Assembly (NCBI GenBank): GCA_012845835.1
Contig: JABAKD010000029.1
Location: 8,184,048-8,248,047, forward strand
DNA length: 64,000 nucleotides
Source: Undaria pinnatifida
Lineage: Eukaryota > Sar > Phaeophyceae > Laminariales > Alariaceae
Direction: 5' to 3'
Under the pieces are notes generated by a model that was not told the origin of the DNA, made no database searches, and was given only the letters and a program-made list of their open reading frames with translations. A program made the translations under genes and the position numbers. Below, one piece after another: positions 1 to 64,000 of the stretch (position 1 is the first letter of the stretch; each line of letters opens with the position of its first letter).

Positions 1-1496
1 AAAGGTCGCCGTGCGGCGGCAGCGGCAGCGCCCAGAAGCCTGCTCGAGGACGCAAAGGTGAGCAAGTGATCTTAAAATCTGCCAGGTTGTCGAAGAGATG
101 GGGAAAGGCGGGGAAATTTTGGCAATGTACTCGGCTACGAGATTGGAAACAGGAGTGTTTGCTAGGCGGTCCGGACAAATCAATCCCGAGCGGTACACAT
201 TCGGCGTGTCAAATAACCCACGGCGTTTTTTTTATATCAATACCTGTGAGCTGACCTACACCTGGCACATTTGATCGGCCACGCCCTCCGCTCTTTGGTT
301 TCTCACCCGCGACCCTGCCCGAAAAAACGATTTCCTGGCACAGCAGAGCGGCGTTTTTCCAAGATCGAAACACTTTTGTCGGCCAGGCCACGCACGCCCT
401 CTGCTGTTTCTTGTTTTCTGCGTTTCGTTTTAAAATATCCCACGGCGCCCTCTGCCTTCCAGTGCGCCTCCGCCAGACAGCGGGAAAGCGGCCCAGCGAC
501 GCACAGAGAAAAATAAAAGAAGGAGACCGCTCACTTCTGCCCGGGAGAAGAACGCCCCCACAACACGCGCTGCGTCTAAGCGCTCCCGCTCCCGGCCCCC
601 CCTCCCGACGCCCCCCGCGGCCGAGAGACAGCGCCTTGCCATCGCGACGTTGCCACACGACCGTTTGCGCCTCGTGCGAAACCCCGCCTCTGGAGGGGGA
701 GCACGTCGGTCTCTGCCTTTGCTGCCCTCGCATTTTTTGCCCCGCGTGCCTAGGGGCGGTGAACGCCGCGGGGATGGCGTTCACGACAGGCGATCCCGAT
801 GCCGTGGGGTTGGGAGGCGCGGCGGTGGTGCTTGATAGCGCGGCGCTTCTAGAAGCGGAGCTTGCGGAGGGGGGCGTCGGCGCGCCTGATGTGCGCGTCG
901 TGGGGGCGGACGTGTCGATTTGGCAGTGCTCCTTTTGTGATCAGGGACGCGATTTGGAGCTACCGCCGCCACCACAGACATCATCACCGCCGCCGACGGC
1001 GAAGCCGCCGCAGCCATCTGACACGAGCGAAGCGGACATGTTGCCGAAGGTACACCTCCTCCAAGAGCTGGTGAAGCACGACCTATCCCGCTGGTTCCGG
1101 TCCCCCGTGAACACGCGTATCAACAAGGAGTACCTCGACGCGGTGAACGGAGACTACGTAATGGACCTGGGCACAATGATGTCCAAGATTGGCTCCGGGA
1201 AAAAGTACCGCGGCAAGCGAGGCGCCGCCGCTTTTTACGTAGACCTGGGGCGCGTTTGGGACAACTGCCGCGCTTATGCCCAGTGCGATCGGAAAGGAAA
1301 GCCCCTGGTGCCGGGCAACGAGGCCGTCGTGCCCGGCATCGCGCGCTGCGCTTTTACGCTAGAGAAACTGTCCAAGAAGTTTGTGAACGACCACATTCCG
1401 GACGACGACCACCCTGCTCAGTGGTATGAGCAATCGTGGAACCCGTTCCCGAGCCCGAACCCGCGTCCGCATGCCCGATTCCAAACCCGAGTTTGA
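1..1496 (+). CDS. PHD finger-bromodomain protein, 3' part (5' end outside window)
   Basis: A likely chromatin reader. Bases 1-57 look like the end of a coding exon followed by a GTGAGC donor at 58. The next exon runs to a TGA at 1494-1496. Its acceptor is either after the pyrimidine-rich CTCTGCCTTCCAG (exon from 463) or after ACAG (exon from 632); either can be joined in phase if the frame of the first exon is chosen to suit. From about 650 the frame shows a PHD-type zinc finger: CASC, then CLCCPRIFCPACL, then WQCSFC. The usual PHD His is replaced by Cys. A proline-rich linker follows (about 960-1030), then a bromodomain-like block (about 1040-1407) with WFRSPV, YVMDLGTM and WDNCRAYA, where the Asn of NCRAY would be the acetyl-lysine-binding residue. 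The last residues are encoded by a degenerate GAACCCG repeat, so the true end may instead be a donor GTATGAG at 1424. The domain calls are firm; the exon limits are tentative. Confidence 0.72.
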
Positions 1497-1630
1497 ACTT
1501 GAGGGTCGAACCCGAGCCCAAACCGGAAGCAGAACTTGAACGAACCCGATTTCGAAACCGATTTACGAAACCGATTGGGAACCCGAACCTCACCCGCTTA
1601 GCTCGAACACGACTTCGAGCCCGAATGTGC
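1436..1630. repeat. degenerate GAACCCGA-type minisatellite
   Basis: Short imperfect repeats of GAACCCG/GAACCGATT begin in the last codons of the PHD-bromodomain reading frame and run past its stop. They make the annotated C-terminus uncertain. Confidence 0.6.
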
Positions 1631-1892
1631 ACCCGCCCGATCACACACTGGCGCCGACCCGTCCGCTGATGGTCGGGTGCGAGCACACGTGGAGGGTATG
1701 ACTGCGACGTTGGTGGTGGTGTTTTTTCAAGAGGCCGCGCTCCAAGCCGGGGCGGCGTGGAGAAGTTTTTGGGAAAAAGGCGCGCAACAGTGCATATTAC
1801 GCCCCGACGACGGGTCTTCACTCCCTTCATCTTGGAACTAGCGCTACCTGGTACCGATTTATCTGCGGCACGATGTAAATGGGAAAACGTCT

Positions 1893-1990
1893 ATCAGCAT
1901 CAGTGTAAGCAGTAGTATAGTAGCAGCAGCAATAGTTGCAGTAGTAGTAGCAGTAGCAGCAACAGTAGTAACAGTAGCAGTAGTAGTACG
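1893..1990. repeat. AGC/AGT trinucleotide tract
   Basis: An irregular run of AGT, AGC and AAC triplets about 95 bp long, next to a copy of the repeat that carries TCCTCCGGCGGATGGGG. Confidence 0.75.
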
Positions 1991-1994
1991 TTAG

Positions 1995-2112
1995 TAGTTT
2001 TTTTTTTATCCTCCGGCGGATGGGGAAAAAATAAAGCTCAAGCTCGCCACACTTCCACGTATTTTCATACGCGTCGTGTGTCGATTTAACTCGGTTGCTT
2101 TCGAAAGTTAGC
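1995..2112 (-). repeat. dispersed repeat, CCCATCCGCCGGAGGA family
   Basis: Shares, in order, the blocks TCCTCCGGCGGATGGGG, a G/A-rich stretch, the CACACTTCCACGT region and CGACACACGACG with 33290-33395 in opposite orientation. Shorter pieces lie near 22245-22285, 23505-23540 and 34198-34240. In the orientation of the 33.3-kb copy the element ends in CCGCCGGAGG followed by an A-rich tail, as in a retroposed element. Confidence 0.6.
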
Positions 2113-2782
2113 ATTAATAGTGTTATAAGTACTTATGTCAGTAGTATAGGCAGCAACAAGGGTCCGAGGTGGGTAGTTCGAGGAACGGCAAAACAAAATC
2201 ACTTTTTAACAGAGCAGTGGTGAGCATTTCAACACATAGAGAGAGGCGGCTGGCGCACTAGAGAAGGTCCATCGCGGCGTGCAGTTTGCGTATATTTAAC
2301 AGATGGCTTGTGCGGCGCGGTCTCATTGAGGTCAATGTCACGCTCCCAGGAAGTAGCTTTTATCTGGTGCAGTCGTCTCGTAGAAGCCGCGGCGTGGGAG
2401 TCCTGCGTTTCTGGCGTCCCAATGCGAGCGCGTGCGCAGACACGCGTGCTCCAGGAAAATAGGGATTGTATGTCCCTTTCCGCGTTTTTTTTTTCCACGT
2501 GTGCGCGACATTCTCGCCCACCTTTAGCGGGACCCAGATTTAGCGTGGAAAACAATAAAGAACTGCGGTCATATGTGCCGCCGTGCGTGTTAATTATATT
2601 TTTCGTATTTTTAAATTTACTATTGTGCATGCATTTTGTTTTTTTATATAGTGTGAGCACGCAGTAGAAGTGCGGGTAAACTTGTTTTGTGTGCACCAAT
2701 GTCGTTTCTTACAGCTATTTGGATGCTCCAATCCAGCCGCCCGGGCTGTTTTCGTGTGGGCAACGATAATCGTACGTTTGTG

Positions 2783-3037
2783 TGTCGCTCTACGGCAGTC
2801 CCCCCAGCCTTTCTTCAAACGAAAGCGCCGGTTTTGAAACCAGCTCCCGGCCGTACCTCCTGGAATACGGTGTCCATTGCCACCCCGACGCCAACGCTCG
2901 GTAGTCCTTTGCACACGAGAAAATATGTGAAGACGTTTTTTTCGTGGCATCCTTCTCCGTGTCTAGCAGCCACGGAACGTTCGTTCTTCAGGAAGTCGCT
3001 GTTTTTTCTTTGCGGCGGGCTATGGTAGAAGAATCAG
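2783..3037 (-). mobile_element. MITE-like TIR element, family M1
   Basis: Both ends carry the family's inverted terminal sequence: TCTACGGCAGTCCCCCCAGC on the left and, on the opposite strand, TGATTCTTCTACCATAGC on the right. Other copies lie at about 3680-3948, 6693-6988, 17781-18030 and 57425-58051. Length is about 255 bp and there is no coding capacity, so it is a non-autonomous DNA transposon. TIR length and copy number are visible; the superfamily is unknown. Confidence 0.65.
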
Positions 3038-3417
3038 AGCCACGTGCGTATGTGATTTTAAGCGAAACATCCAAGTTATGAACAGGCGGCAAGACCTACC
3101 TGGTATGAAACGGCTTGTGCATGCCGTCGGTAAATGTTACGTTTGCCGTCCGACGAATGCAACTATGTCAATGTGAATCGTGAGGTTCCAGCGTCGACCA
3201 ATCATCAAAAACGTCGACAGATCATCGTTATTCTCAGGGAAGAAGAAGAAAACCAAGGGACACGAAACACACAATATGTATATGACACTGCTTCTTTTTC
3301 TATTAGTACAAAAAAAGGGTGCGGCATGTGAGCTTCAACGCCGATCGCTCACGATCATGACCATTGCCAGACAGAAGAAGACAACCAAGCATGCATAGTC
3401 TGTCATACACAGGAACA

Positions 3418-3494
3418 CGCGCGATCGGAGCATCACGCACAGCTTTTGCAACGATAAGTTTCGACGAGACGAAATCTTCGATCTCACAGCTGCA
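3418..3494 (-). repeat. fragment of repeat family R1 (MSFDEIF repeat)
   Basis: Contains GCGCGATCGGAG, then CGACGAAATCTTCG and CTCACAGCTG in the same order as the full R1 copies at 47-48 kb and 53-62 kb. Confidence 0.6.
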
Positions 3495-3679
3495 GGTACT
3501 ACGAAAGGTTTTTTTTTTTCTTTTTGTTACATAGACCTACACGATGACAACCTACCTACTTACGTATACAAGTAGACACTGGGCAAGCAAGCAAACAATA
3601 GACGAAGAAACGACTGATATTCTACTATATAGCCCCCCTCCTTAATCAGCTATTATTTTCTTTCAACGAAAGTTGAGCG

Positions 3680-3948
3680 TGGCCGCTCGACGTGTCGAAG
3701 GGTGCTATATTTTCAAAAGGGTGCTACATTTTCAACACGAAACAAAACACGTACCTCTCTGTAGTATAAGGTTTCTTGTTTGCAACGGACCGTCGAACGA
3801 TGACGTCGCGTTGGAGAAAAAGGGGCGGGTTATGTACCGTGTTTCGGGAGATACGGCCGGGGGGGGGGGGGAGCGGGTTTCCAAAAACCGGCTCGCGACT
3901 TCGTTAAAAGAAATGTCAGGGCGACTGCCATGGAACGACTCCAACACC
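3680..3948 (+). mobile_element. MITE-like TIR element, family M1, diverged copy
   Basis: Carries the central blocks CGAACGATGACGTCG, CGGGAGATACGGCCG and the right-end GCGACTGCCATGG of family M1. The left terminal inverted repeat is not recognisable. A run of G interrupts the middle. Confidence 0.5.
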
Positions 3949-3957
3949 GACCCAAGC

Positions 3958-3988
3958 TATACCCTAACCCTAACCCTAGCCCTAGGTT
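3958..3988. repeat. interstitial telomere-like repeat (CCCTAA)n
   Basis: Three to four CCCTAA-type units in a row, the last degenerate. They match the TTAGGG telomere repeat on the other strand. A second, reverse-oriented tract lies at 45766-45812. Confidence 0.7.
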
Positions 3989-6692
3989 TTTCTGGAGTGG
4001 GTAGAGGTATTGGGCGGGGACACAGAGTGTCCCCTGCAGGTCTGCCGATTGAGCAGGTCCCCGGAGAGTACTCACTTTCTTAGCCTTACTTAGCAGAGAC
4101 CGTAGCTTTTTTTATTTGATTCCACCAGAGCCCCGGATGACTTCTTCTGGGGAACGGAGACGCGTGCTTCCGTGTTCTATGTCCGGACTATCCCGAATAG
4201 AAAACGCCAACCTTATCATACGAAAACCGGCCAAATTTCTCTTGATCCAGATAGTTACAGTTCTTTCGCAGGCCGTACCTCAACAAGTAAGTGCCTCTCG
4301 CTCAAGCAAGGGACTCTAAAAAAAGTCCCACCCAAACCGACACCAAGCTTTCGGAAGGCGGGGTGGGGTTCCCCCATTTCCAGTACCGACCACCTGGGCT
4401 TTTGAGCTTCTCGCACGAGTGACCCCGCGCACACCTCACGGATCGAAGCCACTTCAGGCCATGTGTTCGGAGTGTAGCGTGTGCAGCTTACCGTTTCACT
4501 GAAGACAAATCCTATCATCGCAAAAAAGTAGAAAAATAAAAAATAAAAAACGGTAAAAAGTTCTCCTTTTTATTTTCCTAGTCTTGACACTCCAAGTGTT
4601 TTGTCCCCGTATCGGGAGTGAATGTGGTGCTAATTGGGTCAAGACCGCGCTAAATAATGGGGGGAGGGGGGGGGGAGGGGCACTCGCCCTGTGCCCTCCT
4701 CCGAGCCACCTGTAAACAAATCCACAATAAGCGACCCTCCGCTTGCTTGGTTGGTGAAAACCCGACGCGTGCTCCGTCCCGGCATGGTAGGGATGCGAGG
4801 GTCTATGGTCATGCGACTACGGCCATGCACAAGCTGAGTACCCCCCCCCCCCCCCCCCCAGAGAGATAGATGTTGCCGCAGACGGCGAAACAGGACGGGG
4901 ATAGGATAAGCATACAGTTTCTATGTAGTATGTGGATTAAGCGTAATGAGCGCCCAAATGTTGGAGGTGTCTCTATTAGGATTAGTAGTAGGAACGGTGC
5001 TCCGTCTCGAAAGGGATGCGTAGTCAATGATCAAATGACTAAGGCAAGCAGCGAATGAGTACGCCCCCCCTTAACATGCCCCCCTTGACATGCCCCCCCC
5101 TAACATGCCTCCCCCTACCGTAGCCTGCGTGGGTCCCAAAAAATCGTTGGGAAAAGTGAACGAATGATGCGCAAAACGAAAAAAAGCCATCCATGGTCTC
5201 GCAAGGTGCACCCTCAACGAAAACCTAATATATTGCGAAAAGAAATCAAGAACGAAATCCCGACGATGTCATATCCTGGATTAACGCCGTTACATCTGGA
5301 AATCGGTTTTTGGAGACATATATATTCTTTTTTTTTTGGGGGGGGGGGTTCTAAAGGGGTTAAGGAGAGGCGCGTCATTCGGAAAAGCTTTTTTTTTTTT
5401 TTTTGGGGGGGGGACAAAAAAAATGCCGGTACCTATATCGCAGAACGCCTTATGAGTTTTTATTTTCTATCTAGGGAGTGGGTGTGCGTTGTACACTACC
5501 AGGCACAACACGTTTATTTTGTTATTTTTTGTTATTCTTGTTTTTTGCTCAGCCCTTCTCTGTTATCTTCGCACTTTTCCCCTCCTTTCTTCTCCTTCTC
5601 CCTCCCTAAACGTAACTCAGATCCGGGGTCATTGAAAGGCAAGCCCTGCTCTCTCTCCCTTTCCTAATACGGCACGGCGTGTCTTCATTTGTATCTCCAT
5701 AGCTCATTGTTAGTACTGCCGTCGACGCCAACGGTGAAGATAATGGGGTGAGACACGAAGGTATCTCCGCAGGCCTGTCAAGTAAGCGTGTCCTCGGCGT
5801 TTACTCGTCTTCTTAAGCTCACAGAAGCGGAAGAGAAGCAGCTTGATTTTGTTCCCTCGGAATCGCGGCGGACGAACTGAGCCAGGACGGGCACGTGTGT
5901 TGGTTTGTGCTTGCGGACAGCTCTGATTTACTATATGGTCTATTTGGCGTGTGTGCCACGGTAAAGAACCACCTTCGGAGATGCGTTGGAACTCATCGTT
6001 TCCCGAAGGGGAACAATGTAAATTGGTGTGTAAACGCCACTCTGGGCTCGCGTATACCAAAATGTGAGAAGATGTGGGGGCATGTCCCCTTCGTCAGTCT
6101 TCGATTGCGTTACTTTACACTCGTGACAATATCCACATGTATCCACATCTACCTTCTCTTCTCCCATCCTGATGGCGGCACGTGTGTCGAGGCTCTTCTC
6201 CCGGCGATCGAGTCCAGCCAGCCCGCACCCCAGGATACTGTTCCATCCATTAACGTGCCCTTTTCGTCGCCTGATTACCCCGGATACAAAACGCCATCCT
6301 GCATCAATACTAAAACGGGCCAATTACCCATTGGCGAGGTAATTACGATAATTCCAAGGCCATACCACAACAAGTGTAACTGCCCCCGCATCTCTAATAT
6401 TCCTCAAAATGTCAGCGTTGCCTTTCTTACCTCTCTGACCTTTTGGCGAGAGGGCGCGTTGTAGTACACTAGCTGCAGCATACAACAGCCATCGAATCTC
6501 TAATATTCCTGTGTGAATATCAGCCTGAGATTCTTATTTTCAATCTGGCCTTATTTTGGAGCGTATGTGTCGTGTACCCGAGCACCAGAAACACAACAAA
6601 ACCCCAAAAATCAAAACTCCAAAATCTTGAAAAACATTTAAATACTAAGTACTGTGAACACCACCCTAACATATAAGTAGGTGTCCTGCTCG

Positions 6693-6988
6693 ATTGATTC
6701 TACGATGCTAGCACCCCCCCTCCCCCCCCAAAAAAAAATCAACAGCCATTTTCTCTAACGGGCGTTTCATGGCTGCTCGATTCGAGGGCCCTTGGATGCT
6801 ACGTCCGGAAAAAAAAAAGTCATCTTAATACATTCATGTGTCTTTTTTGTTTTCAAAGGGCTATCGAACGATGACGTGGGGGGGGCAAAGGGGGCACCGT
6901 TTTCAAGATGGTAAGGCCGGGGGCTGGAGGGACAACCGACGATTTCGTGGAAGAAAAGCTGGGGGGGGCTGCCGTAGAAACGACTCAC
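6693..6988 (+). mobile_element. MITE-like TIR element, family M1
   Basis: Begins TGATTCTACGATGCTAGC plus a C tract and ends with GGGGGGGCTGCCGTAGAAACG, which gives inverted termini. The inner blocks GGCGTTTCATGGCTGCTCGA and CGAACGATGACGTGG match the other M1 copies. No coding capacity. Confidence 0.65.
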
Positions 6989-8924
6989 AAAGTAACGGTG
7001 CCGCCTGCGGAATGCAGTAGGAAGTCCACACTAGATGTGCAACGTACAGTAGTTGCTCAGGTTGAAGAAACGCGCAAAAGTCTGGACACACACTCGATGG
7101 AGTGGACCATGCTACATGAGATAAGAGCACGGACACGTCCATACCTTATGTGGTAGAATAAATGCGCTGTCCTGACTTGCACAATCACTGCGCGTATTAT
7201 CCGGTACTCTGTGATGTACCCAGAAAAGGTACCCTTCTTTTTTACTGAAATATGCCTGTGAAAGGTACCAAGTACCTGTTTTCACCAAAACATAAATATT
7301 TGCGTACATTGTACAATATGCACTGCTGACACTATTGTTCTGTACCTTTTGCATGGATGTCTGGAACATGCATGCAAATACACCAGGCAACTTGTTTTGC
7401 TCCCTCCCGTCTCTCCCGTGTTTGCCGCCCACCCAGAACATAGGATCACTCTCCGGAGCGGGGGGGGGGGGGGGGGGGGGCGGGGAGGGCTGAAATAAAT
7501 CGGCGAGGCGCAAAAAAATAAATAACAAAAGGTCCGCAAACTATAAACGAGAAAAAAGACGTGTATATCAAGAACAACCTACATGTCAACCGTTCAAAAT
7601 GCCAGAGAAAAAGCCAACAATTCCATATATTCATGATCGCTGGTATAATACCACAACACATAAGACACGTACCCATGCATGGATGGGACAAAATTCGCTC
7701 CCGAACAAGAAGGGTGGCGGGGGGGGGGGGGGTAGAGCTTATATGTCATGAGGCTCCTTGTTTTATCGGGGAGCTCTGCACCTTGCACCGAAAATACCTT
7801 ACTAACAATAATTGTGAAAAATGTCTAAGGCGCAATGACCCGGTGAAAAAATGCCACTGCCGACGAAAAACAAAACACTACCAGGTACCTGGCGTATTGT
7901 TTGAAATGTCAGTTTTGAGTTCGAAAACCGACGACCAAATATACCTGTAGAGACACCGACGAATTTCCATGCCTACACGATGCAGGGGGGGTTCTACCGA
8001 CAGATAGACATTTAGGTTCGGATGCAAGGGGAAGCGATGGTCACTCTCAAGGCTTCATTCAGGCGGCTCACGTGCCACAGATACCCCCCTGCGAGTACAG
8101 AAGAGCACAGGAGCGGGACGACTCTTTCCCTCGCCGATTGATAGGCGTACAGTAGAAACTGTGGAGTCTACTGCTGTGGTTTTCCGTGAACCACAAAAAA
8201 AAAACGACGCTGTTGGGTAGTGTCCCCAGTTGAAAAGCTGTGCACCAGTCAGAAACAGTACGGCCCAAAATTGCTCTCTCCATCGTAGCGCATGTCTCTT
8301 TACGGAAAAGCCTTCAATGAAAGGAGCACACAGCAGATACTAGTTAGTTCTCCCTCTTGCCAAAAACAAGAACTGAGACGCGACAACAGCCCTGAGTCGC
8401 GATGGCCGCAGGCAGCTATACTATACCGTGGGTCACACCCCGATCATTCCCGAAAAAAAAAAAAAAAGAGTCATGCCCGACCATATCGTGCAGCATTTTT
8501 TTCTTCAGCCGCACCCATCACCCATTCTGGTACCCTCTGGAACAACCGAAGAAAACAAACGGCGAGGCAGCATGCGGAAATACTCGTGCTTACGAAAAAA
8601 GAAAAAAATATCTCTCGTTTGTAGCGGGGGCGTGCAAATGTGTGAAAATGGACAGAAAATGGCACCACAAAACAAGAAAGTCATGTGAATATTACAGACG
8701 ATGTCCACTATATTTAATGTACGACCGAGTACCTCGTTTTTCTCCATGCACGCCCCGCCCCCGCCCCCTGCTCCTCCCCTGTTCCGGTACATCATCCCTT
8801 ACTGTTTGTACCCCATACGGTGCCCTCATCGGCAAGCAAAGAACTCGGAACCCTAGACAAGCGTTCGTTTTCGAGGCACATCCGCCAGGGTGGGCCAATG
8901 GCAGCGACGCCACAATCACATTAC

Positions 8925-9215
8925 CAACACCGCCACCACCACACCATCACCAACACCACCATTACCACCACCACCATGACCGCCACCGCTACCCCTTCCA
9001 GCCCCGCGTGTTCGGCGAAAACGCGACCAGAGCTCGGATCCGTCCCGGCTTCGTCCGGATGCTTGGGTCTACGGTCTGAAGACTACGGCCATGCGCGATA
9101 TCAAGCGTACCGCCCCCTCCCCCCCCGCCCGGCGCGCGTTCCCACATGTTGATTGGTGAGGCAACTCCCGTCGCGGTTAACACCGCCACCACCACCACCA
9201 CCACCACCACCACGG
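8925..9215. repeat. CCACCA-type trinucleotide tracts
   Basis: Two clusters of CAC/ACC triplets (about 8932-8990 and 9180-9215). They give His- or Val-rich spurious frames. Confidence 0.75.
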
Positions 9216-12200
9216 CTGCAAAACCAGCACCCGCCCGTGACCCCCACCAACAGCTACAGACCCACCTCCGACAACCAAACGAAATGTGATATAAGTAGTA
9301 GTGCGTAACATGAATAAAAACAAACTAGCCAACAGCACGAAAACGCCGTACCAGGTAGATCGCAGTAGGTAGCGACCAGCAGAACACGGGAACGCGTCGC
9401 ATTTCAACACTTTCAGCATACCGCACCGGCGTCTCGTGGGGACTGCTTGGTAGGTTCACGACCTCGGGCAACCTTTTTCGAGCAAGGACTACTCTGTTCT
9501 CCCCACTCAAGCCCCAGCGAAGCGCGGATGCATGTATACGCCGCGTGGGAACCTCTTGCTGAGGCAGGACGCCTCCTCTGGACTCAAAGTCGGTGAAACC
9601 ATATTTGCAGTGTGTTTTGTGAAGCTAAAACAACTTTCCAGCGGGGGGGGGCTGTCAGGCACCGGACGCGCTTAAGATATGGCATACAAAAAGCAAAATG
9701 CACACCATCGAGAGGCACCACTCTGAAGGGAAACGTACGGTCCGTTTGATGTTGAGTGGTGATACCTCAAATGCACATATACTTGCGCCCAGAGTGGTAG
9801 GTTATAACAAGTATTAAAATCACACAAACATCAAAATATACCAGGCAAACTCCTTGAATACCCACGCCAATATATATGTTACTCCCGAGTTACAATGTCT
9901 CAATCAGAAATGTATAGTACATATCAGAGGTACCTACTTCGCCTGCCTCAAGAAGAAAAGAAAAAAACTCAAAACTTTATGGCGCCTGCCTGATCCACCC
10001 ACCCACCCACCTCATAATATATATGTGTATAGACTAGACTATATCTCGAGATTTTCTCTTGGTGCCCTGTGTCGCCCACCTTGAAAAAATTCCGATACTT
10101 TTCCACTATGCCCACCGAAAAGAGTATCCCCGGAAGTTCTGGCAATTTTGTACCTCCTTTCTTCCCTCCCACCTCGCCAACGCGCGTCAGCACCCAACCA
10201 ACCTCCCTTCGGAAAACAAACAAAAAAGACACACATTTTGTCGCAAGCAACACAGAGAACACGCGTACTAACCTTCGGGATAATGACCGCGACTGCCTAA
10301 TAAGGAAAATAACCATACCCGTACGCGAAAAATAACCAAATCAAAAACACACAACAGCACAGGCGATATAGACGCGTTTCAGTCCCGAAGGCAGGCTCGG
10401 AGCTTTCTCCGAAAACCGGACAACACAAGCAGCCCGCGTTCTTTTTGCTAAGAGTACCCGAAGGACTGTTGCTAAAAAAAACGAACCAAATATATAGAAC
10501 AAAACCAAAAGAAGCCCCCCCCCCAAAAAAAAAGAAAAAAGAAAAAAAGTAGCGATCACTCGCGAAAAACGAGACCCCGAGATTGCTTCGAAAAAAACCA
10601 CAAAAAAGCACATAAAACTAACAAGGTTCTTTACTGGGGCGGCCTTTCCTCTCGAAATAATGAAACAAACTACAGGCGGAGGGGCAAACAAAAAAGGGCG
10701 CGAAAACAAACTGAGCACACGTCTCAACACATGAATTATCATGACACAGACGAGCTTGTCCCGAACCGACACAGAAGAAGCATACGACGATTAATAGAAG
10801 ACGCGTGCTACTACGATAGAGAGGGTGCACCACGTTTTTCCTGAGGTTTCCTCGATTTATTTGGGCGAGCTTTAAGATCCCCCTCCCCCCCCCGAAAAAA
10901 GAAAACTGATTTGAAGCAAAGCACAAAAAAAAAAACTGCTGACACCTGAGGATAATGAATCCATGGCCTTTAGGTATAACTCGAGATAAATCATGCCAAA
11001 AAAATGACCTATTTCTCTGACGTTATTTAGGCTAAGGAGTCATGTCATTCCGAGATCATTTCAGACGAAACGTGCCACCTCCTATCGTAGCACGCGTCAG
11101 AAACGACCGCAAAACATACAGGACGAGGGAAACTAACACCTAGCCACTGTTATCTTACCCCGGAGGCTGCCTCCATGCACAAAAAACCGTCGAGAAACCA
11201 TACCCACAGACCAACTATACGCACCACGGCAGGACGTACGCTTTGGGGGGGGGGGGGGCATGATTGGTCAGCGGCAAAAGAGCCGGTTACGCTCCTAGGT
11301 ACCCTAACTGTCTGCAGTCTAAAAGCTTTCACACCTACTGGATGTAGGACAGGTCGCGATCTACAATAGCTAATTTACCAACAGTAGGTCCTGTATCTTC
11401 CGTTAGGATATTCAATAGATTCTGCACCTGCCGTTCGATAATAGGGCACCCGATCTGTACACGAAAAAAAGAGTACAGATCAAGCCCAAGAAACATGCGC
11501 TAGATAACAGATCTTACGGCTCCCACCGGGTAACAAACACGAGCTATAGATCATACAGATCCTCCCTGAAGTATCAACTAGATCATCAAGTGGGGACAGA
11601 TGATCCGTCCGGACGTGCAACATACGTTTTCGTCAGCTGGCCTAAGCGTGGTAGTGAAAATCAGGGTGGCACATCTTTCTTCCCGTACACTTCCACCAGA
11701 CTTCCCGCACAATTCCACCAAAAACAAAAACAATACAGACACAGGAACAGAAACGGAACATTGCACATATTACACATGTGGCGATGCAACGCGCGCGAGG
11801 CGACGGAAGTCCCACAGGAGAGGAAGAGAACCACCAGCTGCCACCTCGACAAAATTATAGGCCCAACCCAGAAAATGTCGGGTACCTGGTACCGTGTTAA
11901 AGGTAGCGTAGAGTGCGTGGCTCCACCGAGGAAAAAAAAAACAAAAAAACAGCAAGTGGCCGGTAGCAACTATGCTACCTACGCATGTGAGCCGGCGGTT
12001 GACAAGCAGCCTACACCAACGGCGGAGGCGCACTGCTTACCTGGTAGCAATTAAGCTACGAATGCGCGTCTACACCGACGATAAGCATCGGCGCACCGCG
12101 GCCACACAAGAGACATGTCCATTCGCCCCCCCCCCCCCTCCCCCCGGACGCTCCCCGCTGCTCTGAAAAATCAGGTGGTTAGCATACAGGGTGTGTGTGT

Positions 12201-13644
12201 GTGGGTCATCACGAACATTGTTATAAGTCACTTGTGGCGCCCCACATTTCGACCTTCCAAAGAAACGCCTCGAAAAAACAAATAAAAAAAGACTCCCAAA
12301 ACCCTTAGAAACGAAATCGAAAAACTGGAAAAAAAAAAACACGTCTCGAAAAAAACGTTCCGGAACGTTCCGAAATTTTCAACCACCAAAAACAAACGCG
12401 ACAAATCACACCACACTGTGAGACATCACGCCGCTACACCGCCAGAACTCCAACCCATCTCAACGGAAAGGAAAAAACGGGGACAAAGAAGGCGGCGGGC
12501 GAACCAACTGCCAGCAATTACAGAAAATCAAAATAAGAACACACGCACGTCACGACCCATCGCGACTCGGCTCATTTCGCTCGTACGAAGAAAAAGCGCC
12601 TAAACTCCTAATGGATCGACACCAGAACAAGCGCGCGGAAGCAGGGCAATACCCAAGTGAGCGGGGGAGGGGGGGGGTCGCCAATCCGACAAACCAGCGC
12701 CATCTAACCCAGCCCGTACCGGCGCGCGCCCCGACAAGTAGGCGTTTGGGGGGGGGGGGGGGGGGGGGGGGGCGTTCGGAAGGGAACACCCGCACACGCG
12801 AGCAAGGCCTTACGCCGTTGGTAAAGCCCGGGGCGTGCGATACCAAGGGAAACCAACCAACACCACCGGATCCCTCCAAGCATTCTCTTGCCAAAGCTCC
12901 GTGAAAACCGTTGGCGTTCAGCCCAAAATACCCCTGCTCGTGTTGGAAAATTTAGCCCACGGAATAAGAACGAAAACCCGCGTTGCCCCTCGTCACTTTG
13001 CTGTCTGCTTTCTGCTTCTACTTTCTGGCCCCAGTCTCAGCGCTTGTCGTGTTTCCATTTTCTAGTTCCAATTTTGCTTGAAATTCTTGCTGCTCTCACT
13101 TCCGCCTTCTAACTCCACGTGTGGTATCCACTCCCCGCTCCCATTTCTGTCTCAGTGTCGGCCTTCCATTTTCTTCTCAAACAATTTTTTTCGCTTCCAA
13201 TTCGAGACATCCGTTTTCACTTTCAATTTGTTTTTCCAGTTCTCATTTTCTTGTCGACACTTGCTCCCTCCGTACTACACTAGTATACTTGTAACAGCTC
13301 CCGTGGGGAACGACAGAATACCCGGGCAGCTCAAAATGTAACTTCCTCTCCTCCTCACCCCCCGGCCTGTTGACGCAAGCATACCGGCCCAACGACACAT
13401 TGTTTAACAAAACAGAACCAACTACGTGACATAGGAAAAAAAAAAAAGGACGTCGGACAATGGAGCACGGGACCGTGAAACGTGCAGCCGGAAAAAAAAA
13501 TATGACTCCAAGAAACGCGCGGCAAGAAAAGAGAGATAAGCGAAAACAGCCAACCAAACAGCCAGTCGCTGACATTCACATGGCTATCACGACGGTAGGA
13601 CCATCGCACCGGCATGGATGTGCTTTCCCAGGGAAAGCCAGTCA

Positions 13645-13765
13645 AGTCAATCCACCAACCAACCCATCAGCCAGCCAGCTAACAACAAACCAACCTCCCG
13701 AAAGCAAGCAAGCAAGCAAGCGACAAGTGGTCAACCCAACCAACCAACCTAGCCAACGAAACCAC
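13645..13765. repeat. CCAA/CAAG-rich simple sequence
   Basis: An irregular run of AACCAACC, CAGCCAGC and AAGCAAGC tetranucleotides. A related CCAA tract lies at 17230-17365 in a tyrosinase intron. Confidence 0.65.
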
Positions 13766-14329
13766 GATGCCAGGAAGCCAAAAAAAAAACGACCCGGAGC
13801 CGATGCGAACCCAAAGGACAAATACAGGACCGAAACACGGAAAAAGACAAATGAAAAACTACGAAAATGAAACAAAAATAAGTCATGAACTGACACGGAG
13901 GAGTAGCGTACAATCTTAACTTAGATACTAAACTGTAACGGCCCTACAAGCGCTAAAACAAACTCAAAGAAGAGTACACCGACACACATCACGCAGGGGT
14001 GGGTGGGTGGGGTGGTAATGGACTTTGGGGGGGGGGGGGGGGGGGGGGGGGGCGAGGGGCGAGAAACAAAAACAACCCTCCGAAGAAATTAACAATGCCA
14101 TAACATCAATTTTTCAAAAACCCCGGCTATGCATCGCGTGTGTTCAATACATCATCTCCCGCTTACCGCACAAGCCACGGTGATGGGCCGCTCAGGCAGG
14201 CACAACACAACGGCTATGATACCATGGCTAGCGGCAGAGTCCATGCGACAGCTGTCGTAGCATCAGCGAAAACAATAGCAGCAGCAGCAACAAAAAAAAA
14301 AAACTCAGTGGCTGTTCAGCAGCCAGTCA

Positions 14330-14785
14330 CGTAACAGCTGTTCAAGCGCTGTTCAGCAGCTAGTTACGTCAACAGTTGTCCAAGCGCTGTTCAGCAGCTA
14401 TTCAGAAAATCATTCAGCAACAACCAGCAGCTGATCAGAAACAGCAACCAGCAGCTCATCAACAACTAGCAGCAGCTCATCAGCTACAACAACAAGCAGC
14501 TATTCAGGCAGCAACAACCACCACCAGCAAACGTCCAGCCACCATCCGCAACAACAACCAGCAGCTATTCAGGCAGCATCAACCATCCGCAACAACCATC
14601 CCGCCACCATCCGCAACACCAACCAACAGCTACCCAGCAACAACCAGCAGCTACAGCATACTATCCAGCAACAGCCAGCAGCTATCCAGCAACAGCCAGC
14701 AGATATTCAACAACAGCAACAACCAGCAGCCATCCAACAACCATGCAGCCACCACCACCACCAACCACCACCACCACAAAAAAAA
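14330..14785. repeat. degenerate CAGCAGCTATTCAG / CAACAACC tract downstream of the tyrosinase gene
   Basis: About 450 bp of imperfect CAG, CAA and ACC triplets with a recurring CAGCAGCTATTCAG core. It lies just 3' of the tyrosinase stop codon, which reads on the other strand. The Gln-rich plus-strand frame across it is a by-product of the repeat. Confidence 0.7.
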
Positions 14786-14790
14786 ACATT

Positions 14791-15186
14791 CTAGTTCTTC
14801 GTCGCCGACTTCTTAGCCGCAGCCGCCTTACTCGCCGCCGAGAACATGGGAGACCTGTGGTTTCCCCCCTTCTCGAACAGACCGTACCCGTGCACCCGAC
14901 CACTCCTCCACTTCTCCTCGGGAGTAGCGGCCGTGCCCTTCGGCCCCGACTTGCCCGTTTTCGTGTCATAAAAGTCAGCAAAATCGTAACCCTGCGCCTT
15001 GCAGTGGGACCACTCGAAGTTGTCGTACACGAAGGGCAGCGCGTTGGTGCTAGGGTCGAACATCTTGATCATCTCCCGGTTGTTGATCGTGTTGGGGGCC
15101 GTTTTGCCGTTGAAGGTGAAGACCGGCGTGATCAGGTTCGATAGGATGCTGTACGGGAACACATCGCTGCCCCTGTGGCCATAGCA
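14791..15186 (-). CDS. tyrosinase exon 9 and stop
   Basis: 131 codons plus TAG, acceptor CTCGTAG. It encodes CYGHRGSDVFPYSILSNL, the DNFEWSHCKAQGYDF region and an Ala/Lys-rich C-terminus ending KKSATKN. Confidence 0.92.
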   Translation of the reverse strand, partial: CYGHRGSDVFPYSILSNLITPVFTFNGKTAPNTINNREMIKMFDPSTNALPFVYDNFEWSHCKAQGYDFADFYDTKTGKSGPKGTAATPEEKWRSGRVHGYGLFEKGGNHRSPMFSAASKAAAAKKSATKN

Positions 15187-18100
15187 CTACGAGACGGGGA
15201 AGGAAAACGGACGGCGGGAGGGTTAAGGGGGGAGTTGGGGTGGGGAGGGATGTACACATTCCATACATAGCCGTAGTCTCAAGACCATTGACCCTCGAAA
15301 GCCTCCAATGCCGGGACTGAGCAAGTCAGGTTTTCACCGGTTCGGGGGGGGGGGGGGGGGGGTTAGGGGATAAGGGGAGGGGGGGATTTAACCCTTACAG
15401 CACTTAATCTATATTTTTAGGGACCAACGACTCGGAATGTGAGTATATGGGATCTCGTACAGACATAGAAGGGAGGGGGGGGGGGGTAGGGGAGGGTTAA
15501 GACATTTGGCACATGAACAAAAGCCCTGTACTGAAGCCAAGTAGTTTATTTTGCCGCGGTGTGGAGAGGCTTGCGAGGGAAACAAGCTTAACATGGTCAT
15601 GTTCGACATCACCAGCACCACCACTTTCACACAAGAAAGAAAAAAAAAGCTCCATACATGAAGGAACGCCCGCCCCCCCCCCCCCCCCGCTTCTTGTGGC
15701 GTAGTTTGCCACCTACCAGGTAATAACTAGTAGGCCTGTGACTCATTTTCAGCCAACAAAAATACAGCACATCTGTAATAAGAGCTACTCGTACCTCGTC
15801 CTGCTCGGTTGAGATCTCGACGTCGTACACGACTCCGTCCATGCCGGTCCACAGTCCCGGCTCGTCGGGCCACGAGACGTCGGTGAAGGTGCCAGACATG
15901 AGCTTGAAGCTAACGAGTTATAACCGCAATAAAGTACACAACAAGAACACAGGAAGGACGGGGGCGAGGGTGGGGGAAGTGCTCGTGCGATAAGTACAAG
16001 TAAAGGCGCGCGCGACCGTCACAGCGGAAGGCAGGCAGTACAAACCATACAGGGAGGACGTGGGGTGGGGGGGGGGGGGTAGGAGCACAAAGTAAAGGGA
16101 AGCATAAATGTAGGGTAGTGAAAAATACTACCAGGTACGAACATATAACAAAAAAATCACGCTCAATGGCGTGGTACAATCAAATCACACGACATCAAAA
16201 CTCACATAAGGAGGCGTGCGCACCAGGTATGTACAATGGTGGGGTACATGAAAAAAAAAACTTGCAAGGTCGCCAGAGTACCAGTACCTTCCGAGTACCA
16301 GTCATTTCGGCCTCGAGTACCCTAGGGACTCCCGAGGGTTCAGTGTTTTCCGCTTTCGGTATCCTGGGGACTCGCGAAGACTCGGCAAATAACTGGGTCG
16401 GCTTTGAGCAATCTAGGAACTAGCGAGGACTCAGTTATTGCGGCCTTGAGTACACTAGGCACTCGCGAGGACTCAAGAGTCATTTCATTCATATTTCGGT
16501 ACCCTAGACACTCGTGTGGACTCAAATCATTGAGTACCCTAGGCACTCAGCACACAAAAAAGACTCGGGGCTCGCGGGTCAATGCCTTAAGCCCCTTTTC
16601 ACTCGGAGCGAGACTCTGACGAGCTTTAAAGGACTGTCAAATCAACATCAAATCCAAAAAAAAAAAATCAAAATCCCCTTTAAAAAATTAAAAGCACAGA
16701 ACGAAGCCAAATCACGAGGGTTTCATGCTTACACAAGGAGGCGTTCCATGGTAGGGTGCATGGACCAGAAAGTCGGATCCAGGGGAGAGCTCGACTGGGA
16801 CGACTCCCCCATGCCGACCTGCCCGTTGCAGTACTGGATAGCAAGGATCCTCTTTTCTTCTTCGGTGAACGGTCCGAAGTCATACCCGTCGGCGAACATC
16901 TCGTAAACTTGGATGTAATCGTCGCCCTGAGGACAAGACGCGAGGGGGGCAGGGAGGGAGGGAGACAGGGAGGGGATGAATGGAGAGTCGTGCTTGTTAG
17001 ATAACCAACAAGCCAAGCCGCCGATTTACCAAGTGAGGAGGCAGGGATACACATCATTGTGATGTGTGATTTTTTTCAACCATTGCACCCCAGTGACGTC
17101 ATCAGGGGGCAATCCGACCGGTATTTCGTATGGGTTAGAATTATAGGGGAAGTTCCGTCCATGGTGAAAAACACAATGACGTAGGGCACCCGGAGGAGGG
17201 GTGAAGGAGGGAGGAGAGGAAGAGAAAGTCGACAATAGCAAACAACCAAAACCTACCAGCCAAGCAACCAAACATCCAACCACCCCACCTCCCCAACCAA
17301 CCAATCAACCAACCAACCAACCAAATGTCCAACCAACCAATCAACCAAATGCCTAACGACCAACCAAGCACACCAACCTAGCCAAGGTTCAGGCTTGCAA
17401 CCGCACTTGCCCCTTGGTCACCACTCCCGCCTAATGACCACAAAAACGTCCAAAAAGACCAACAAAAAAACGCAACCAGAACAACATCCAACCAACTAAC
17501 CTAGAACTAACCTCCCCAACCAGCCGCCTCCCCGTTTCTCCCCCGACAAGCACGCGACACTACGATAGAGGAAGCACGTCACACGAGTTTTTTTTTGTTT
17601 CCGAACCACACGGCGCCCTTTAACCCCTTATAACTCCCAACCCCTCCCAATCAACTCCATGTACTAAAACCACGTACATTCGTCCTCAAAAGGGGCTTCC
17701 AGTAATGAAAGCTTTGACCCAAAATAGGAGACAAAACATTATTGTTTCAAAAAAGCACTAATCTTGTACGCCTGGGGCCCGACTGATTCCACGCCAGCCC
17801 CCCCCCTAAAAAACAGCGTTTTTCTTTAACGAACGTCTCATGGCTGCTCGACACGAGGAAGGACACAAGCGAAAACAAAGGATCCACATATATTCTTGTG
17901 TTTCAAAGGCCTATCGATCGATGGCGTCGGGGTTTCGAGGGGCACCGTATTTCAGAAGATAGATGGCTTTGAAAACGGCGATTCCGTTGAAGAAAAGTTG
18001 GGGGGGCTACTACCACCATAGGACGACTCGGCCGTGGGATTATTCCTTGGGTTGCGGCATCACTTTTCTCAAAAATGGACTTTGGAAGGAGGCACAGAGG

Positions 18101-21100
18101 CTTCCGAAGCCAAGAAATAGCCTCAGAACAGAACAAAACGGGGGTGCACCTCTATCTGTATTATTAGTAGCGTGCGTCCCCAGCAAACGAAAAAACAACA
18201 CCAAACCACCGAACCAACCTAAAACCACCCAAGAGCCTCCCCGACCGAACAAAAAAAAAAACACGTCAAACCAACCACGCAGCCAGCTCACCTCGTCAAG
18301 GTTGAGGTCGAGGCATCCGCACTGTCCCGTCGTCATCACTTCCTCCTCAGACACGTCCGGCTCAGCATAGCCTTTGCACTTGAACAGGTGGTCACGGAAC
18401 ATATCCTTACGCATCACGAACAGGTACCCGGACAGAGACAGCCTGTAGTCCTCTCCCACGATGTCCATGACCGTGTCCATGTCCTTCTGCAAAGCCACAA
18501 ACACCGGGGAAGCGTCGGGAGGCGTGGAGAGGGGGGGGGGGGATTGCATTTTAGTCCAGGCAACTTTCGTGGAAGTGACAACCACATCGTTGAATTGCGA
18601 TACTGGCGCAAAGAAACAAGAACTCTGCGACAAATACGGACACTACCCAAACCTCTCCATGGAGGCAGGGGCGGTAGCGGGGCGGGGGGGACAAATCAAG
18701 CGTGCAGAGTGCAGAAGCGGTAAGGAAATCTTATAAAGCACGCCAAGAAAAACACACAGGAGAGAGCCGGACTACATGAAAAAAAGGCGAGACAAAAGCT
18801 AGGACGAAAGGTCAGGGCCAAGACAACGGGCAAAGGGCATGGGGGTCTCACCACCTCTCTCACCCCCCCCCCCCCCCCCCCCGCGCCCTTCCCCCAAACG
18901 CTTCGTTCCGTCAAACGCTTCGTTCCGTCAAAATCGCGCTTGGTGCACGATCCGCCTGGTAAGCGAAAACCCTACGTTTTCCGTCCCAGCATTGTGGGAA
19001 TGCGAGGGTCTACGGTCTTCCGACTACGGCTATGCATGAAACGAGAAACGAGTACCCTCTAATCCCCCCCCCCCCCTACCTCTCTCAACTCCCCATCTTA
19101 CCTTGCAGTCGACGTTTCCGCCCACCCAGACGTGTACAGGCCCGTGAGGCCCGTACTGCGACCACCACGTGTAACCGTAGTACGACGTGAACTCGTCCTG
19201 CAGATTGTAGTGGCTTTGGCACCCAGGCCACGCGTCTGCTCAAAAACAAAAACCAAAGTCGGAAAATGGGAGGCGGGAGGAGGAGGAGGAGGAGGAGGAG
19301 GAGGAGGAGGAGGAGGAGGAGGAGGAGGAGGAGGAGGAGAGGAGGAGAAGGAGGAGGAGTGGGGGGGGGGAGGGGGGGGGGCGGACGGACGGAGAGGGGG
19401 GTCAGACAAAGTGATCATAAACCGAACACGCAACGGATTCAATCTGAACCCAACGACGGAACCGACTAACAAGTCGGAACTGAAATCGGAAACGTTTGCG
19501 GAAACTCCAACAGGATCCCAAAACAAAAATTCGGAAACCGAATAGGACTCGGAAACATATCGAAAACGGGTATCAAATATAAAAAATAACCATTACAAAC
19601 TGGTGCTTTCGAATAGAATACGGAATCGGATACATAATCGATAACGGAGTCGGAATCAGCATCTTTTCGAGAAGGTGCGTATCAAACATAACATAAACCC
19701 ACATAAATCGTTGCTTTGGAATAAAAAAACGGAATCCGGAACGGGATCAGCACGTACATATCAAGTTGCATACCACGTCCATCAACCTAAAAAACTGAAC
19801 TCACAGAAATCGGTGCTCAGCTCCCCGCACATCTCCCCCAGGCCGCGCGTCAGGTACCCCCGCGAGTTCACGTTCCACGGCGAGCGCATGCGGCCGTACA
19901 CGTCCGCCCCGAGCATGTCGCGGTGCTCCTGGGCCACGATGGGTATCTCCATGTAACCCCACCGACCGTCCTTCACCTATAGCATAACCGACAAATTACG
20001 TGATGAAGTTTTGGCGACCGTAGCAGGGACGTTATGAAGGGGGAGGGGGGGGGGGAGAGCGGGGGGGGGGGGAGGGGGAGGGGAAGGTGAGAGAGCGGGG
20101 GGGGGGGGGATGAGGAAATGTGGATGGGGAGATGGGAGATGGGGGGGGAGTAGTATCGGACCGGAGACAGCACGGTGGGAAGACGGCTTTCATGTAGAAA
20201 CTTAAGGTTACCGCCGAAAAGAGGCAGCACGGCGTAGTTGTGGTTGCCTTCGGTCGGACAAGGTTGTCATACACCTGGTATGTTATGAAAAAACTAAAAG
20301 ACACTCCAACTGAGAGATCGAAAGATTTCGTCGAAACTCATTTTTGTAAGCTGTGTGTCATACTCCGATCGCGCGTATTACTGGGTGTGTGTCCTCATTA
20401 GTCTAAGGATATAGGCCGGAGACTCCGATAGAACTACCTGGTAGCTTGTACCAGGGTCAACAGGGTGACGTCAATCAATCTGTGCACGAAAACTATTAAC
20501 ACAACACGTCACCCACCGTATAGAAAGTTAGATCGTCAAATCAAGCTCACAAACGTTGAACGTTGGAGTTAGTCATCTTCCGCTACGCATGACTTGGAAC
20601 ACCTGTTTCTGACCACACGAAAAACATATCACACGTGCACCACTTCTTTTGCCCTGCATGCACCGCCTACCTGGTAGTCAACGGGATCGACGCCACCAAA
20701 CCACTCGGGCGTCCAGAGGTCAGACGCGTCCGACAGCCTGCTGTAGTCGCCGTCGAAGTCCGTGTCAATCTTGGCTCCCTCGATCGTGAAGTCCCAGTAG
20801 GGGAGGCTCAACTTGGGGTTGACCAGCTGGAGACTACCCTCGAACATCATCGTGACCATGGAGTGGGTGATGCCGAACCCGATCCCGTCTGATGCCAGCG
20901 AAAACAAACAACGAACCGCACGTACGAAAAAAACGTCAAGACGAGCCCAAAAAAAAAAGAGCAAAAACTAACAAAAAAAAAGAAAAATGAGAACATCGAG
21001 AGCAAAAATGAAAACGGGGTACAAGACAGTCAGTACGGGTCCTCCGATAAGGCGGTATCCAGATATAAGGCGGTAATCGCTTGGCACGACTGGGGAGTTG

Positions 21101-24100
21101 CACTAGTAACCCGGAATGAATAAGGCGGGTTTCCCCTATAAGGCGGTCATAGTGTTCTACCACACCACCGCATTACTGGGGGAACCCTATATAGTGTTAT
21201 ATAGTGCTGTACCTGATACCAGCTGCCTGGGACGTGAATAATTAAACACGAACGCAGCCTGTTGCTTTTTCACTGCGAAAAATGTCCTACTCTTACTACA
21301 TACCTGATACCCTTTAACGCTGGTAGTATACAACACTTCCCATGCGTTATGGAAAACAAAAAAAACGATGCAGTCATCAAGGAGTTAACCCCCCCTTCAG
21401 AGCCCCGAATTCCCTCTCTATACTAACTTCAAGTAAATGTGTCCAGTCGTGAAGGGGTTCAAGACAACAAAAAGAAAAGAAAAAAAACTCTGTGAGTACG
21501 AGTCACCAGGCGTTTAATTGCGCACGTACGTGCAAGGTTTTCAGATTTGCACGTGAACTCAATACTGCCCCTGCCGACCTCGAGAGCAGACCTCGACCGC
21601 CCCCCAAAGGGTTGGGGTTGGGGTTAGTTAGTCTGGGGTCGGGTTGGTCTGGTCAGCGCAACCGTCGTTTTGTGCGGACCTGCACATAGGGAGGCGCGAT
21701 ACATAAATCGCTATTGAATTTGCTGTACGTACGTGCAAATCTAAAAAACCTTGTACGACGTACGTGCAACTTCAAAGGGGGCCCAGTACGAGTACGTATG
21801 TATGTACAAAAAAAACATTTGAAAAAAAAACTTCGAAAAAACACTCCACCATTGCAAAGATGACCACAGCAGTTGATCTATATTGTAAAAAAAAATACAC
21901 TCCGCCAGCTATCAGATCGAAGATTTCATGTCGTCAAAACTCATCTTTGCAAGCTGTGTGTGATACTCCGATCGCGCGCATTACTGGTTGTGTGTCCTCA
22001 TCAAAGACAAGGGTCGGTCACTCCCCTTTCTATATACACGAGGATGTCTAAACCCGTTACCTACCGTGGAGATGGTCGCAGTTGATGTCGGACGCGCCGA
22101 CCTGGTGGAACATGTCGATCGCCCACACGTCCAGGTAGTGCTCGCCGTAGAGCACTTGCCCTTCTTCGGTGGGCACATCCCACAACACCTGGTTTCATAT
22201 GTAACAGAAGGGAGGGGGGTTAATTCGTAAATCATTCTGTTTGCTTTGTGTATCCTCCAGTGGATGGGGAAAAATAGAAAGATCAAGTCAACGGGTGGGT
22301 TTGATAATTATATAAACTTATTCTACGAACGTCAGAGAGGTCGACAAACTTGAAACTGTTTTATAAACAAATATTTCAAGGACGTCAGCCGTGAGTTCGA
22401 CGAATTTCGGGTCAACACTCATCTTTGCAAGCTGCGTTGTTGGTGCTTGTAATATACTGTATGGGTGAGTTTTTTATTGGGAGGGGTCCTATTTGCTTTA
22501 AAATACATAGACTAAAGTCTATATGTTTTGTTTTTCTCCACTATAGTCTAATGGTTAGTGTTGGTATTTTACTGTAGGTGGGAAATTTTGAGCTAGATCT
22601 AACACTAAATTATACCTGGTACCTGGTATCCATTTTATAAATCTATTGCTACTGCTGTAGTTTCCACTATGCTGCTCTATGATATGTACGGTACTCGTAA
22701 GTGTTTTTTTTTTGTTTTCCCCCCCCGCTTTATTATTTGCCAATCTGCGTAATACATCGATATTATGTTTTCAGTATATTTGTTTCGCCGTTTGTTTCGA
22801 GATTCGTAGAGGCGATGATGATCTCAAAGCAGCCTGCACATAAGAGCATCGATCGACCACAAGTGAGGCTCTGAACAAATACGACTTCAACTATGAAATA
22901 CTGGTTGGTCCCTTAGTCTGTGGAGCACCCCACAACACCTAAAATTCCACATCATGTGACGACGACAACGACAAAAACGCAAGTAAGTCACAGAGCAGCT
23001 TGCAAAGATAAGCAGATCCCAAAGCAGCCTGCACATAAGAGCATCGATCGACCACAATTAGGCTTAAGTCTCATGTGAGGCTCTGAAAAAATACGACGTC
23101 AACTATGAAATACTAGTTGGTCCCTTAGTCTGTAGAGCACCCCATAACACCTGAAATTCCACATCATGTGACGACGAATACGACAAAAACGCGAGTACCT
23201 GGTAAGTCACAGCAGCTTGCATAGAAAAGCGAAGGGCCGACCTAACATGCTCATTTCACACCATGTGATGACAAAACGGTCACTCTACCAAGCAGCATGC
23301 AAAGCTAACTAAAGAACCGACTCAACATGCGCAACCAAGAACGCAACAAAACACTACAAGCAGTACCCGTACGTACATCGTAGCTTTTCTTCAAGCAAAG
23401 CTAACCAAAGAACCGACCCAACAAGCGCAACTGAGAACGCAACAAAACAACAATAACTACAGCAGTACTCGTACGTACATGGTAGTTTTTTTTTTGTTAT
23501 TTTTCCTTTGAATCCTCCGGCGGATGGGGAAAATAAAACGCTTACGTACACTCACCAAACTTTCACACATACTTAAAAGGTGCAGAACGAGCGATTTTCA
23601 TGGCTCGTGAATCTAGGGTTTTTTTTTTTGTGTTTTTTTTTCCCCTTGCTTTTTTTCTCCTTCTCTGGGGGTGTTATTTGGTATTGACAAGAGAATGGCG
23701 TTGAAAGCGTTAAAAAGCATGTCGCTTTTGTCGGGCAAAAAACACAACAATAAAGCACATTCTCACAACTTATGATACAACAAATATATGCCAAGATTAG
23801 TTAAGTTTCGACGAAACCCTCCATCTCACAGCTATAGTTTTTTTTTTTACCTTTTCTTGAAAAAAAAACATAAAAACGACAGATCAGTTTTCGACGAAAA
23901 CCTGCCTCGATCTCACAGAGCGGTAAGTGTTATTTCTGATTATCAACCACTACGAAAAAAAAAAAAAAAAACGAACGGACGGACGAACAAACGAACGACC
24001 TATACGAAACCACGTAAAGACAAAAAACAAACGACACACACGCACGCGCCCCGATGCCAATGTTCCCAGCGCAGCTTGCAAACAAACGCAAAGGGAGCAT

Positions 24101-27100
24101 TGGCAATTTCCACTCATTTTTTAAATGCTCGTTCGTGTATATCTCGTCCAAACACATGTAATATGGGTACAAGTACGTAGGGGTGAGTACGTTCAAATGC
24201 CATTCTCTTCGCTTTTTTTCCCCAGCCCCCACGTGTAACTCCCTGCGTCTACTTTCCCCGTTAACCCCTTTAGAGCCCCCGAACTTTCCCTACACTAAAT
24301 CCAAGTTATTTTGTCCCCCAAAACGGGTTTCCAGTTGTGAAAGGGTTAACCCCTTCCGTGAAGTACCCCCGGTTTTCGGGCAAAAACACTTACAATCAGT
24401 ATAGGACCATTTTTTGCAGGGCAAAATACGGGTTCTTCTATTCCTCTTGGGACCCTCCGTATTTTAGCGCCGAAAACAACCACGATTGATGGCGATACTT
24501 CCAAAGGGTCTTCGAGTGCACAGTATCAGCGCGCCGCAGTACGAGCAAAATATCATGCTCCCTGCACCCGGCCCGTACACGACTTTACCTGTGTTATATG
24601 GAAGCATCCCGGCAAGGGGTGTAGCAGATTCTAAGGATTTTCTGAGCTCTCCACACGAAGAGCTCAAAATCAAAATCAACATCAACATCACCCGAAACAG
24701 GGGCCTCAAACGCATTCAATCGCGTAACCTCACCAACACTTGTATACGCTACTCGTAATCCAAAACCCAAAACATGTCTACCCGTAAAAGGTATCGATCA
24801 GACTAAGCGCTAGTTTTTTTACTTGGAGGAGGTCAACCGGACAGAAACGCCCAAAAATGTGCAAACGCTACCGTCGGAAGACTCGAAAACTATTAGTTCG
24901 GACACCAATTTTGTCATCATCGCCAAAACAGCAGTGGCCGATGCCGTCATCGGCAATTTTCGTCTTCGTCGTCTGTGCGAGTCGACTAACATCGACTGAA
25001 GAGTGCCTACTCTTGTCACATGTAAAATAGGAGCCGTCAATTTTGGTCAACTTTTTCCCCTTAAGCATCAAAGGGGGCCAAGAAACATCGTACACCAATT
25101 ACGGGTAGTTCGTCTCCAAAAACAAGGCGCACAGGAGTAACGTAACTTTATGGCTTTTACGCATACTATCGAAACCATCGAGACGCGCGGCCTTATCAGC
25201 CTTTTTTGTGTGAGTATATCATGCCTCGCGCGCGTCGTGCATATTGTTTAGTACAACCCCCTGGGTTGTGTCGTATAACTCCTTCGATTGTGTTTTCAAC
25301 TCGTTGGATTGTGAAGTACAACTCCTTCGATTGCGTCTTACAACTCCCTGGATTGCGTCGTATAACTCCTCGAACTACTCGTTGGATTGTGTCGTACAAC
25401 TCCTTGGATTGCGTCGTACAACTCCTTGGATTGCGTCGTACAACTCCTTGAATTGTCCCTGTATTGTGTCGTACAGCTCCTTGGATTGCGTCTTACAACT
25501 CCTTCGATTGTGTCTTACAACTCCTTCGATTGTGCCGTACAACTCCTCGGTTTATGTGGTACAACTCCTTCGATAGCGTGGTACAACTCCTTCGATAGCG
25601 TGGTACAACTCCTTCGATAGTGTGGTACAACTCCTTCGATAGTGTCGTACAACTCCTTGGGTTACAACTTGTGTTGCAACCCCTTGGATTGTGTCGTACA
25701 ACTCCTTCGCTTGTGTCGTAAATCGGAACGCAAATGAACCCCCTCCCGAGCCAGCACCCCTCTTTGCTTCGTGCGGAAGACGCTGTCGTCGTCAACAGCT
25801 TTCTTCACTTTTCCACCTCTGGAGCTCCAAACGGGCTGATCACAATATTCGGGTACATTCTACATACAACAACACGGCATCATACTCTGCCCTCTGCCTC
25901 CGCAGCCCGGGCTGTTTGGTATCGCCGACGTTGCAACCGTGTCACTGGTTCTCGACAATTTCCCCCACTCAGGCCCCAAAGCGGGTCACGTGAGAACGGA
26001 CAACAGCAACAGCAGCAGCAACCCTAGAAGCACCCTTACAGGCGCTCTGAATGGGATGCCACTCACGTATACAAGCAACAAACGCCGACCTTTGTCGGAT
26101 GCCACATGAAAAATGATCAGCACCGGTATTGTTGTGTCCCAGGTTGACCTCGGCCAGGTGAACAATGGGTGTACAGCAGTAGTGGCTACGATATAAGATA
26201 ATCGATATAAGAGGAAGTACGGATACAAGAGAACTTTTTGGGTTGTCACGAAAAAATAAAATCCGATAAATGAGACAATTTGTCTTATTCCCGAGATTTT
26301 CTCTTATATCGAGCTCGTAATGCCGCACACACAAACACACGCACACACGTGCAGACGGCACGCCCGACGTTTCTTACTGCCTTTGAAAGGCTATGGTCGC
26401 TCGGATGAGCAATCACGGGTCGAAAGAAGCGAAGAAAACGTGTATTGGAGACTTTTTGGACATGGGAAGGAGGCAAGAGAGGGTGCTTCTGGGTGAACAT
26501 CGATGGGGAGCGGGAAGAGGAGCGCGCATAGTTGTCTGCACTTCTGTTCGCTGCTGATTTGTGGCGCGTTTTTCCTTGTTAATTATAACGAGTACGGGAA
26601 CATAATACATGCATCAGCCACTATTTCGTCCAACCTGCAACGCGTTTGGAAGACTGGTTTTCGCGGGGGGGGGAGGGCACAGGTATACACAGAGCCAAGC
26701 AAGCGTGAGCACACAGTTACTCTTGTTTTCGGTGGGTACATGCTAATAAAACAGATCGAACGGTGCATCGAGTGCACAAGGCATTTCCGCAGCATGAACA
26801 AGACCGTACCGCAGTCGCTGTACATGAAGATCCAGCACAATACCTACTAACGGCAGATACACTTCTACTGAACCGTACATTATCTACAGAGTAGATCATT
26901 ATCTATTCACGGTGCGCACGATTGCGACGACTGCAAGGGCCAAGAATTACTCTTTCTGTTGATAAAAATAGCAGGAAACGAACCCACCCCCCGACAGCTC
27001 GAACTCCGACCTCAGCCAGGACCCAAGACCGGCCAGAAAAAAAATAAACACGGCTGTGCCGCTTTCGATTTTCGCCAACAATTAGTGTCGGGTCGCGAAC

Positions 27101-30100
27101 AGCAGTGATCGAAGGTAGGGCAGGCGGCGGTGTGATGGTTGGTTAGCGTGACGGGAAACCCCTGGATTCCTCTTGAATTTTTGTTTTTCATTATTCCCGC
27201 CCAGCTTATTTTCGATTTTAACCTCTTGAATGTTTCATTATACCCGTCCAACTTATTTTCGCCTTTAACCTTTAGCGTCGGTGCCACAGAAGGAATCATC
27301 ACCAGTAGCCTACTGCAACTGCCCAACACCTGACCAAGCGTGCAGGCTAGTCGAAACTATACTTACATACAAGTACAGCAGTCCGTGACACAAACCGTCG
27401 CGGGCGGGGAACCGCAATTTTCACCCCCGCTTCAGAACCGCGCCGAGTACCATTATTAGAAAAATGACGTGGGTTATTGTTGCGGCATTCTGTCTCACGC
27501 TCTTGTCATATTATAGCTCGGCCGGGGGGAGGGTCACCGAACGGTTTGATAGCGCCTTCATTAAACCGTCCTGATGACCTTGGAACTTACAACTACTATA
27601 TAACGTAAGAGTTGGGTTCTTTTCGCGGCCTCATGTCGCATGCAGAGAACGGATATAAACATACGTATATATATTTTTGCTGAAAGTGCTCGGTTGTTGC
27701 ACCCCTGGCATTTCCGGGGGTCCCGCTTCGACACCGCCTCCGTGCATTACTTGCAGAACGGTCCAGCTTTTCTTTGATTTATTTCTTGGGGGTTCTTTAA
27801 TTTCCACAATTTGTTTTGTACTTGCACGAAGTTTCATCAGCTGAGATCTCGCCCAGCACCCCACCGCAGCGCCATAGCTCAGCAGCGCAGCGCTATAGCT
27901 CAGCAGCGCAGCGCTATAGCTCAGCAGCGCAGCGCCGTGCCCTGCGATGCCCTGCCGTGCCCTGCAGCTCAGCTGGGTAGCGCACCGCAGCGCTAGCTCA
28001 GCAGAGCGCAGCGCCGTGTGCTTTGCCATGCTGCGTGCTTTGCTGTACTTTTACTAGTTCGTAGATACATGCCAGTAGCATTCGAAGTATCATACCACGT
28101 AGAGGTACTATTGATGCCACACACACCAGGTTTGTACATATTACGTGGTTGCATCATAAACAATGCACCCCCAGTTCAGGTCAGCCCGGCTATATATATA
28201 TAGATCAGCAGCGCAGCGCAGCGCAGTGCGGTGCCGTGCCCTTAGTTTTGCGGTGCTGCGTCGTGTGGCGCTGTGCGTTCTATTGAACATACAGCAGTAG
28301 TAGTACCAGATATGATACAGGTACCAGGTCTATGTACGCGTTGTTTACTCGTCTTTTTGCTTTCTTCAGTTGATTGTCCTCTCTCGGTCCCCATGCCCCC
28401 CCCCCCCCCCCCCCCCCCGCACAGAGCACACGTACTGCCGTTCAGAACGTGACACCAACAAGCACACAGCACAGAGCACGGTAATTAGCTCTGCACAAGC
28501 ACCTCTTGGCATTATTATCAATTCGATATTCGCACCAAATAATCACGGGCCTCTTCTTCCTGCCCCCTTTACATATGTTTCAGTCACATTCTTCCGTTCG
28601 CGAGCGTAGCGGGCGGCGTCAGCCGCCCGCGGAGCGGAGTCCTGTGCTTTCTTTAGAACCACACACAGTGCCACCAGGCGTTAGGCGAAGTACCAGGTAC
28701 CAGGTACCGGTAGTACCTGCGTGTACTCATCTGTTTGCTTTCGTCGATTTTGTTCTCCATCTCGGTTCTCTTCGCAATTTTTTCTTCGCAAATTACACTC
28801 GTACTACTGCCGATCAGAACGCGACATCGCCAACAACCAGCACAGCACAGACAGGGCAATCAGCTCCGCACAAGTAGCTCTTGGCACTATCAAAACGCCA
28901 GTTGCACTAAATCATGGGCCTCTTCTCTCTGCCTCCTTCACATTTAGTTAAAATCTTCCTTGCGCGAGCGTAGCGGGCGGCTAACGCCGCCCACGGAGCG
29001 GAGCCCTTGTACAATGTACTCGTGTCATATTACAGCTCGGGCGGGGGGGGGGGACTGAAAGGTGGGATAACGCTTTCATACAATCGCCCTGCTGACCTTG
29101 GTACTTACAATTAGTATAGGACGTAGAGTTGAGCTTTTTTCGCAGCATCATGCCACATGCAGTGAACGGATATCATATGCCGGGTGTAGTTAACCCTCAC
29201 CCCCCTTCCCCGCCGCCCCCGTCACCTACTAGCATTACGCGTGCAGTAAGCTCCTACCGGGTATTCACTTGGGGGACCTATCCCCCCTATACCCTCCCCC
29301 CTCCCCTCACCGGTCATACGTCTACACAGGGTATACATCATTTTAAACTGGATGGTGCATTCCACAGCCGTCAGATTTTGTCCCCGCCTCAACAACTGGT
29401 TTATAGTTTCCGCGCGCAAATATTGATGAACACCACCCCGTCTACCCTGCTGGTACAAGCTACACTACAATACAAGCTACACTGTTGTAGTTTGAAGGGG
29501 AGTCGCCGACCTATATCCTTAATGAGGACACACACCCCGTGATACGCGCGATCAGACGATCACACACAAGCTTGCAAATATGAGTTTCGACGAAATCTTC
29601 GATCTCACAGCCGGAATGTATCTTTCATCTTTTTGAGTGTATCTTTTTTTTTTCATTGTGACAAAAGGGGGGGGAAGGGGGAGGAAATGAGGGGAGGAGG
29701 GGAGAAGACAAGAAGGGACGGGAGGGGTTCACGCGACGAACGAACGAACAAAAACAAGGAACGAATCAACGCACAACAACCATGGAACGAACGAACCTTC
29801 CTCCCCTTTCCCCCTTCCCTTCCTGTACTCGTGTCACATATATCGTACGATTTTAGGTTCAGTCTGTAGTACAATATTTCAAAACGGTCCAAATAAAATG
29901 CCAAGTGTTAAACTCCCGATCCTCTATATAGCTTACAGGCATCACAGCTTACAGGTATCACGCCGGTACCCGGAATCTGGTGTTACGTACCGCGGGTACG
30001 ATCACTACACATTTTTCAGGCACGCGTAGTTCCCACAGGTGCTATGGCCTACGGCGGCTGAACAGGCTGGCAACTGGTATCAAGGGATCTTCGAAGCGGC

Positions 30101-33100
30101 GGACATTTCATGGCGAGGTGGCACAGGGCTGAGGTGGAAAAGAGCTGATTATGTCATGCAAACGAGGACGCCAAGAATAAGGGCGAGAAGGACAAGGGAG
30201 GGGGAGGGGGAGGGGGGCGGGGGGGGGCAGCCATACTGATACCGCCGTCAATGAAAGCAGAAAACAACAGGCAGATCGTGTAGCAACACACCAATGACAT
30301 GACTATTAATGGAACATGGGACCTGTGCCATCTGTTTGCTGCCCCCCAGCAACTGCCCCCCAAATATTATATTTTTTTGCTCTTGTATTGTATGGCTTGG
30401 GTTTCGCTTTTTATCCTCATTTTTCCTTGGGGGGGCGACAACGGCAGCAGCGAAATCGGAAGCCGCTGCCAACGGGAACAGGAAGAAGGTGGCAGACTGC
30501 GTGGCAGGCCTGCAGGCTCGTCTAGATGACACAGCAGAGCTGGAAAACTATTATGCTGCTCGTATGTCCCCTCTGTGATACGTGTACGTACAAGTAGTTT
30601 GTTTTTGCTTGGCGTTAGTTCTCTATTTCGTTATTTCCTTCTCCCTCTATCTGCCTCTCCTTCCCTTCCCCCTTCACGGTGATAGTGACGCACCACACTC
30701 TTCCAAAGCCTACTGATGTGAAGACAACACACGGGTGCATCTTCGCTCGGCAAGTCTACCCATCCATGCGGCCATCTGGACAAAAGCAGTGACTACAGGC
30801 GTCACGCTTTCTAAAGTTTTTGGAGACATGATACGGGGAGCATTGCCCACATAGACGGCGTCAAGCCATTCACGAGCAAGATGGTTCGGTTCATCATCGA
30901 GAGCTCTAGAAAACGATGGTTTACGATTAATATGTCTCCCAACCTTGCGCAAAACGCGCGCGTCGATGACGACCGCACCTTACATTGGAGACATTAATAA
31001 ACCAATAACATCACGGAGGGGTCCAATACCTTTTTTGTAGGGGAACTATTGCGCCGCTATCTTGGTGATGATTTCGCTTTTTCGCTCGTATCCCAGCCAG
31101 GTACTATTGCGACTCAAACAATTGCTGTCACGTTCATCTAGTCAGTCCGGGGTAGGTTTACGGGGTACACGAGTTGTACCTTTCCTAGAATATCGTTTTT
31201 TGTGCGCTTCTTGTGTAAACTCGAGCTGGTTTGTCTTTCGTTTGAAACTTTGTGTGAATCTACTGTAGGTCGTATTTTTTTGCGTTTTTCTTGCGTAAAA
31301 TGAAGCCAAAAAACGTGTTTTGCGTCTCCGGCGGCGCCTTCAGCTGGGCCCCCTCGGCCGGGGAGGGGCTCTTATGGCCCGCTTCGCTGGCCTACCTTAA
31401 ATCGGAAGCCAGCCGAATTACCGACTTAAGTCAGCTGGTCGACTTCGCCGACTATGTAGCGACCAGTTACTAGTCGTAACATGAAACCGACTTGTGTTTT
31501 TTCGGTATTCGCCGTACGTAGTGTTTGGTTGGGGACACGTTTTGTGGCATTCGCCGTAGGTGTTTTTATTATTCAGTTTCTTTTTTATCGATTGACCTAA
31601 GGTGCAGCGATGCTGGCCCCGAACTACACCCGACTTCGGGAGTGTAAGTGCGATCACCTCGTTTCTGCTCTAGGGTATCTCAAGGGATCCTGATTAACGC
31701 CATTTCGACGGGGGGGGGGGGGGGGGGGATTTTAAACGAAACGCAGTTCGTTACTTCGTTTTCAAGCGTACATTCGCGCACATATCGCAATTTTTTCGGG
31801 GCGCGCAACAGACGCCGAACCACTAATTAATGCCCTGTTCCAAGTTCCAAACACGGTTCGTTATTTGGTTTTGAGGCGTGTATTCGCGCTCACATCGCAA
31901 CTTTTTCGAGGCGCGCAACGGACGCCGAACCACTGATCAATGCAAGGCATGCTGCGAAGCATGCCCTAGCAGGCTTGTAGCGAGTGGGGAGGGTCTTTCT
32001 GGCGGGTGAAAGGCTGGACTCACCCCCAAGGAGTGATAACTCCTTGATGCTGCGTGTGGCCGCGAGGCTTGGGCGTGGCGGTAGAGTTGGGTCGTACGTG
32101 GTGCGTTAGGCATGATCACCTACGATTCGCGCGTCTTTTTAGGCAGCAGCGGCGGAGCAGCAATGCTTAATCGGGATGCTCGTGCGCGGAGGCAGGCGCC
32201 ACCACGAGCGGCACTACAGCGCAGTCTTGGTTTGAGTGGAGGGAACTGCGCCGGCAGTAGGCTGGATTCGACGACGAAGGGGGAGGGCGACTGAGCGTCG
32301 ACGGGCGGGGAAGAGACCGGATTGAACTCTCCCTGCACGAGAACTTTTGGTTTTTCAGGTCAGCACCACACGCTGCGAGGAGCACTTCGTTTTTTGGGGA
32401 CGGGGGAGAAGGGGAACCGATTGGAATTGAGCGTCAACGAGAGCAAGTGCGAATGAGCGGGCCGAGTGAGCTAAGGCGATGAGGCGGCCATGGAGAACCA
32501 CAGCAGGAGGATGGCATACAAAGACCCACGACCCTTCATCTTTGCGCGGGATCAATATACAAAACTTAGAAAATGACGCAGCACTTTCAATGAAGCAGCA
32601 CTTTCAATGACGCAGCACTTTTATTGACGCAGCAGTTTCACGCCAGCTAGCGCCCTTGAATGCGAACGCATTTCAGTTAATTTGACGCACGACACGCACG
32701 AATGAAAATACACGTGAAAATGTGGTCAGCGGACACGGCCAAACCATGTCAAATCACGAATCGAGACTAAACCACTAGAGCTTACCACTTTTTCGACAAC
32801 ATGGTTGACGCACACTGTGTATGAGACAAAGTGGAGGGGGCGGGGGGAGGGTGCCCTCGACTAAACAGTAACAAATGAATATCAATGGCCAAGAGCCTGC
32901 TGCATACCCGAGCCTGGTATCTGGGCGCGGGGCCCGCCCTGAGTGCTTCCGTATACCTCATACAAGGGCAGAGGTCCCATTTCTTGTGGAATGGGACATC
33001 TCACGAGTCTGTAGTCTACCTTCGTAGCTAGGTTCGCGAAGGAGCTATTAATAACATACTAGTAACAAGTAGCCTGCTTTGCTTGAGGGGGGGTTGTATT

Positions 33101-36100
33101 CCCTTTTTTCGGCTACGTATCCACAAGGTTAAGGCTTAAGATCAATCCGCCAAACGATGAAGACAAAAAGACAGAAAAAAAAAAAAAATCGGTCGGCGTT
33201 CGTACTCCCCTCCATGTGTCGCCGAGAACATACGCTTGGAAATGAATTCGCCCCAAGGGTGTACGCTAGCGTTGGGTTGCGAAAGCAACTGACTTAAATC
33301 GACACACGACGCGCATGAAAACACGTGGAAGTGTGGTGAGCTTAAGCTTTATTTTTCCCCATCCGCCGGAGGAAAAAAAATAAAATAAAAACACACACAC
33401 ATCGGTCGGCGTTTGTACTCCCCTCCTTGTGTTGCCGAGAACATACGCTTGGAAATTAGTTCACCCCAAGGGTGTACGCTATTTTGCGTGTTGGACGCAT
33501 ATACAATACCTAGTACCGTACGGTATACGATACTTGCTGTAGGCAGTTACATGCATGGTCTACGGCGGTACGACAGAGGCATAGCAGGGGGGGTGATGAA
33601 GCAGGCTTGTACGGGCGGCTCTGTCGCTTCGCTTCCACCACCTCCCGCAGCTGCAATCTAGCAATCTATTTCCAGCGTCATTTTGGAGGGGGTGAGGGAG
33701 ACAGGTGGGCGAGAATAAAACTAAATGTCCGATTGGCTTGCGGTCATAGCCCATGTAGGGTGAGATCGATTACTGAACATTAACCCTTTTATACTACATC
33801 GTGGTGACATTGTGGCGATGTAGCCGTGGCACATGCGGCTGCCGAGCGGTACCTGGGACCTGCAGAAGCAATTAATGAACGAAAACGCAAGCCTCAAGCC
33901 AAAAAAAACGGTGTACATGTGCAGCTGGGGAAACCGGGGGAGGTATCCAGGCATCCCCAGGCCAAGTGACGTGACCCTGATTACGCTGTTAAATAGTCAT
34001 TGTGAGGACAACGAAAGAAATGCCGCACACTGCTGTCAAGTGGCAACACAAAAAGTTATATTGACAGACCACATGTATGGCAATACGGCGGAGTGTGGCC
34101 AGCTTACTAATCCCTTTACGACTGGAAACCCGTTTTTTGGGGAAAAAAATACTTGGATTTAGTATAGGGAGGGGTTCGGGGGCTCTGAGGGGGTTGAGCT
34201 TCATTTTTCCCCATCCGCCGGAGGATGAAGAAAAAAAAATAGAAACGAAAAACTACGAGTACTACTACTTGTAACATTTAGTTACACTACCAAAGCTGTG
34301 AGATCGAAGGTTTCGTCGAAACTTATCTTTGCAAGCTGTCTGTGATACTCCGATCGCGCGTGTTACTGGGTGCGTGTCCTCATTGAGGACGCAGGTATGT
34401 GGGTCGGCGACTACCGTTATGGTATAATAAAACATGCAGGGCGACATTTTACGTTTTACGTGTAAGAGTCGATGTGAACGCGCCGCAGGATAATGTTCCA
34501 AAGGTCGCGCTGTTGACTATTGCACGGCGGTAATTCAAGATAAGACACTTTGATATTTTCCCAACTTCCTACCAGGTAAAAACTTGAAATACACTCCAGC
34601 TGCGAGATCGAAGATTTTGTCGAAACTCATCTTTAGAGCTGTTGTGATACTCCGATCGCGCTTATTACTGGGTGTGTGTCCGCATAAGGATATAGGTTGG
34701 CGACTCCCCTGGAACTACAGTGTAGCTTGTACCAGGGTCAACAGGGTGATGTCAGTCAGTCTGTGCGCGGAAACTATAAAACCTGTTTTTGAGGGGGACA
34801 AAATCTGACAGCCGTGTAAGGTTTATACAATATCACAGCGGGATCAAGGTACAAGGCACGAGATACAGAGTAGTAGACCTAACCCAACCCATACAACTAA
34901 CCCTTTCAGCACCGCAGTCCCGACACGGGGGAGAATCACTTGGAGTTAGACTACAAAAAAATTAGGAGTTGGAAATGGGCTAATGATAAATGTAAGAAGC
35001 TGTTAAATTCAAGTATCTGAGCCCCGCAAAAACGGAGCCAGAAAAAGGCCGAGAAGGCGGTTTTTTTGCGCCCCTTCTCTTTTGGGAACAAATATGCCGA
35101 ACTGCGGACCACGGCTTCCCCCTCCTACAAACAAGTTTCGCGAAAACGATACTTGTACAGGTGCAGTAAACCTTACATCCTGCAAAATCCTGCAAAATCC
35201 TGTTGTTGTTGTTGTTCGCATAAACAAGTCCGTGGTCACAGGACAGGCTCCAGTCACTCTGGAGTGGACGAACCCTTTCTTTCTTCTTTCTTTTTTTTCA
35301 CACACATCTACTTTCCGGCTTCTGGACAAGCCCGTGGTCACACGTGTCGTTCCTTCTCCCCCCCCGATTCTTGCCTTCAATTTTCATCGCGCATAGGGTT
35401 AAGCAATCCCACCACACTGCTCGTCGACTATTCATCGAGTGTTGCCAACTCACGCTCTCGCGCTTTCCGCAAATCAATGAACCCCACAATATCATGACCT
35501 AACTCAACTATAGGAGGAGCTAGGGAAGTGCGCGCATTTTATGGCGTTTCTCCTGATCGGTAAAAAATGCCTGTGGGTATACCGTATAAATGTGTACTTG
35601 GGACAAGGGCTCCCCCCGCGGGCGGCTCACGCCGCCCGCTATACGCTCAGAGAATAATACAACCAAATGTGAGCGGGACAGAAAGAAGAGGCCCATGATT
35701 TGGTGCAACTAGCGATTTGATAATGCCGAGAGCTACTTGTGCAGAGCTGACTGCTTTGTGCTGTGCTTGTTGGCGATGAAACTTCTGATCGGTCATACGG
35801 GTGTAATAATCTGCTGAAAGAAAAACATGAAGAGACCGAGAGGACCGAGAGGGGGGACAATCAACGAAGAAAGCAAGGAGACGAATACACACGTACATAA
35901 CGGTACCTGGTACATGATACTCTGCATGGTACCTGGTACTGTTGTGGGTCCGAAAGGCCGCACAGCGCAGCACGGCACAGCACAGCACCACAGGGCAAGG
36001 CACGGCACCGCACGGCACCGCACGGCGCTGCGACGTGCGCTGCTGAGCTATAGCTGAGCTGAGCTGAGCTAAGCTGGGAGTGCAAATATCGCAAGTAGGA

Positions 36101-39100
36101 CTACGACAACACCGTTAGTATAAAAGTATTATCGTTAGCGTTGTCATGTTCTATCCGTTATCACATCGAAAGTACGACTACAACGATGCAGTTTTAGTTA
36201 TCGTTAGCGTTGTCATGTCTTACCCGTTGTCAAATCGGAAATGACGTTTCCCGATACATCATAAACACGCTCGGCTTACATTTCCGGTGACCACGGACGT
36301 GACTGTGATCACGGACTTGATTATGCGGGTTAATGTGACAACATAAACAACATCATCAACAACAACAACAACAGCAACAAAGGCTGTGGTTGAGCTGAGT
36401 TCGATGTAAAGTAGTACTTCGATATAGCAATTGGTATAGAGTACGACGCATAGAGGTCGATGGCGGTGCGTCATCGGCCGCAGCGCATCCACTCGTCGTC
36501 CTCACCACCATTTAATGCCTGCATTCATGCAAGCGTCCGCTGTGGGGCAGCACTACGTAAATGAATAATCTCGTCCCCAACACTGGAAAAGTTCAAGAGC
36601 GTCAAGTTGTAAATTCGACACAAAAATAGATGCGCTAAAGCAGCTGCTGAAAAAACAGTTGGAATGCTGAACCCTATACGCGATAAAGTTAATGCACGTA
36701 CCGGGGGGAGAAGAGAAGAGACCTGTGACCACGGCTTGTCCAGAGGGTCGCAGAGCCTAACGGAAAACGTAAAACCTCCTGAAAGTTGAGCTTAAAAGTA
36801 AACGCCATGATGAAATTATAAAAAAAAAAAAAAAAAATCAATAAATCGTTATTCGTATCCACGGCCCTCAGTCAGACACGACGCAATATTTAATTCGTAG
36901 GGCTGGGCCCTGGTCCAGTGTGTACTGTACTGGGTGAAGGGGATGCCAGGGTGCCAGTACTGTGAATATCTACGTACATCCTACAAAAACGCCTCAATAA
37001 ACAGGGAAAACCCATCTACATTTAAGGCGTAAGAGCATAGAGGGCACACAGAACAGCTAGAGGGGGGAGCTAAAGAAACCTTTAACATAAACTCGATAAC
37101 GCGGGATTTTTGTCTTTTTTGGTTTCGCCGGAGAATCTGATACTACATCATGTTTGGAGCAATATTGAATTTACCGGTAGCTGGGTGTGAACATGAATAT
37201 TTACGTATCTGAGGCCACCATTTCGCAAATGGTACCAGCGAGCGATTCGGTTTGGCACATGTCAAACGTGTTGTTGAACGTACGTCCCACCTCTTCGACA
37301 TCTAGGCCGCGTGTTGTAATGTGCCGTATTCCTGCGCTCTCCTTTCCATCATACGCTTCGCTCGCTTTTACTTTCCTTACATTTGCTTCTTAAGTCAATC
37401 TAACGCCAATGTGCACTTGAAAAAAAGTCCCGAAAAAGACATATTTTTTTAGCTCTAGCGAGTACGTGCCTCCGGCAGGGCGTCTGTAGCGGGGCTATCC
37501 GGGGGCACCTCCGGCGGGACCTCCTCACCAGCCGGGGAAGGCCAGGCGTCGCGGCTTCGCCGCGGCCACCATTGTACTGGCTAGAGCTACCAGGGCCCAG
37601 CCTTATCAATTCGTCATTCTTCGCGGGTTTCGTAACACGGAGGACCTGCGGCCTCGTCTGGATATTATGCAGTGTATGCGGGAGGCAGCTCGACCAAACA
37701 ATAAAGTGGATACATGCGAGGTACGGCCTAGATACACGAACTGTCCACACAAGGAGTGAAGCTAGATACTCTTATGGTAACGGACGAGCGGGGACGGATT
37801 TGGTTGCACCCTTTCAGAGAGAGAAATATTGTTCAAAACTCGAACGCGGGGGGGCGCTGTCGCATTTCTTTCTTGCTTTGTGCGCAAGAAGCGAGGAGTA
37901 ACCACTGGGAAGGGGGCGGCGACACATACATGTGTTTGCTCTACTAAAACAATAACAATTAGTTAGTCCCATGAATCACCATGCCTACCCATATATAGCA
38001 AACCCTTTGGTGACTTGTCAACGTCGTTAACGTTTAATGTATATATATATTTCCCACCTGCTAACTCCACAATTTTTTCTTCTCCTTCCTCCCTATTACT
38101 AGACGAAACTCAAATCCGGGGTCGCTCGTAAGAAGGTTTTTCTTCCCTCTTTCCACTACGGTACGCGCCTCAATTTTTATCGCGACAAAAATTCAGCACT
38201 TCCTCCCGTCGTCGACGCGCGTCGAATGGTGCTTACCCACGCTTTTAAGCGCTCTCGGCAGTTGGTTATCTCTAAAAAATAAATATCCCGAGATCTTGAA
38301 CCCCTGGCTTCAACCTTACTTGTAATGTGGTTAACCACGCTTAATAGATGACCGGGGCCACCAGGCGACCGGCGAAACTCGAAATAAAAGCCAGCAAACT
38401 ATTAGAGTAGTATAGTACAGGTCGTGGAAAAACTGGGTACGACCGCTATGTTCGTTACACTGCTGTATTGGATTGAACTGAACGGAACGGAACCGTTGCT
38501 GCTGATGATGTCGGTCTGTCTGTTTTTCTTGAAACATACCACAATAACATGGTATATGCGACTCCTAGTAAATTATGAAATAAAGGACGATGGATACGGT
38601 GTAGTACCGCACAGATCGGATCGCGACTCCGCGCTGCACAGGCCTGCAAGATGATCTATCCTATCCGCCCTAGTGCGGCTGCGCGTGTCTTATAAGTTTC
38701 GTGAGTTCGAATCCCCCCCGAGTGCATACTCGTATAAGTTCGATGGGGACTTATTTTTGTGCACAGATTGACTTGCGGAAAGCGCGATAGCGTGATTTAG
38801 CAACTCTCGATGAAAAAACGGCGAGCAGTGGGATTGCTGAACCCTATGCGCGATAAAAAATGAAGGCACGAACTGAGGGGGGGGAAGGGGCGACACCTGT
38901 GACCACGGCTTGTCCAGAAGCTGGAAAAAATATGTGTGTGAAAAAAAAAGACCTAAGGCCACTTCTTACACAGTCGGGTTCCGCCAGTCGAAAACGGTTC
39001 TTTTGACCAGACTTTTTTTCGGCTGGAATCTTCTGGTCCTTCTTCTTACCGTCAGTCGTCAGTCGAGTCGATTTCATAGTTTTTGCGCTCTTTCTCGAGG

Positions 39101-42100
39101 CGGTTGGTGTGAGGGAGTACTGCTGTACAGCAGTCGAAATCGGTTGGCAGCTCTGTGCTTCGCGCATTCTCCGCGAGCAACGGCACGACGAACCCTCGTC
39201 CCAGCGAGTTGGTGGCTTTGGGCTTAGCCGAAAGCCGCCAAAGCTATGTTCGTGGAGTTGCACTCAGCCGTGAGCCGCCAAAAAGCCACAGCAGGCGCAG
39301 CCGTTGTTAGCAGCATGGGATCGATACCGCGCGCTGCTGCCGTCGTGTGATACACGCAGCTGGCGAGCGGAACTAGGAATGTGCCACGCTGACTTGCTGC
39401 GAGAAGCAACAGCAGTGATAGCCAAGCCAGCGTCAGCGCCTTGTATGATACTGCAGTGTGGTACCTGGTATGGGTGTGTGGCCGTGTGGCCGTGTGGGTG
39501 TGTGTTTGGTGGTGGGATGAACGACGCGATCGGTTCAAAAAACACGTGTAAAACTTTTTCGACTGGGTTTTTCGGCTGGAGGATCCAGTCGAAAATCTCG
39601 AGTGTTTCGACTGGATCCGCCAGTCGGATTTCTCAGTCAAAAAAAGGTTAGTCGAAAAAGGCCTTCTTCGACTGCGTAAGAAAGCTCGATTTAGGCTTCA
39701 GTCGAAAAAGGCCGTTTTCGTCTGACAAATCCGACTGTATAGGAAATGGCCTAACAATGCGAGGGTAGTTTCTACGCTCTCATTAGACATATTTAAGCCT
39801 GACGATATGCCTATATTTTTGGCTCTAAACCAAATTAAGCCCTATCGTGTTTCAAATGTCTAAAAAAATATGCACTTGGGCACATATGCACTTGGGCACA
39901 TTTTGGCCCAAGTGCATATTTTGAAGCAAATTTCCGAGTATTTTCCAACAATCAACAGCATTTCCGACGACAAATGATCGAGGCAACGCCAACAGACACT
40001 CTGCAGCACCAGCACAGCACAACACCCACGCAGTAATTGCAACGCTCAACCTAGCAAGCCGCTAGGTGTATCCCGAACCCGGGTTAATCAACCTACGTGT
40101 ACAGCACCACCAGGAACGTTGGCGGTGGTCAGAGGCATCCCGCTCTCGTGGAGCGGGATGCCTTTACGAACTATTACTTGAAAAGGAGCCCTCGTTCATT
40201 TACGAGGATCGAGAACACACACAGCACACAACACACCACAATACAGAAACAACACAGCACAACACACAGACAACCAGCACCCCAACAGCCAACCCAACTA
40301 CAGCACAACTAGCCGGTGGCAAAAGACCCGCGAGATTCCTCCTACCCCGGCGTTCTCTGCGGTCAGAGAGCTGGGACTCTGACATCGTTCGTCGCGCGCT
40401 CGCGCTCCTGCTCTCTCGTCCTGAGGCTGTAATTTTTCGATGCAGTAGCGGCTACGGTTTGAGATAACTTTTTAAAGAGAAAGTACGGATTTAAGAGAGA
40501 GGAATTGGCTTGTACCAATCAAAATCGATTCAAGGGAGAATTCCTATTGCTTCCGAGATTTTCTCTTAAATCGAACCATTGGGAAACCACGTGGACACAC
40601 ACATCACACACACAGATTGTGTTCAGGCTGCCAGGTCGCGAGGGTAGCGTTAGTCCTTGGGTTTGTGTTATTTGTAGGGCGAGTGATGTCTTGATAATGT
40701 GAAGTTTTTTTTTTTCGTTGACTCGTGTTTTATCGGGGGTTTAAATCGATGGGATGAGAGGTTGAGGGTGTTGTGTTGAGGGTACGGTGGGAGGAAGGGG
40801 TGCAGTGTGTAAACGGGTGCGTCTTTCTTGAGTGCTAGTGCATTCGTAGCCTCGTGTTGTCCTTCTAGAAGAGGTGCGAGCATGAAACACACCTATAAAA
40901 CAACAAAACCACTACTGCTGTACCGACTTTGCGTGTCCACGTGCAAAATGTGCATCGCATGACACGACGATGATTTATTTTCCAAGCGCAGATCCACCAA
41001 AAGCGCACCACGTACTTGGGTCCACGTTCTCGCCAACCAAGAGAATGAGCGGTGTTTGGAGGTAGCCCGACGTGGCAACGCTTGCTGCGTTACGCGACAT
41101 TGAATGATACACTCTCTACGACCTCTCTACGACCTCCTACGCCATATAGTTCGGACAAGAGCGTCTCTCTCTGGCGCGCTTTCGATTTGGCTACGGTATA
41201 CGAGAATATTCTTTTAAATCGTATACCATTTTAAGAGAATATTCTCTTATACCGTAGCCGAGACGGTATAAGAGAAAGCCGGATTTAAGAGAGAGAAATT
41301 GGCTTGTACCAACCCTCTCTTAAACCGTAGCCGCTACTGTGACATATTTTTTTTGTTTGGTTTTTGTGCCCGACGTAGCGCATGGCTCTGACATCGTTCG
41401 TCGCGCGCTCGCGCTCCTGCTCTCTCGTCCTGAGGCTGTAATTTTTCGATGACACATTTTTTTTGTTTGGTTTTTGTGCCCGACGTAGCGCATGGCCGGA
41501 GCTGCTGCAGTTTACGACCCTGTTGCCTTTCCCGCGAATGCCTCACCAATGCGAGGGTGTAAATTGAACCGGGTTGATGGCCAGTCCTGCTGTGCTGCTG
41601 TACTGACTGCCACACTGAGGCACACCGAGGGCAGCAGACGCCCGCGAGGTATCCTACATATGAAACGAGTATGGAGTACGAGATATATCTAAAACTCGGC
41701 GTACGCTGATATCTAGTTATTGGGCGCTTTAGTCTATATCGCGATTTATTTGCCCGCTTCACCCGCTGTCTAAAACTCGATATCGCATTTTTACCACATC
41801 CGCCTTGGATATAAAACTCGGGTAAGCAAGAAATAACTTGCTGACAGTCCCGTACACGTATTGCGGAAAGCGCGAGAGCGTGAGTTAGCAACACTCGATG
41901 AGAAATCGACGAGCAGTGGGAGTGCTGAACCCTATGCGCGATAGAAATTGAAGGCAAGAACCGGGGGGGAGATGGTACGACACTGTGACCACGGCTTGTC
42001 CAGAAGCTGGAAAGTAGAAGCGTGCGAAAAAGAAAAAAAACAAACCAAGCATCGCACACACGTCCCACACGTCCCACGGCGTGGGCTTGACGACGTGGCT

Positions 42101-45100
42101 GCTGCTGCTGCTACTAGCTGCAGCGTCGTTAGCCCCGCGGAAATCTACGACTGCGTCCTGCATGGAGTTGGCGCCAGGTATACGAGACGTCCCCGCTCGG
42201 GCGCGTCTCGCCATGGTCTTGCGACGGCCCCACCAAAAGCGAAAAGAGCGATTGGCTTTGTCCAGAGTGGATGACGGAGGCAGCTCCGACGAAGAGCACG
42301 CGAGGCGTGTACGACTGCTGTGATACTGTTTTTCTACTACTGCTGTCAATATAGTCTAGTCTATTAATAGTGCTGCAGTAGGGAGTGCCGACCAGGACGG
42401 AATGTAAGGACTGTTTTGTAAATGTAACTGACACAGATACGGCACCTATAATCAGAAAAAATACAAGTTGGCGTTGAGAGCGTTGTGTTTTTGATTCAGA
42501 AAAATCACACCAGGCGCTCCAATCAACATATCGGTGGGAGACGGCGATTCCCCATTGCTACTCGTGCCAGAAGGACCATAACGAGCGTCAACGCCGAGTT
42601 CTCCAGGCAGCCCATCTCCAGCAGGACGAGGAGGGTCAGCCGCTGGCCGTTTCGTGCCAGTTCGCGTTTGCGCGCCAACACCATCTGCGTCGGAGGTGTA
42701 CCATCCGTCTGCGATGCAAGGCCCTGTGCCTGTGCTGTTCAAACCTGCGCCGCTGAACCCCGGTAACCCCAACGCTTGTCGGGGCTGCTGAAACGGGTCT
42801 CCTGTCCCCGCACAAGTGACGGCATTGTCATGGTGACTGCTGTCCATGTTCCGGCAAGGGCGGCGATGATGGGGCACCTCACCAGCGCGGCAGCAGACGG
42901 CAGTCTTGGTGTCGAAGCTCTCACCTATTTTTGGTTCTGACAACTAACCCTGGATCTTCCCTCCAAAAAAAAATGAAAAAATATCGCGTAGGTGGGAATT
43001 CCCACCTACGCGATATTTCGGTATGTGCGGACCACATATGGCGAAAATATCCCAACAGCCCGCGGTCGTCTAAAACTCCAGACGCATATAATTCGGCTCT
43101 AAACGACCAATATCGCGATATTTCCGAGTTTTAGATAACTCTACGAAGCACTCAATTTTTTCACCAGGTACCAGGTATTTTTCTTGACCGTTTGTTCAAG
43201 CTCGCACAGCATGGGCAGGGGAGGGTCTTGCTCGAAGTTTCCACCCACTCATGTGCTGACTCATGAGATATATCCTCGTCTTGACATTTACGTCTGGATT
43301 AGTGCAGAAATATCATAGTCTATTTTCAAGTAGTTTGATCTTTCCTCGGCTAGAGACCACTATTTCGAGTTTTAGACATGTGATTTTTTCAGAGTCAAAA
43401 TATCGAATGGCCTAGCTCTTCCACTTGGAAATACTTGAGACCTAACCTCGAGGCTTATGTTGTTTGTCGCACATCAATTCTTGAGTCTGTGGTCACACAA
43501 AGGTGCTGGAGCCCTAGGAAGATCCGAAACACCAAAAGTGAAATAAAAATTCGTCAGGGGAAATACTACGCTTTCCCGCCTAAACGCACGATAAGAAGAA
43601 GGCGCACAAGTGAAACGGTCCAAAGTGCAAACTGAACTCCATGGCCGCGGGAATCCACTCGACTACAGAATGAAGGTACCCCGTTCCCACAACTAACCAA
43701 CTCGCGGCTACAAACTACAGCGGTTGGGCTGCCTGCACCGTACGAACCGCACGGTAATCGTGAGCACAGACGAACGCGCCGGCTGTCTGGAGTGCTGTAA
43801 GAGTGACGACCCGCGGGCATGCAGTGAAACAAGAGCAATCGAAACAAAAACCACGATATAAATATCAATGATCGCCCCGCCTTCCCTAGTTATTTGACAG
43901 GTTGCAGCGCAGCTACTACGCCCGTGCCTGCGAATTGAAAATTGCGGGGGGTCGTTCCCCATGAAGGGTGTACAACTCTACCAACTCTACAAAAATCAGT
44001 GACGTAAGTAACATGTTGTACTACTGCCTCGTAAAAACCCTGAAAAGAAGACGATCACTGCTCTCGTGATGAGGGTGTGCATGCGGGTCGTGGGTCTTCG
44101 TGTGCCATCCTCCTGCTGTGGTACTCCATGGCCGCATCACCGCCTTAGCTCACTCGGCCCGCTCCTTCGCACTTGCTCTTGTTGACACTCAATTCCAATC
44201 GGTTCCCCTTCTCCCCCGTCCCCAAAAAAAAAATGCTCCACGCAGCTTGGGGTGCTGATCTGAAAAACAAAAGTTCTCGTTCAGGTAGAATTCAAACCGG
44301 TCTCTTCCCCGCCCGTCGACGGCCAGTCGCCCTCCTCCTGCGTCGTCGAATCCAGCCTACTGCCGGCGCGGTTCCCTCCAATCAAACCGAGATTGCGCCG
44401 TGGTGGCGCTCGTGGTGGCGCCTGCCTCCGCGCACGAGCATCCCGATAAAGCATTGCTGCTCCGCCGCTGCTGCCTAAAAAGACGCGCGAATCGTAGGTG
44501 ACCATGCCTAACGCACCACGTACGACCCAACTCTACGGCCACGCCTAAGCCTCGCGGCCACATGCAGCATCAAGGAGGTATCACTCCTTGGGGGTGAGTC
44601 CGGCCTTACACCCGCCAGAAAGATCCCCCCACTCGCTACAAGCCTGCTAGGGCATGCCTCGCAGCATGCCTTTCCGTGGCGGCAAGGGGAGCGGTATTGT
44701 ATAGACTAATACGCGAACGTCGTGGTGGTGATGTCCCAATGAATCTTTAGAAAATATCTTCGGTATAACACTCCCCCAAATAAGCTGCGACTCCCGAGCT
44801 CCACTCGGCCTCCCGCGGCCTCGCGGTGCTGCCATGACCCATCCGCACAGCCGCCATATGACGTGCTGGCGAAAAAACGGCCGTCGGTGCCCCACTTCGG
44901 CGAGGGGGGGGCGTAGAAATCGCCCTCCCGGGGACGGCTCGCTTGGCCCCCGGCGCGGCGGGGAACACCCGTAGTGAACAATTGCAAATCCCGCCCAGCC
45001 CGAGAGCATTGAGACCAAAGAATCGGCTGCTGCTCGCCTGTCAGGTGTATTGCTCTACGTACTGCTGCATTGCTGTAATGCTGTACTGGGTAGGTCCGTG

Positions 45101-46573
45101 GGTGGATGGTGGGTGGTGGGTGGGTGTGTGTGTGTGTGTGTGTGTGTGTGTTCTTCACATTAAACCGTTCTTCTACTCGTCGACATCCAGCACACCCAGT
45201 GTCCGTACTGATTCTTCACCCTAGAAAGATCAGCTCTGTGGTCACAAGCCACGACACAGAGATAATGCATCGTAATGCATTCGACAACGCAATGTCATGC
45301 CCTAGTACTGGGTACGACAGGCACAACATACATACGTCAGCAACAGAAATACATTGGAAGAGAGAAATACGAAATAAACAAAAACAAAAACAAAAACAAA
45401 AAAAAAACGTGGGTGGGTGGTAGATGGCGGCTCGCTTGCTCCCCGAGATGGCCGAGTATCGTCGAAAAATGAAACTCCCCCCGTCTGTTTTCTGTTTCAT
45501 ACAAAGGTCCTCAAGAACCAACTAACTCCTCAACGCGTACCAGGTGTACTGCTGTACGTACTGCTGCACTGCTGTACTGCTGCTGCTGTATGTAGTAAAG
45601 GTTTGGTCGGTGGGTGAGTTGAGCGTTCACCGCGTCGTCCGTGGTGGGGTGCGTGGGCGGTTCCGTACGTGGGAGTCACTTTTAGTCCTGTGGGAGATGA
45701 ACATTTTTTGAAGTTTGTAAAATATCGGCCTCCCGCTGGTGCTTGGGAGTACCACCGTCCCCACTGCTAGGGTTCAGGTTTAGGTTAGGGCCAGGGTTAG
45801 GGGGTGGGTTGGGTCTACGCCCGTACCTCTATCCGTGCTTTCTGCTCGCAAACAAGAACAGCCCACCGCCCCAAAGATCCGGGCGGCCAACTTGTGAGGT
45901 GCGCTCTGTTTTCTATATACTAGAAAACCTAAAAACAGATGTTTATATTTCCACCCATCTACATCCAGCACAGCCAGTGTCTGCGCTGATTCCTCATAGA
46001 CAAGCTAGCTGCACCTTCAGCGAAACGAGTGCTAGCTATAAGGCAAACCGAATCCTGCTGCACATACTGGTGCTTCTATAGAACCTACCTATTAACAGGT
46101 CAAGTATCACGACGATACTATATTTCCGCTTACAATGATTGCTACCAGGTATGCCAGAAAACGGTAAACCGTGAAAGGTATTACGACATTTCCGCCGACA
46201 AATGATTGCTATGCCAGAAAATGTGACAGACTAATCGGTGAAAAAGTAAGCAAGCTGGGTGTAAAACGAAAAATAAATGTTTTGCCGCATGATCCGCTTT
46301 GTTTTTGTTTTCCCACCTCGAGCTGGCGCATGGGCACAGAAAACACCTGAAACGACATTTTGGCATTTTGGTTTTTCGCGCGGACAGACGGACAGCAGGA
46401 CTAGACAGCTGCTGTACAATTGCTAAGATGAGCATCGACCCCATATTTGTCGAACTCACAGCTGATGTTGGTAGAGTAAATTGATAAAATATCGGCGACA
46501 GACCCTTATCGAACACAGCTGACGATTTTGATTTTAAAAAGTTCCACAAAATGTCGGAGACATATATACCGTG

Positions 46574-46642
<69 letters not shown>

Positions 46643-49104
46643 CTCACATTAACTCGCATAATCAAGTCCGTGGTCACAGATGTATACCGGTGAATACGGA
46701 TGAGACGGGCAAAAGGAAAAAAAACACAACCTATACCGGTACAAAACCTAGTTTCAGCAAAGGCACGGAACCGAACCGGGCAAGTAGTAAAAATAGTTGC
46801 TACTACTACTGCTGCCGTTACCGGTGCATATGATACACTACTTGGTGCATACCTAGTACATCACATCAAACTACTGCTACTCGGAAAAAAAAAGTTACTC
46901 GCGCACTTTTGAGTTACCCGTGCTTCTTCTTGTGGTACCTGCCTGGAAACTGCTTGATGCATACGAGTACGCGGCGCGATACTTTCTGGCAGAGAAATTA
47001 TTACAAAAATAAAAATACACTCCAGCTGTGAGATCGAATATTTTGTCGAAACTCATCTTTGCAAGCTGTGTGTGATACGTACTCCAATCGCGCGTATTAC
47101 GGTTTGTGTGTATATAGGTCGGCGACTCCCCTTGCAACTACAGTGTAGCTATCAGGGTCAACAGGGTGATGTTAGGCAGTCTGTGCGCGGAAACTATAAA
47201 ACCCGTTTCTGAGGGGGACAAAATCCGACAGCTGTGGAAGGAAATGCATCAGTTCATCAAGTGGATCCTGTAAGTCGAATATCCAGATATTATAAAAATT
47301 AAAATACACTCCAGCTGTGAGATCGAATATTTTGTCGAAACTCATCTTTGCAAGCTGTGTGTGATACTCCGATCGCGCGTATTACGGGTTGTGTATATAG
47401 GTCGGCGACTCCCCTTGCAACTACAGCAGTGTAGCTACCAGGGTCAACAGGGTGATGTTAGGCAGTCTGTGCGCGATATATATCATTGCATGGTTTGCCC
47501 AAGATAAGGCAGCAAGCATTTCCAAATTCCACATCCACAACACATGACACATCACATACATCCACTACGTCACATACCCGGTATCATCACATCACAGCTG
47601 GTGTAGAGAGTGACTACAGCAAACAGCACCCGTATTGCTGGGTAGACCCCAGAGGCAAAGTCTTGTTCGACCTGGGCAAAGTCTTGTTCGTTTACTCGTC
47701 AACCGCGGGGCGGATATCCAACCCTGGGGCGGATATCCAAAAGCGTTTGACCAAGAGTGGGATATCTTGCCTCGAGGCTGTTCTGCCGCACAGGCAAAGC
47801 ATGTCATCGCCACACGAAGCAAAACCAACACAAAATCGAACGCATAGGATAGCAGCAGCAGCACTCCAAGCCGGTAGCTCGTGCTCCTCCTCCTGCTGCT
47901 GTATGGGAACTGAATATAAATGCTCCGAGCATCAAAGGGAGACTCTCATCTGAATAGTGTTGTGTTGGCTTTCGTTTGTTGCGCAAACGTGTTCTCTACA
48001 GAGTCTACTGCTGCCGTCGTGTTGTGTTTGTTGCGCACTATGATAACTAACTGCTGCTGCTGTTGCTGCTTCAGCGTGCTACGAGTACATACAGCAGCAC
48101 TGCCGTCGAGCAACAACGCACCACAAGGCAAAGACAACAACACACAAGCACAGAAAGAAAGGAGCTGCTGCTGCTGCTGCTTGCTGCTTTTGCCGCAACA
48201 AAGACACCCACTCACTCACCTTCATTGCATCGAACATCTCATTCCTTTCGTCATCAAAGAGCGATCTGATTTCCCTCCGAACGTATCGACAGAACACGTC
48301 CACGGAAACGCTCCTGCTCACACTGTCCTCCTCACTGCTGCCGCTCCTGTTCTCAATCAGGACGATCGTGTACATAGGTTCCTTCAAGAACATAACCTCC
48401 ACCACCGACCCCTCGTACTCGCCAAGCGGAACCGTCCCATCCTCCCCACCACCAACAATCCCCGTGATCACCCACGAGTAAGTCATCCCCTCTTGAGGAG
48501 ACACCACCTCGAGGGTAGTGTCTCGGTAGGGCTCTACCAAGATCTCTCCCTCGAGCCATGGATAGCCCAAGCCGACCACATCTCCACGTCGCGTGTAGTC
48601 GTTCATCGCCACAAAGGAGAGCTCCTCCGAGGTCGCCTCCACCACCGCCGCCGTCGCCTCTGTCTCCATGACGCTCGGTCCGGCAACCTGCTCCTGCTGG
48701 GCAACAAGCTGGGAAGTCTTCGCAGATAAGCTGCCAGCGCCAATGTCCGCGCCCCCGTTACTTGTTGGGTCTATAACCGAGCTGTTCTCGCCCGCGGCGG
48801 ACAAATGGCTCCCAAGGTTCGACATGCTGAACGCGACGGACAGCGCCGTCGCTGCGACCGCAATCGTGCCCATTCGCCGCCAGGACAGCCCTTCTCTCTC
48901 CGGAGCCGCCATCGGTGAGGTTACGTGGCTGAACAGTAATTGCTGTTGCTGATCATTGCTCCTGCTGTAGTTGCTGGTACGGCGGGCATCGTACCCGGAC
49001 TCCACCCCATTGCGATCATCGTATCGAGAGTCAGGATTCTCCGCGACGGCACCGTAGGTAGCAGCCTGGCTCGGCGGCGGCGGTGACTGCCCGTCCCTTG
49101 CCAT
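14791..49104 (-). CDS. membrane-anchored tyrosinase, nine exons, 810 codons, complete
   Basis: A copper enzyme expected to oxidise phenols to quinones. Coding order on the minus strand: 49104-48220, 22188-22065, 20888-20671, 19976-19805, 19235-19102, 18486-18292, 16926-16733, 15909-15795, 15186-14791. All introns are GT-AG, and the split codons (D337, Y467, V641) are restored exactly. Residues 1-77 are a polar tail and 78-96 a hydrophobic segment, giving a type II membrane protein; a beta-like region spans about 178-275. CuA ligands are likely H323, H334 or H336, and H345, in FHQVGA, CDHLHDG and THSMVTMMFEGSLQ, followed by LPYWDFT. CuB ligands are H497 and H501 (HGPVHVWVGG) and H633 (DPTFWSMHPTMERLL). 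About 130 residues separate the CuB ligands, an unusually long insertion. I start at the ATG at 49104 because upstream in-frame codons are only TTG-type; TTTTCCACAG just 5' of it hints at a 5'UTR intron. Confidence 0.9.
15340..15365. repeat. poly-G tract in intron 8
   Basis: A run of about 19 G. Further G runs follow within 150 bp. Confidence 0.85.
15795..15909 (-). CDS. tyrosinase exon 8
   Basis: 115 nt, acceptor CTCGTTAG, donor GTACGA. It completes Val641 and encodes FKLMSGTFTDVSWPDEPG to VEISTEQDE. Confidence 0.9.
16300..16560. repeat. minisatellite in intron 7
   Basis: Five to six imperfect units of about 40-50 bp, each with a core like GAGTACCCTAGGCACTCGCG followed by AGGACTCA. They begin near 16312, 16352, 16402, 16445, 16495 and 16527. 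Confidence 0.75.
16733..16926 (-). CDS. tyrosinase exon 7 (last CuB ligand)
   Basis: 194 nt, acceptor GTCCTCAG, donor GTAAGC. It encodes GDDYIQVYEMFADGYDFG, QYCNGQVGMGESSQSS and DPTFWSMHPTMERLL. This corresponds to the DPxFxxHH block of tyrosinases, with Met-His-Pro in place of His-His. Confidence 0.92.
17230..17365. repeat. CCAA-rich simple sequence in intron 6
   Basis: Tandem AACCAACCAATC-type tetranucleotides. The minus-strand frame across it (VGWLIGWLG...) is low complexity and not needed for the gene model. Confidence 0.75.
17781..18030 (+). mobile_element. MITE-like TIR element, family M1, inside intron 6
   Basis: Starts GACTGATTCCACGCCAGCCC and ends GGGGGGGCTACTACCACC. The inner blocks CATGGCTGCTCGA and AAGGCCTATCGATCGATGGC match the other M1 copies. 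It sits in a tyrosinase intron, so the family has been active after this intron existed. Confidence 0.7.
18292..18486 (-). CDS. tyrosinase exon 6
   Basis: 195 nt (65 codons, phase 0 on both sides), acceptor GCTTTGCAG, donor GTGAGC. It encodes KDMDTVMDIVGEDYRLSLSG to CGCLDLNLDE, part of the long insertion between the CuB ligands. It joins directly to GDDYIQVYEMF. Confidence 0.87.
19102..19235 (-). CDS. tyrosinase exon 5 (CuB HxxxH)
   Basis: 134 nt, acceptor TTGAGCAG, donor GTAAGA. It encodes YAWPGCQSHYNLQDEF, YTWWSQYGPHGPVHVWVGG and NVDCK. HGPVH gives the first two CuB ligands. Confidence 0.92.
19275..19350. repeat. (GGA)n microsatellite in intron 4
   Basis: More than 20 consecutive GGA triplets, followed by G runs to about 19380. 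Confidence 0.9.
19805..19976 (-). CDS. tyrosinase exon 4
   Basis: 172 nt, acceptor CTATAG, donor GTGAGT. It encodes VKDGRWGYMEIPIVAQEHRD through GEMCGELSTDF plus the first base of Tyr467. This is the stretch between the two copper sites. Confidence 0.9.
20300..20515 (+). repeat. repeat family R1 copy in intron 3
   Basis: Contains GAGATCGAAAGATTTCGTCG, GATACTCCGATCGCGCG-type and GTACCAGGGTCAACAGGG blocks in R1 order. At the place where most copies read CTACAGTGTAGC, this copy reads CTACCTGGTAGC. Confidence 0.75.
20671..20888 (-). CDS. tyrosinase exon 3 (CuA core)
   Basis: 218 nt, acceptor GCATCAG, donor GTAGGC. It completes Asp337 and encodes GIGFGITHSMVTMMFEGSLQ, LPYWDFTIEG and WFGGVDPVDYQ. 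Its 3' end lies in a TACCAGGTA motif, so the last codon CAG and the donor GTA are both part of that 9-mer. Confidence 0.92.
21040..21155. repeat. short cluster of ATAAGGCGGT repeats
   Basis: Four copies of ATAAGGCGG(T/G) within about 110 bp of intron 2. Confidence 0.6.
21519..21772. mobile_element. TIR element in intron 2 (family M4)
   Basis: The left end reads GCACGTACGTGCAAGGTTTT then AGATTTGCACGT. The right end is its inverted copy: ACGTGCAAATCTAAAAAACC then TTGTACGACGTACGTGC. TIRs are about 45 bp with small differences, with a G-rich core. About 250 bp, non-coding. Confidence 0.65.
21889..22030 (+). repeat. repeat family R1 fragment beside exon 2
   Basis: Carries ACTCATCTTTGCAAGCTGTG and GATACTCCGATCGCGCGCAT. 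It ends about 35 bp before exon 2. Confidence 0.75.
22065..22188 (-). CDS. tyrosinase exon 2 (first CuA part)
   Basis: 124 nt with acceptor AACCAG and donor GTAGGT. It encodes VLWDVPTEEG to NCDHLH plus the first base of Asp337, and contains MFHQVGA and CDHLH. An R1 repeat copy lies immediately downstream in intron 2. Confidence 0.9.
22375..22700 (+). repeat. composite repeat: R2 block plus R14 block (tRNA-like A box)
   Basis: R2 (22375-22437) reads, on the minus strand, an ATG frame MSVDPKFVELTADVLEIF. R14 (22540-22700) contains TATAGTCTAATGGTTAGTG, very like a tRNA A box, then GAAATTTTGAGCTAGATC. The same pair occurs at 59575-59815, and R14 alone, inverted, at 53622-53795. Possibly a tRNA-derived SINE; the B box is weak. 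Confidence 0.55.
22817..23230 (+). repeat. about 200-bp tandem duplication
   Basis: 22817-23010 and 23015-23230 align through AAAGCAGCCTGCACATAAGA, GCATCGATCGACCACAA, GTTGGTCCCTTAGTCTGT and CACATCATGTGACGACGA. The second unit reads GCGAGTACCTGGTAAGTCAC where the first reads GCAAGTAAGTCAC. Confidence 0.8.
23280..23510 (+). repeat. about 110-bp tandem duplication
   Basis: Two units share GCAAAGCTAAC, AAAGAACCGAC, GAACGCAACAAAAC and CCGTACGTACAT / TCGTACGTACAT. The second unit is followed by a CCGGCGGATGGGG repeat fragment. Confidence 0.7.
25248..25722 (+). repeat. 22-bp minisatellite (about 20 units)
   Basis: Units of the form TCGTACAACTCCTTCGATTG plus two bases, with small variants. Because 22 is not a multiple of 3, all three forward frames stay open and spell the same YNSLD/VQLLRL/TTPWIAS repeat, a spurious protein. 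Confidence 0.9.
26160..26310 (+). mobile_element. TIR element, family M2, short copy
   Basis: Starts CAGTAGTGGCTACGATATAA and ends GATTTTCTCTTATATCGAGC. It shares termini and the AGTACGGAT..AAGAGA block with the M2 element at 40443. Confidence 0.5.
27150..27275 (+). repeat. short tandem duplication of about 55 bp
   Basis: CATTATTCCCGCCCAGCTTA-TTTTCGATTTTAACCTCTTG is followed at once by CATTATACCCGTCCAACTTA-TTTTCGCCTTTAACC. Confidence 0.65.
27846..28025 (+). repeat. CAGCGC minisatellite, left part of a larger dispersed repeat
   Basis: Three near-exact 24-bp units of GCAGCGCTATAGCTCAGCA, then irregular GCCGTGCCCTGC units. An inverted relative lies at 35930-36070, next to another copy of the same larger repeat (R11). 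Confidence 0.75.
28200..28630 (+). repeat. repeat R11, copy 1 (hairpin-ended)
   Basis: CAGCGC tract, GTACCAGGT block, TCTCGGTCC region, poly-C, CAAGCACACAGCACAG, AGCTCTGCACAAG and TCACGGGCCTCTTCT, closing with GCGAGCGTAGCGGGCGGC and an inverted GCCGCCCGC around a GTCA loop. Copies: 28700-29015 (+) and 35590-36070 (-). Confidence 0.7.
28700..29015 (+). repeat. repeat R11, copy 2
   Basis: Same order of blocks as copy 1, ending GCGAGCGTAGCGGGCGG and GCCGCCCACGGAGCGGAG. It lies head-to-tail behind copy 1. Confidence 0.7.
29455..29612 (-). repeat. repeat family R1 copy
   Basis: Reads GGGGAGTCGCCGACCTATAT, CTTAATGAGGACACACA, GCAAATATGAGTTTCGACG and ATCTTCGATCTCACAGC; an open frame starts MSFDEIFDLTAGMYL. 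Confidence 0.75.
30440..30580 (+). other. possible coding fragment, unrecognised
   Basis: A short open stretch ends AAKSEAAANGNRKKVADCVA then LQARLDDTAELENYYAARM before a TGA. The composition is protein-like (charged, helical) unlike nearby frames. I do not recognise the family; it may be a transposon-gene relic or an exon of something else. It lies inside the giant intron on the opposite strand to the tyrosinase. Confidence 0.25.
30713..30985 (-). other. possible coding fragment, unrecognised
   Basis: About 90 codons open on the minus strand: VVIDARVLRKVGRHIN, SRALDDEPNHLAREWLDAVY, then RIMSPKTLESVTPVVTAFVQ up to a TAG at 30710-30712. It is balanced in composition, unlike the repeat frames around it. 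No domain recognised and no clear splice sites. Confidence 0.25.
31735..31945 (+). repeat. about 110-bp tandem duplication
   Basis: Both units read TTCGTTA..TTCG/GGTTTT, ATTCGCGC, ACATCGCAA-type, GGCGCGCAAC and GACGCCGAACCACT. It directly adjoins the hairpin end of dispersed repeat D1, copy 1. Confidence 0.75.
31943..32545 (+). repeat. dispersed repeat D1, copy 1 (hairpin-end half)
   Basis: About 600 bp nearly the same as 52348-52935 and, inverted, 44085-44672. It begins with hairpin GGCATGCT-GCGA-AGCATGCC, followed by GGGTG/CACCC and CAAGGAGT-GATA-ACTCCTTG stems, then AGGCAGCAGCGGCGGAGCAG and GCGACTGAGCGTCGACGGGC. The downstream half seen in the other two copies is absent here. No intact gene. 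Confidence 0.8.
32573..32642 (+). repeat. 17-bp minisatellite
   Basis: Four units of TGACGCAGCACTTTCAA with minor changes. Confidence 0.85.
33189..33484 (+). repeat. segmental tandem duplication around a repeat insert
   Basis: The blocks ATCGGTCGGCGTTCGTACTC and GAACATACGCTTGGAAAT-CCCAAGGGTGTACGCTA appear at 33190-33272 and again at 33400-33480. Between them lies the CCCATCCGCCGGAGGA repeat (33290-33395). Confidence 0.75.
34285..34830 (+). repeat. two repeat family R1 copies in tandem
   Basis: 34285-34400 and 34588-34830 both carry TGTGAGATCGAAG-type and ACTCATCTTT / ACTTATCTTT, ACTCCGATCGCGC and GGCGACT blocks. The second runs on through GTACCAGGGTCAACAGGGTG and AGGGGGACAAAATCTGACAG. Confidence 0.75.
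35200..35270 (-). repeat. repeat R4, (CAA)n-tailed fragment
   Basis: TGTTGTTGTTGTTG precedes CAAGTCCGTGGTCACAGGAC. The same junction is at 46575-46690 and 50165-50270, and in the other orientation at 36275-36390 and 53535-53580. The common (CAA)n end suggests the 3' end of a retroposon. Confidence 0.6.
35293..35480 (-). mobile_element. tRNA-type SINE S1, headless copy
   Basis: Minus-strand body GCGGAAAGCGCGAGAGCGTG to GACCACGG-CTTGTCC-GAAGCCGG, then an A-rich tail (TTTTTTTTCACACACA on the plus strand). The tRNA-like head is missing. Confidence 0.65.
35590..36070 (-). repeat. repeat R11, copy 3 (inverted)
   Basis: Hairpin end GCGGGCGGCTCACGCCGCCCGC, then AGGCCCATGATTTGGTGCAA, GTGCAGAGCTGACTG, GTACCTGGTACATG and the CAGCGC-type tract, in reverse order to 28.2-28.6 kb. 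Confidence 0.7.
36275..36390 (+). repeat. repeat R4 with (CAA)n tail
   Basis: GGTGACCACGGACGTGACTG and a second GATCACGGACTTGATTATGC, then TTAATGTGACAAC, ending in ACAACAACAACAACAGCAAC. Confidence 0.65.
36640..36760 (+). mobile_element. SINE S1 fragment
   Basis: GCTGAACCCTATACGCGATA, GGGGGGAGAAG and TGTGACCACGGCTTGTCCAG match the 3' half of S1. Confidence 0.6.
38640..38950 (+). mobile_element. tRNA-type SINE S1, near full length
   Basis: The head has a T-arm/B box (GTGAGTTCGAATCCCCCCC) followed by GAGTGCATACTCGTATAAG. The body runs TTGACTTGCGGAAAGCGCG, GCTGAACCCTATGCGCGATA, ACCACGGCTTGTCCAGAAGC and ends GTGTGAAAAAAAAA. Order and A tail fit a tRNA-derived SINE of about 310 bp. Start is approximate. 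Confidence 0.75.
39540..39735. repeat. cluster of CAGTCGAAAA / TTTTCGACTG motifs
   Basis: About ten copies in both orientations, so the segment can fold back on itself. A looser cluster is at 38985-39070. Confidence 0.65.
39866..39923. repeat. 17-bp inverted repeat (hairpin)
   Basis: AAAATATGCACTTGGGC at 39866-39882 and its exact complement at 39907-39923. The loop contains a second ATATGCACTTGGGCAC. Confidence 0.9.
40133..40163. repeat. 13-bp perfect hairpin
   Basis: AGGCATCCCGCTC, loop TCGTG, GAGCGGGATGCCT. Confidence 0.9.
40443..41340 (+). mobile_element. 898-bp TIR element, family M2, non-coding
   Basis: The left end CAGTAGCGGCTACGGTTTGA is mirrored at the right end (CAGTAGCGGCTACGGTTTAA on the other strand). 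The uninterrupted copy of the host site at 41451 reads CGATGACACAT, so the insertion left TG on both sides. AAATTGGCTTGTACCAA-type blocks occur near both ends. A foldback with GAGAATATTCT arms (41188-41262) is nested in the right half. No transposase frame seen. Confidence 0.7.
41188..41262. mobile_element. 75-bp foldback, related to M2
   Basis: The arms GGCTACGGTATACGAGAATA and, inverted, GGCTACGGTATAAGAGAATA differ by one base over about 23 bp. It may be a minimal M2 copy nested in the larger element. Confidence 0.7.
41858..42040 (+). mobile_element. SINE S1, 5'-truncated copy with A-rich tail
   Basis: GCGGAAAGCGCGAGAGCGTG through GCTGAACCCTATGCGCGATA and CCACGGCTTGTCCAGAAGCT to an A-rich tail near 42030. 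Truncation at the head end is typical of SINE insertion. Confidence 0.75.
42452..42943 (-). other. 163-codon open frame, possible unrecognised coding fragment
   Basis: The frame is open through a GC-rich stretch: DPFQQPRQALGLPGFSGAG, TGPCIADGWYTSDADGVG, RPAGDGLPGELGVDARYG. Composition is Gly/Pro/Thr-rich and not obviously repeat-derived. I recognise no domain. The first listed codons have no clear initiator context and no splice partner is seen, so this may be chance. Confidence 0.2.
42979..43018. repeat. perfect 40-bp palindrome
   Basis: Arms AAATATCGCGTAGGTGGGAA and TTCCCACCTACGCGATATTT are exact complements with no spacer; centre AATT at 42997-43000. Related ATATCGCGATAT and TCTAAAACTCG motifs recur at 41690-41830 and 43065-43380. 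Confidence 0.95.
43452..44672 (-). repeat. dispersed repeat D1, copy 2 (about 1.2 kb)
   Basis: Inverted relative to 52348-53580. Shared blocks include GGTGCTGGAGCCCTAGGAAG, GGTTGGGCTGCCTGCACCGT, GCGGGCATGCAGTG, AACATGTTGTACTACTGCCT-type, GCCCGTCGACG and the hairpin end. No continuous reading frame. Confidence 0.85.
45032..46010 (+). repeat. two relatives of a CTGTACTGCTG / CATCCAGCAC repeat
   Basis: 45040-45085 and 45545-45600 share GTACTGCTGCA-TTGCTGTA/CTGCTGTA. 45180-45215 and 45957-45990 share ACATCCAGCACA(C/G)CCAGTGTC. Between them lie a (GT)14 tract (45122-45151) and AAAAACAAAAAC repeats. Confidence 0.5.
45766..45812. repeat. interstitial telomere-like tract (TTAGGG-type)
   Basis: CTAGGGTTCAGGTTTAGGTT then AGGGCCAGGGTTAGGGGGTG: degenerate TTAGGG units within the giant intron. 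Confidence 0.65.
46425..46475 (+). repeat. repeat family R2 copy with short frame
   Basis: ATGAGCATCGACCCCATATT and onward gives MSIDPIFVELTADVG. Confidence 0.6.
46574..46690 (-). repeat. (GTT)n microsatellite joined to R4
   Basis: More than 20 GTT triplets, then CTCACATTAACTCGCATAAT and CAAGTCCGTGGTCACAG. On the minus strand this is R4 with an expanded (AAC)n tail. Confidence 0.85.
47008..47480 (+). repeat. two head-to-tail copies of repeat R1
   Basis: 47008-47270 and 47300-47480 are close copies: CACTCCAGCTGTGAGATCGA, ACTCATCTTTGCAAGCTGTG, GGTCGGCGACTCCCCTTGCA, GGTCAACAGGGTGATGTTAG. The minus strand carries the ATG frame MSFDKIFDLTAGV in each. Confidence 0.85.
48220..49104 (-). CDS. tyrosinase exon 1: tail, membrane anchor, pre-catalytic domain
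   Basis: 295 codons ending FDAMK, then a GTGAGT donor in phase 0. The hydrophobic segment is IAVAATALSVAFSM, followed by an extracytoplasmic Ser/Ala-rich stalk. The domain from GYPWLEGEILVEPYRDTT to FCRYVRREIRSLFDDERNEM directly precedes the copper domain in this kind of tyrosinase. No other start for the downstream exons is visible, so this exon must supply the N-terminus. Confidence 0.88.
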
Positions 49105-49542
49105 GTCTGTGGAAAATCCTAGAAGTTTGTGCAATACGAGGGATAAAAGGTTGTGCAAGGACTCACGGCTTCTTCTGACAGTGGGAGGGGCGGAGTAGTC
49201 GGAGCTATATCGCGCCACTGCTCCTGGTTGGTGATGCTGGCTGCTGCCGCCCCGACTTTCTGAGCACTGCTGTGCTTTAACTAGGTATCTGTCGGCCGTG
49301 AAAAGAAATAGTGACAACTGCCTTTGATATAATAATGAACATGCGATCTGACTGCCCTTTTTCCTTTTTCCGAGAATAAAAACGAAAAATTTTGTTTCCC
49401 TGCTGTCTGGGCACTGTATTCAAATTTGCATGAAATGAAACAAAGTTGCAGCAAAAAAAAGTTATAATAATTGATTCTGATTGATGTGTGCTTTTTCAGT
49501 TTTGGCTTTCACCTACTACTACCTGTCTGCAGTGTGGTATAT
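49105..49542. other. presumed 5' flank of the tyrosinase gene
   Basis: About 440 bp between the ATG and the nearest SINE. An in-frame stretch upstream of the ATG stays open but lacks another ATG. No TATA box or other promoter element could be assigned with confidence. Confidence 0.35.
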
Positions 49543-49862
49543 TTTTTTTTTTTTTTTTTTTTTAGCACACTTTCACTTTCCAGCTTCTGGACAAGCCGTG
49601 GCCACAGGTGTCGTCCCTTCTCCTCCCCGGTTCTTGCCTTCAATTTTTATCGCGCATAGGGTTCAGCTGTCCCACTGCTCGTCGATTGTTCATCGAATGT
49701 TGCTAACTCACGCTCTCGCGCTTTCCGCAAGTCAATTTGTCCACAAGAAAAAGTCCCAACGAATTTATACGAGTATGCACTCGGCGGGGCTTGAACTCAC
49801 GAAACTGACCTATACCAGGCTCGAGGATAACCTGATACGCCACCGGGGCGACCGGTTCTATT
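49543..49862 (-). mobile_element. tRNA-type SINE S1, full length with target duplications
   Basis: On the minus strand it begins with a tRNA-like head: A-box-like GGTGGCGTATCAGGTTATCC, B-box-like GTGAGTTCAAGCCCCGCC, then GAGTGCATACTCGTATAAA. The body matches the other S1 copies (GCGGAAAGCGCGAGAGCGTG, ACCCTATGCGCGATA, CACGGCTTGTCCAGAAGCTG) and it ends in about 20 A. TGGTATAT flanks it at 49535-49542 and 49863-49870, a target-site duplication typical of LINE-driven retroposition. It lies 440 bp upstream of the tyrosinase ATG. Confidence 0.85.
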
Positions 49863-50164
49863 TGGTATATACTCTTCAATCATACTGTATTTCGGAACAA
49901 GTAACTTGGTGCGTATGTCATATTCGGGGAAATACGCATACATACGTATAGTACCTACTGGACCATGCATGGTGGTATAGACTTATGATACACACCGCGT
50001 GGTATCGCCCTACGACGTGCTTCGGAACTAGAGCTGCTGCTTGTTGTTGGCAGTTGATCGGATATATATGTCGGATAATTGAGCGCGCGCACAACCAACC
50101 CGAGCCAAAAGCAGTGCTCCGCATAAGAAATAATATTGACATATTAGACTAGATAACTACCAAG

Positions 50165-50270
50165 TATTAATATTAATAGTTGTTGTTATTGTTGGTCTCA
50201 CATTATAAACTCGCATATCAAGTCCGTGGTCACAGGACAGGCTCCAGTCACTCTGGAGCTGAGGAATACC
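50165..50270 (-). repeat. repeat R4 copy
   Basis: GTTGTTGTTATTGTTG, CTCACATTATAAACTCGCAT and CAAGTCCGTGGTCACAGGAC-AGGCTCCAGTCACTCTGGAG match 35.2 kb almost exactly. Confidence 0.7.
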
Positions 50271-50897
50271 CCAGGCGGAAAAACACATCCAAACCAAAGG
50301 TGGTACACGCATATATCTCAGCTGACGCAATTCATGCCTCCACAAAGAACATATAAAAGTGAAATCGGGAGTCAGCCTACGATGTGCGAGGTCCATACTG
50401 GTGCATACGTCTCACTACTCGCGCCTTGAAAAACCGACTATACCGCTTGCCACCCAAGCAAGACGACCACGAAAATATCGCACGTAGTACATATCACTAC
50501 GCATACGCACGACAGACGCAGCAAGTCAATTGCAAAAAAGAAACAAAGGAAAAAATAGAGAAGATAAAGGAAAGAAACGAAAAGACAAGGAAGCGAAAAC
50601 ACGAAAAAGGAAAGGAACGAAGAAAAAAGACACGAAAAGCAAGGAGAGACAAGACAAGAAGAGGAAGCAAAAGGAAAGGGAAAGAGAGAAAAAATGTCAT
50701 ACTATTAATAGCAGACCCTAGGAACTGACTGAAGACGGCATCGGGCTCATAGAGGGTATCAAGTGCATCAGTGGCACTGGAGAAAGAACGCAACATGGCA
50801 AAGAAGTCAGGGCGGTCTTACGCTATCTTGTGACGACCATTGGAAGGCCCACAAATTTCAAGACGATGATGGCCATACCCAGACTTGCAGTCCCTTG

Positions 50898-51935
50898 GGC
50901 ATGACGCCCCCCCTCACCCCCTCCCGCCCACCCCCTCCCCCCCTCCCCCCTCCCGCCCACCCCCTCCCCCCCTCCCCCCTCCCGCCCACCCCCTCCCCCC
51001 TCCCCCCTCCCCCCCTCCCCCCCTCCCCCCTCCCCCCCTCCCCCCCTCCCCCCTCCCCCCTCCCCCCCTCCCCCCTCCCCCCCTCCCCCCTCCCCCTCTC
51101 CCCCCCTCCCCCTCCCCCCTCCCCCCATCCCCCCTTCCCCCTCCCCCCTCCCCCCCTATCCTCTCCCCCCCTCCCCCTTCCCTCCGTCCCCCCTCCCCCC
51201 CTCCCCCCTCCCCCCCCCCCCTCCCCCTCCCCCCTCCCCCCCCCCCCCCCCGCTCCCCCCCCTCCCCCCCCCCCCTGCCCCGTCCCCCCCTCCCCCCTTC
51301 CCCCCTCCCCCCCTCCCCCCTCCAGCACTCCCCCCTTCTCCCCTACCCCCTCCCCCCCTCCCCCGTGCCCCCCTCCCCGTCCCCCCCTCTCCCGCCCCCC
51401 CCTGCCCCCCCCCCCCCCCGCTCCCCCCCCTCCCCCCCCCCCCTGCCCATCCCCCCGTCCCCCCCTCTCCCGTCCCCCCCTCCCCCCTCCCCCCCTCCCC
51501 CCTCCAGCACTTCCCCCTCCTCCCCTACCCCCTCCCCCCCTCCCCCCTCCTCCCCTACCCCCCCTCCCCCTCTCCCCCCTCCCCCCTCCCCCCTACCCCC
51601 TTCCCCCCTCCCCCCTCCCCCCCTCCCCCCTCCCCTCTCCCCCCCTCCCCCCTCCCCCCCTCCCCCGTCCCCCCCTCCCCGTCCCCCCCTCTCCCCTCCC
51701 CCCCTCCCCCCTCCCCTCTCCCCCCTCCCCCCTCCCCCCCTCTCCCCTCCTCCCCTCCGCCCCTCCCCCCTCGCCCCCTCCCGCCTCCCCCCCTCCTCCC
51801 TCCCCCCCTCCCCCCTCCCCCCCTCCCCCCTCCCCCCCTCCCCCCCTCCCCCCGCCCCCCCTCCCCCCTCCCCCCCTCCCCCCTCCCCCCCTCCCCCCTC
51901 CCCGCCTTCCCCCTCCCCCCCTCCCCCCGGCCGCT
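50898..51935. repeat. 1-kb C/T tract (CCCCCCTCCCCCCT-type satellite)
   Basis: Almost only C and T on the plus strand for about 1,040 bp, mainly C5-7 blocks separated by single T. It yields Pro/Ser/Leu frames on one strand and Gly/Glu/Arg frames on the other, with no stops. It abuts the end of the LINE coding fragment on the minus strand. Confidence 0.9.
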
Positions 51936-52338
51936 TAGAGATGCCGACGGTGGATGGCGTTGCCGCAGCCTTTGCGCGTCGCTCTGCAGCTTCGCGTCTC
52001 TCCTCTTCATGCCAATTCGGCATGAACAACTGGGCTTCCTCCTCTACTCGTCGGAACCATCTGCCGGCCTTCTGAGCAGCCTTTCCCCACCCTTCGAATT
52101 TTATTCCAAAGACCGACATATCCTCCTTCAAATGAGACATCGAGTCCTTCTCTTGCCTCCCTGAGTAGCCCTCACCCCCAACAAGCTCCCCAAACATCAC
52201 CCTCTGTGGCAGACGCTCCTCCCCCATACGTGCTACGAATCCCGCAAACAACATCCTCCGTTTGCGCACTATCGCCTCTATGCTCTCGGAAGTTTTGGCA
52301 AGCGCGTCGGCGTACGAGTAATTATCCTCCGTACCCCT
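51928..52338 (-). pseudogene. C-terminal fragment of a LINE (non-LTR) ORF2-type protein
   Basis: 137 codons open on the minus strand: [71 protein letters not shown] and [20 protein letters not shown]. This RRR.LFAGHVARM..RLP..GEL pattern is the tail seen after the reverse transcriptase of many LINEs. The reverse transcriptase itself is absent; upstream the frame runs into repeat D1, so this is a truncated or interrupted remnant. Its frame continues into the Gly/Glu-coding C/T tract. Confidence 0.65.
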
Positions 52339-52347
52339 TGCCGCCTC

Positions 52348-53580
52348 GGTAGGGCATGCTGCGAAGCATGCCCTAGAAGGCTCGTAGCGAGTGTGGGGGG
52401 GTCTTTCTGGCGGGTGTAAGGCCGGACTCACCCGCAAGGAGTGATACCTCCTTGATGCTGCGTGTGGCCGCGAGGCTTGGGCGTGGCGGTAGAGTTGGGT
52501 CGTACGTGGTGCATTAGGCATGGTCACCTACGAGTCGCGCGTCTTTTTAGGCAGCAGCGGCGGAGCAGCAATGCTTAATCGGGATGCTCGTACGCATAGG
52601 CAGGCGCCACCACGAGCGACACTACGGCGCAGTCTTGGTTTAAGTGGAGGAATCTGCGCCGGCAGGAGGCTGGATTCGACGACGAAGGGGGAGGGCGACT
52701 GAGCGTCGACGGGCGGGGAAGAGACGGATTGAACTCTCCCTGAACGAGAACTTTGTTTTTCGGATCAGCACCACATGCTGCGAGGAGCGCTTTGTTTTTG
52801 GGACGGGGGAAAAGGGGAACCGATTGGAATTGAGGGTCAACGAGAGCAAGTGCGAAGGAGCGGGCCGAGTGAGCTAAGGCGGTGAGGCGGCCATGGAAAA
52901 TCACAGCAGGAGGATGGCACACGAAACCCACGACCCGCACGCACACCATCATCACGACGAGAGCAGCGATCGTCTTCTTTCAGTTGTTTTTTACGAGGCG
53001 ATAGTACAACATGTTACTTACGTCACTGATTTTTGTAGAGTTGGTAGAGTTGTATACCCTTCATGGGGAACGACCCCCTGCAATCTTCAATTTTCAGGCA
53101 CGGGCGTCGTAGCTGCGCTGCAACCTGTCAGATAACCCGGGAAGACGGGGCGATCATTGATATTTGTATCGTGGCTTTTGATTCGATTGCTTTTTTTTGC
53201 ACTGCATGCCCGCGGGGCGTCACTCTTACAGCACTCCAGACAGCCGGCACGTTCGTCTTTGCCCACGATTACAGTGCGGTTCGTACGGTGCAGGCAGCCC
53301 AACCGCTGTAGTTTGTAGCCGCGAGTTGGTTAGTTGTGAGGACGGGGGAATTCTAGGCCGTAGTTGAGTGGATACCCGCGGCCATGTGAGTTCAGTTTGC
53401 ACATTGGATCATTTCACTTGTGCGCCTTCTTCGTATCGTGCGTTTTTAGGCCGCAAAGCGTAGTATTTCCCGGACGAATTTTGATTTTATTTGGTTTTTC
53501 GGATCTTCCTAGGGCTCCAGCACCTTTGTGTGACCACGGACTCTAGATGTTTGACAAGAGTTAATGTCAGACAACAACAC
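52348..53580 (+). repeat. dispersed repeat D1, copy 3 (fullest copy)
   Basis: Opens with an 11-bp hairpin, TAGGGCATGCT-GCGA-AGCATGCCCTA, then stems GCGGGTG/CACCCGC and CAAGGAG/CTCCTTG. It continues through blocks shared with copies 1 and 2 and closes with TGTGACCACGGACTC, GTTAATGTCAGAC and ACAACAACACAACAAC, the same (CAA)n end as R4. That end suggests the 3' end of a retroposon and the hairpins its 5' side. Non-coding. Confidence 0.8.
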
Positions 53581-53621
53581 AACAACTCTGTACAAGTATT
53601 CGTACTCCTTCCGATATTAAA

Positions 53622-53795
53622 GCGGAGAAAAAACAGAATAAACCACCTACCATACATTTGATACGGCTCGTAGTGGAAACTACAGCAGTAATAAATTTAT
53701 AAAATAGATATGATGTTAGATCTAGCTCAAAATTCCCCTCCTGAAATGAAAACACCAACACCAACCATTATAGTAGTGAAGAAAAAACAAAACAT
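53622..53795 (-). repeat. R14 block, inverted copy
   Basis: Minus strand reads TAATGGTTGGTGTTGGTG, GGGGAATTTTGAGCTAGATC, TAACATCATATCTATTTTAT and ACTGCTGTAGTTTCCACTA, the counterpart of 22540-22700. Confidence 0.7.
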
Positions 53796-53807
53796 ATAAA
53801 TTATTTT

Positions 53808-54090
53808 AAAAAAAATACACTCCAGCTGTGAGATCGAATATTTTGTCGAAACTCATCTTTGCAAGCTGTGTGCGATACTCCGATCGCGCGTATTACGGGT
53901 TGTGTGTCCTCATTAAGGATACTAACTGTATCTAGGTCGGCGACTCCCCTCGCAACTACAGTGTAGCTATCAGTGTCAACAGGGTGATGTTAGTCAGTCT
54001 GTGCGGGAAAACTATAAAACCCGTTTATGAGGTGGACAAAATCTGACAGCAAGCTGCGGAAGGAAATGCATCAGTTTATCAAGTGAATCA
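53808..54090 (+). repeat. repeat family R1, near full-length copy
   Basis: CACTCCAGCTGTGAGATCGA through GATACTCCGATCGCGCG, GGTCGGCGACTCCCCT, GTCAACAGGGTGATGTTAG, ACAAAATCTGACAGC and AAATGCATCAGTTTATCAAG. Length about 280 bp. Confidence 0.85.
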
Positions 54091-54945
54091 TTATATGAGA
54101 CCTAAACCTCTTGAAAAACCTTCCCCCTGCCCCCCCCCCCCCCCCCCCTGACCCCCCCCCCAACGCCCCGTCCTCCTCCACCACCCGCACCATCGCCTAG
54201 ACCTAGCACCACGCGTATAGCAAACCCCTACATCTGTGCGACATGATTTTTTCGCCCCCCCTCCCCCCCCCCCCAACGTTCTTAAAAATCCGCCTTCCCC
54301 TTACCAGTTATGACTTGCAGGATTCACTTGATAAATCGAAATCGGCCTGAGTAATAAACAGCTATACGCAGTTGATATCACGTCATTATCTTTCTGACCA
54401 TCCATGACGTAGTTTCAATTATCCCCCCCCCCCCCCCCCCCCCCTCCAACGCCCCCTCTTTTCCAACCACCCGCACGATCGCCTAGACCTAGCACCACGC
54501 GTATAACAAGCTGCTACATATCTTTGATCTCACAGCCGAAGTGTATTTGAATATTAATTGTAACCTAAACCTCCTAAAAAATCTCCCCCCCCCCCCCCCT
54601 CTTGCTCTCCCTTACTCAAACGCCCCACCAAATTCGAAATCCGCCAGATTAATAAACACTTCACGCACAGGATATCACCTCATTATCTTTCGAGAGCCAT
54701 CCATGCCGCTGTGTCCCCCCCCCCCCCCCCGCCTCGAACGCCCCCTTCTTCCCCATCACCCGCACCATCGCCTAGACCTAGCACCACACGTATAACAGAC
54801 CCCTCACCTGAAGCCCTTCCTTCCCCCCCCCCCCCCCCCCCCCCCGCCCCCCCCCGCCCCCCCCCGCCCCCCCCCCCCACCTCCCCCCTCCCCCCCCAAC
54901 CCATCCCAATTCCACCCCCTCGAACACTCCACCCTCTCTTTACTC
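54090..54945 (+). repeat. array of poly-C-punctuated units
   Basis: Three units contain CGCCTAGACCTAGCACCACG (at about 54195, 54480 and 54770), each preceded by a CCACCCGCAC/CATCACCCGCAC stretch and a C10-25 run, and followed by CGTATA. One inverted relative is at 61770-61850. Confidence 0.75.
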
Positions 54946-55563
54946 ACTGATTGTACGACTTACCCCAGGATATACATGATAAACTGATGCATTATTTCCA
55001 AAACCGTCACATTTATCCCCTCAAAATAATGTATAGTTTCCACGCACATATTGAGCTGCCCCACACGCCCCCCCCCCCGCCCCAACCCCCCCCCCCCCTC
55101 GCCCCCCCAATAATAAACTGGTGCCAAAACCGTCAGATTTATCCCCTTGAAAGGATTTATAGCTTACATGCACAAATTGCCCCCCCTTCCCCCCCCCCCC
55201 CCCCCCCCTCCACACCCGCTCGCTTTTGATCAAAACCAGGCCCCCACGTCCTTCAAAACTCCGCCCCCCCCCCTCACCGGTTATTCGACTTACAAGATCC
55301 ACTTGATAAAAGGATACATTTCCCTTAACAGCTGTCAGATTTTGTCCCCCTCAGAAACGGGTTTTATAGTTTCCGCGCACAGACTGACTAAAATCACCCT
55401 GTTGACCCTGATAGCTACACTGTAGTTGTAAGGGGAGTCGCCGACCTATATCCTTAATGAGGACACACAACTCGTAATGCGCGCGATCGGAGTACGTATC
55501 ACACACAGCTTGCAAAGATGAGTTTCGCCGAAATCTTCGATCTCACAGCTGGAGTTTATTTTC
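54945..55563 (+). repeat. left arm of a 600-bp inverted duplication (contains R1, minus)
   Basis: TGATTGTACGACTTACCCCA, GGATATACATGATAAACTGA, AAACCGTCAGATTTATCCCC, GCTCGCTTTTGATCAAAACC and a full R1 copy. The same blocks in reverse order and orientation lie at 62227-62815. Poly-C runs here are poly-G there, of different length. Confidence 0.8.
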
Positions 55564-55571
55564 ATTTTTTA

Positions 55572-56218
55572 TAATAAACTGATGCATTTCCTTCCACAGC
55601 TGTCAGATTTTGTCCCCCTCAAAAACGGGTTTTATTGTTTCCGCGTACAGACTGACTATTATCACCCTGTTGACCCTGAAAGCTACACTGTAGTTGCGAG
55701 GGGAGTCGCCGACCTATATCCTTCATAAAGACACACAACCCGTAATACGCGCGATCGCAGTATTGTTATAAGGCTTAGTTTGAGTAAACTATTTGGTTAA
55801 CCTTTTGCAAGTATAACCTTTTGCAAGTAGTCAAACGGACTAATACCCCACTAGACTAATACCCCACTAGACTATTTGGGTCCTGAGTTCGAGCCCCACA
55901 TCCACCATATAGTAATCTTTTTCAGATTTTCCCCATGGCGAACTTGAAAAATACTACTCTCCCCGGTATACCACTCTCCCCGGTATACCCAGGAAATGAA
56001 ACGGCTTGGATAATTGACAGGTCCGCCCGTATATCCGGCCGACCTGCTATCCCGCCGTTCCATCCAGGGGCAGGGGGGAGAGAGTGTTATAAGGCTTAGT
56101 TTGGGTAAGCTACCGGTTAACCTTTTGCAAGTGGTCAAACGGACTAATACCCCACTAATACCACACACAGCTTGCGAAGATGAGTTTCGACCAAATCTTC
56201 GATCTCACAGCTGGAGGG
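55572..56218 (-). repeat. repeat R1 copy split by a TRIM-like element
   Basis: R1 runs from 55572 to about 55763 and resumes at 56164 (CACACAGCTTGCGAAGATGA) after the LTR-type element at 55764-56163. Confidence 0.8.
55764..56163 (+). mobile_element. TRIM-like mini LTR element, copy A
   Basis: Two direct terminal repeats of roughly 80-110 bp (from 55764 and 56085) begin TGTTATAAGGCTTAGTTTG. A purine tract (GGGGGGAGAG) immediately precedes the right one. The internal part (about 210 bp) is non-coding. Looks structurally complete; fossil, nested in repeat R1. Confidence 0.75.
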
Positions 56219-56334
56219 TATTATAATTTTTATAATATACCAGGTATATATTTTCAACAAGAGAATAGGATCCCTCCCATTGAAAAAACTCACCCACAAA
56301 GTATATTTTAGAAGTACCTACAACGCAGTTTAAG

Positions 56335-56710
56335 TTTGCAAAGATGAATTTGACTTGAAATTCGTCCAACTCACGGCGAAAGTCCTTGAAATAATATAAA
56401 AAAAAATATTATACAAGTATAGACTATATATACGAAGTATATATTTGAAACAAAAGAATAGGACCCATCCAATGAAGAAAAAACTCACACCCACATAGTA
56501 TTATATTACAATTACCAACAACGCAGCTTGCAAATGTTACAAGGCTCAGTTTGGGTAAGCCATTGGTGTGTTACAAGGCTTAGTTTGGGTAAGCCATTGG
56601 TTAACCTTTTGCAAGTGGTCAAACGGACTACTACCCCACTAATTCCTTAGCACAAAGATGAGTATTGACCCGAAATTCGTCGAACTCTCACGACTAACGT
56701 TCTTGCAATA
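56335..56710 (-). repeat. repeat family R2 copies
   Basis: R2 at 56335-56395 (TTTGCAAAGATGAATTTGAC, AATTCGTCCAACTCACGG) and again at 56520-56710, the latter split by a solo LTR at 56569-56652. Confidence 0.65.
56569..56652 (+). mobile_element. solo LTR of the TRIM-like family
   Basis: An 84-bp TG...CA unit (TGTTACAAGGCTTAGTTTGG...) without an internal part, flanked by a 34-bp partial duplicate on the left (56535-56568). With that duplicate counted, CAAA occurs on both sides, a 4-bp target duplication inside repeat R2. Fossil. Confidence 0.7.
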
Positions 56711-56871
56711 TTTGTATCAAATATTGGTATATACCTGGTATTATTACTACACAAGAAATATGTGTGGTCCACTAATATCTGGTGTGATCTATCAATCTAT
56801 TACTATTTTGTAACTAATTTTCAAAGATGTTATTGTATGTTTTGAGTATGATATATCATCGAGATCATGTA

Positions 56872-57236
56872 TGTCTTACAAGGCTTAGTTTGGGTAAGCT
56901 ATTGGTTAACCTTTACCTTTTGCAAGTGGTCAAACGGACTAATACCCCACTAATACCTTGACAAATGGCGTTTTTGGGTCGTGGGTTCAAACCCCACATC
57001 CGCCATAATAAACTTGTTCAGACTTTCCCCATGTCGAACTTGAAATGTAATCTCCCCGGTATACCCAGGGAATGAAACGGCTTGGATAATTGACAGGTCC
57101 GCCCGTATATCCGACCGACCGGATATCCCGCCGTTTCACGGGGGAAGAGTGTAATAAGGTAGTTTGGGTAATAAGCTACGAGTATCGGTTAACCTTTTGC
57201 AAGTGGTCAAACGGACTAATACCCCACTAACTAACA
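56872..57236 (+). mobile_element. TRIM-like mini LTR element, copy C
   Basis: Terminal repeats at about 56872-56963 and 57150-57236, with GGGGAAGAG before the right one. The internal part contains GGGTCGTGGGTTCAAACCCC, a tRNA T-arm-like hairpin. Structurally complete; fossil. Confidence 0.75.
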
Positions 57237-57289
57237 ACCATAACATTTGAACCCCCCGAAATCCTCAACAGATGATAGATGCTACCTGG

Positions 57290-57405
57290 TCCTTAATGAG
57301 GATACATACACAGCAGCAGTAGTAATAAGCGCGATCGGAGTATCGGAGTATCACACTCAACTTGCCAAGATGATTTTCGACGAATCTCACAGCTAGCTGG
57401 AGTGT
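57290..57405 (-). repeat. diverged repeat R1 fragment
   Basis: CCTTAATGAGGATACATAC, GCGCGATCGGAGTATCGGAG and CTCACAGCTAGCTGGAGTG in R1 order. Confidence 0.6.
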
Positions 57406-57424
57406 GCTTTAAATTTTTGTAATT

Positions 57425-58051
57425 GACTGATCCCACGGTAGCCCCCCCCCAAACCAGCGATTTTCTAACGTTTCGTGGCTGCTCAATACGAGGAAGGATG
57501 CGCTATGAAAAATACATATTCACATATGTTCTTGTTCGCGAAGGACGATCAACCGATGACGTCGGGGTGGCGAAGGGCTCTGTATTATAAGGCTTAGTTT
57601 GGGTAAGCTATTGGTTAACCTTTTGCAAGTGGTCAAACGGACTAATACCCTTTTATTACCTTAACAAATAAATGGAGTCGTCGACAGACCATGGGTTTGT
57701 TGGGTCGTGGGTTCGATCCCCACCACCATCCACAATAATAAACTTTTCGGATTTTCCCCATTCATGTCGAACTTGAAAAATACTCTTCCTGGTACCCCAG
57801 GGAATGAAACGGCTTGGATATTGAAGGGTTCGCCGGTATATCCGGCCGACCTGCTATCCCGCCGTTGCAGGGGGGGAGAGTGTTATAAGGCTTAGTTTGA
57901 GGAAGCTATTGGTTAACCTTTTGCAAGTGGTCAAACGGACTAACACCCCACTAATTCCACTGTACTTCGGGAGATACGGCCGTGGGCTGGTTTCAAAACC
58001 GACGATTTCATTCTAGAAAAGTTGGGGGGGCTACTACCGTAGAATGACTCA
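57425..58051 (+). mobile_element. MITE-like element M1, split by a TRIM-like element
   Basis: Left end GACTGATCCCACGGTAGCCC, right end GGGGGGGCTACTACCGTAGA. With the LTR-type element at 57586-57961 subtracted, the remaining ~250 bp matches the other M1 copies. Confidence 0.75.
57586..57961 (+). mobile_element. TRIM-like mini LTR element, copy D
   Basis: Terminal repeats at about 57586-57665 and 57881-57961, purine tract GGGGGGGAGAG before the right one, near-identical 4-bp flanks (57582-57585, 57962-57965). It interrupts an M1 element, so it is younger than that copy. Structurally complete; fossil. Confidence 0.78.
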
Positions 58052-58059
58052 ATTATATA

Positions 58060-59570
58060 AATAAAGAAGTTACCGGTACGAGACCCCCCCCCCGTCCCCC
58101 CCAAACGCCACCGAAGTTCCTGTATAGAACAACCACTTGACTCAATTTCCTACATAAAACAACCCTATACCAAATCCTGCATAATCAAGGGGGCACAAGT
58201 TCAGGGGGGGGCAACTGCAACCCACTTTGTAGCCCCTGAGGTCGACGTGTGATCACGGACTGCGGCGCCCTGCGTACCGCAGAAGAGACAAAGAAAGAGA
58301 GAGAGAGTGGTCACGATGAGCACAGACTGTATCTCGGTGGGGGGGGGAAGCCCTCTTACCGTACCCCTTCGATGAGACGGCTTTTTTGGCTAAAACGCGC
58401 GCCCTTGGGGAAAGCGAGCGGATGGCTCGGAGTTCATCTGCTTCAGATTCTTCTGCTGCGGGCACAAATTCGCCAACGGTTCAGGAAAGGACGAGGGCAA
58501 AAGGCCAAGTCGCGTGGAGTGTAGAACCCAATATATCGGGAAAGCTGCACATCAGAAACATTCCACCTGTCTGTCCTCTCGCGCCCAAGTGGGACTCGCA
58601 AAAAAGTGTCATTGCTTGAGGCCTGAAAGCGGCGTCGAAAAGAGCACGTCATCTCTGCATGTATGTATAAAACATACACACCAGGTACAAAATGCATTAT
58701 AATACACCATGCTGCACCAACGCGCACCCCTGAGAAAGTGCTTATTAGTTTGTGCAACCGTGTAAAGGAAGAGTTTGTTATCCGGTGTGGAAGTACTCCA
58801 TGTCCAACCACGTGAAAGGGAGGCATTGTTGAGAAATACCACCAGATAGATGGTACTACTCCGCTGTAGGCTGCAAACAAAGGCTGGTTGGTGCAGGCAA
58901 CCGTTAGATCGACCGAGCAGAGACACTCTGTGTCGAGGACGTGAAGAGTTGATGACGCTTGAAAACGGTGCCGCTTGGGAGCGAAAAACTTACGTAGGAC
59001 GATGAACGATGATAAGCTCAGATGCTGAATGATAAGTGAGAGCAGGAGAAGAGGGAGCTGCACCTTGTTTCATCGACGACTTCAACCGAGTTTCTAGTTC
59101 CAGAACCTTAATATGTGTAGTACGAGGTCTACTAGTTGATTATTGATTGTGCTCGAGAAGCCTACAGACGGTTTCGGGACTGTCAAGAACTGTCCTTGTT
59201 AGTTCTCGAATAATCCTGAGATACCATCTTCGTAGAACCCTCACCCTAGAACATGTTAAAACCACCATTACAGGGACAGCGATTCCTGAATGAAGTGAAC
59301 ATCAATATCACGGCTGGCTGCTGATTTCTGTGCGGCGTAACTTGGTGCTTGGAACCCGGTAGGTTTCGCCTACGATAGTCTATGCTACGATATGCATTGA
59401 CTACGAGTCGTACGATAATACGATGGCAAATTCCACACTGATTAACAACTCTGTAGGCTACCTGCTACTGGCATGTGGCGCTGCAGCAAGTACTTAGTGC
59501 TAACAGGGAGCTGTACACTCGCTACTGAACATTGATAATGGCCATAGGTTGGCGATACCTATTTTATTAT
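58060..59570. other. stretch without a supported gene
   Basis: Moderate complexity. A minus-strand frame of about 200 codons (58443-59063) is open but Ser/Leu/His-rich and shows no motif or splice logic I can defend. No RNA gene seen. Confidence 0.4.
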
Positions 59571-59574
59571 AAAA

Positions 59575-59815
59575 AATGTATCAAGGACGTCAGCCGTGAG
59601 TTCGACGAATTTCAGGTCAATAGTCTACTCACCTTTGCAAGCTGCGTTATTGGTACTTGTAATACACTATATGAGTGGGTTATTATTGGGAGGGGGGTCC
59701 CATTTTTTGTCCACTATATATAATGGTAAGTGTTGGTATTTATACTTTAGGTGGGGAATTTTGAGCTAGATCAAACATCACATCTATTTTATAAATTTAT
59801 TACTACTTCTTAACA
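59575..59815 (+). repeat. composite R2-R14 repeat
   Basis: TCAAGGACGTCAGCCGTGAG, TTCGACGAATTTCAGGTCAA, then ATAATGGTAAGTGTTGGTAT and GGGGAATTTTGAGCTAGATC: the same pairing as at 22375-22700. Confidence 0.7.
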
Positions 59816-59954
59816 CACACGCCACGTAGCTGGCTCTGCAGCAAAAACGATCTCAAGACTGTGTGTGAGATTCGAAGACAGCTTTGTTTGACGAAAGCGA
59901 GGAAGAAAAGGCGGCGGTGGCGAAAAAGCTGCGAATGGGCAAGGAGGGTATATA

Positions 59955-60060
59955 AGGCTGTCAGAGCTCCCGTAGCACGCCGAAAGGTCTCACACACAGC
60001 ACAAGAAGGGTAAGGCTGTCAGAGCTCCCGTAGCACGCCGGAAGGTCTCACATCAGAAGG
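59955..60060 (+). repeat. 44-bp tandem duplication
   Basis: AAGGCTGTCAGAGCTCCCGT-AGCACGCCG-AAAGGTCTCACA occurs twice in succession. Confidence 0.8.
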
Positions 60061-60106
60061 GGGGATCAGATGAGTCAGACGAGTCACACTCAGACTATCG
60101 CCCAAG

Positions 60107-60507
60107 TGTTGAGGTATTAATGGGGTATTAGTCCGTTCGACCACTTGTAAAGGTTAGCCAATAATAGCTTACCCAAACTAAGCCTTATACCACTCTCCTC
60201 CTCCACTGAAACGGCGGGATAGCAGGTCGGCCGGATATATATACGGGCGGACCTGTCATTTGTTCAAGCCGTTTCATTCCCTGGGTAAACCAGGGAGAGT
60301 ATTTTTCAAGTTCGACATGGATGGGGAAAGTCTGAAAAAGTTTATTTTTGTGGATGGTGGGATTTACACCCACGACCCAAAAGACTCCATGGGCCTGTCG
60401 ACGACGCCATTTGTTAAGGTATTGTATTACTGTACTGGAGTATTATTAGTCGGTTTGACCACTTGCAAAGGTTCACCAATCGCTTACCCAAACTTAGCCT
60501 TATAACA
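60107..60507 (-). mobile_element. TRIM-like mini LTR element, copy E
   Basis: Terminal repeats at about 60107-60190 and 60415-60507 on the minus strand, purine tract (pyrimidine on plus: CTCTCCTCCTCC) beside the left one, T-arm-like hairpin in the internal part. Structurally complete; fossil. Confidence 0.75.
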
Positions 60508-60824
60508 TAACAAGGTTGTTGTCGTAGACTTGTGTCGCAGACGCACTGTAAGAAGCAAGCAAGAAGCAAGCGCTTGATTGAGGAGCAAAATCTTTGTTTT
60601 TTTTGTTTTGAGGTATAATTTTTTTTTTTTTTTTGGGGGGGGGAAGAGTTGTCTCCAAGCATCACTTCTTTCACAGGCGTCACCAGCCCACATCATAGAT
60701 TGTTTCTCGTATTATCTACGAAGTATATAAATATGTATATCTCAACCTATATCTAGTATTGTTGGTATGTATTTGTTGTCTCTACTGGTATGTAGTATAT
60801 ATAATATAAAAATAAAAATGCACT

Positions 60825-61070
60825 CCTCCATCCAGCTGTGAGATGTAAGATTTCGCTGTGTGTGATACTCTGATCGCGCGTATTACTGGGTGTGTGTCCG
60901 GCGACTCTCCTTGGAACTACAGTGTAGCTTGTACCAGGGTCAACAGGGTGGTGTTAATCAATCTGTGCGCAGAAACTATAAAACCCATTTCTGAGCGGGA
61001 CAAAATCTGACAGCTGTGCAAGGAAAGGCATCAATCAGCTTATCAAGTAGTATATCCTGTAAGTCAACCG
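60825..61070 (+). repeat. repeat family R1 copy
   Basis: CAGCTGTGAGAT, TACTCTGATCGCGCGTATTA, GTACCAGGGTCAACAGGGTG, GCGGGACAAAATCTGACAGC. Part of the ACTCATCTTTGCAAG block is lacking. Confidence 0.75.
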
Positions 61071-61103
61071 GTGAGGGGAGGGCGGAGACTTTTTTAGGCG
61101 TGG

Positions 61104-61501
61104 TGTTAAGGTATTAGTGGGGTATTAGTCCGTTTGACTACTTGCAAAAGGTTAACCAATAGCTTACCCAAACTAGGTCTTATAACACTCTCCTCCCCTG
61201 AAACCGCGGGATACCAGGTCGGCCGGATATACGGGCGGACCTGTCAATATCCAAACGGTTTCAGTCTCTGGGTATGCCGGGGAGAGTAGGGGGACAGTAT
61301 ATTATTTCAAGTTCGACATGGGGAAAGTCTGAAAAAGTCTTATCATCACTGCTGTGGATGGTGGGGTTTGAACCCACGACCCAAATAACCCATGGTCTGT
61401 CGACGACGCCATTTATTTGTTAAGGAATTAGCGGGGTGTTAGTCCGCTTGACCACTTGCAAAAGGTTAACCAATAGCTTACCCAAACTAAGCCTTATGAC
61501 A
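61104..61501 (-). mobile_element. TRIM-like mini LTR element, copy F
   Basis: 398 bp, terminal repeats at both ends (TG...CA), exact 4-bp target duplication GTGG at 61100-61103 and 61502-61505. Purine tract and T-arm-like hairpin (GTTTGAACCCACGAC on plus) as in the other copies. Structurally complete; fossil. Confidence 0.82.
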
Positions 61502-61870
61502 GTGGGGGCCGGGGCCGGGGGTGGGGGTGGGTGGGGTAGTAGAGTGGGGGCGCAACTCAGTCTTTGCAGCGGCTATAAACCCTTGAAGGGGACAAATCTG
61601 ACGGTTGTGGGAGGAACGCATCAGTTTATCGTGTATATTCTGTAAATCGTACAACCGGTGAGGGAAAGGGGGTGGGGTTCGAAAAGGGGGGGGGGGGGGA
61701 GGAGGGGGAAGGGGATGTTTAACCGCTTTATTGAGATCGCATAAATATATACCCGGCGGGTAGCAACATACTTTACGCATGGTGCTAGGTCTAGGCGATG
61801 GTTCGCGGGTTGAGGAAGGAGGGGGCGTTGGGGGGCCGGGGAGGGAGGTTATTGGAGCTACGTACGGCAT
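61502..61870 (-). repeat. poly-G-punctuated units, inverted relative of the 54-kb array
   Basis: GACAAATCTGACGGTTGTGG, CATCAGTTTATCGTGTATAT, GGTGCTAGGTCTAGGCGATG and long G runs: the reverse complement of blocks at 54.1-55.1 kb. Confidence 0.7.
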
Positions 61871-62226
61871 GGAAGACTAGAAAGAAAGGTAATGAGGCGA
61901 TATCATCTGTGTCTGTTCATTACTCTAACTAGCTTGATTTTCGGTAGAGCGGTGGGGAAGGGGGGGGGCGGGGGGGGTTGTGTGCGTGCGTGTCAGGAGG
62001 GGGGAATGTGCGATGGAATCGGGGAACGGAGGTGGATGATAGCAACTATTCTACCTGCTACGTGTTAAATGCAGATGCCCGATATTTCAAAGATAAAATA
62101 TGCAGTGGAAGGGAGGAAAATTGTTAATACGTTATGTTGCCTTTACTTTGATGCTCGTATCTGTACGAGTACTCAGTATCATATATTTATATGGCATTTT
62201 TGGTGGCAATGCTATAGTCCACGAGT

Positions 62227-62815
62227 ATTTTTATTATAAAAATTAAAATACACTCCAGCTGTGAGATCGAAGATTTCGTCGAAATTCATCTTTGCAAGCT
62301 GTGTGTGATACTCCGATCGCGCGCATTACGAGTTGTGTGTCCTCATTAAGGATATAGGTCGGCGACTCCCCTTACAACTACAGTGTAGCTATCAGGGTCA
62401 ACAGGATGATTTTAGTCAGTCTGTGCGCGGAAACTATAAAACCCGTTTCTGAGGGGGACAAAATCTGACAGCTGTGAAGGGAAAGGGGGGCCTGGTTTTG
62501 ATCAAAAGCGAGCGGGTTTGGAGGGGGGCGGGGGGGGGGGGGGAAAGGGGCAATTTGTGCATGTAAGCTATAAATCCTTTCGAGGGGATAAATCTGACGG
62601 TTTTGGCACCAGTATATTATTGGGGGCGGGGGGGGGGGGGGGGGGGGGTTGGGGCGCGGGGGGGGGGGGGGGGGGGGGGGGGGGCAGCTCAATATGTGCC
62701 TGGAAACTATACATTATTTTGAGGGGATAAATAAATGTGACATTTTTGGAAATAATACATCAGTTTATCATGTATATCCTGGGGTAATTCGTACAATAAT
62801 CAGTGAGTAAAGAGA
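62227..62815 (-). repeat. right arm of the 600-bp inverted duplication (contains R1, plus)
   Basis: R1 at 62250-62480, then GGTTTTGATCAAAAGCGAGC, GGGGATAAATCTGACGGTTT, poly-G runs up to about 20, and CATCAGTTTATCATGTATAT-CCTGGGGTAATTCGTACAAT: the mirror image of 54945-55563. Confidence 0.8.
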
Positions 62816-62819
62816 GATT

Positions 62820-64000
62820 ATTATGTAGTCACCCCATAAAATATTCGCCATGATGATTCACAGTTTGCACATACATGGTTGCACATACACATAGATTAAA
62901 ACAGTGCATATCTTACGGACAACTGCTCGACCCATGTGTAATAAAACACCACGAAGCCATAAAACATTGTATACCACACACAGCAGTTAGTTCTAGGAAG
63001 TACCTGCCGTACGTAGTAGTACTCGTATTTCGCGTTAAATCATAGCAAAGGGACATGATAGCTTGGGCAGAGGGACGGGCAGGATAAATGATCGTGCCTG
63101 ACCCCCAGCCCCTCTTGCCCCAACCACCGGCGAATGTGATTGCGTGTGGTATGGTAGCTCTCCTGATCAACAGATTACTAGGCACGGGATGCAGGATGCT
63201 TGACGGGTTGATAATAGATTATGTCAGCAGTAGCTAGCGCTTGCTTGCGACAGCCGTATTTTCTGTCTGTCGTATGTACAGCAGTTTGGTACTTTGGTTC
63301 ATTTTCAATCAACCATTTTCCCTCACGCACCAAAGAGGGAAGGAATTGAGAACGAATTCGCTATCTCCGAAAGATAATACCTGGTATTTGATTTCGGTTG
63401 TGTGCCGTGTATTTTCCCAACAAAATTCCTGGAACGATATCGTACGTAATCCGGTTTTACAGATAAATTGGTGACGGCAGATGGCTGTAGGGGTATCGTT
63501 AGTACCAGTAGTATTATATTTGAGGTACGCCGGGGAGATGATGATGGGTATTGTTAGTACCAGTAGTATTATATTTCGGGGAGAGACGATGACAACATAC
63601 ATACGTGGTATTTTATTTGTCTTACGAGTACACAATGCGGGTTACTTCCAGAATAATAGCTGGTTGTCAACCTCACCAGCGATCTAGCATACATAGTGCG
63701 GTACACGAATTGAAGAAACCGAAAAAGAAACCGGTAGTGAGGAAATATACTGCTGTCACTCACGTTTTATGATGCAATATGTGGTGGAAACATCGGGATG
63801 TGTATTTTTCGTTAGACTGAAGATTGCACCCTGATCTTGTCCCGGTTATGCCATCGTACTAACTGTATCATGAATATGATATTCTAGTCTCTGACATGCT
63901 TTGCTTGACAATGATTGATGAAAGGATTTTGATTATGTTCAAGCCTCCTTTGGTTTGATCGCCTCCTCAACTCCCCCCGCCCTTATCGTGCGCGTGTGCA
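62820..64000. other. right end of the window, no supported gene
   Basis: Nothing recognisable on either strand. Contains one TACCTGGTA (near 63380) and a small duplicated block GTATTGTTAGTACCAGTAGT / GTATCGTTAGTACCAGTAGT at about 63490 and 63549. Confidence 0.5.

Follow-up and report, generated by a model that had tools for sequence, protein, structure and literature searches.

First introns are reported to be longer than later ones across a wide range of eukaryotes (Bradnam and Korf 2008, PMC2518113). For Saccharina japonica, the published summary figures include a mean intron length of 1816 bp over 106,257 introns, a mean gene length of 12,489 bp, and a transposable element content of 41.76% (PMC11836290). 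In this study, we analyzed a stretch of 64,000 nucleotides of Undaria pinnatifida DNA (hereafter, the window) that carries a tyrosinase-type gene with a first intron of 26 kb. Similar to the general eukaryotic pattern as summarized in PMC2518113, the studied gene has its longest intron first, with 26 kb here and approximately 1.6-42.5 kb in 11 paralogues. Similar to S. japonica, as far as the summary figures in PMC11836290 go, the gene is rich in introns, and its 26-kb intron is approximately 14 times as long as the S. japonica mean, the mean being the only value compared. Titles and the first parts of abstracts yielded nothing on this tyrosinase intron, which does not in itself show its absence from print.

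Structure of the tyrosinase gene

The nine exons lie on the minus strand, from 49104 down to 14791, and on splicing, the coordinates first described for them proved exact. The spliced coding sequence comprises 2433 nt, or 810 codons, in frame, and its sole stop codon is at the end. Exon 1 (48220-49104) encodes the N-terminus, a probable membrane anchor, and the start of the tyrosinase block (..RREIRSLFDDERNEMFDAMK). Intron 1 (22189-48219, minus strand) is 26,031 bp long and in phase 0, with GTGAGT as the donor and AACCAG as the acceptor. Exon 2 (22065-22188) encodes VLWDVPTEEG..CDHLH, and exon 3 (20671-20888) contains the CuA-side part of the tyrosinase domain. Exon 5 (19102-19235) includes HGPVHVWVGG, placed on the CuB side by eye, and exon 7 (16733-16926) encodes DPTFWSMHPTMERLL, which resembles the third CuB histidine region. 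Exons 4 (19805-19976), 6 (18292-18486), and 8 (15795-15909) were taken from the spliced model, and exon 9 (14791-15186) includes the stop codon.

All eight introns begin with GT and end with AG, as spliceosomal introns of this class do, and the reading frame is kept at every join, which bears out the eight in-frame joins of the original prediction. Introns 2-8 range from 569 to 1365 bp; intron 1 is 19.1 times as long as the longest of these, in line with the predicted difference of at least 19-fold. The putative start ATG is at 49104, and the frame upstream of it is open to at least 49317. From this ATG to the stop, the gene spans 34.3 kb because of the 26-kb intron. Moreover, in a codon-usage scan with training restricted to paralogues, each of the nine exons scores at least 20.6 bits.

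The predicted protein

The spliced protein matches the Pfam family Tyrosinase (PF00264) over residues 317-508 (E 8.1e-10), with a score of 39.9 bits against a curated cut-off of 22.6. The central domain common to tyrosinases and type-3 copper proteins is therefore found above the PF00264 cut-off; in contrast, the N-terminal part is long and has no Pfam match above the cut-off. Exon 1 alone gave only a sub-threshold match, to an unrelated family, and a putative membrane anchor was placed in this exon by eye, at approximately residues 77-97. Among solved structures, 23 distinct sequences were matched at E<=0.1, comprising tyrosinases, hemocyanins, and one o-aminophenol oxidase, and the best whole-sequence match reached E 3.1e-6. 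The similarity to these solved tyrosinases and hemocyanins is low. On the CuA side, the protein aligns with solved tyrosinases; on the CuB side, the printed alignment pieces score below zero, and some solved tyrosinases match query positions 70-234, a stretch that takes in exon 5. The exon 7 piece scores -2.4 bits against hemocyanin, which is not significant, and a hemocyanin alignment across the exon 1/exon 2 join (7.8 bits, i-Evalue 14) is not significant by itself.

Six histidines, assigned by eye, would be the putative copper-binding residues (CuA and CuB) of the candidate tyrosinase. Judged from its sequence, the product is probably a type-3 copper (tyrosinase-like), membrane-anchored protein. 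Its enzymatic role, presumed from the family, would be to oxidize phenols, with phlorotannins as a possible substrate or wounds as a possible site.

The exon 1/exon 2 junction in paralogues

The full protein was searched against the whole genome (511,146,479 bp, 68 contigs), and at least 57 matches were obtained (56 of 130 candidates were scored). Among those listed, 11 are exon-1 matches, which end at residues 295-308; they belong to the studied gene, its head-to-head neighbor on the same contig (C36, of which the window covers 8184048-8248047), and nine genes on contig C22. Exon 1 of the studied gene is 57% identical to that of the neighbor over residues 148-302. When one C22 exon 2 was used as the query, 14 exon-2 matches were listed, three of which (C22 996,897, C22 1,053,233, and C36 4,280,681) have no listed exon 1. 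On C22, positions 200000-1300000 hold a cluster of tyrosinase-like paralogues, at least nine of which have both exons, along with two exon-2 matches for which no exon 1 was listed.

In the neighbor, exon 1 ends with ATGAAG/GTATGG and exon 2 starts with CAG/GTGCTCTGGGATG, giving DAMK/VLWDV, the same junction as in the studied gene and likewise in phase 0. The in-phase join FDAMK/VLWDV that had been proposed, the one risky point of the gene model, thus recurs in the neighboring paralogue. In three C22 genes read by letter, the intron is also in phase 0 and lies two codons earlier (..NA/MVIMWEV); the site of intron 1 is therefore near-identical, not identical, across the family.

These observations bear on whether exon 1 at 48-49 kb derives from a different or broken tyrosinase copy, with the gene at 14.8-22.2 kb possessing a first exon of its own that escaped detection. 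The absence of an above-threshold Pfam match in exon 1 alone would fit such an origin. However, the junction equals that of the neighbor exactly in protein and phase, and all 11 listed exon-1 matches are followed by an exon 2 in the same orientation. Furthermore, a tblastn search of the window for a second exon 1 (E<=10) was negative, the only match beyond the gene's own exons being at 359-460 (E 6.8); the original prediction had called for such a check for an alternative 5' exon. On the tblastn search, the neighbor's junction, and the exon order of the paralogues, we rejected the idea that exon 1 comes from another gene and consider a separate copy very improbable. One gene with an intron 1 of approximately 26 kb, as first proposed, is the best reading, supported by the neighbor and by the exon order in the 11 paralogues.

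The neighbor carries an extra phase-0 intron of 6,946 bp (about G000:C36:8298915-8305860, from a letter-level reading), which splits exon 2 at ..KFHQ/IGAS.. and of which 42% matches the other genomic sequence compared. The same site is uninterrupted in the studied gene and in the three C22 paralogues read; for this reason, an intron gain in the neighbor is likely, with loss elsewhere as the alternative.

Length of the first intron across the family

In five genes, the splice sites were chosen by eye at the letter level, which gave first introns of 26,031 bp in the studied gene, 42,534 bp in the neighbor, and 5,987, 11,341, and 2,245 bp in the three C22 genes. For six further C22 genes, the match ends indicate approximately 1.6, 6.9, 2.9, 10.8, 4.9, and 25.5 kb. 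Intron 1 thus exceeds 10 kb in five of the 11 genes, and its length differs by approximately 27-fold among them, with extremes of about 1.6 and 42.5 kb. In the C22 gene C22c, the gap after intron 1 is approximately 7.1 kb versus 2.2 kb for intron 1; the longest intron is therefore not the first in every paralogue. The long first intron occupies the same site in the neighbor. Large and very variable first introns are a trait of the family, and the single studied gene is therefore not the anomaly.

Repeat content of intron 1

Repeats were identified as matches of at least 50 bp to approximately 180 kb of other genomic sequence and to the rest of the window, and all percentages are lower bounds. 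For intron 1, the matched share is at least 39.7%, or at least 31.6% when matches within the window are excluded. With within-window matches included, introns 2-8 pooled show a minimum of 24.9% (4.7-34.3% for single introns), compared with 62.9% in the upstream flank and 11.0% in the downstream one. Intron 1 therefore carries repeats but is no outlier. The repeat argument for its growth is modest because the short introns reach 34.3% and the upstream flank 62.9%, and because 60% of intron 1 has no match in the approximately 180 kb and the rest of the window.

Within intron 1, a repeat-rich block lies at 43142-44689; its segment 43640-44632 recurs in inverted form at 52393-53386 (approximately 1 kb) and, over a shorter length of approximately 0.55 kb, at 31987-32534. 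A dispersed repeat at 46991-47476 is covered by as many as 30 overlapping matches from the sequence compared, and a related family, with copies 66-67% identical, is also present in the short introns 2 and 3. Tandem arrays include one with a 22-bp unit (25243-25720) and a run of TTG (46575-46642). Intron 1 of the neighbor contains three copies of the 277-bp repeat at 45131-45407, and their identity of approximately 98.5-99.6% indicates that this repeat spread recently.

Such near-identical repeats in both C36 introns could cause assembly errors, and the length of intron 1 might then be an artefact of collapsed, expanded, or misjoined repeats. However, the contig around the gene is 15.8 Mb long, large first introns are found at C22 loci as well, and the window contains no N. 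We regard an assembly artefact as very improbable.

Repeats also occur in the window outside the gene. An imperfect C-rich repeat of approximately 1 kb (CCCCCCT, period 7/15) at 50907-51928, approximately 1.8 kb upstream of exon 1, produces long minus-strand open frames rich in glycine and arginine. The region 53800-62484 is dense in dispersed and inverted repeats, where the arms of one pair are 99% complementary and one family is related to copies at 20.3, 21.9, 34.3, and 47 kb. A retroelement was suspected for the repeat at 52.4-53.4 kb and a neighboring minus-strand open reading frame (ORF), but the two ORFs scanned gave no Pfam match, and they were left unclassified.

Coding, RNA, and regulatory content of intron 1

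Intron 1 contains 65 ORFs of at least 90 amino acids, of which 62 were scanned, and none matched Pfam at E<=0.01. The three ORFs outside the scan were 25214-25573 and 25496-25804, located within or extending into the tandem repeat at 25.2-25.7 kb, and 47920-48219, adjacent to exon 1. Rfam at the gathering threshold gave no match over 14500-49500, and a tRNA scan of the window found none. No nested gene was recognized in the intron. Outside the gene, a plus-strand open frame at 411-1493 encodes a bromodomain (PF00439, E 4.8e-9) and is probably part of another gene.

The paralogue-trained codon scan detected seven stretches of at least 15 bits in intron 1, all on the minus strand; two reach at least 20 bits, with a maximum of 20.6. 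Among ten Markov controls, two had one such stretch each (21.2 and 16.7 bits) and eight had none. With the gene's own exons included in the training, no stretch in intron 1 reached 20 bits. Two of the seven (27850-28032 and 46577-46645) overlap tandem repeats, and the five others, at 37470-44954, lie outside tandem repeats, with no scanned ORF matching Pfam. Moreover, no colinear block between the two C36 first introns was seen by eye among the matches listed, which look like dispersed repeats.

A nested gene, a non-coding RNA gene, or a selected regulatory region in intron 1 would be compatible with the growth of a shared intron. The seven weak coding-like stretches on one strand and the large first introns of both C36 genes point in this direction, and long first introns are widespread, their motif content being given in PMC2518113 as a partial explanation in Arabidopsis. 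In contrast, the Pfam, Rfam, and tRNA scans were empty, the matches between the C36 introns resemble dispersed repeats, and length varies approximately 27-fold among the paralogues, so that we give such content a small chance. A narrower proposal is that selection keeps intron 1 large in the two head-to-head genes (26 and 42.5 kb), where it would delay transcription or serve as a transcription unit, regulatory or nested and non-coding, for a wound- or polyphenol-related oxidase; this is highly unlikely.

Probable growth of a shared first intron

Collectively, the locus is very probably one nine-exon gene with a 26-kb first intron at an old, shared site, which grew by repeats and non-coding DNA and is removed by ordinary splicing. 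The first intron would have been present at an old phase-0 site, common to the paralogues within two codons, and would have grown as dispersed repeats and further non-coding DNA accumulated, more in some copies than in others. Repeat insertion may have driven this growth, and the intron would have no regulatory role. The long pre-mRNA would be transcribed and spliced as modeled, by ordinary GT-AG removal.

The gene model is clean, and automatic annotation could easily cut such a gene in two. The 26-kb intron is real but fairly ordinary, and it is not a new kind of thing. The 11 paralogues, with their approximately 27-fold spread in first-intron length, form a usable set for studying intron growth.
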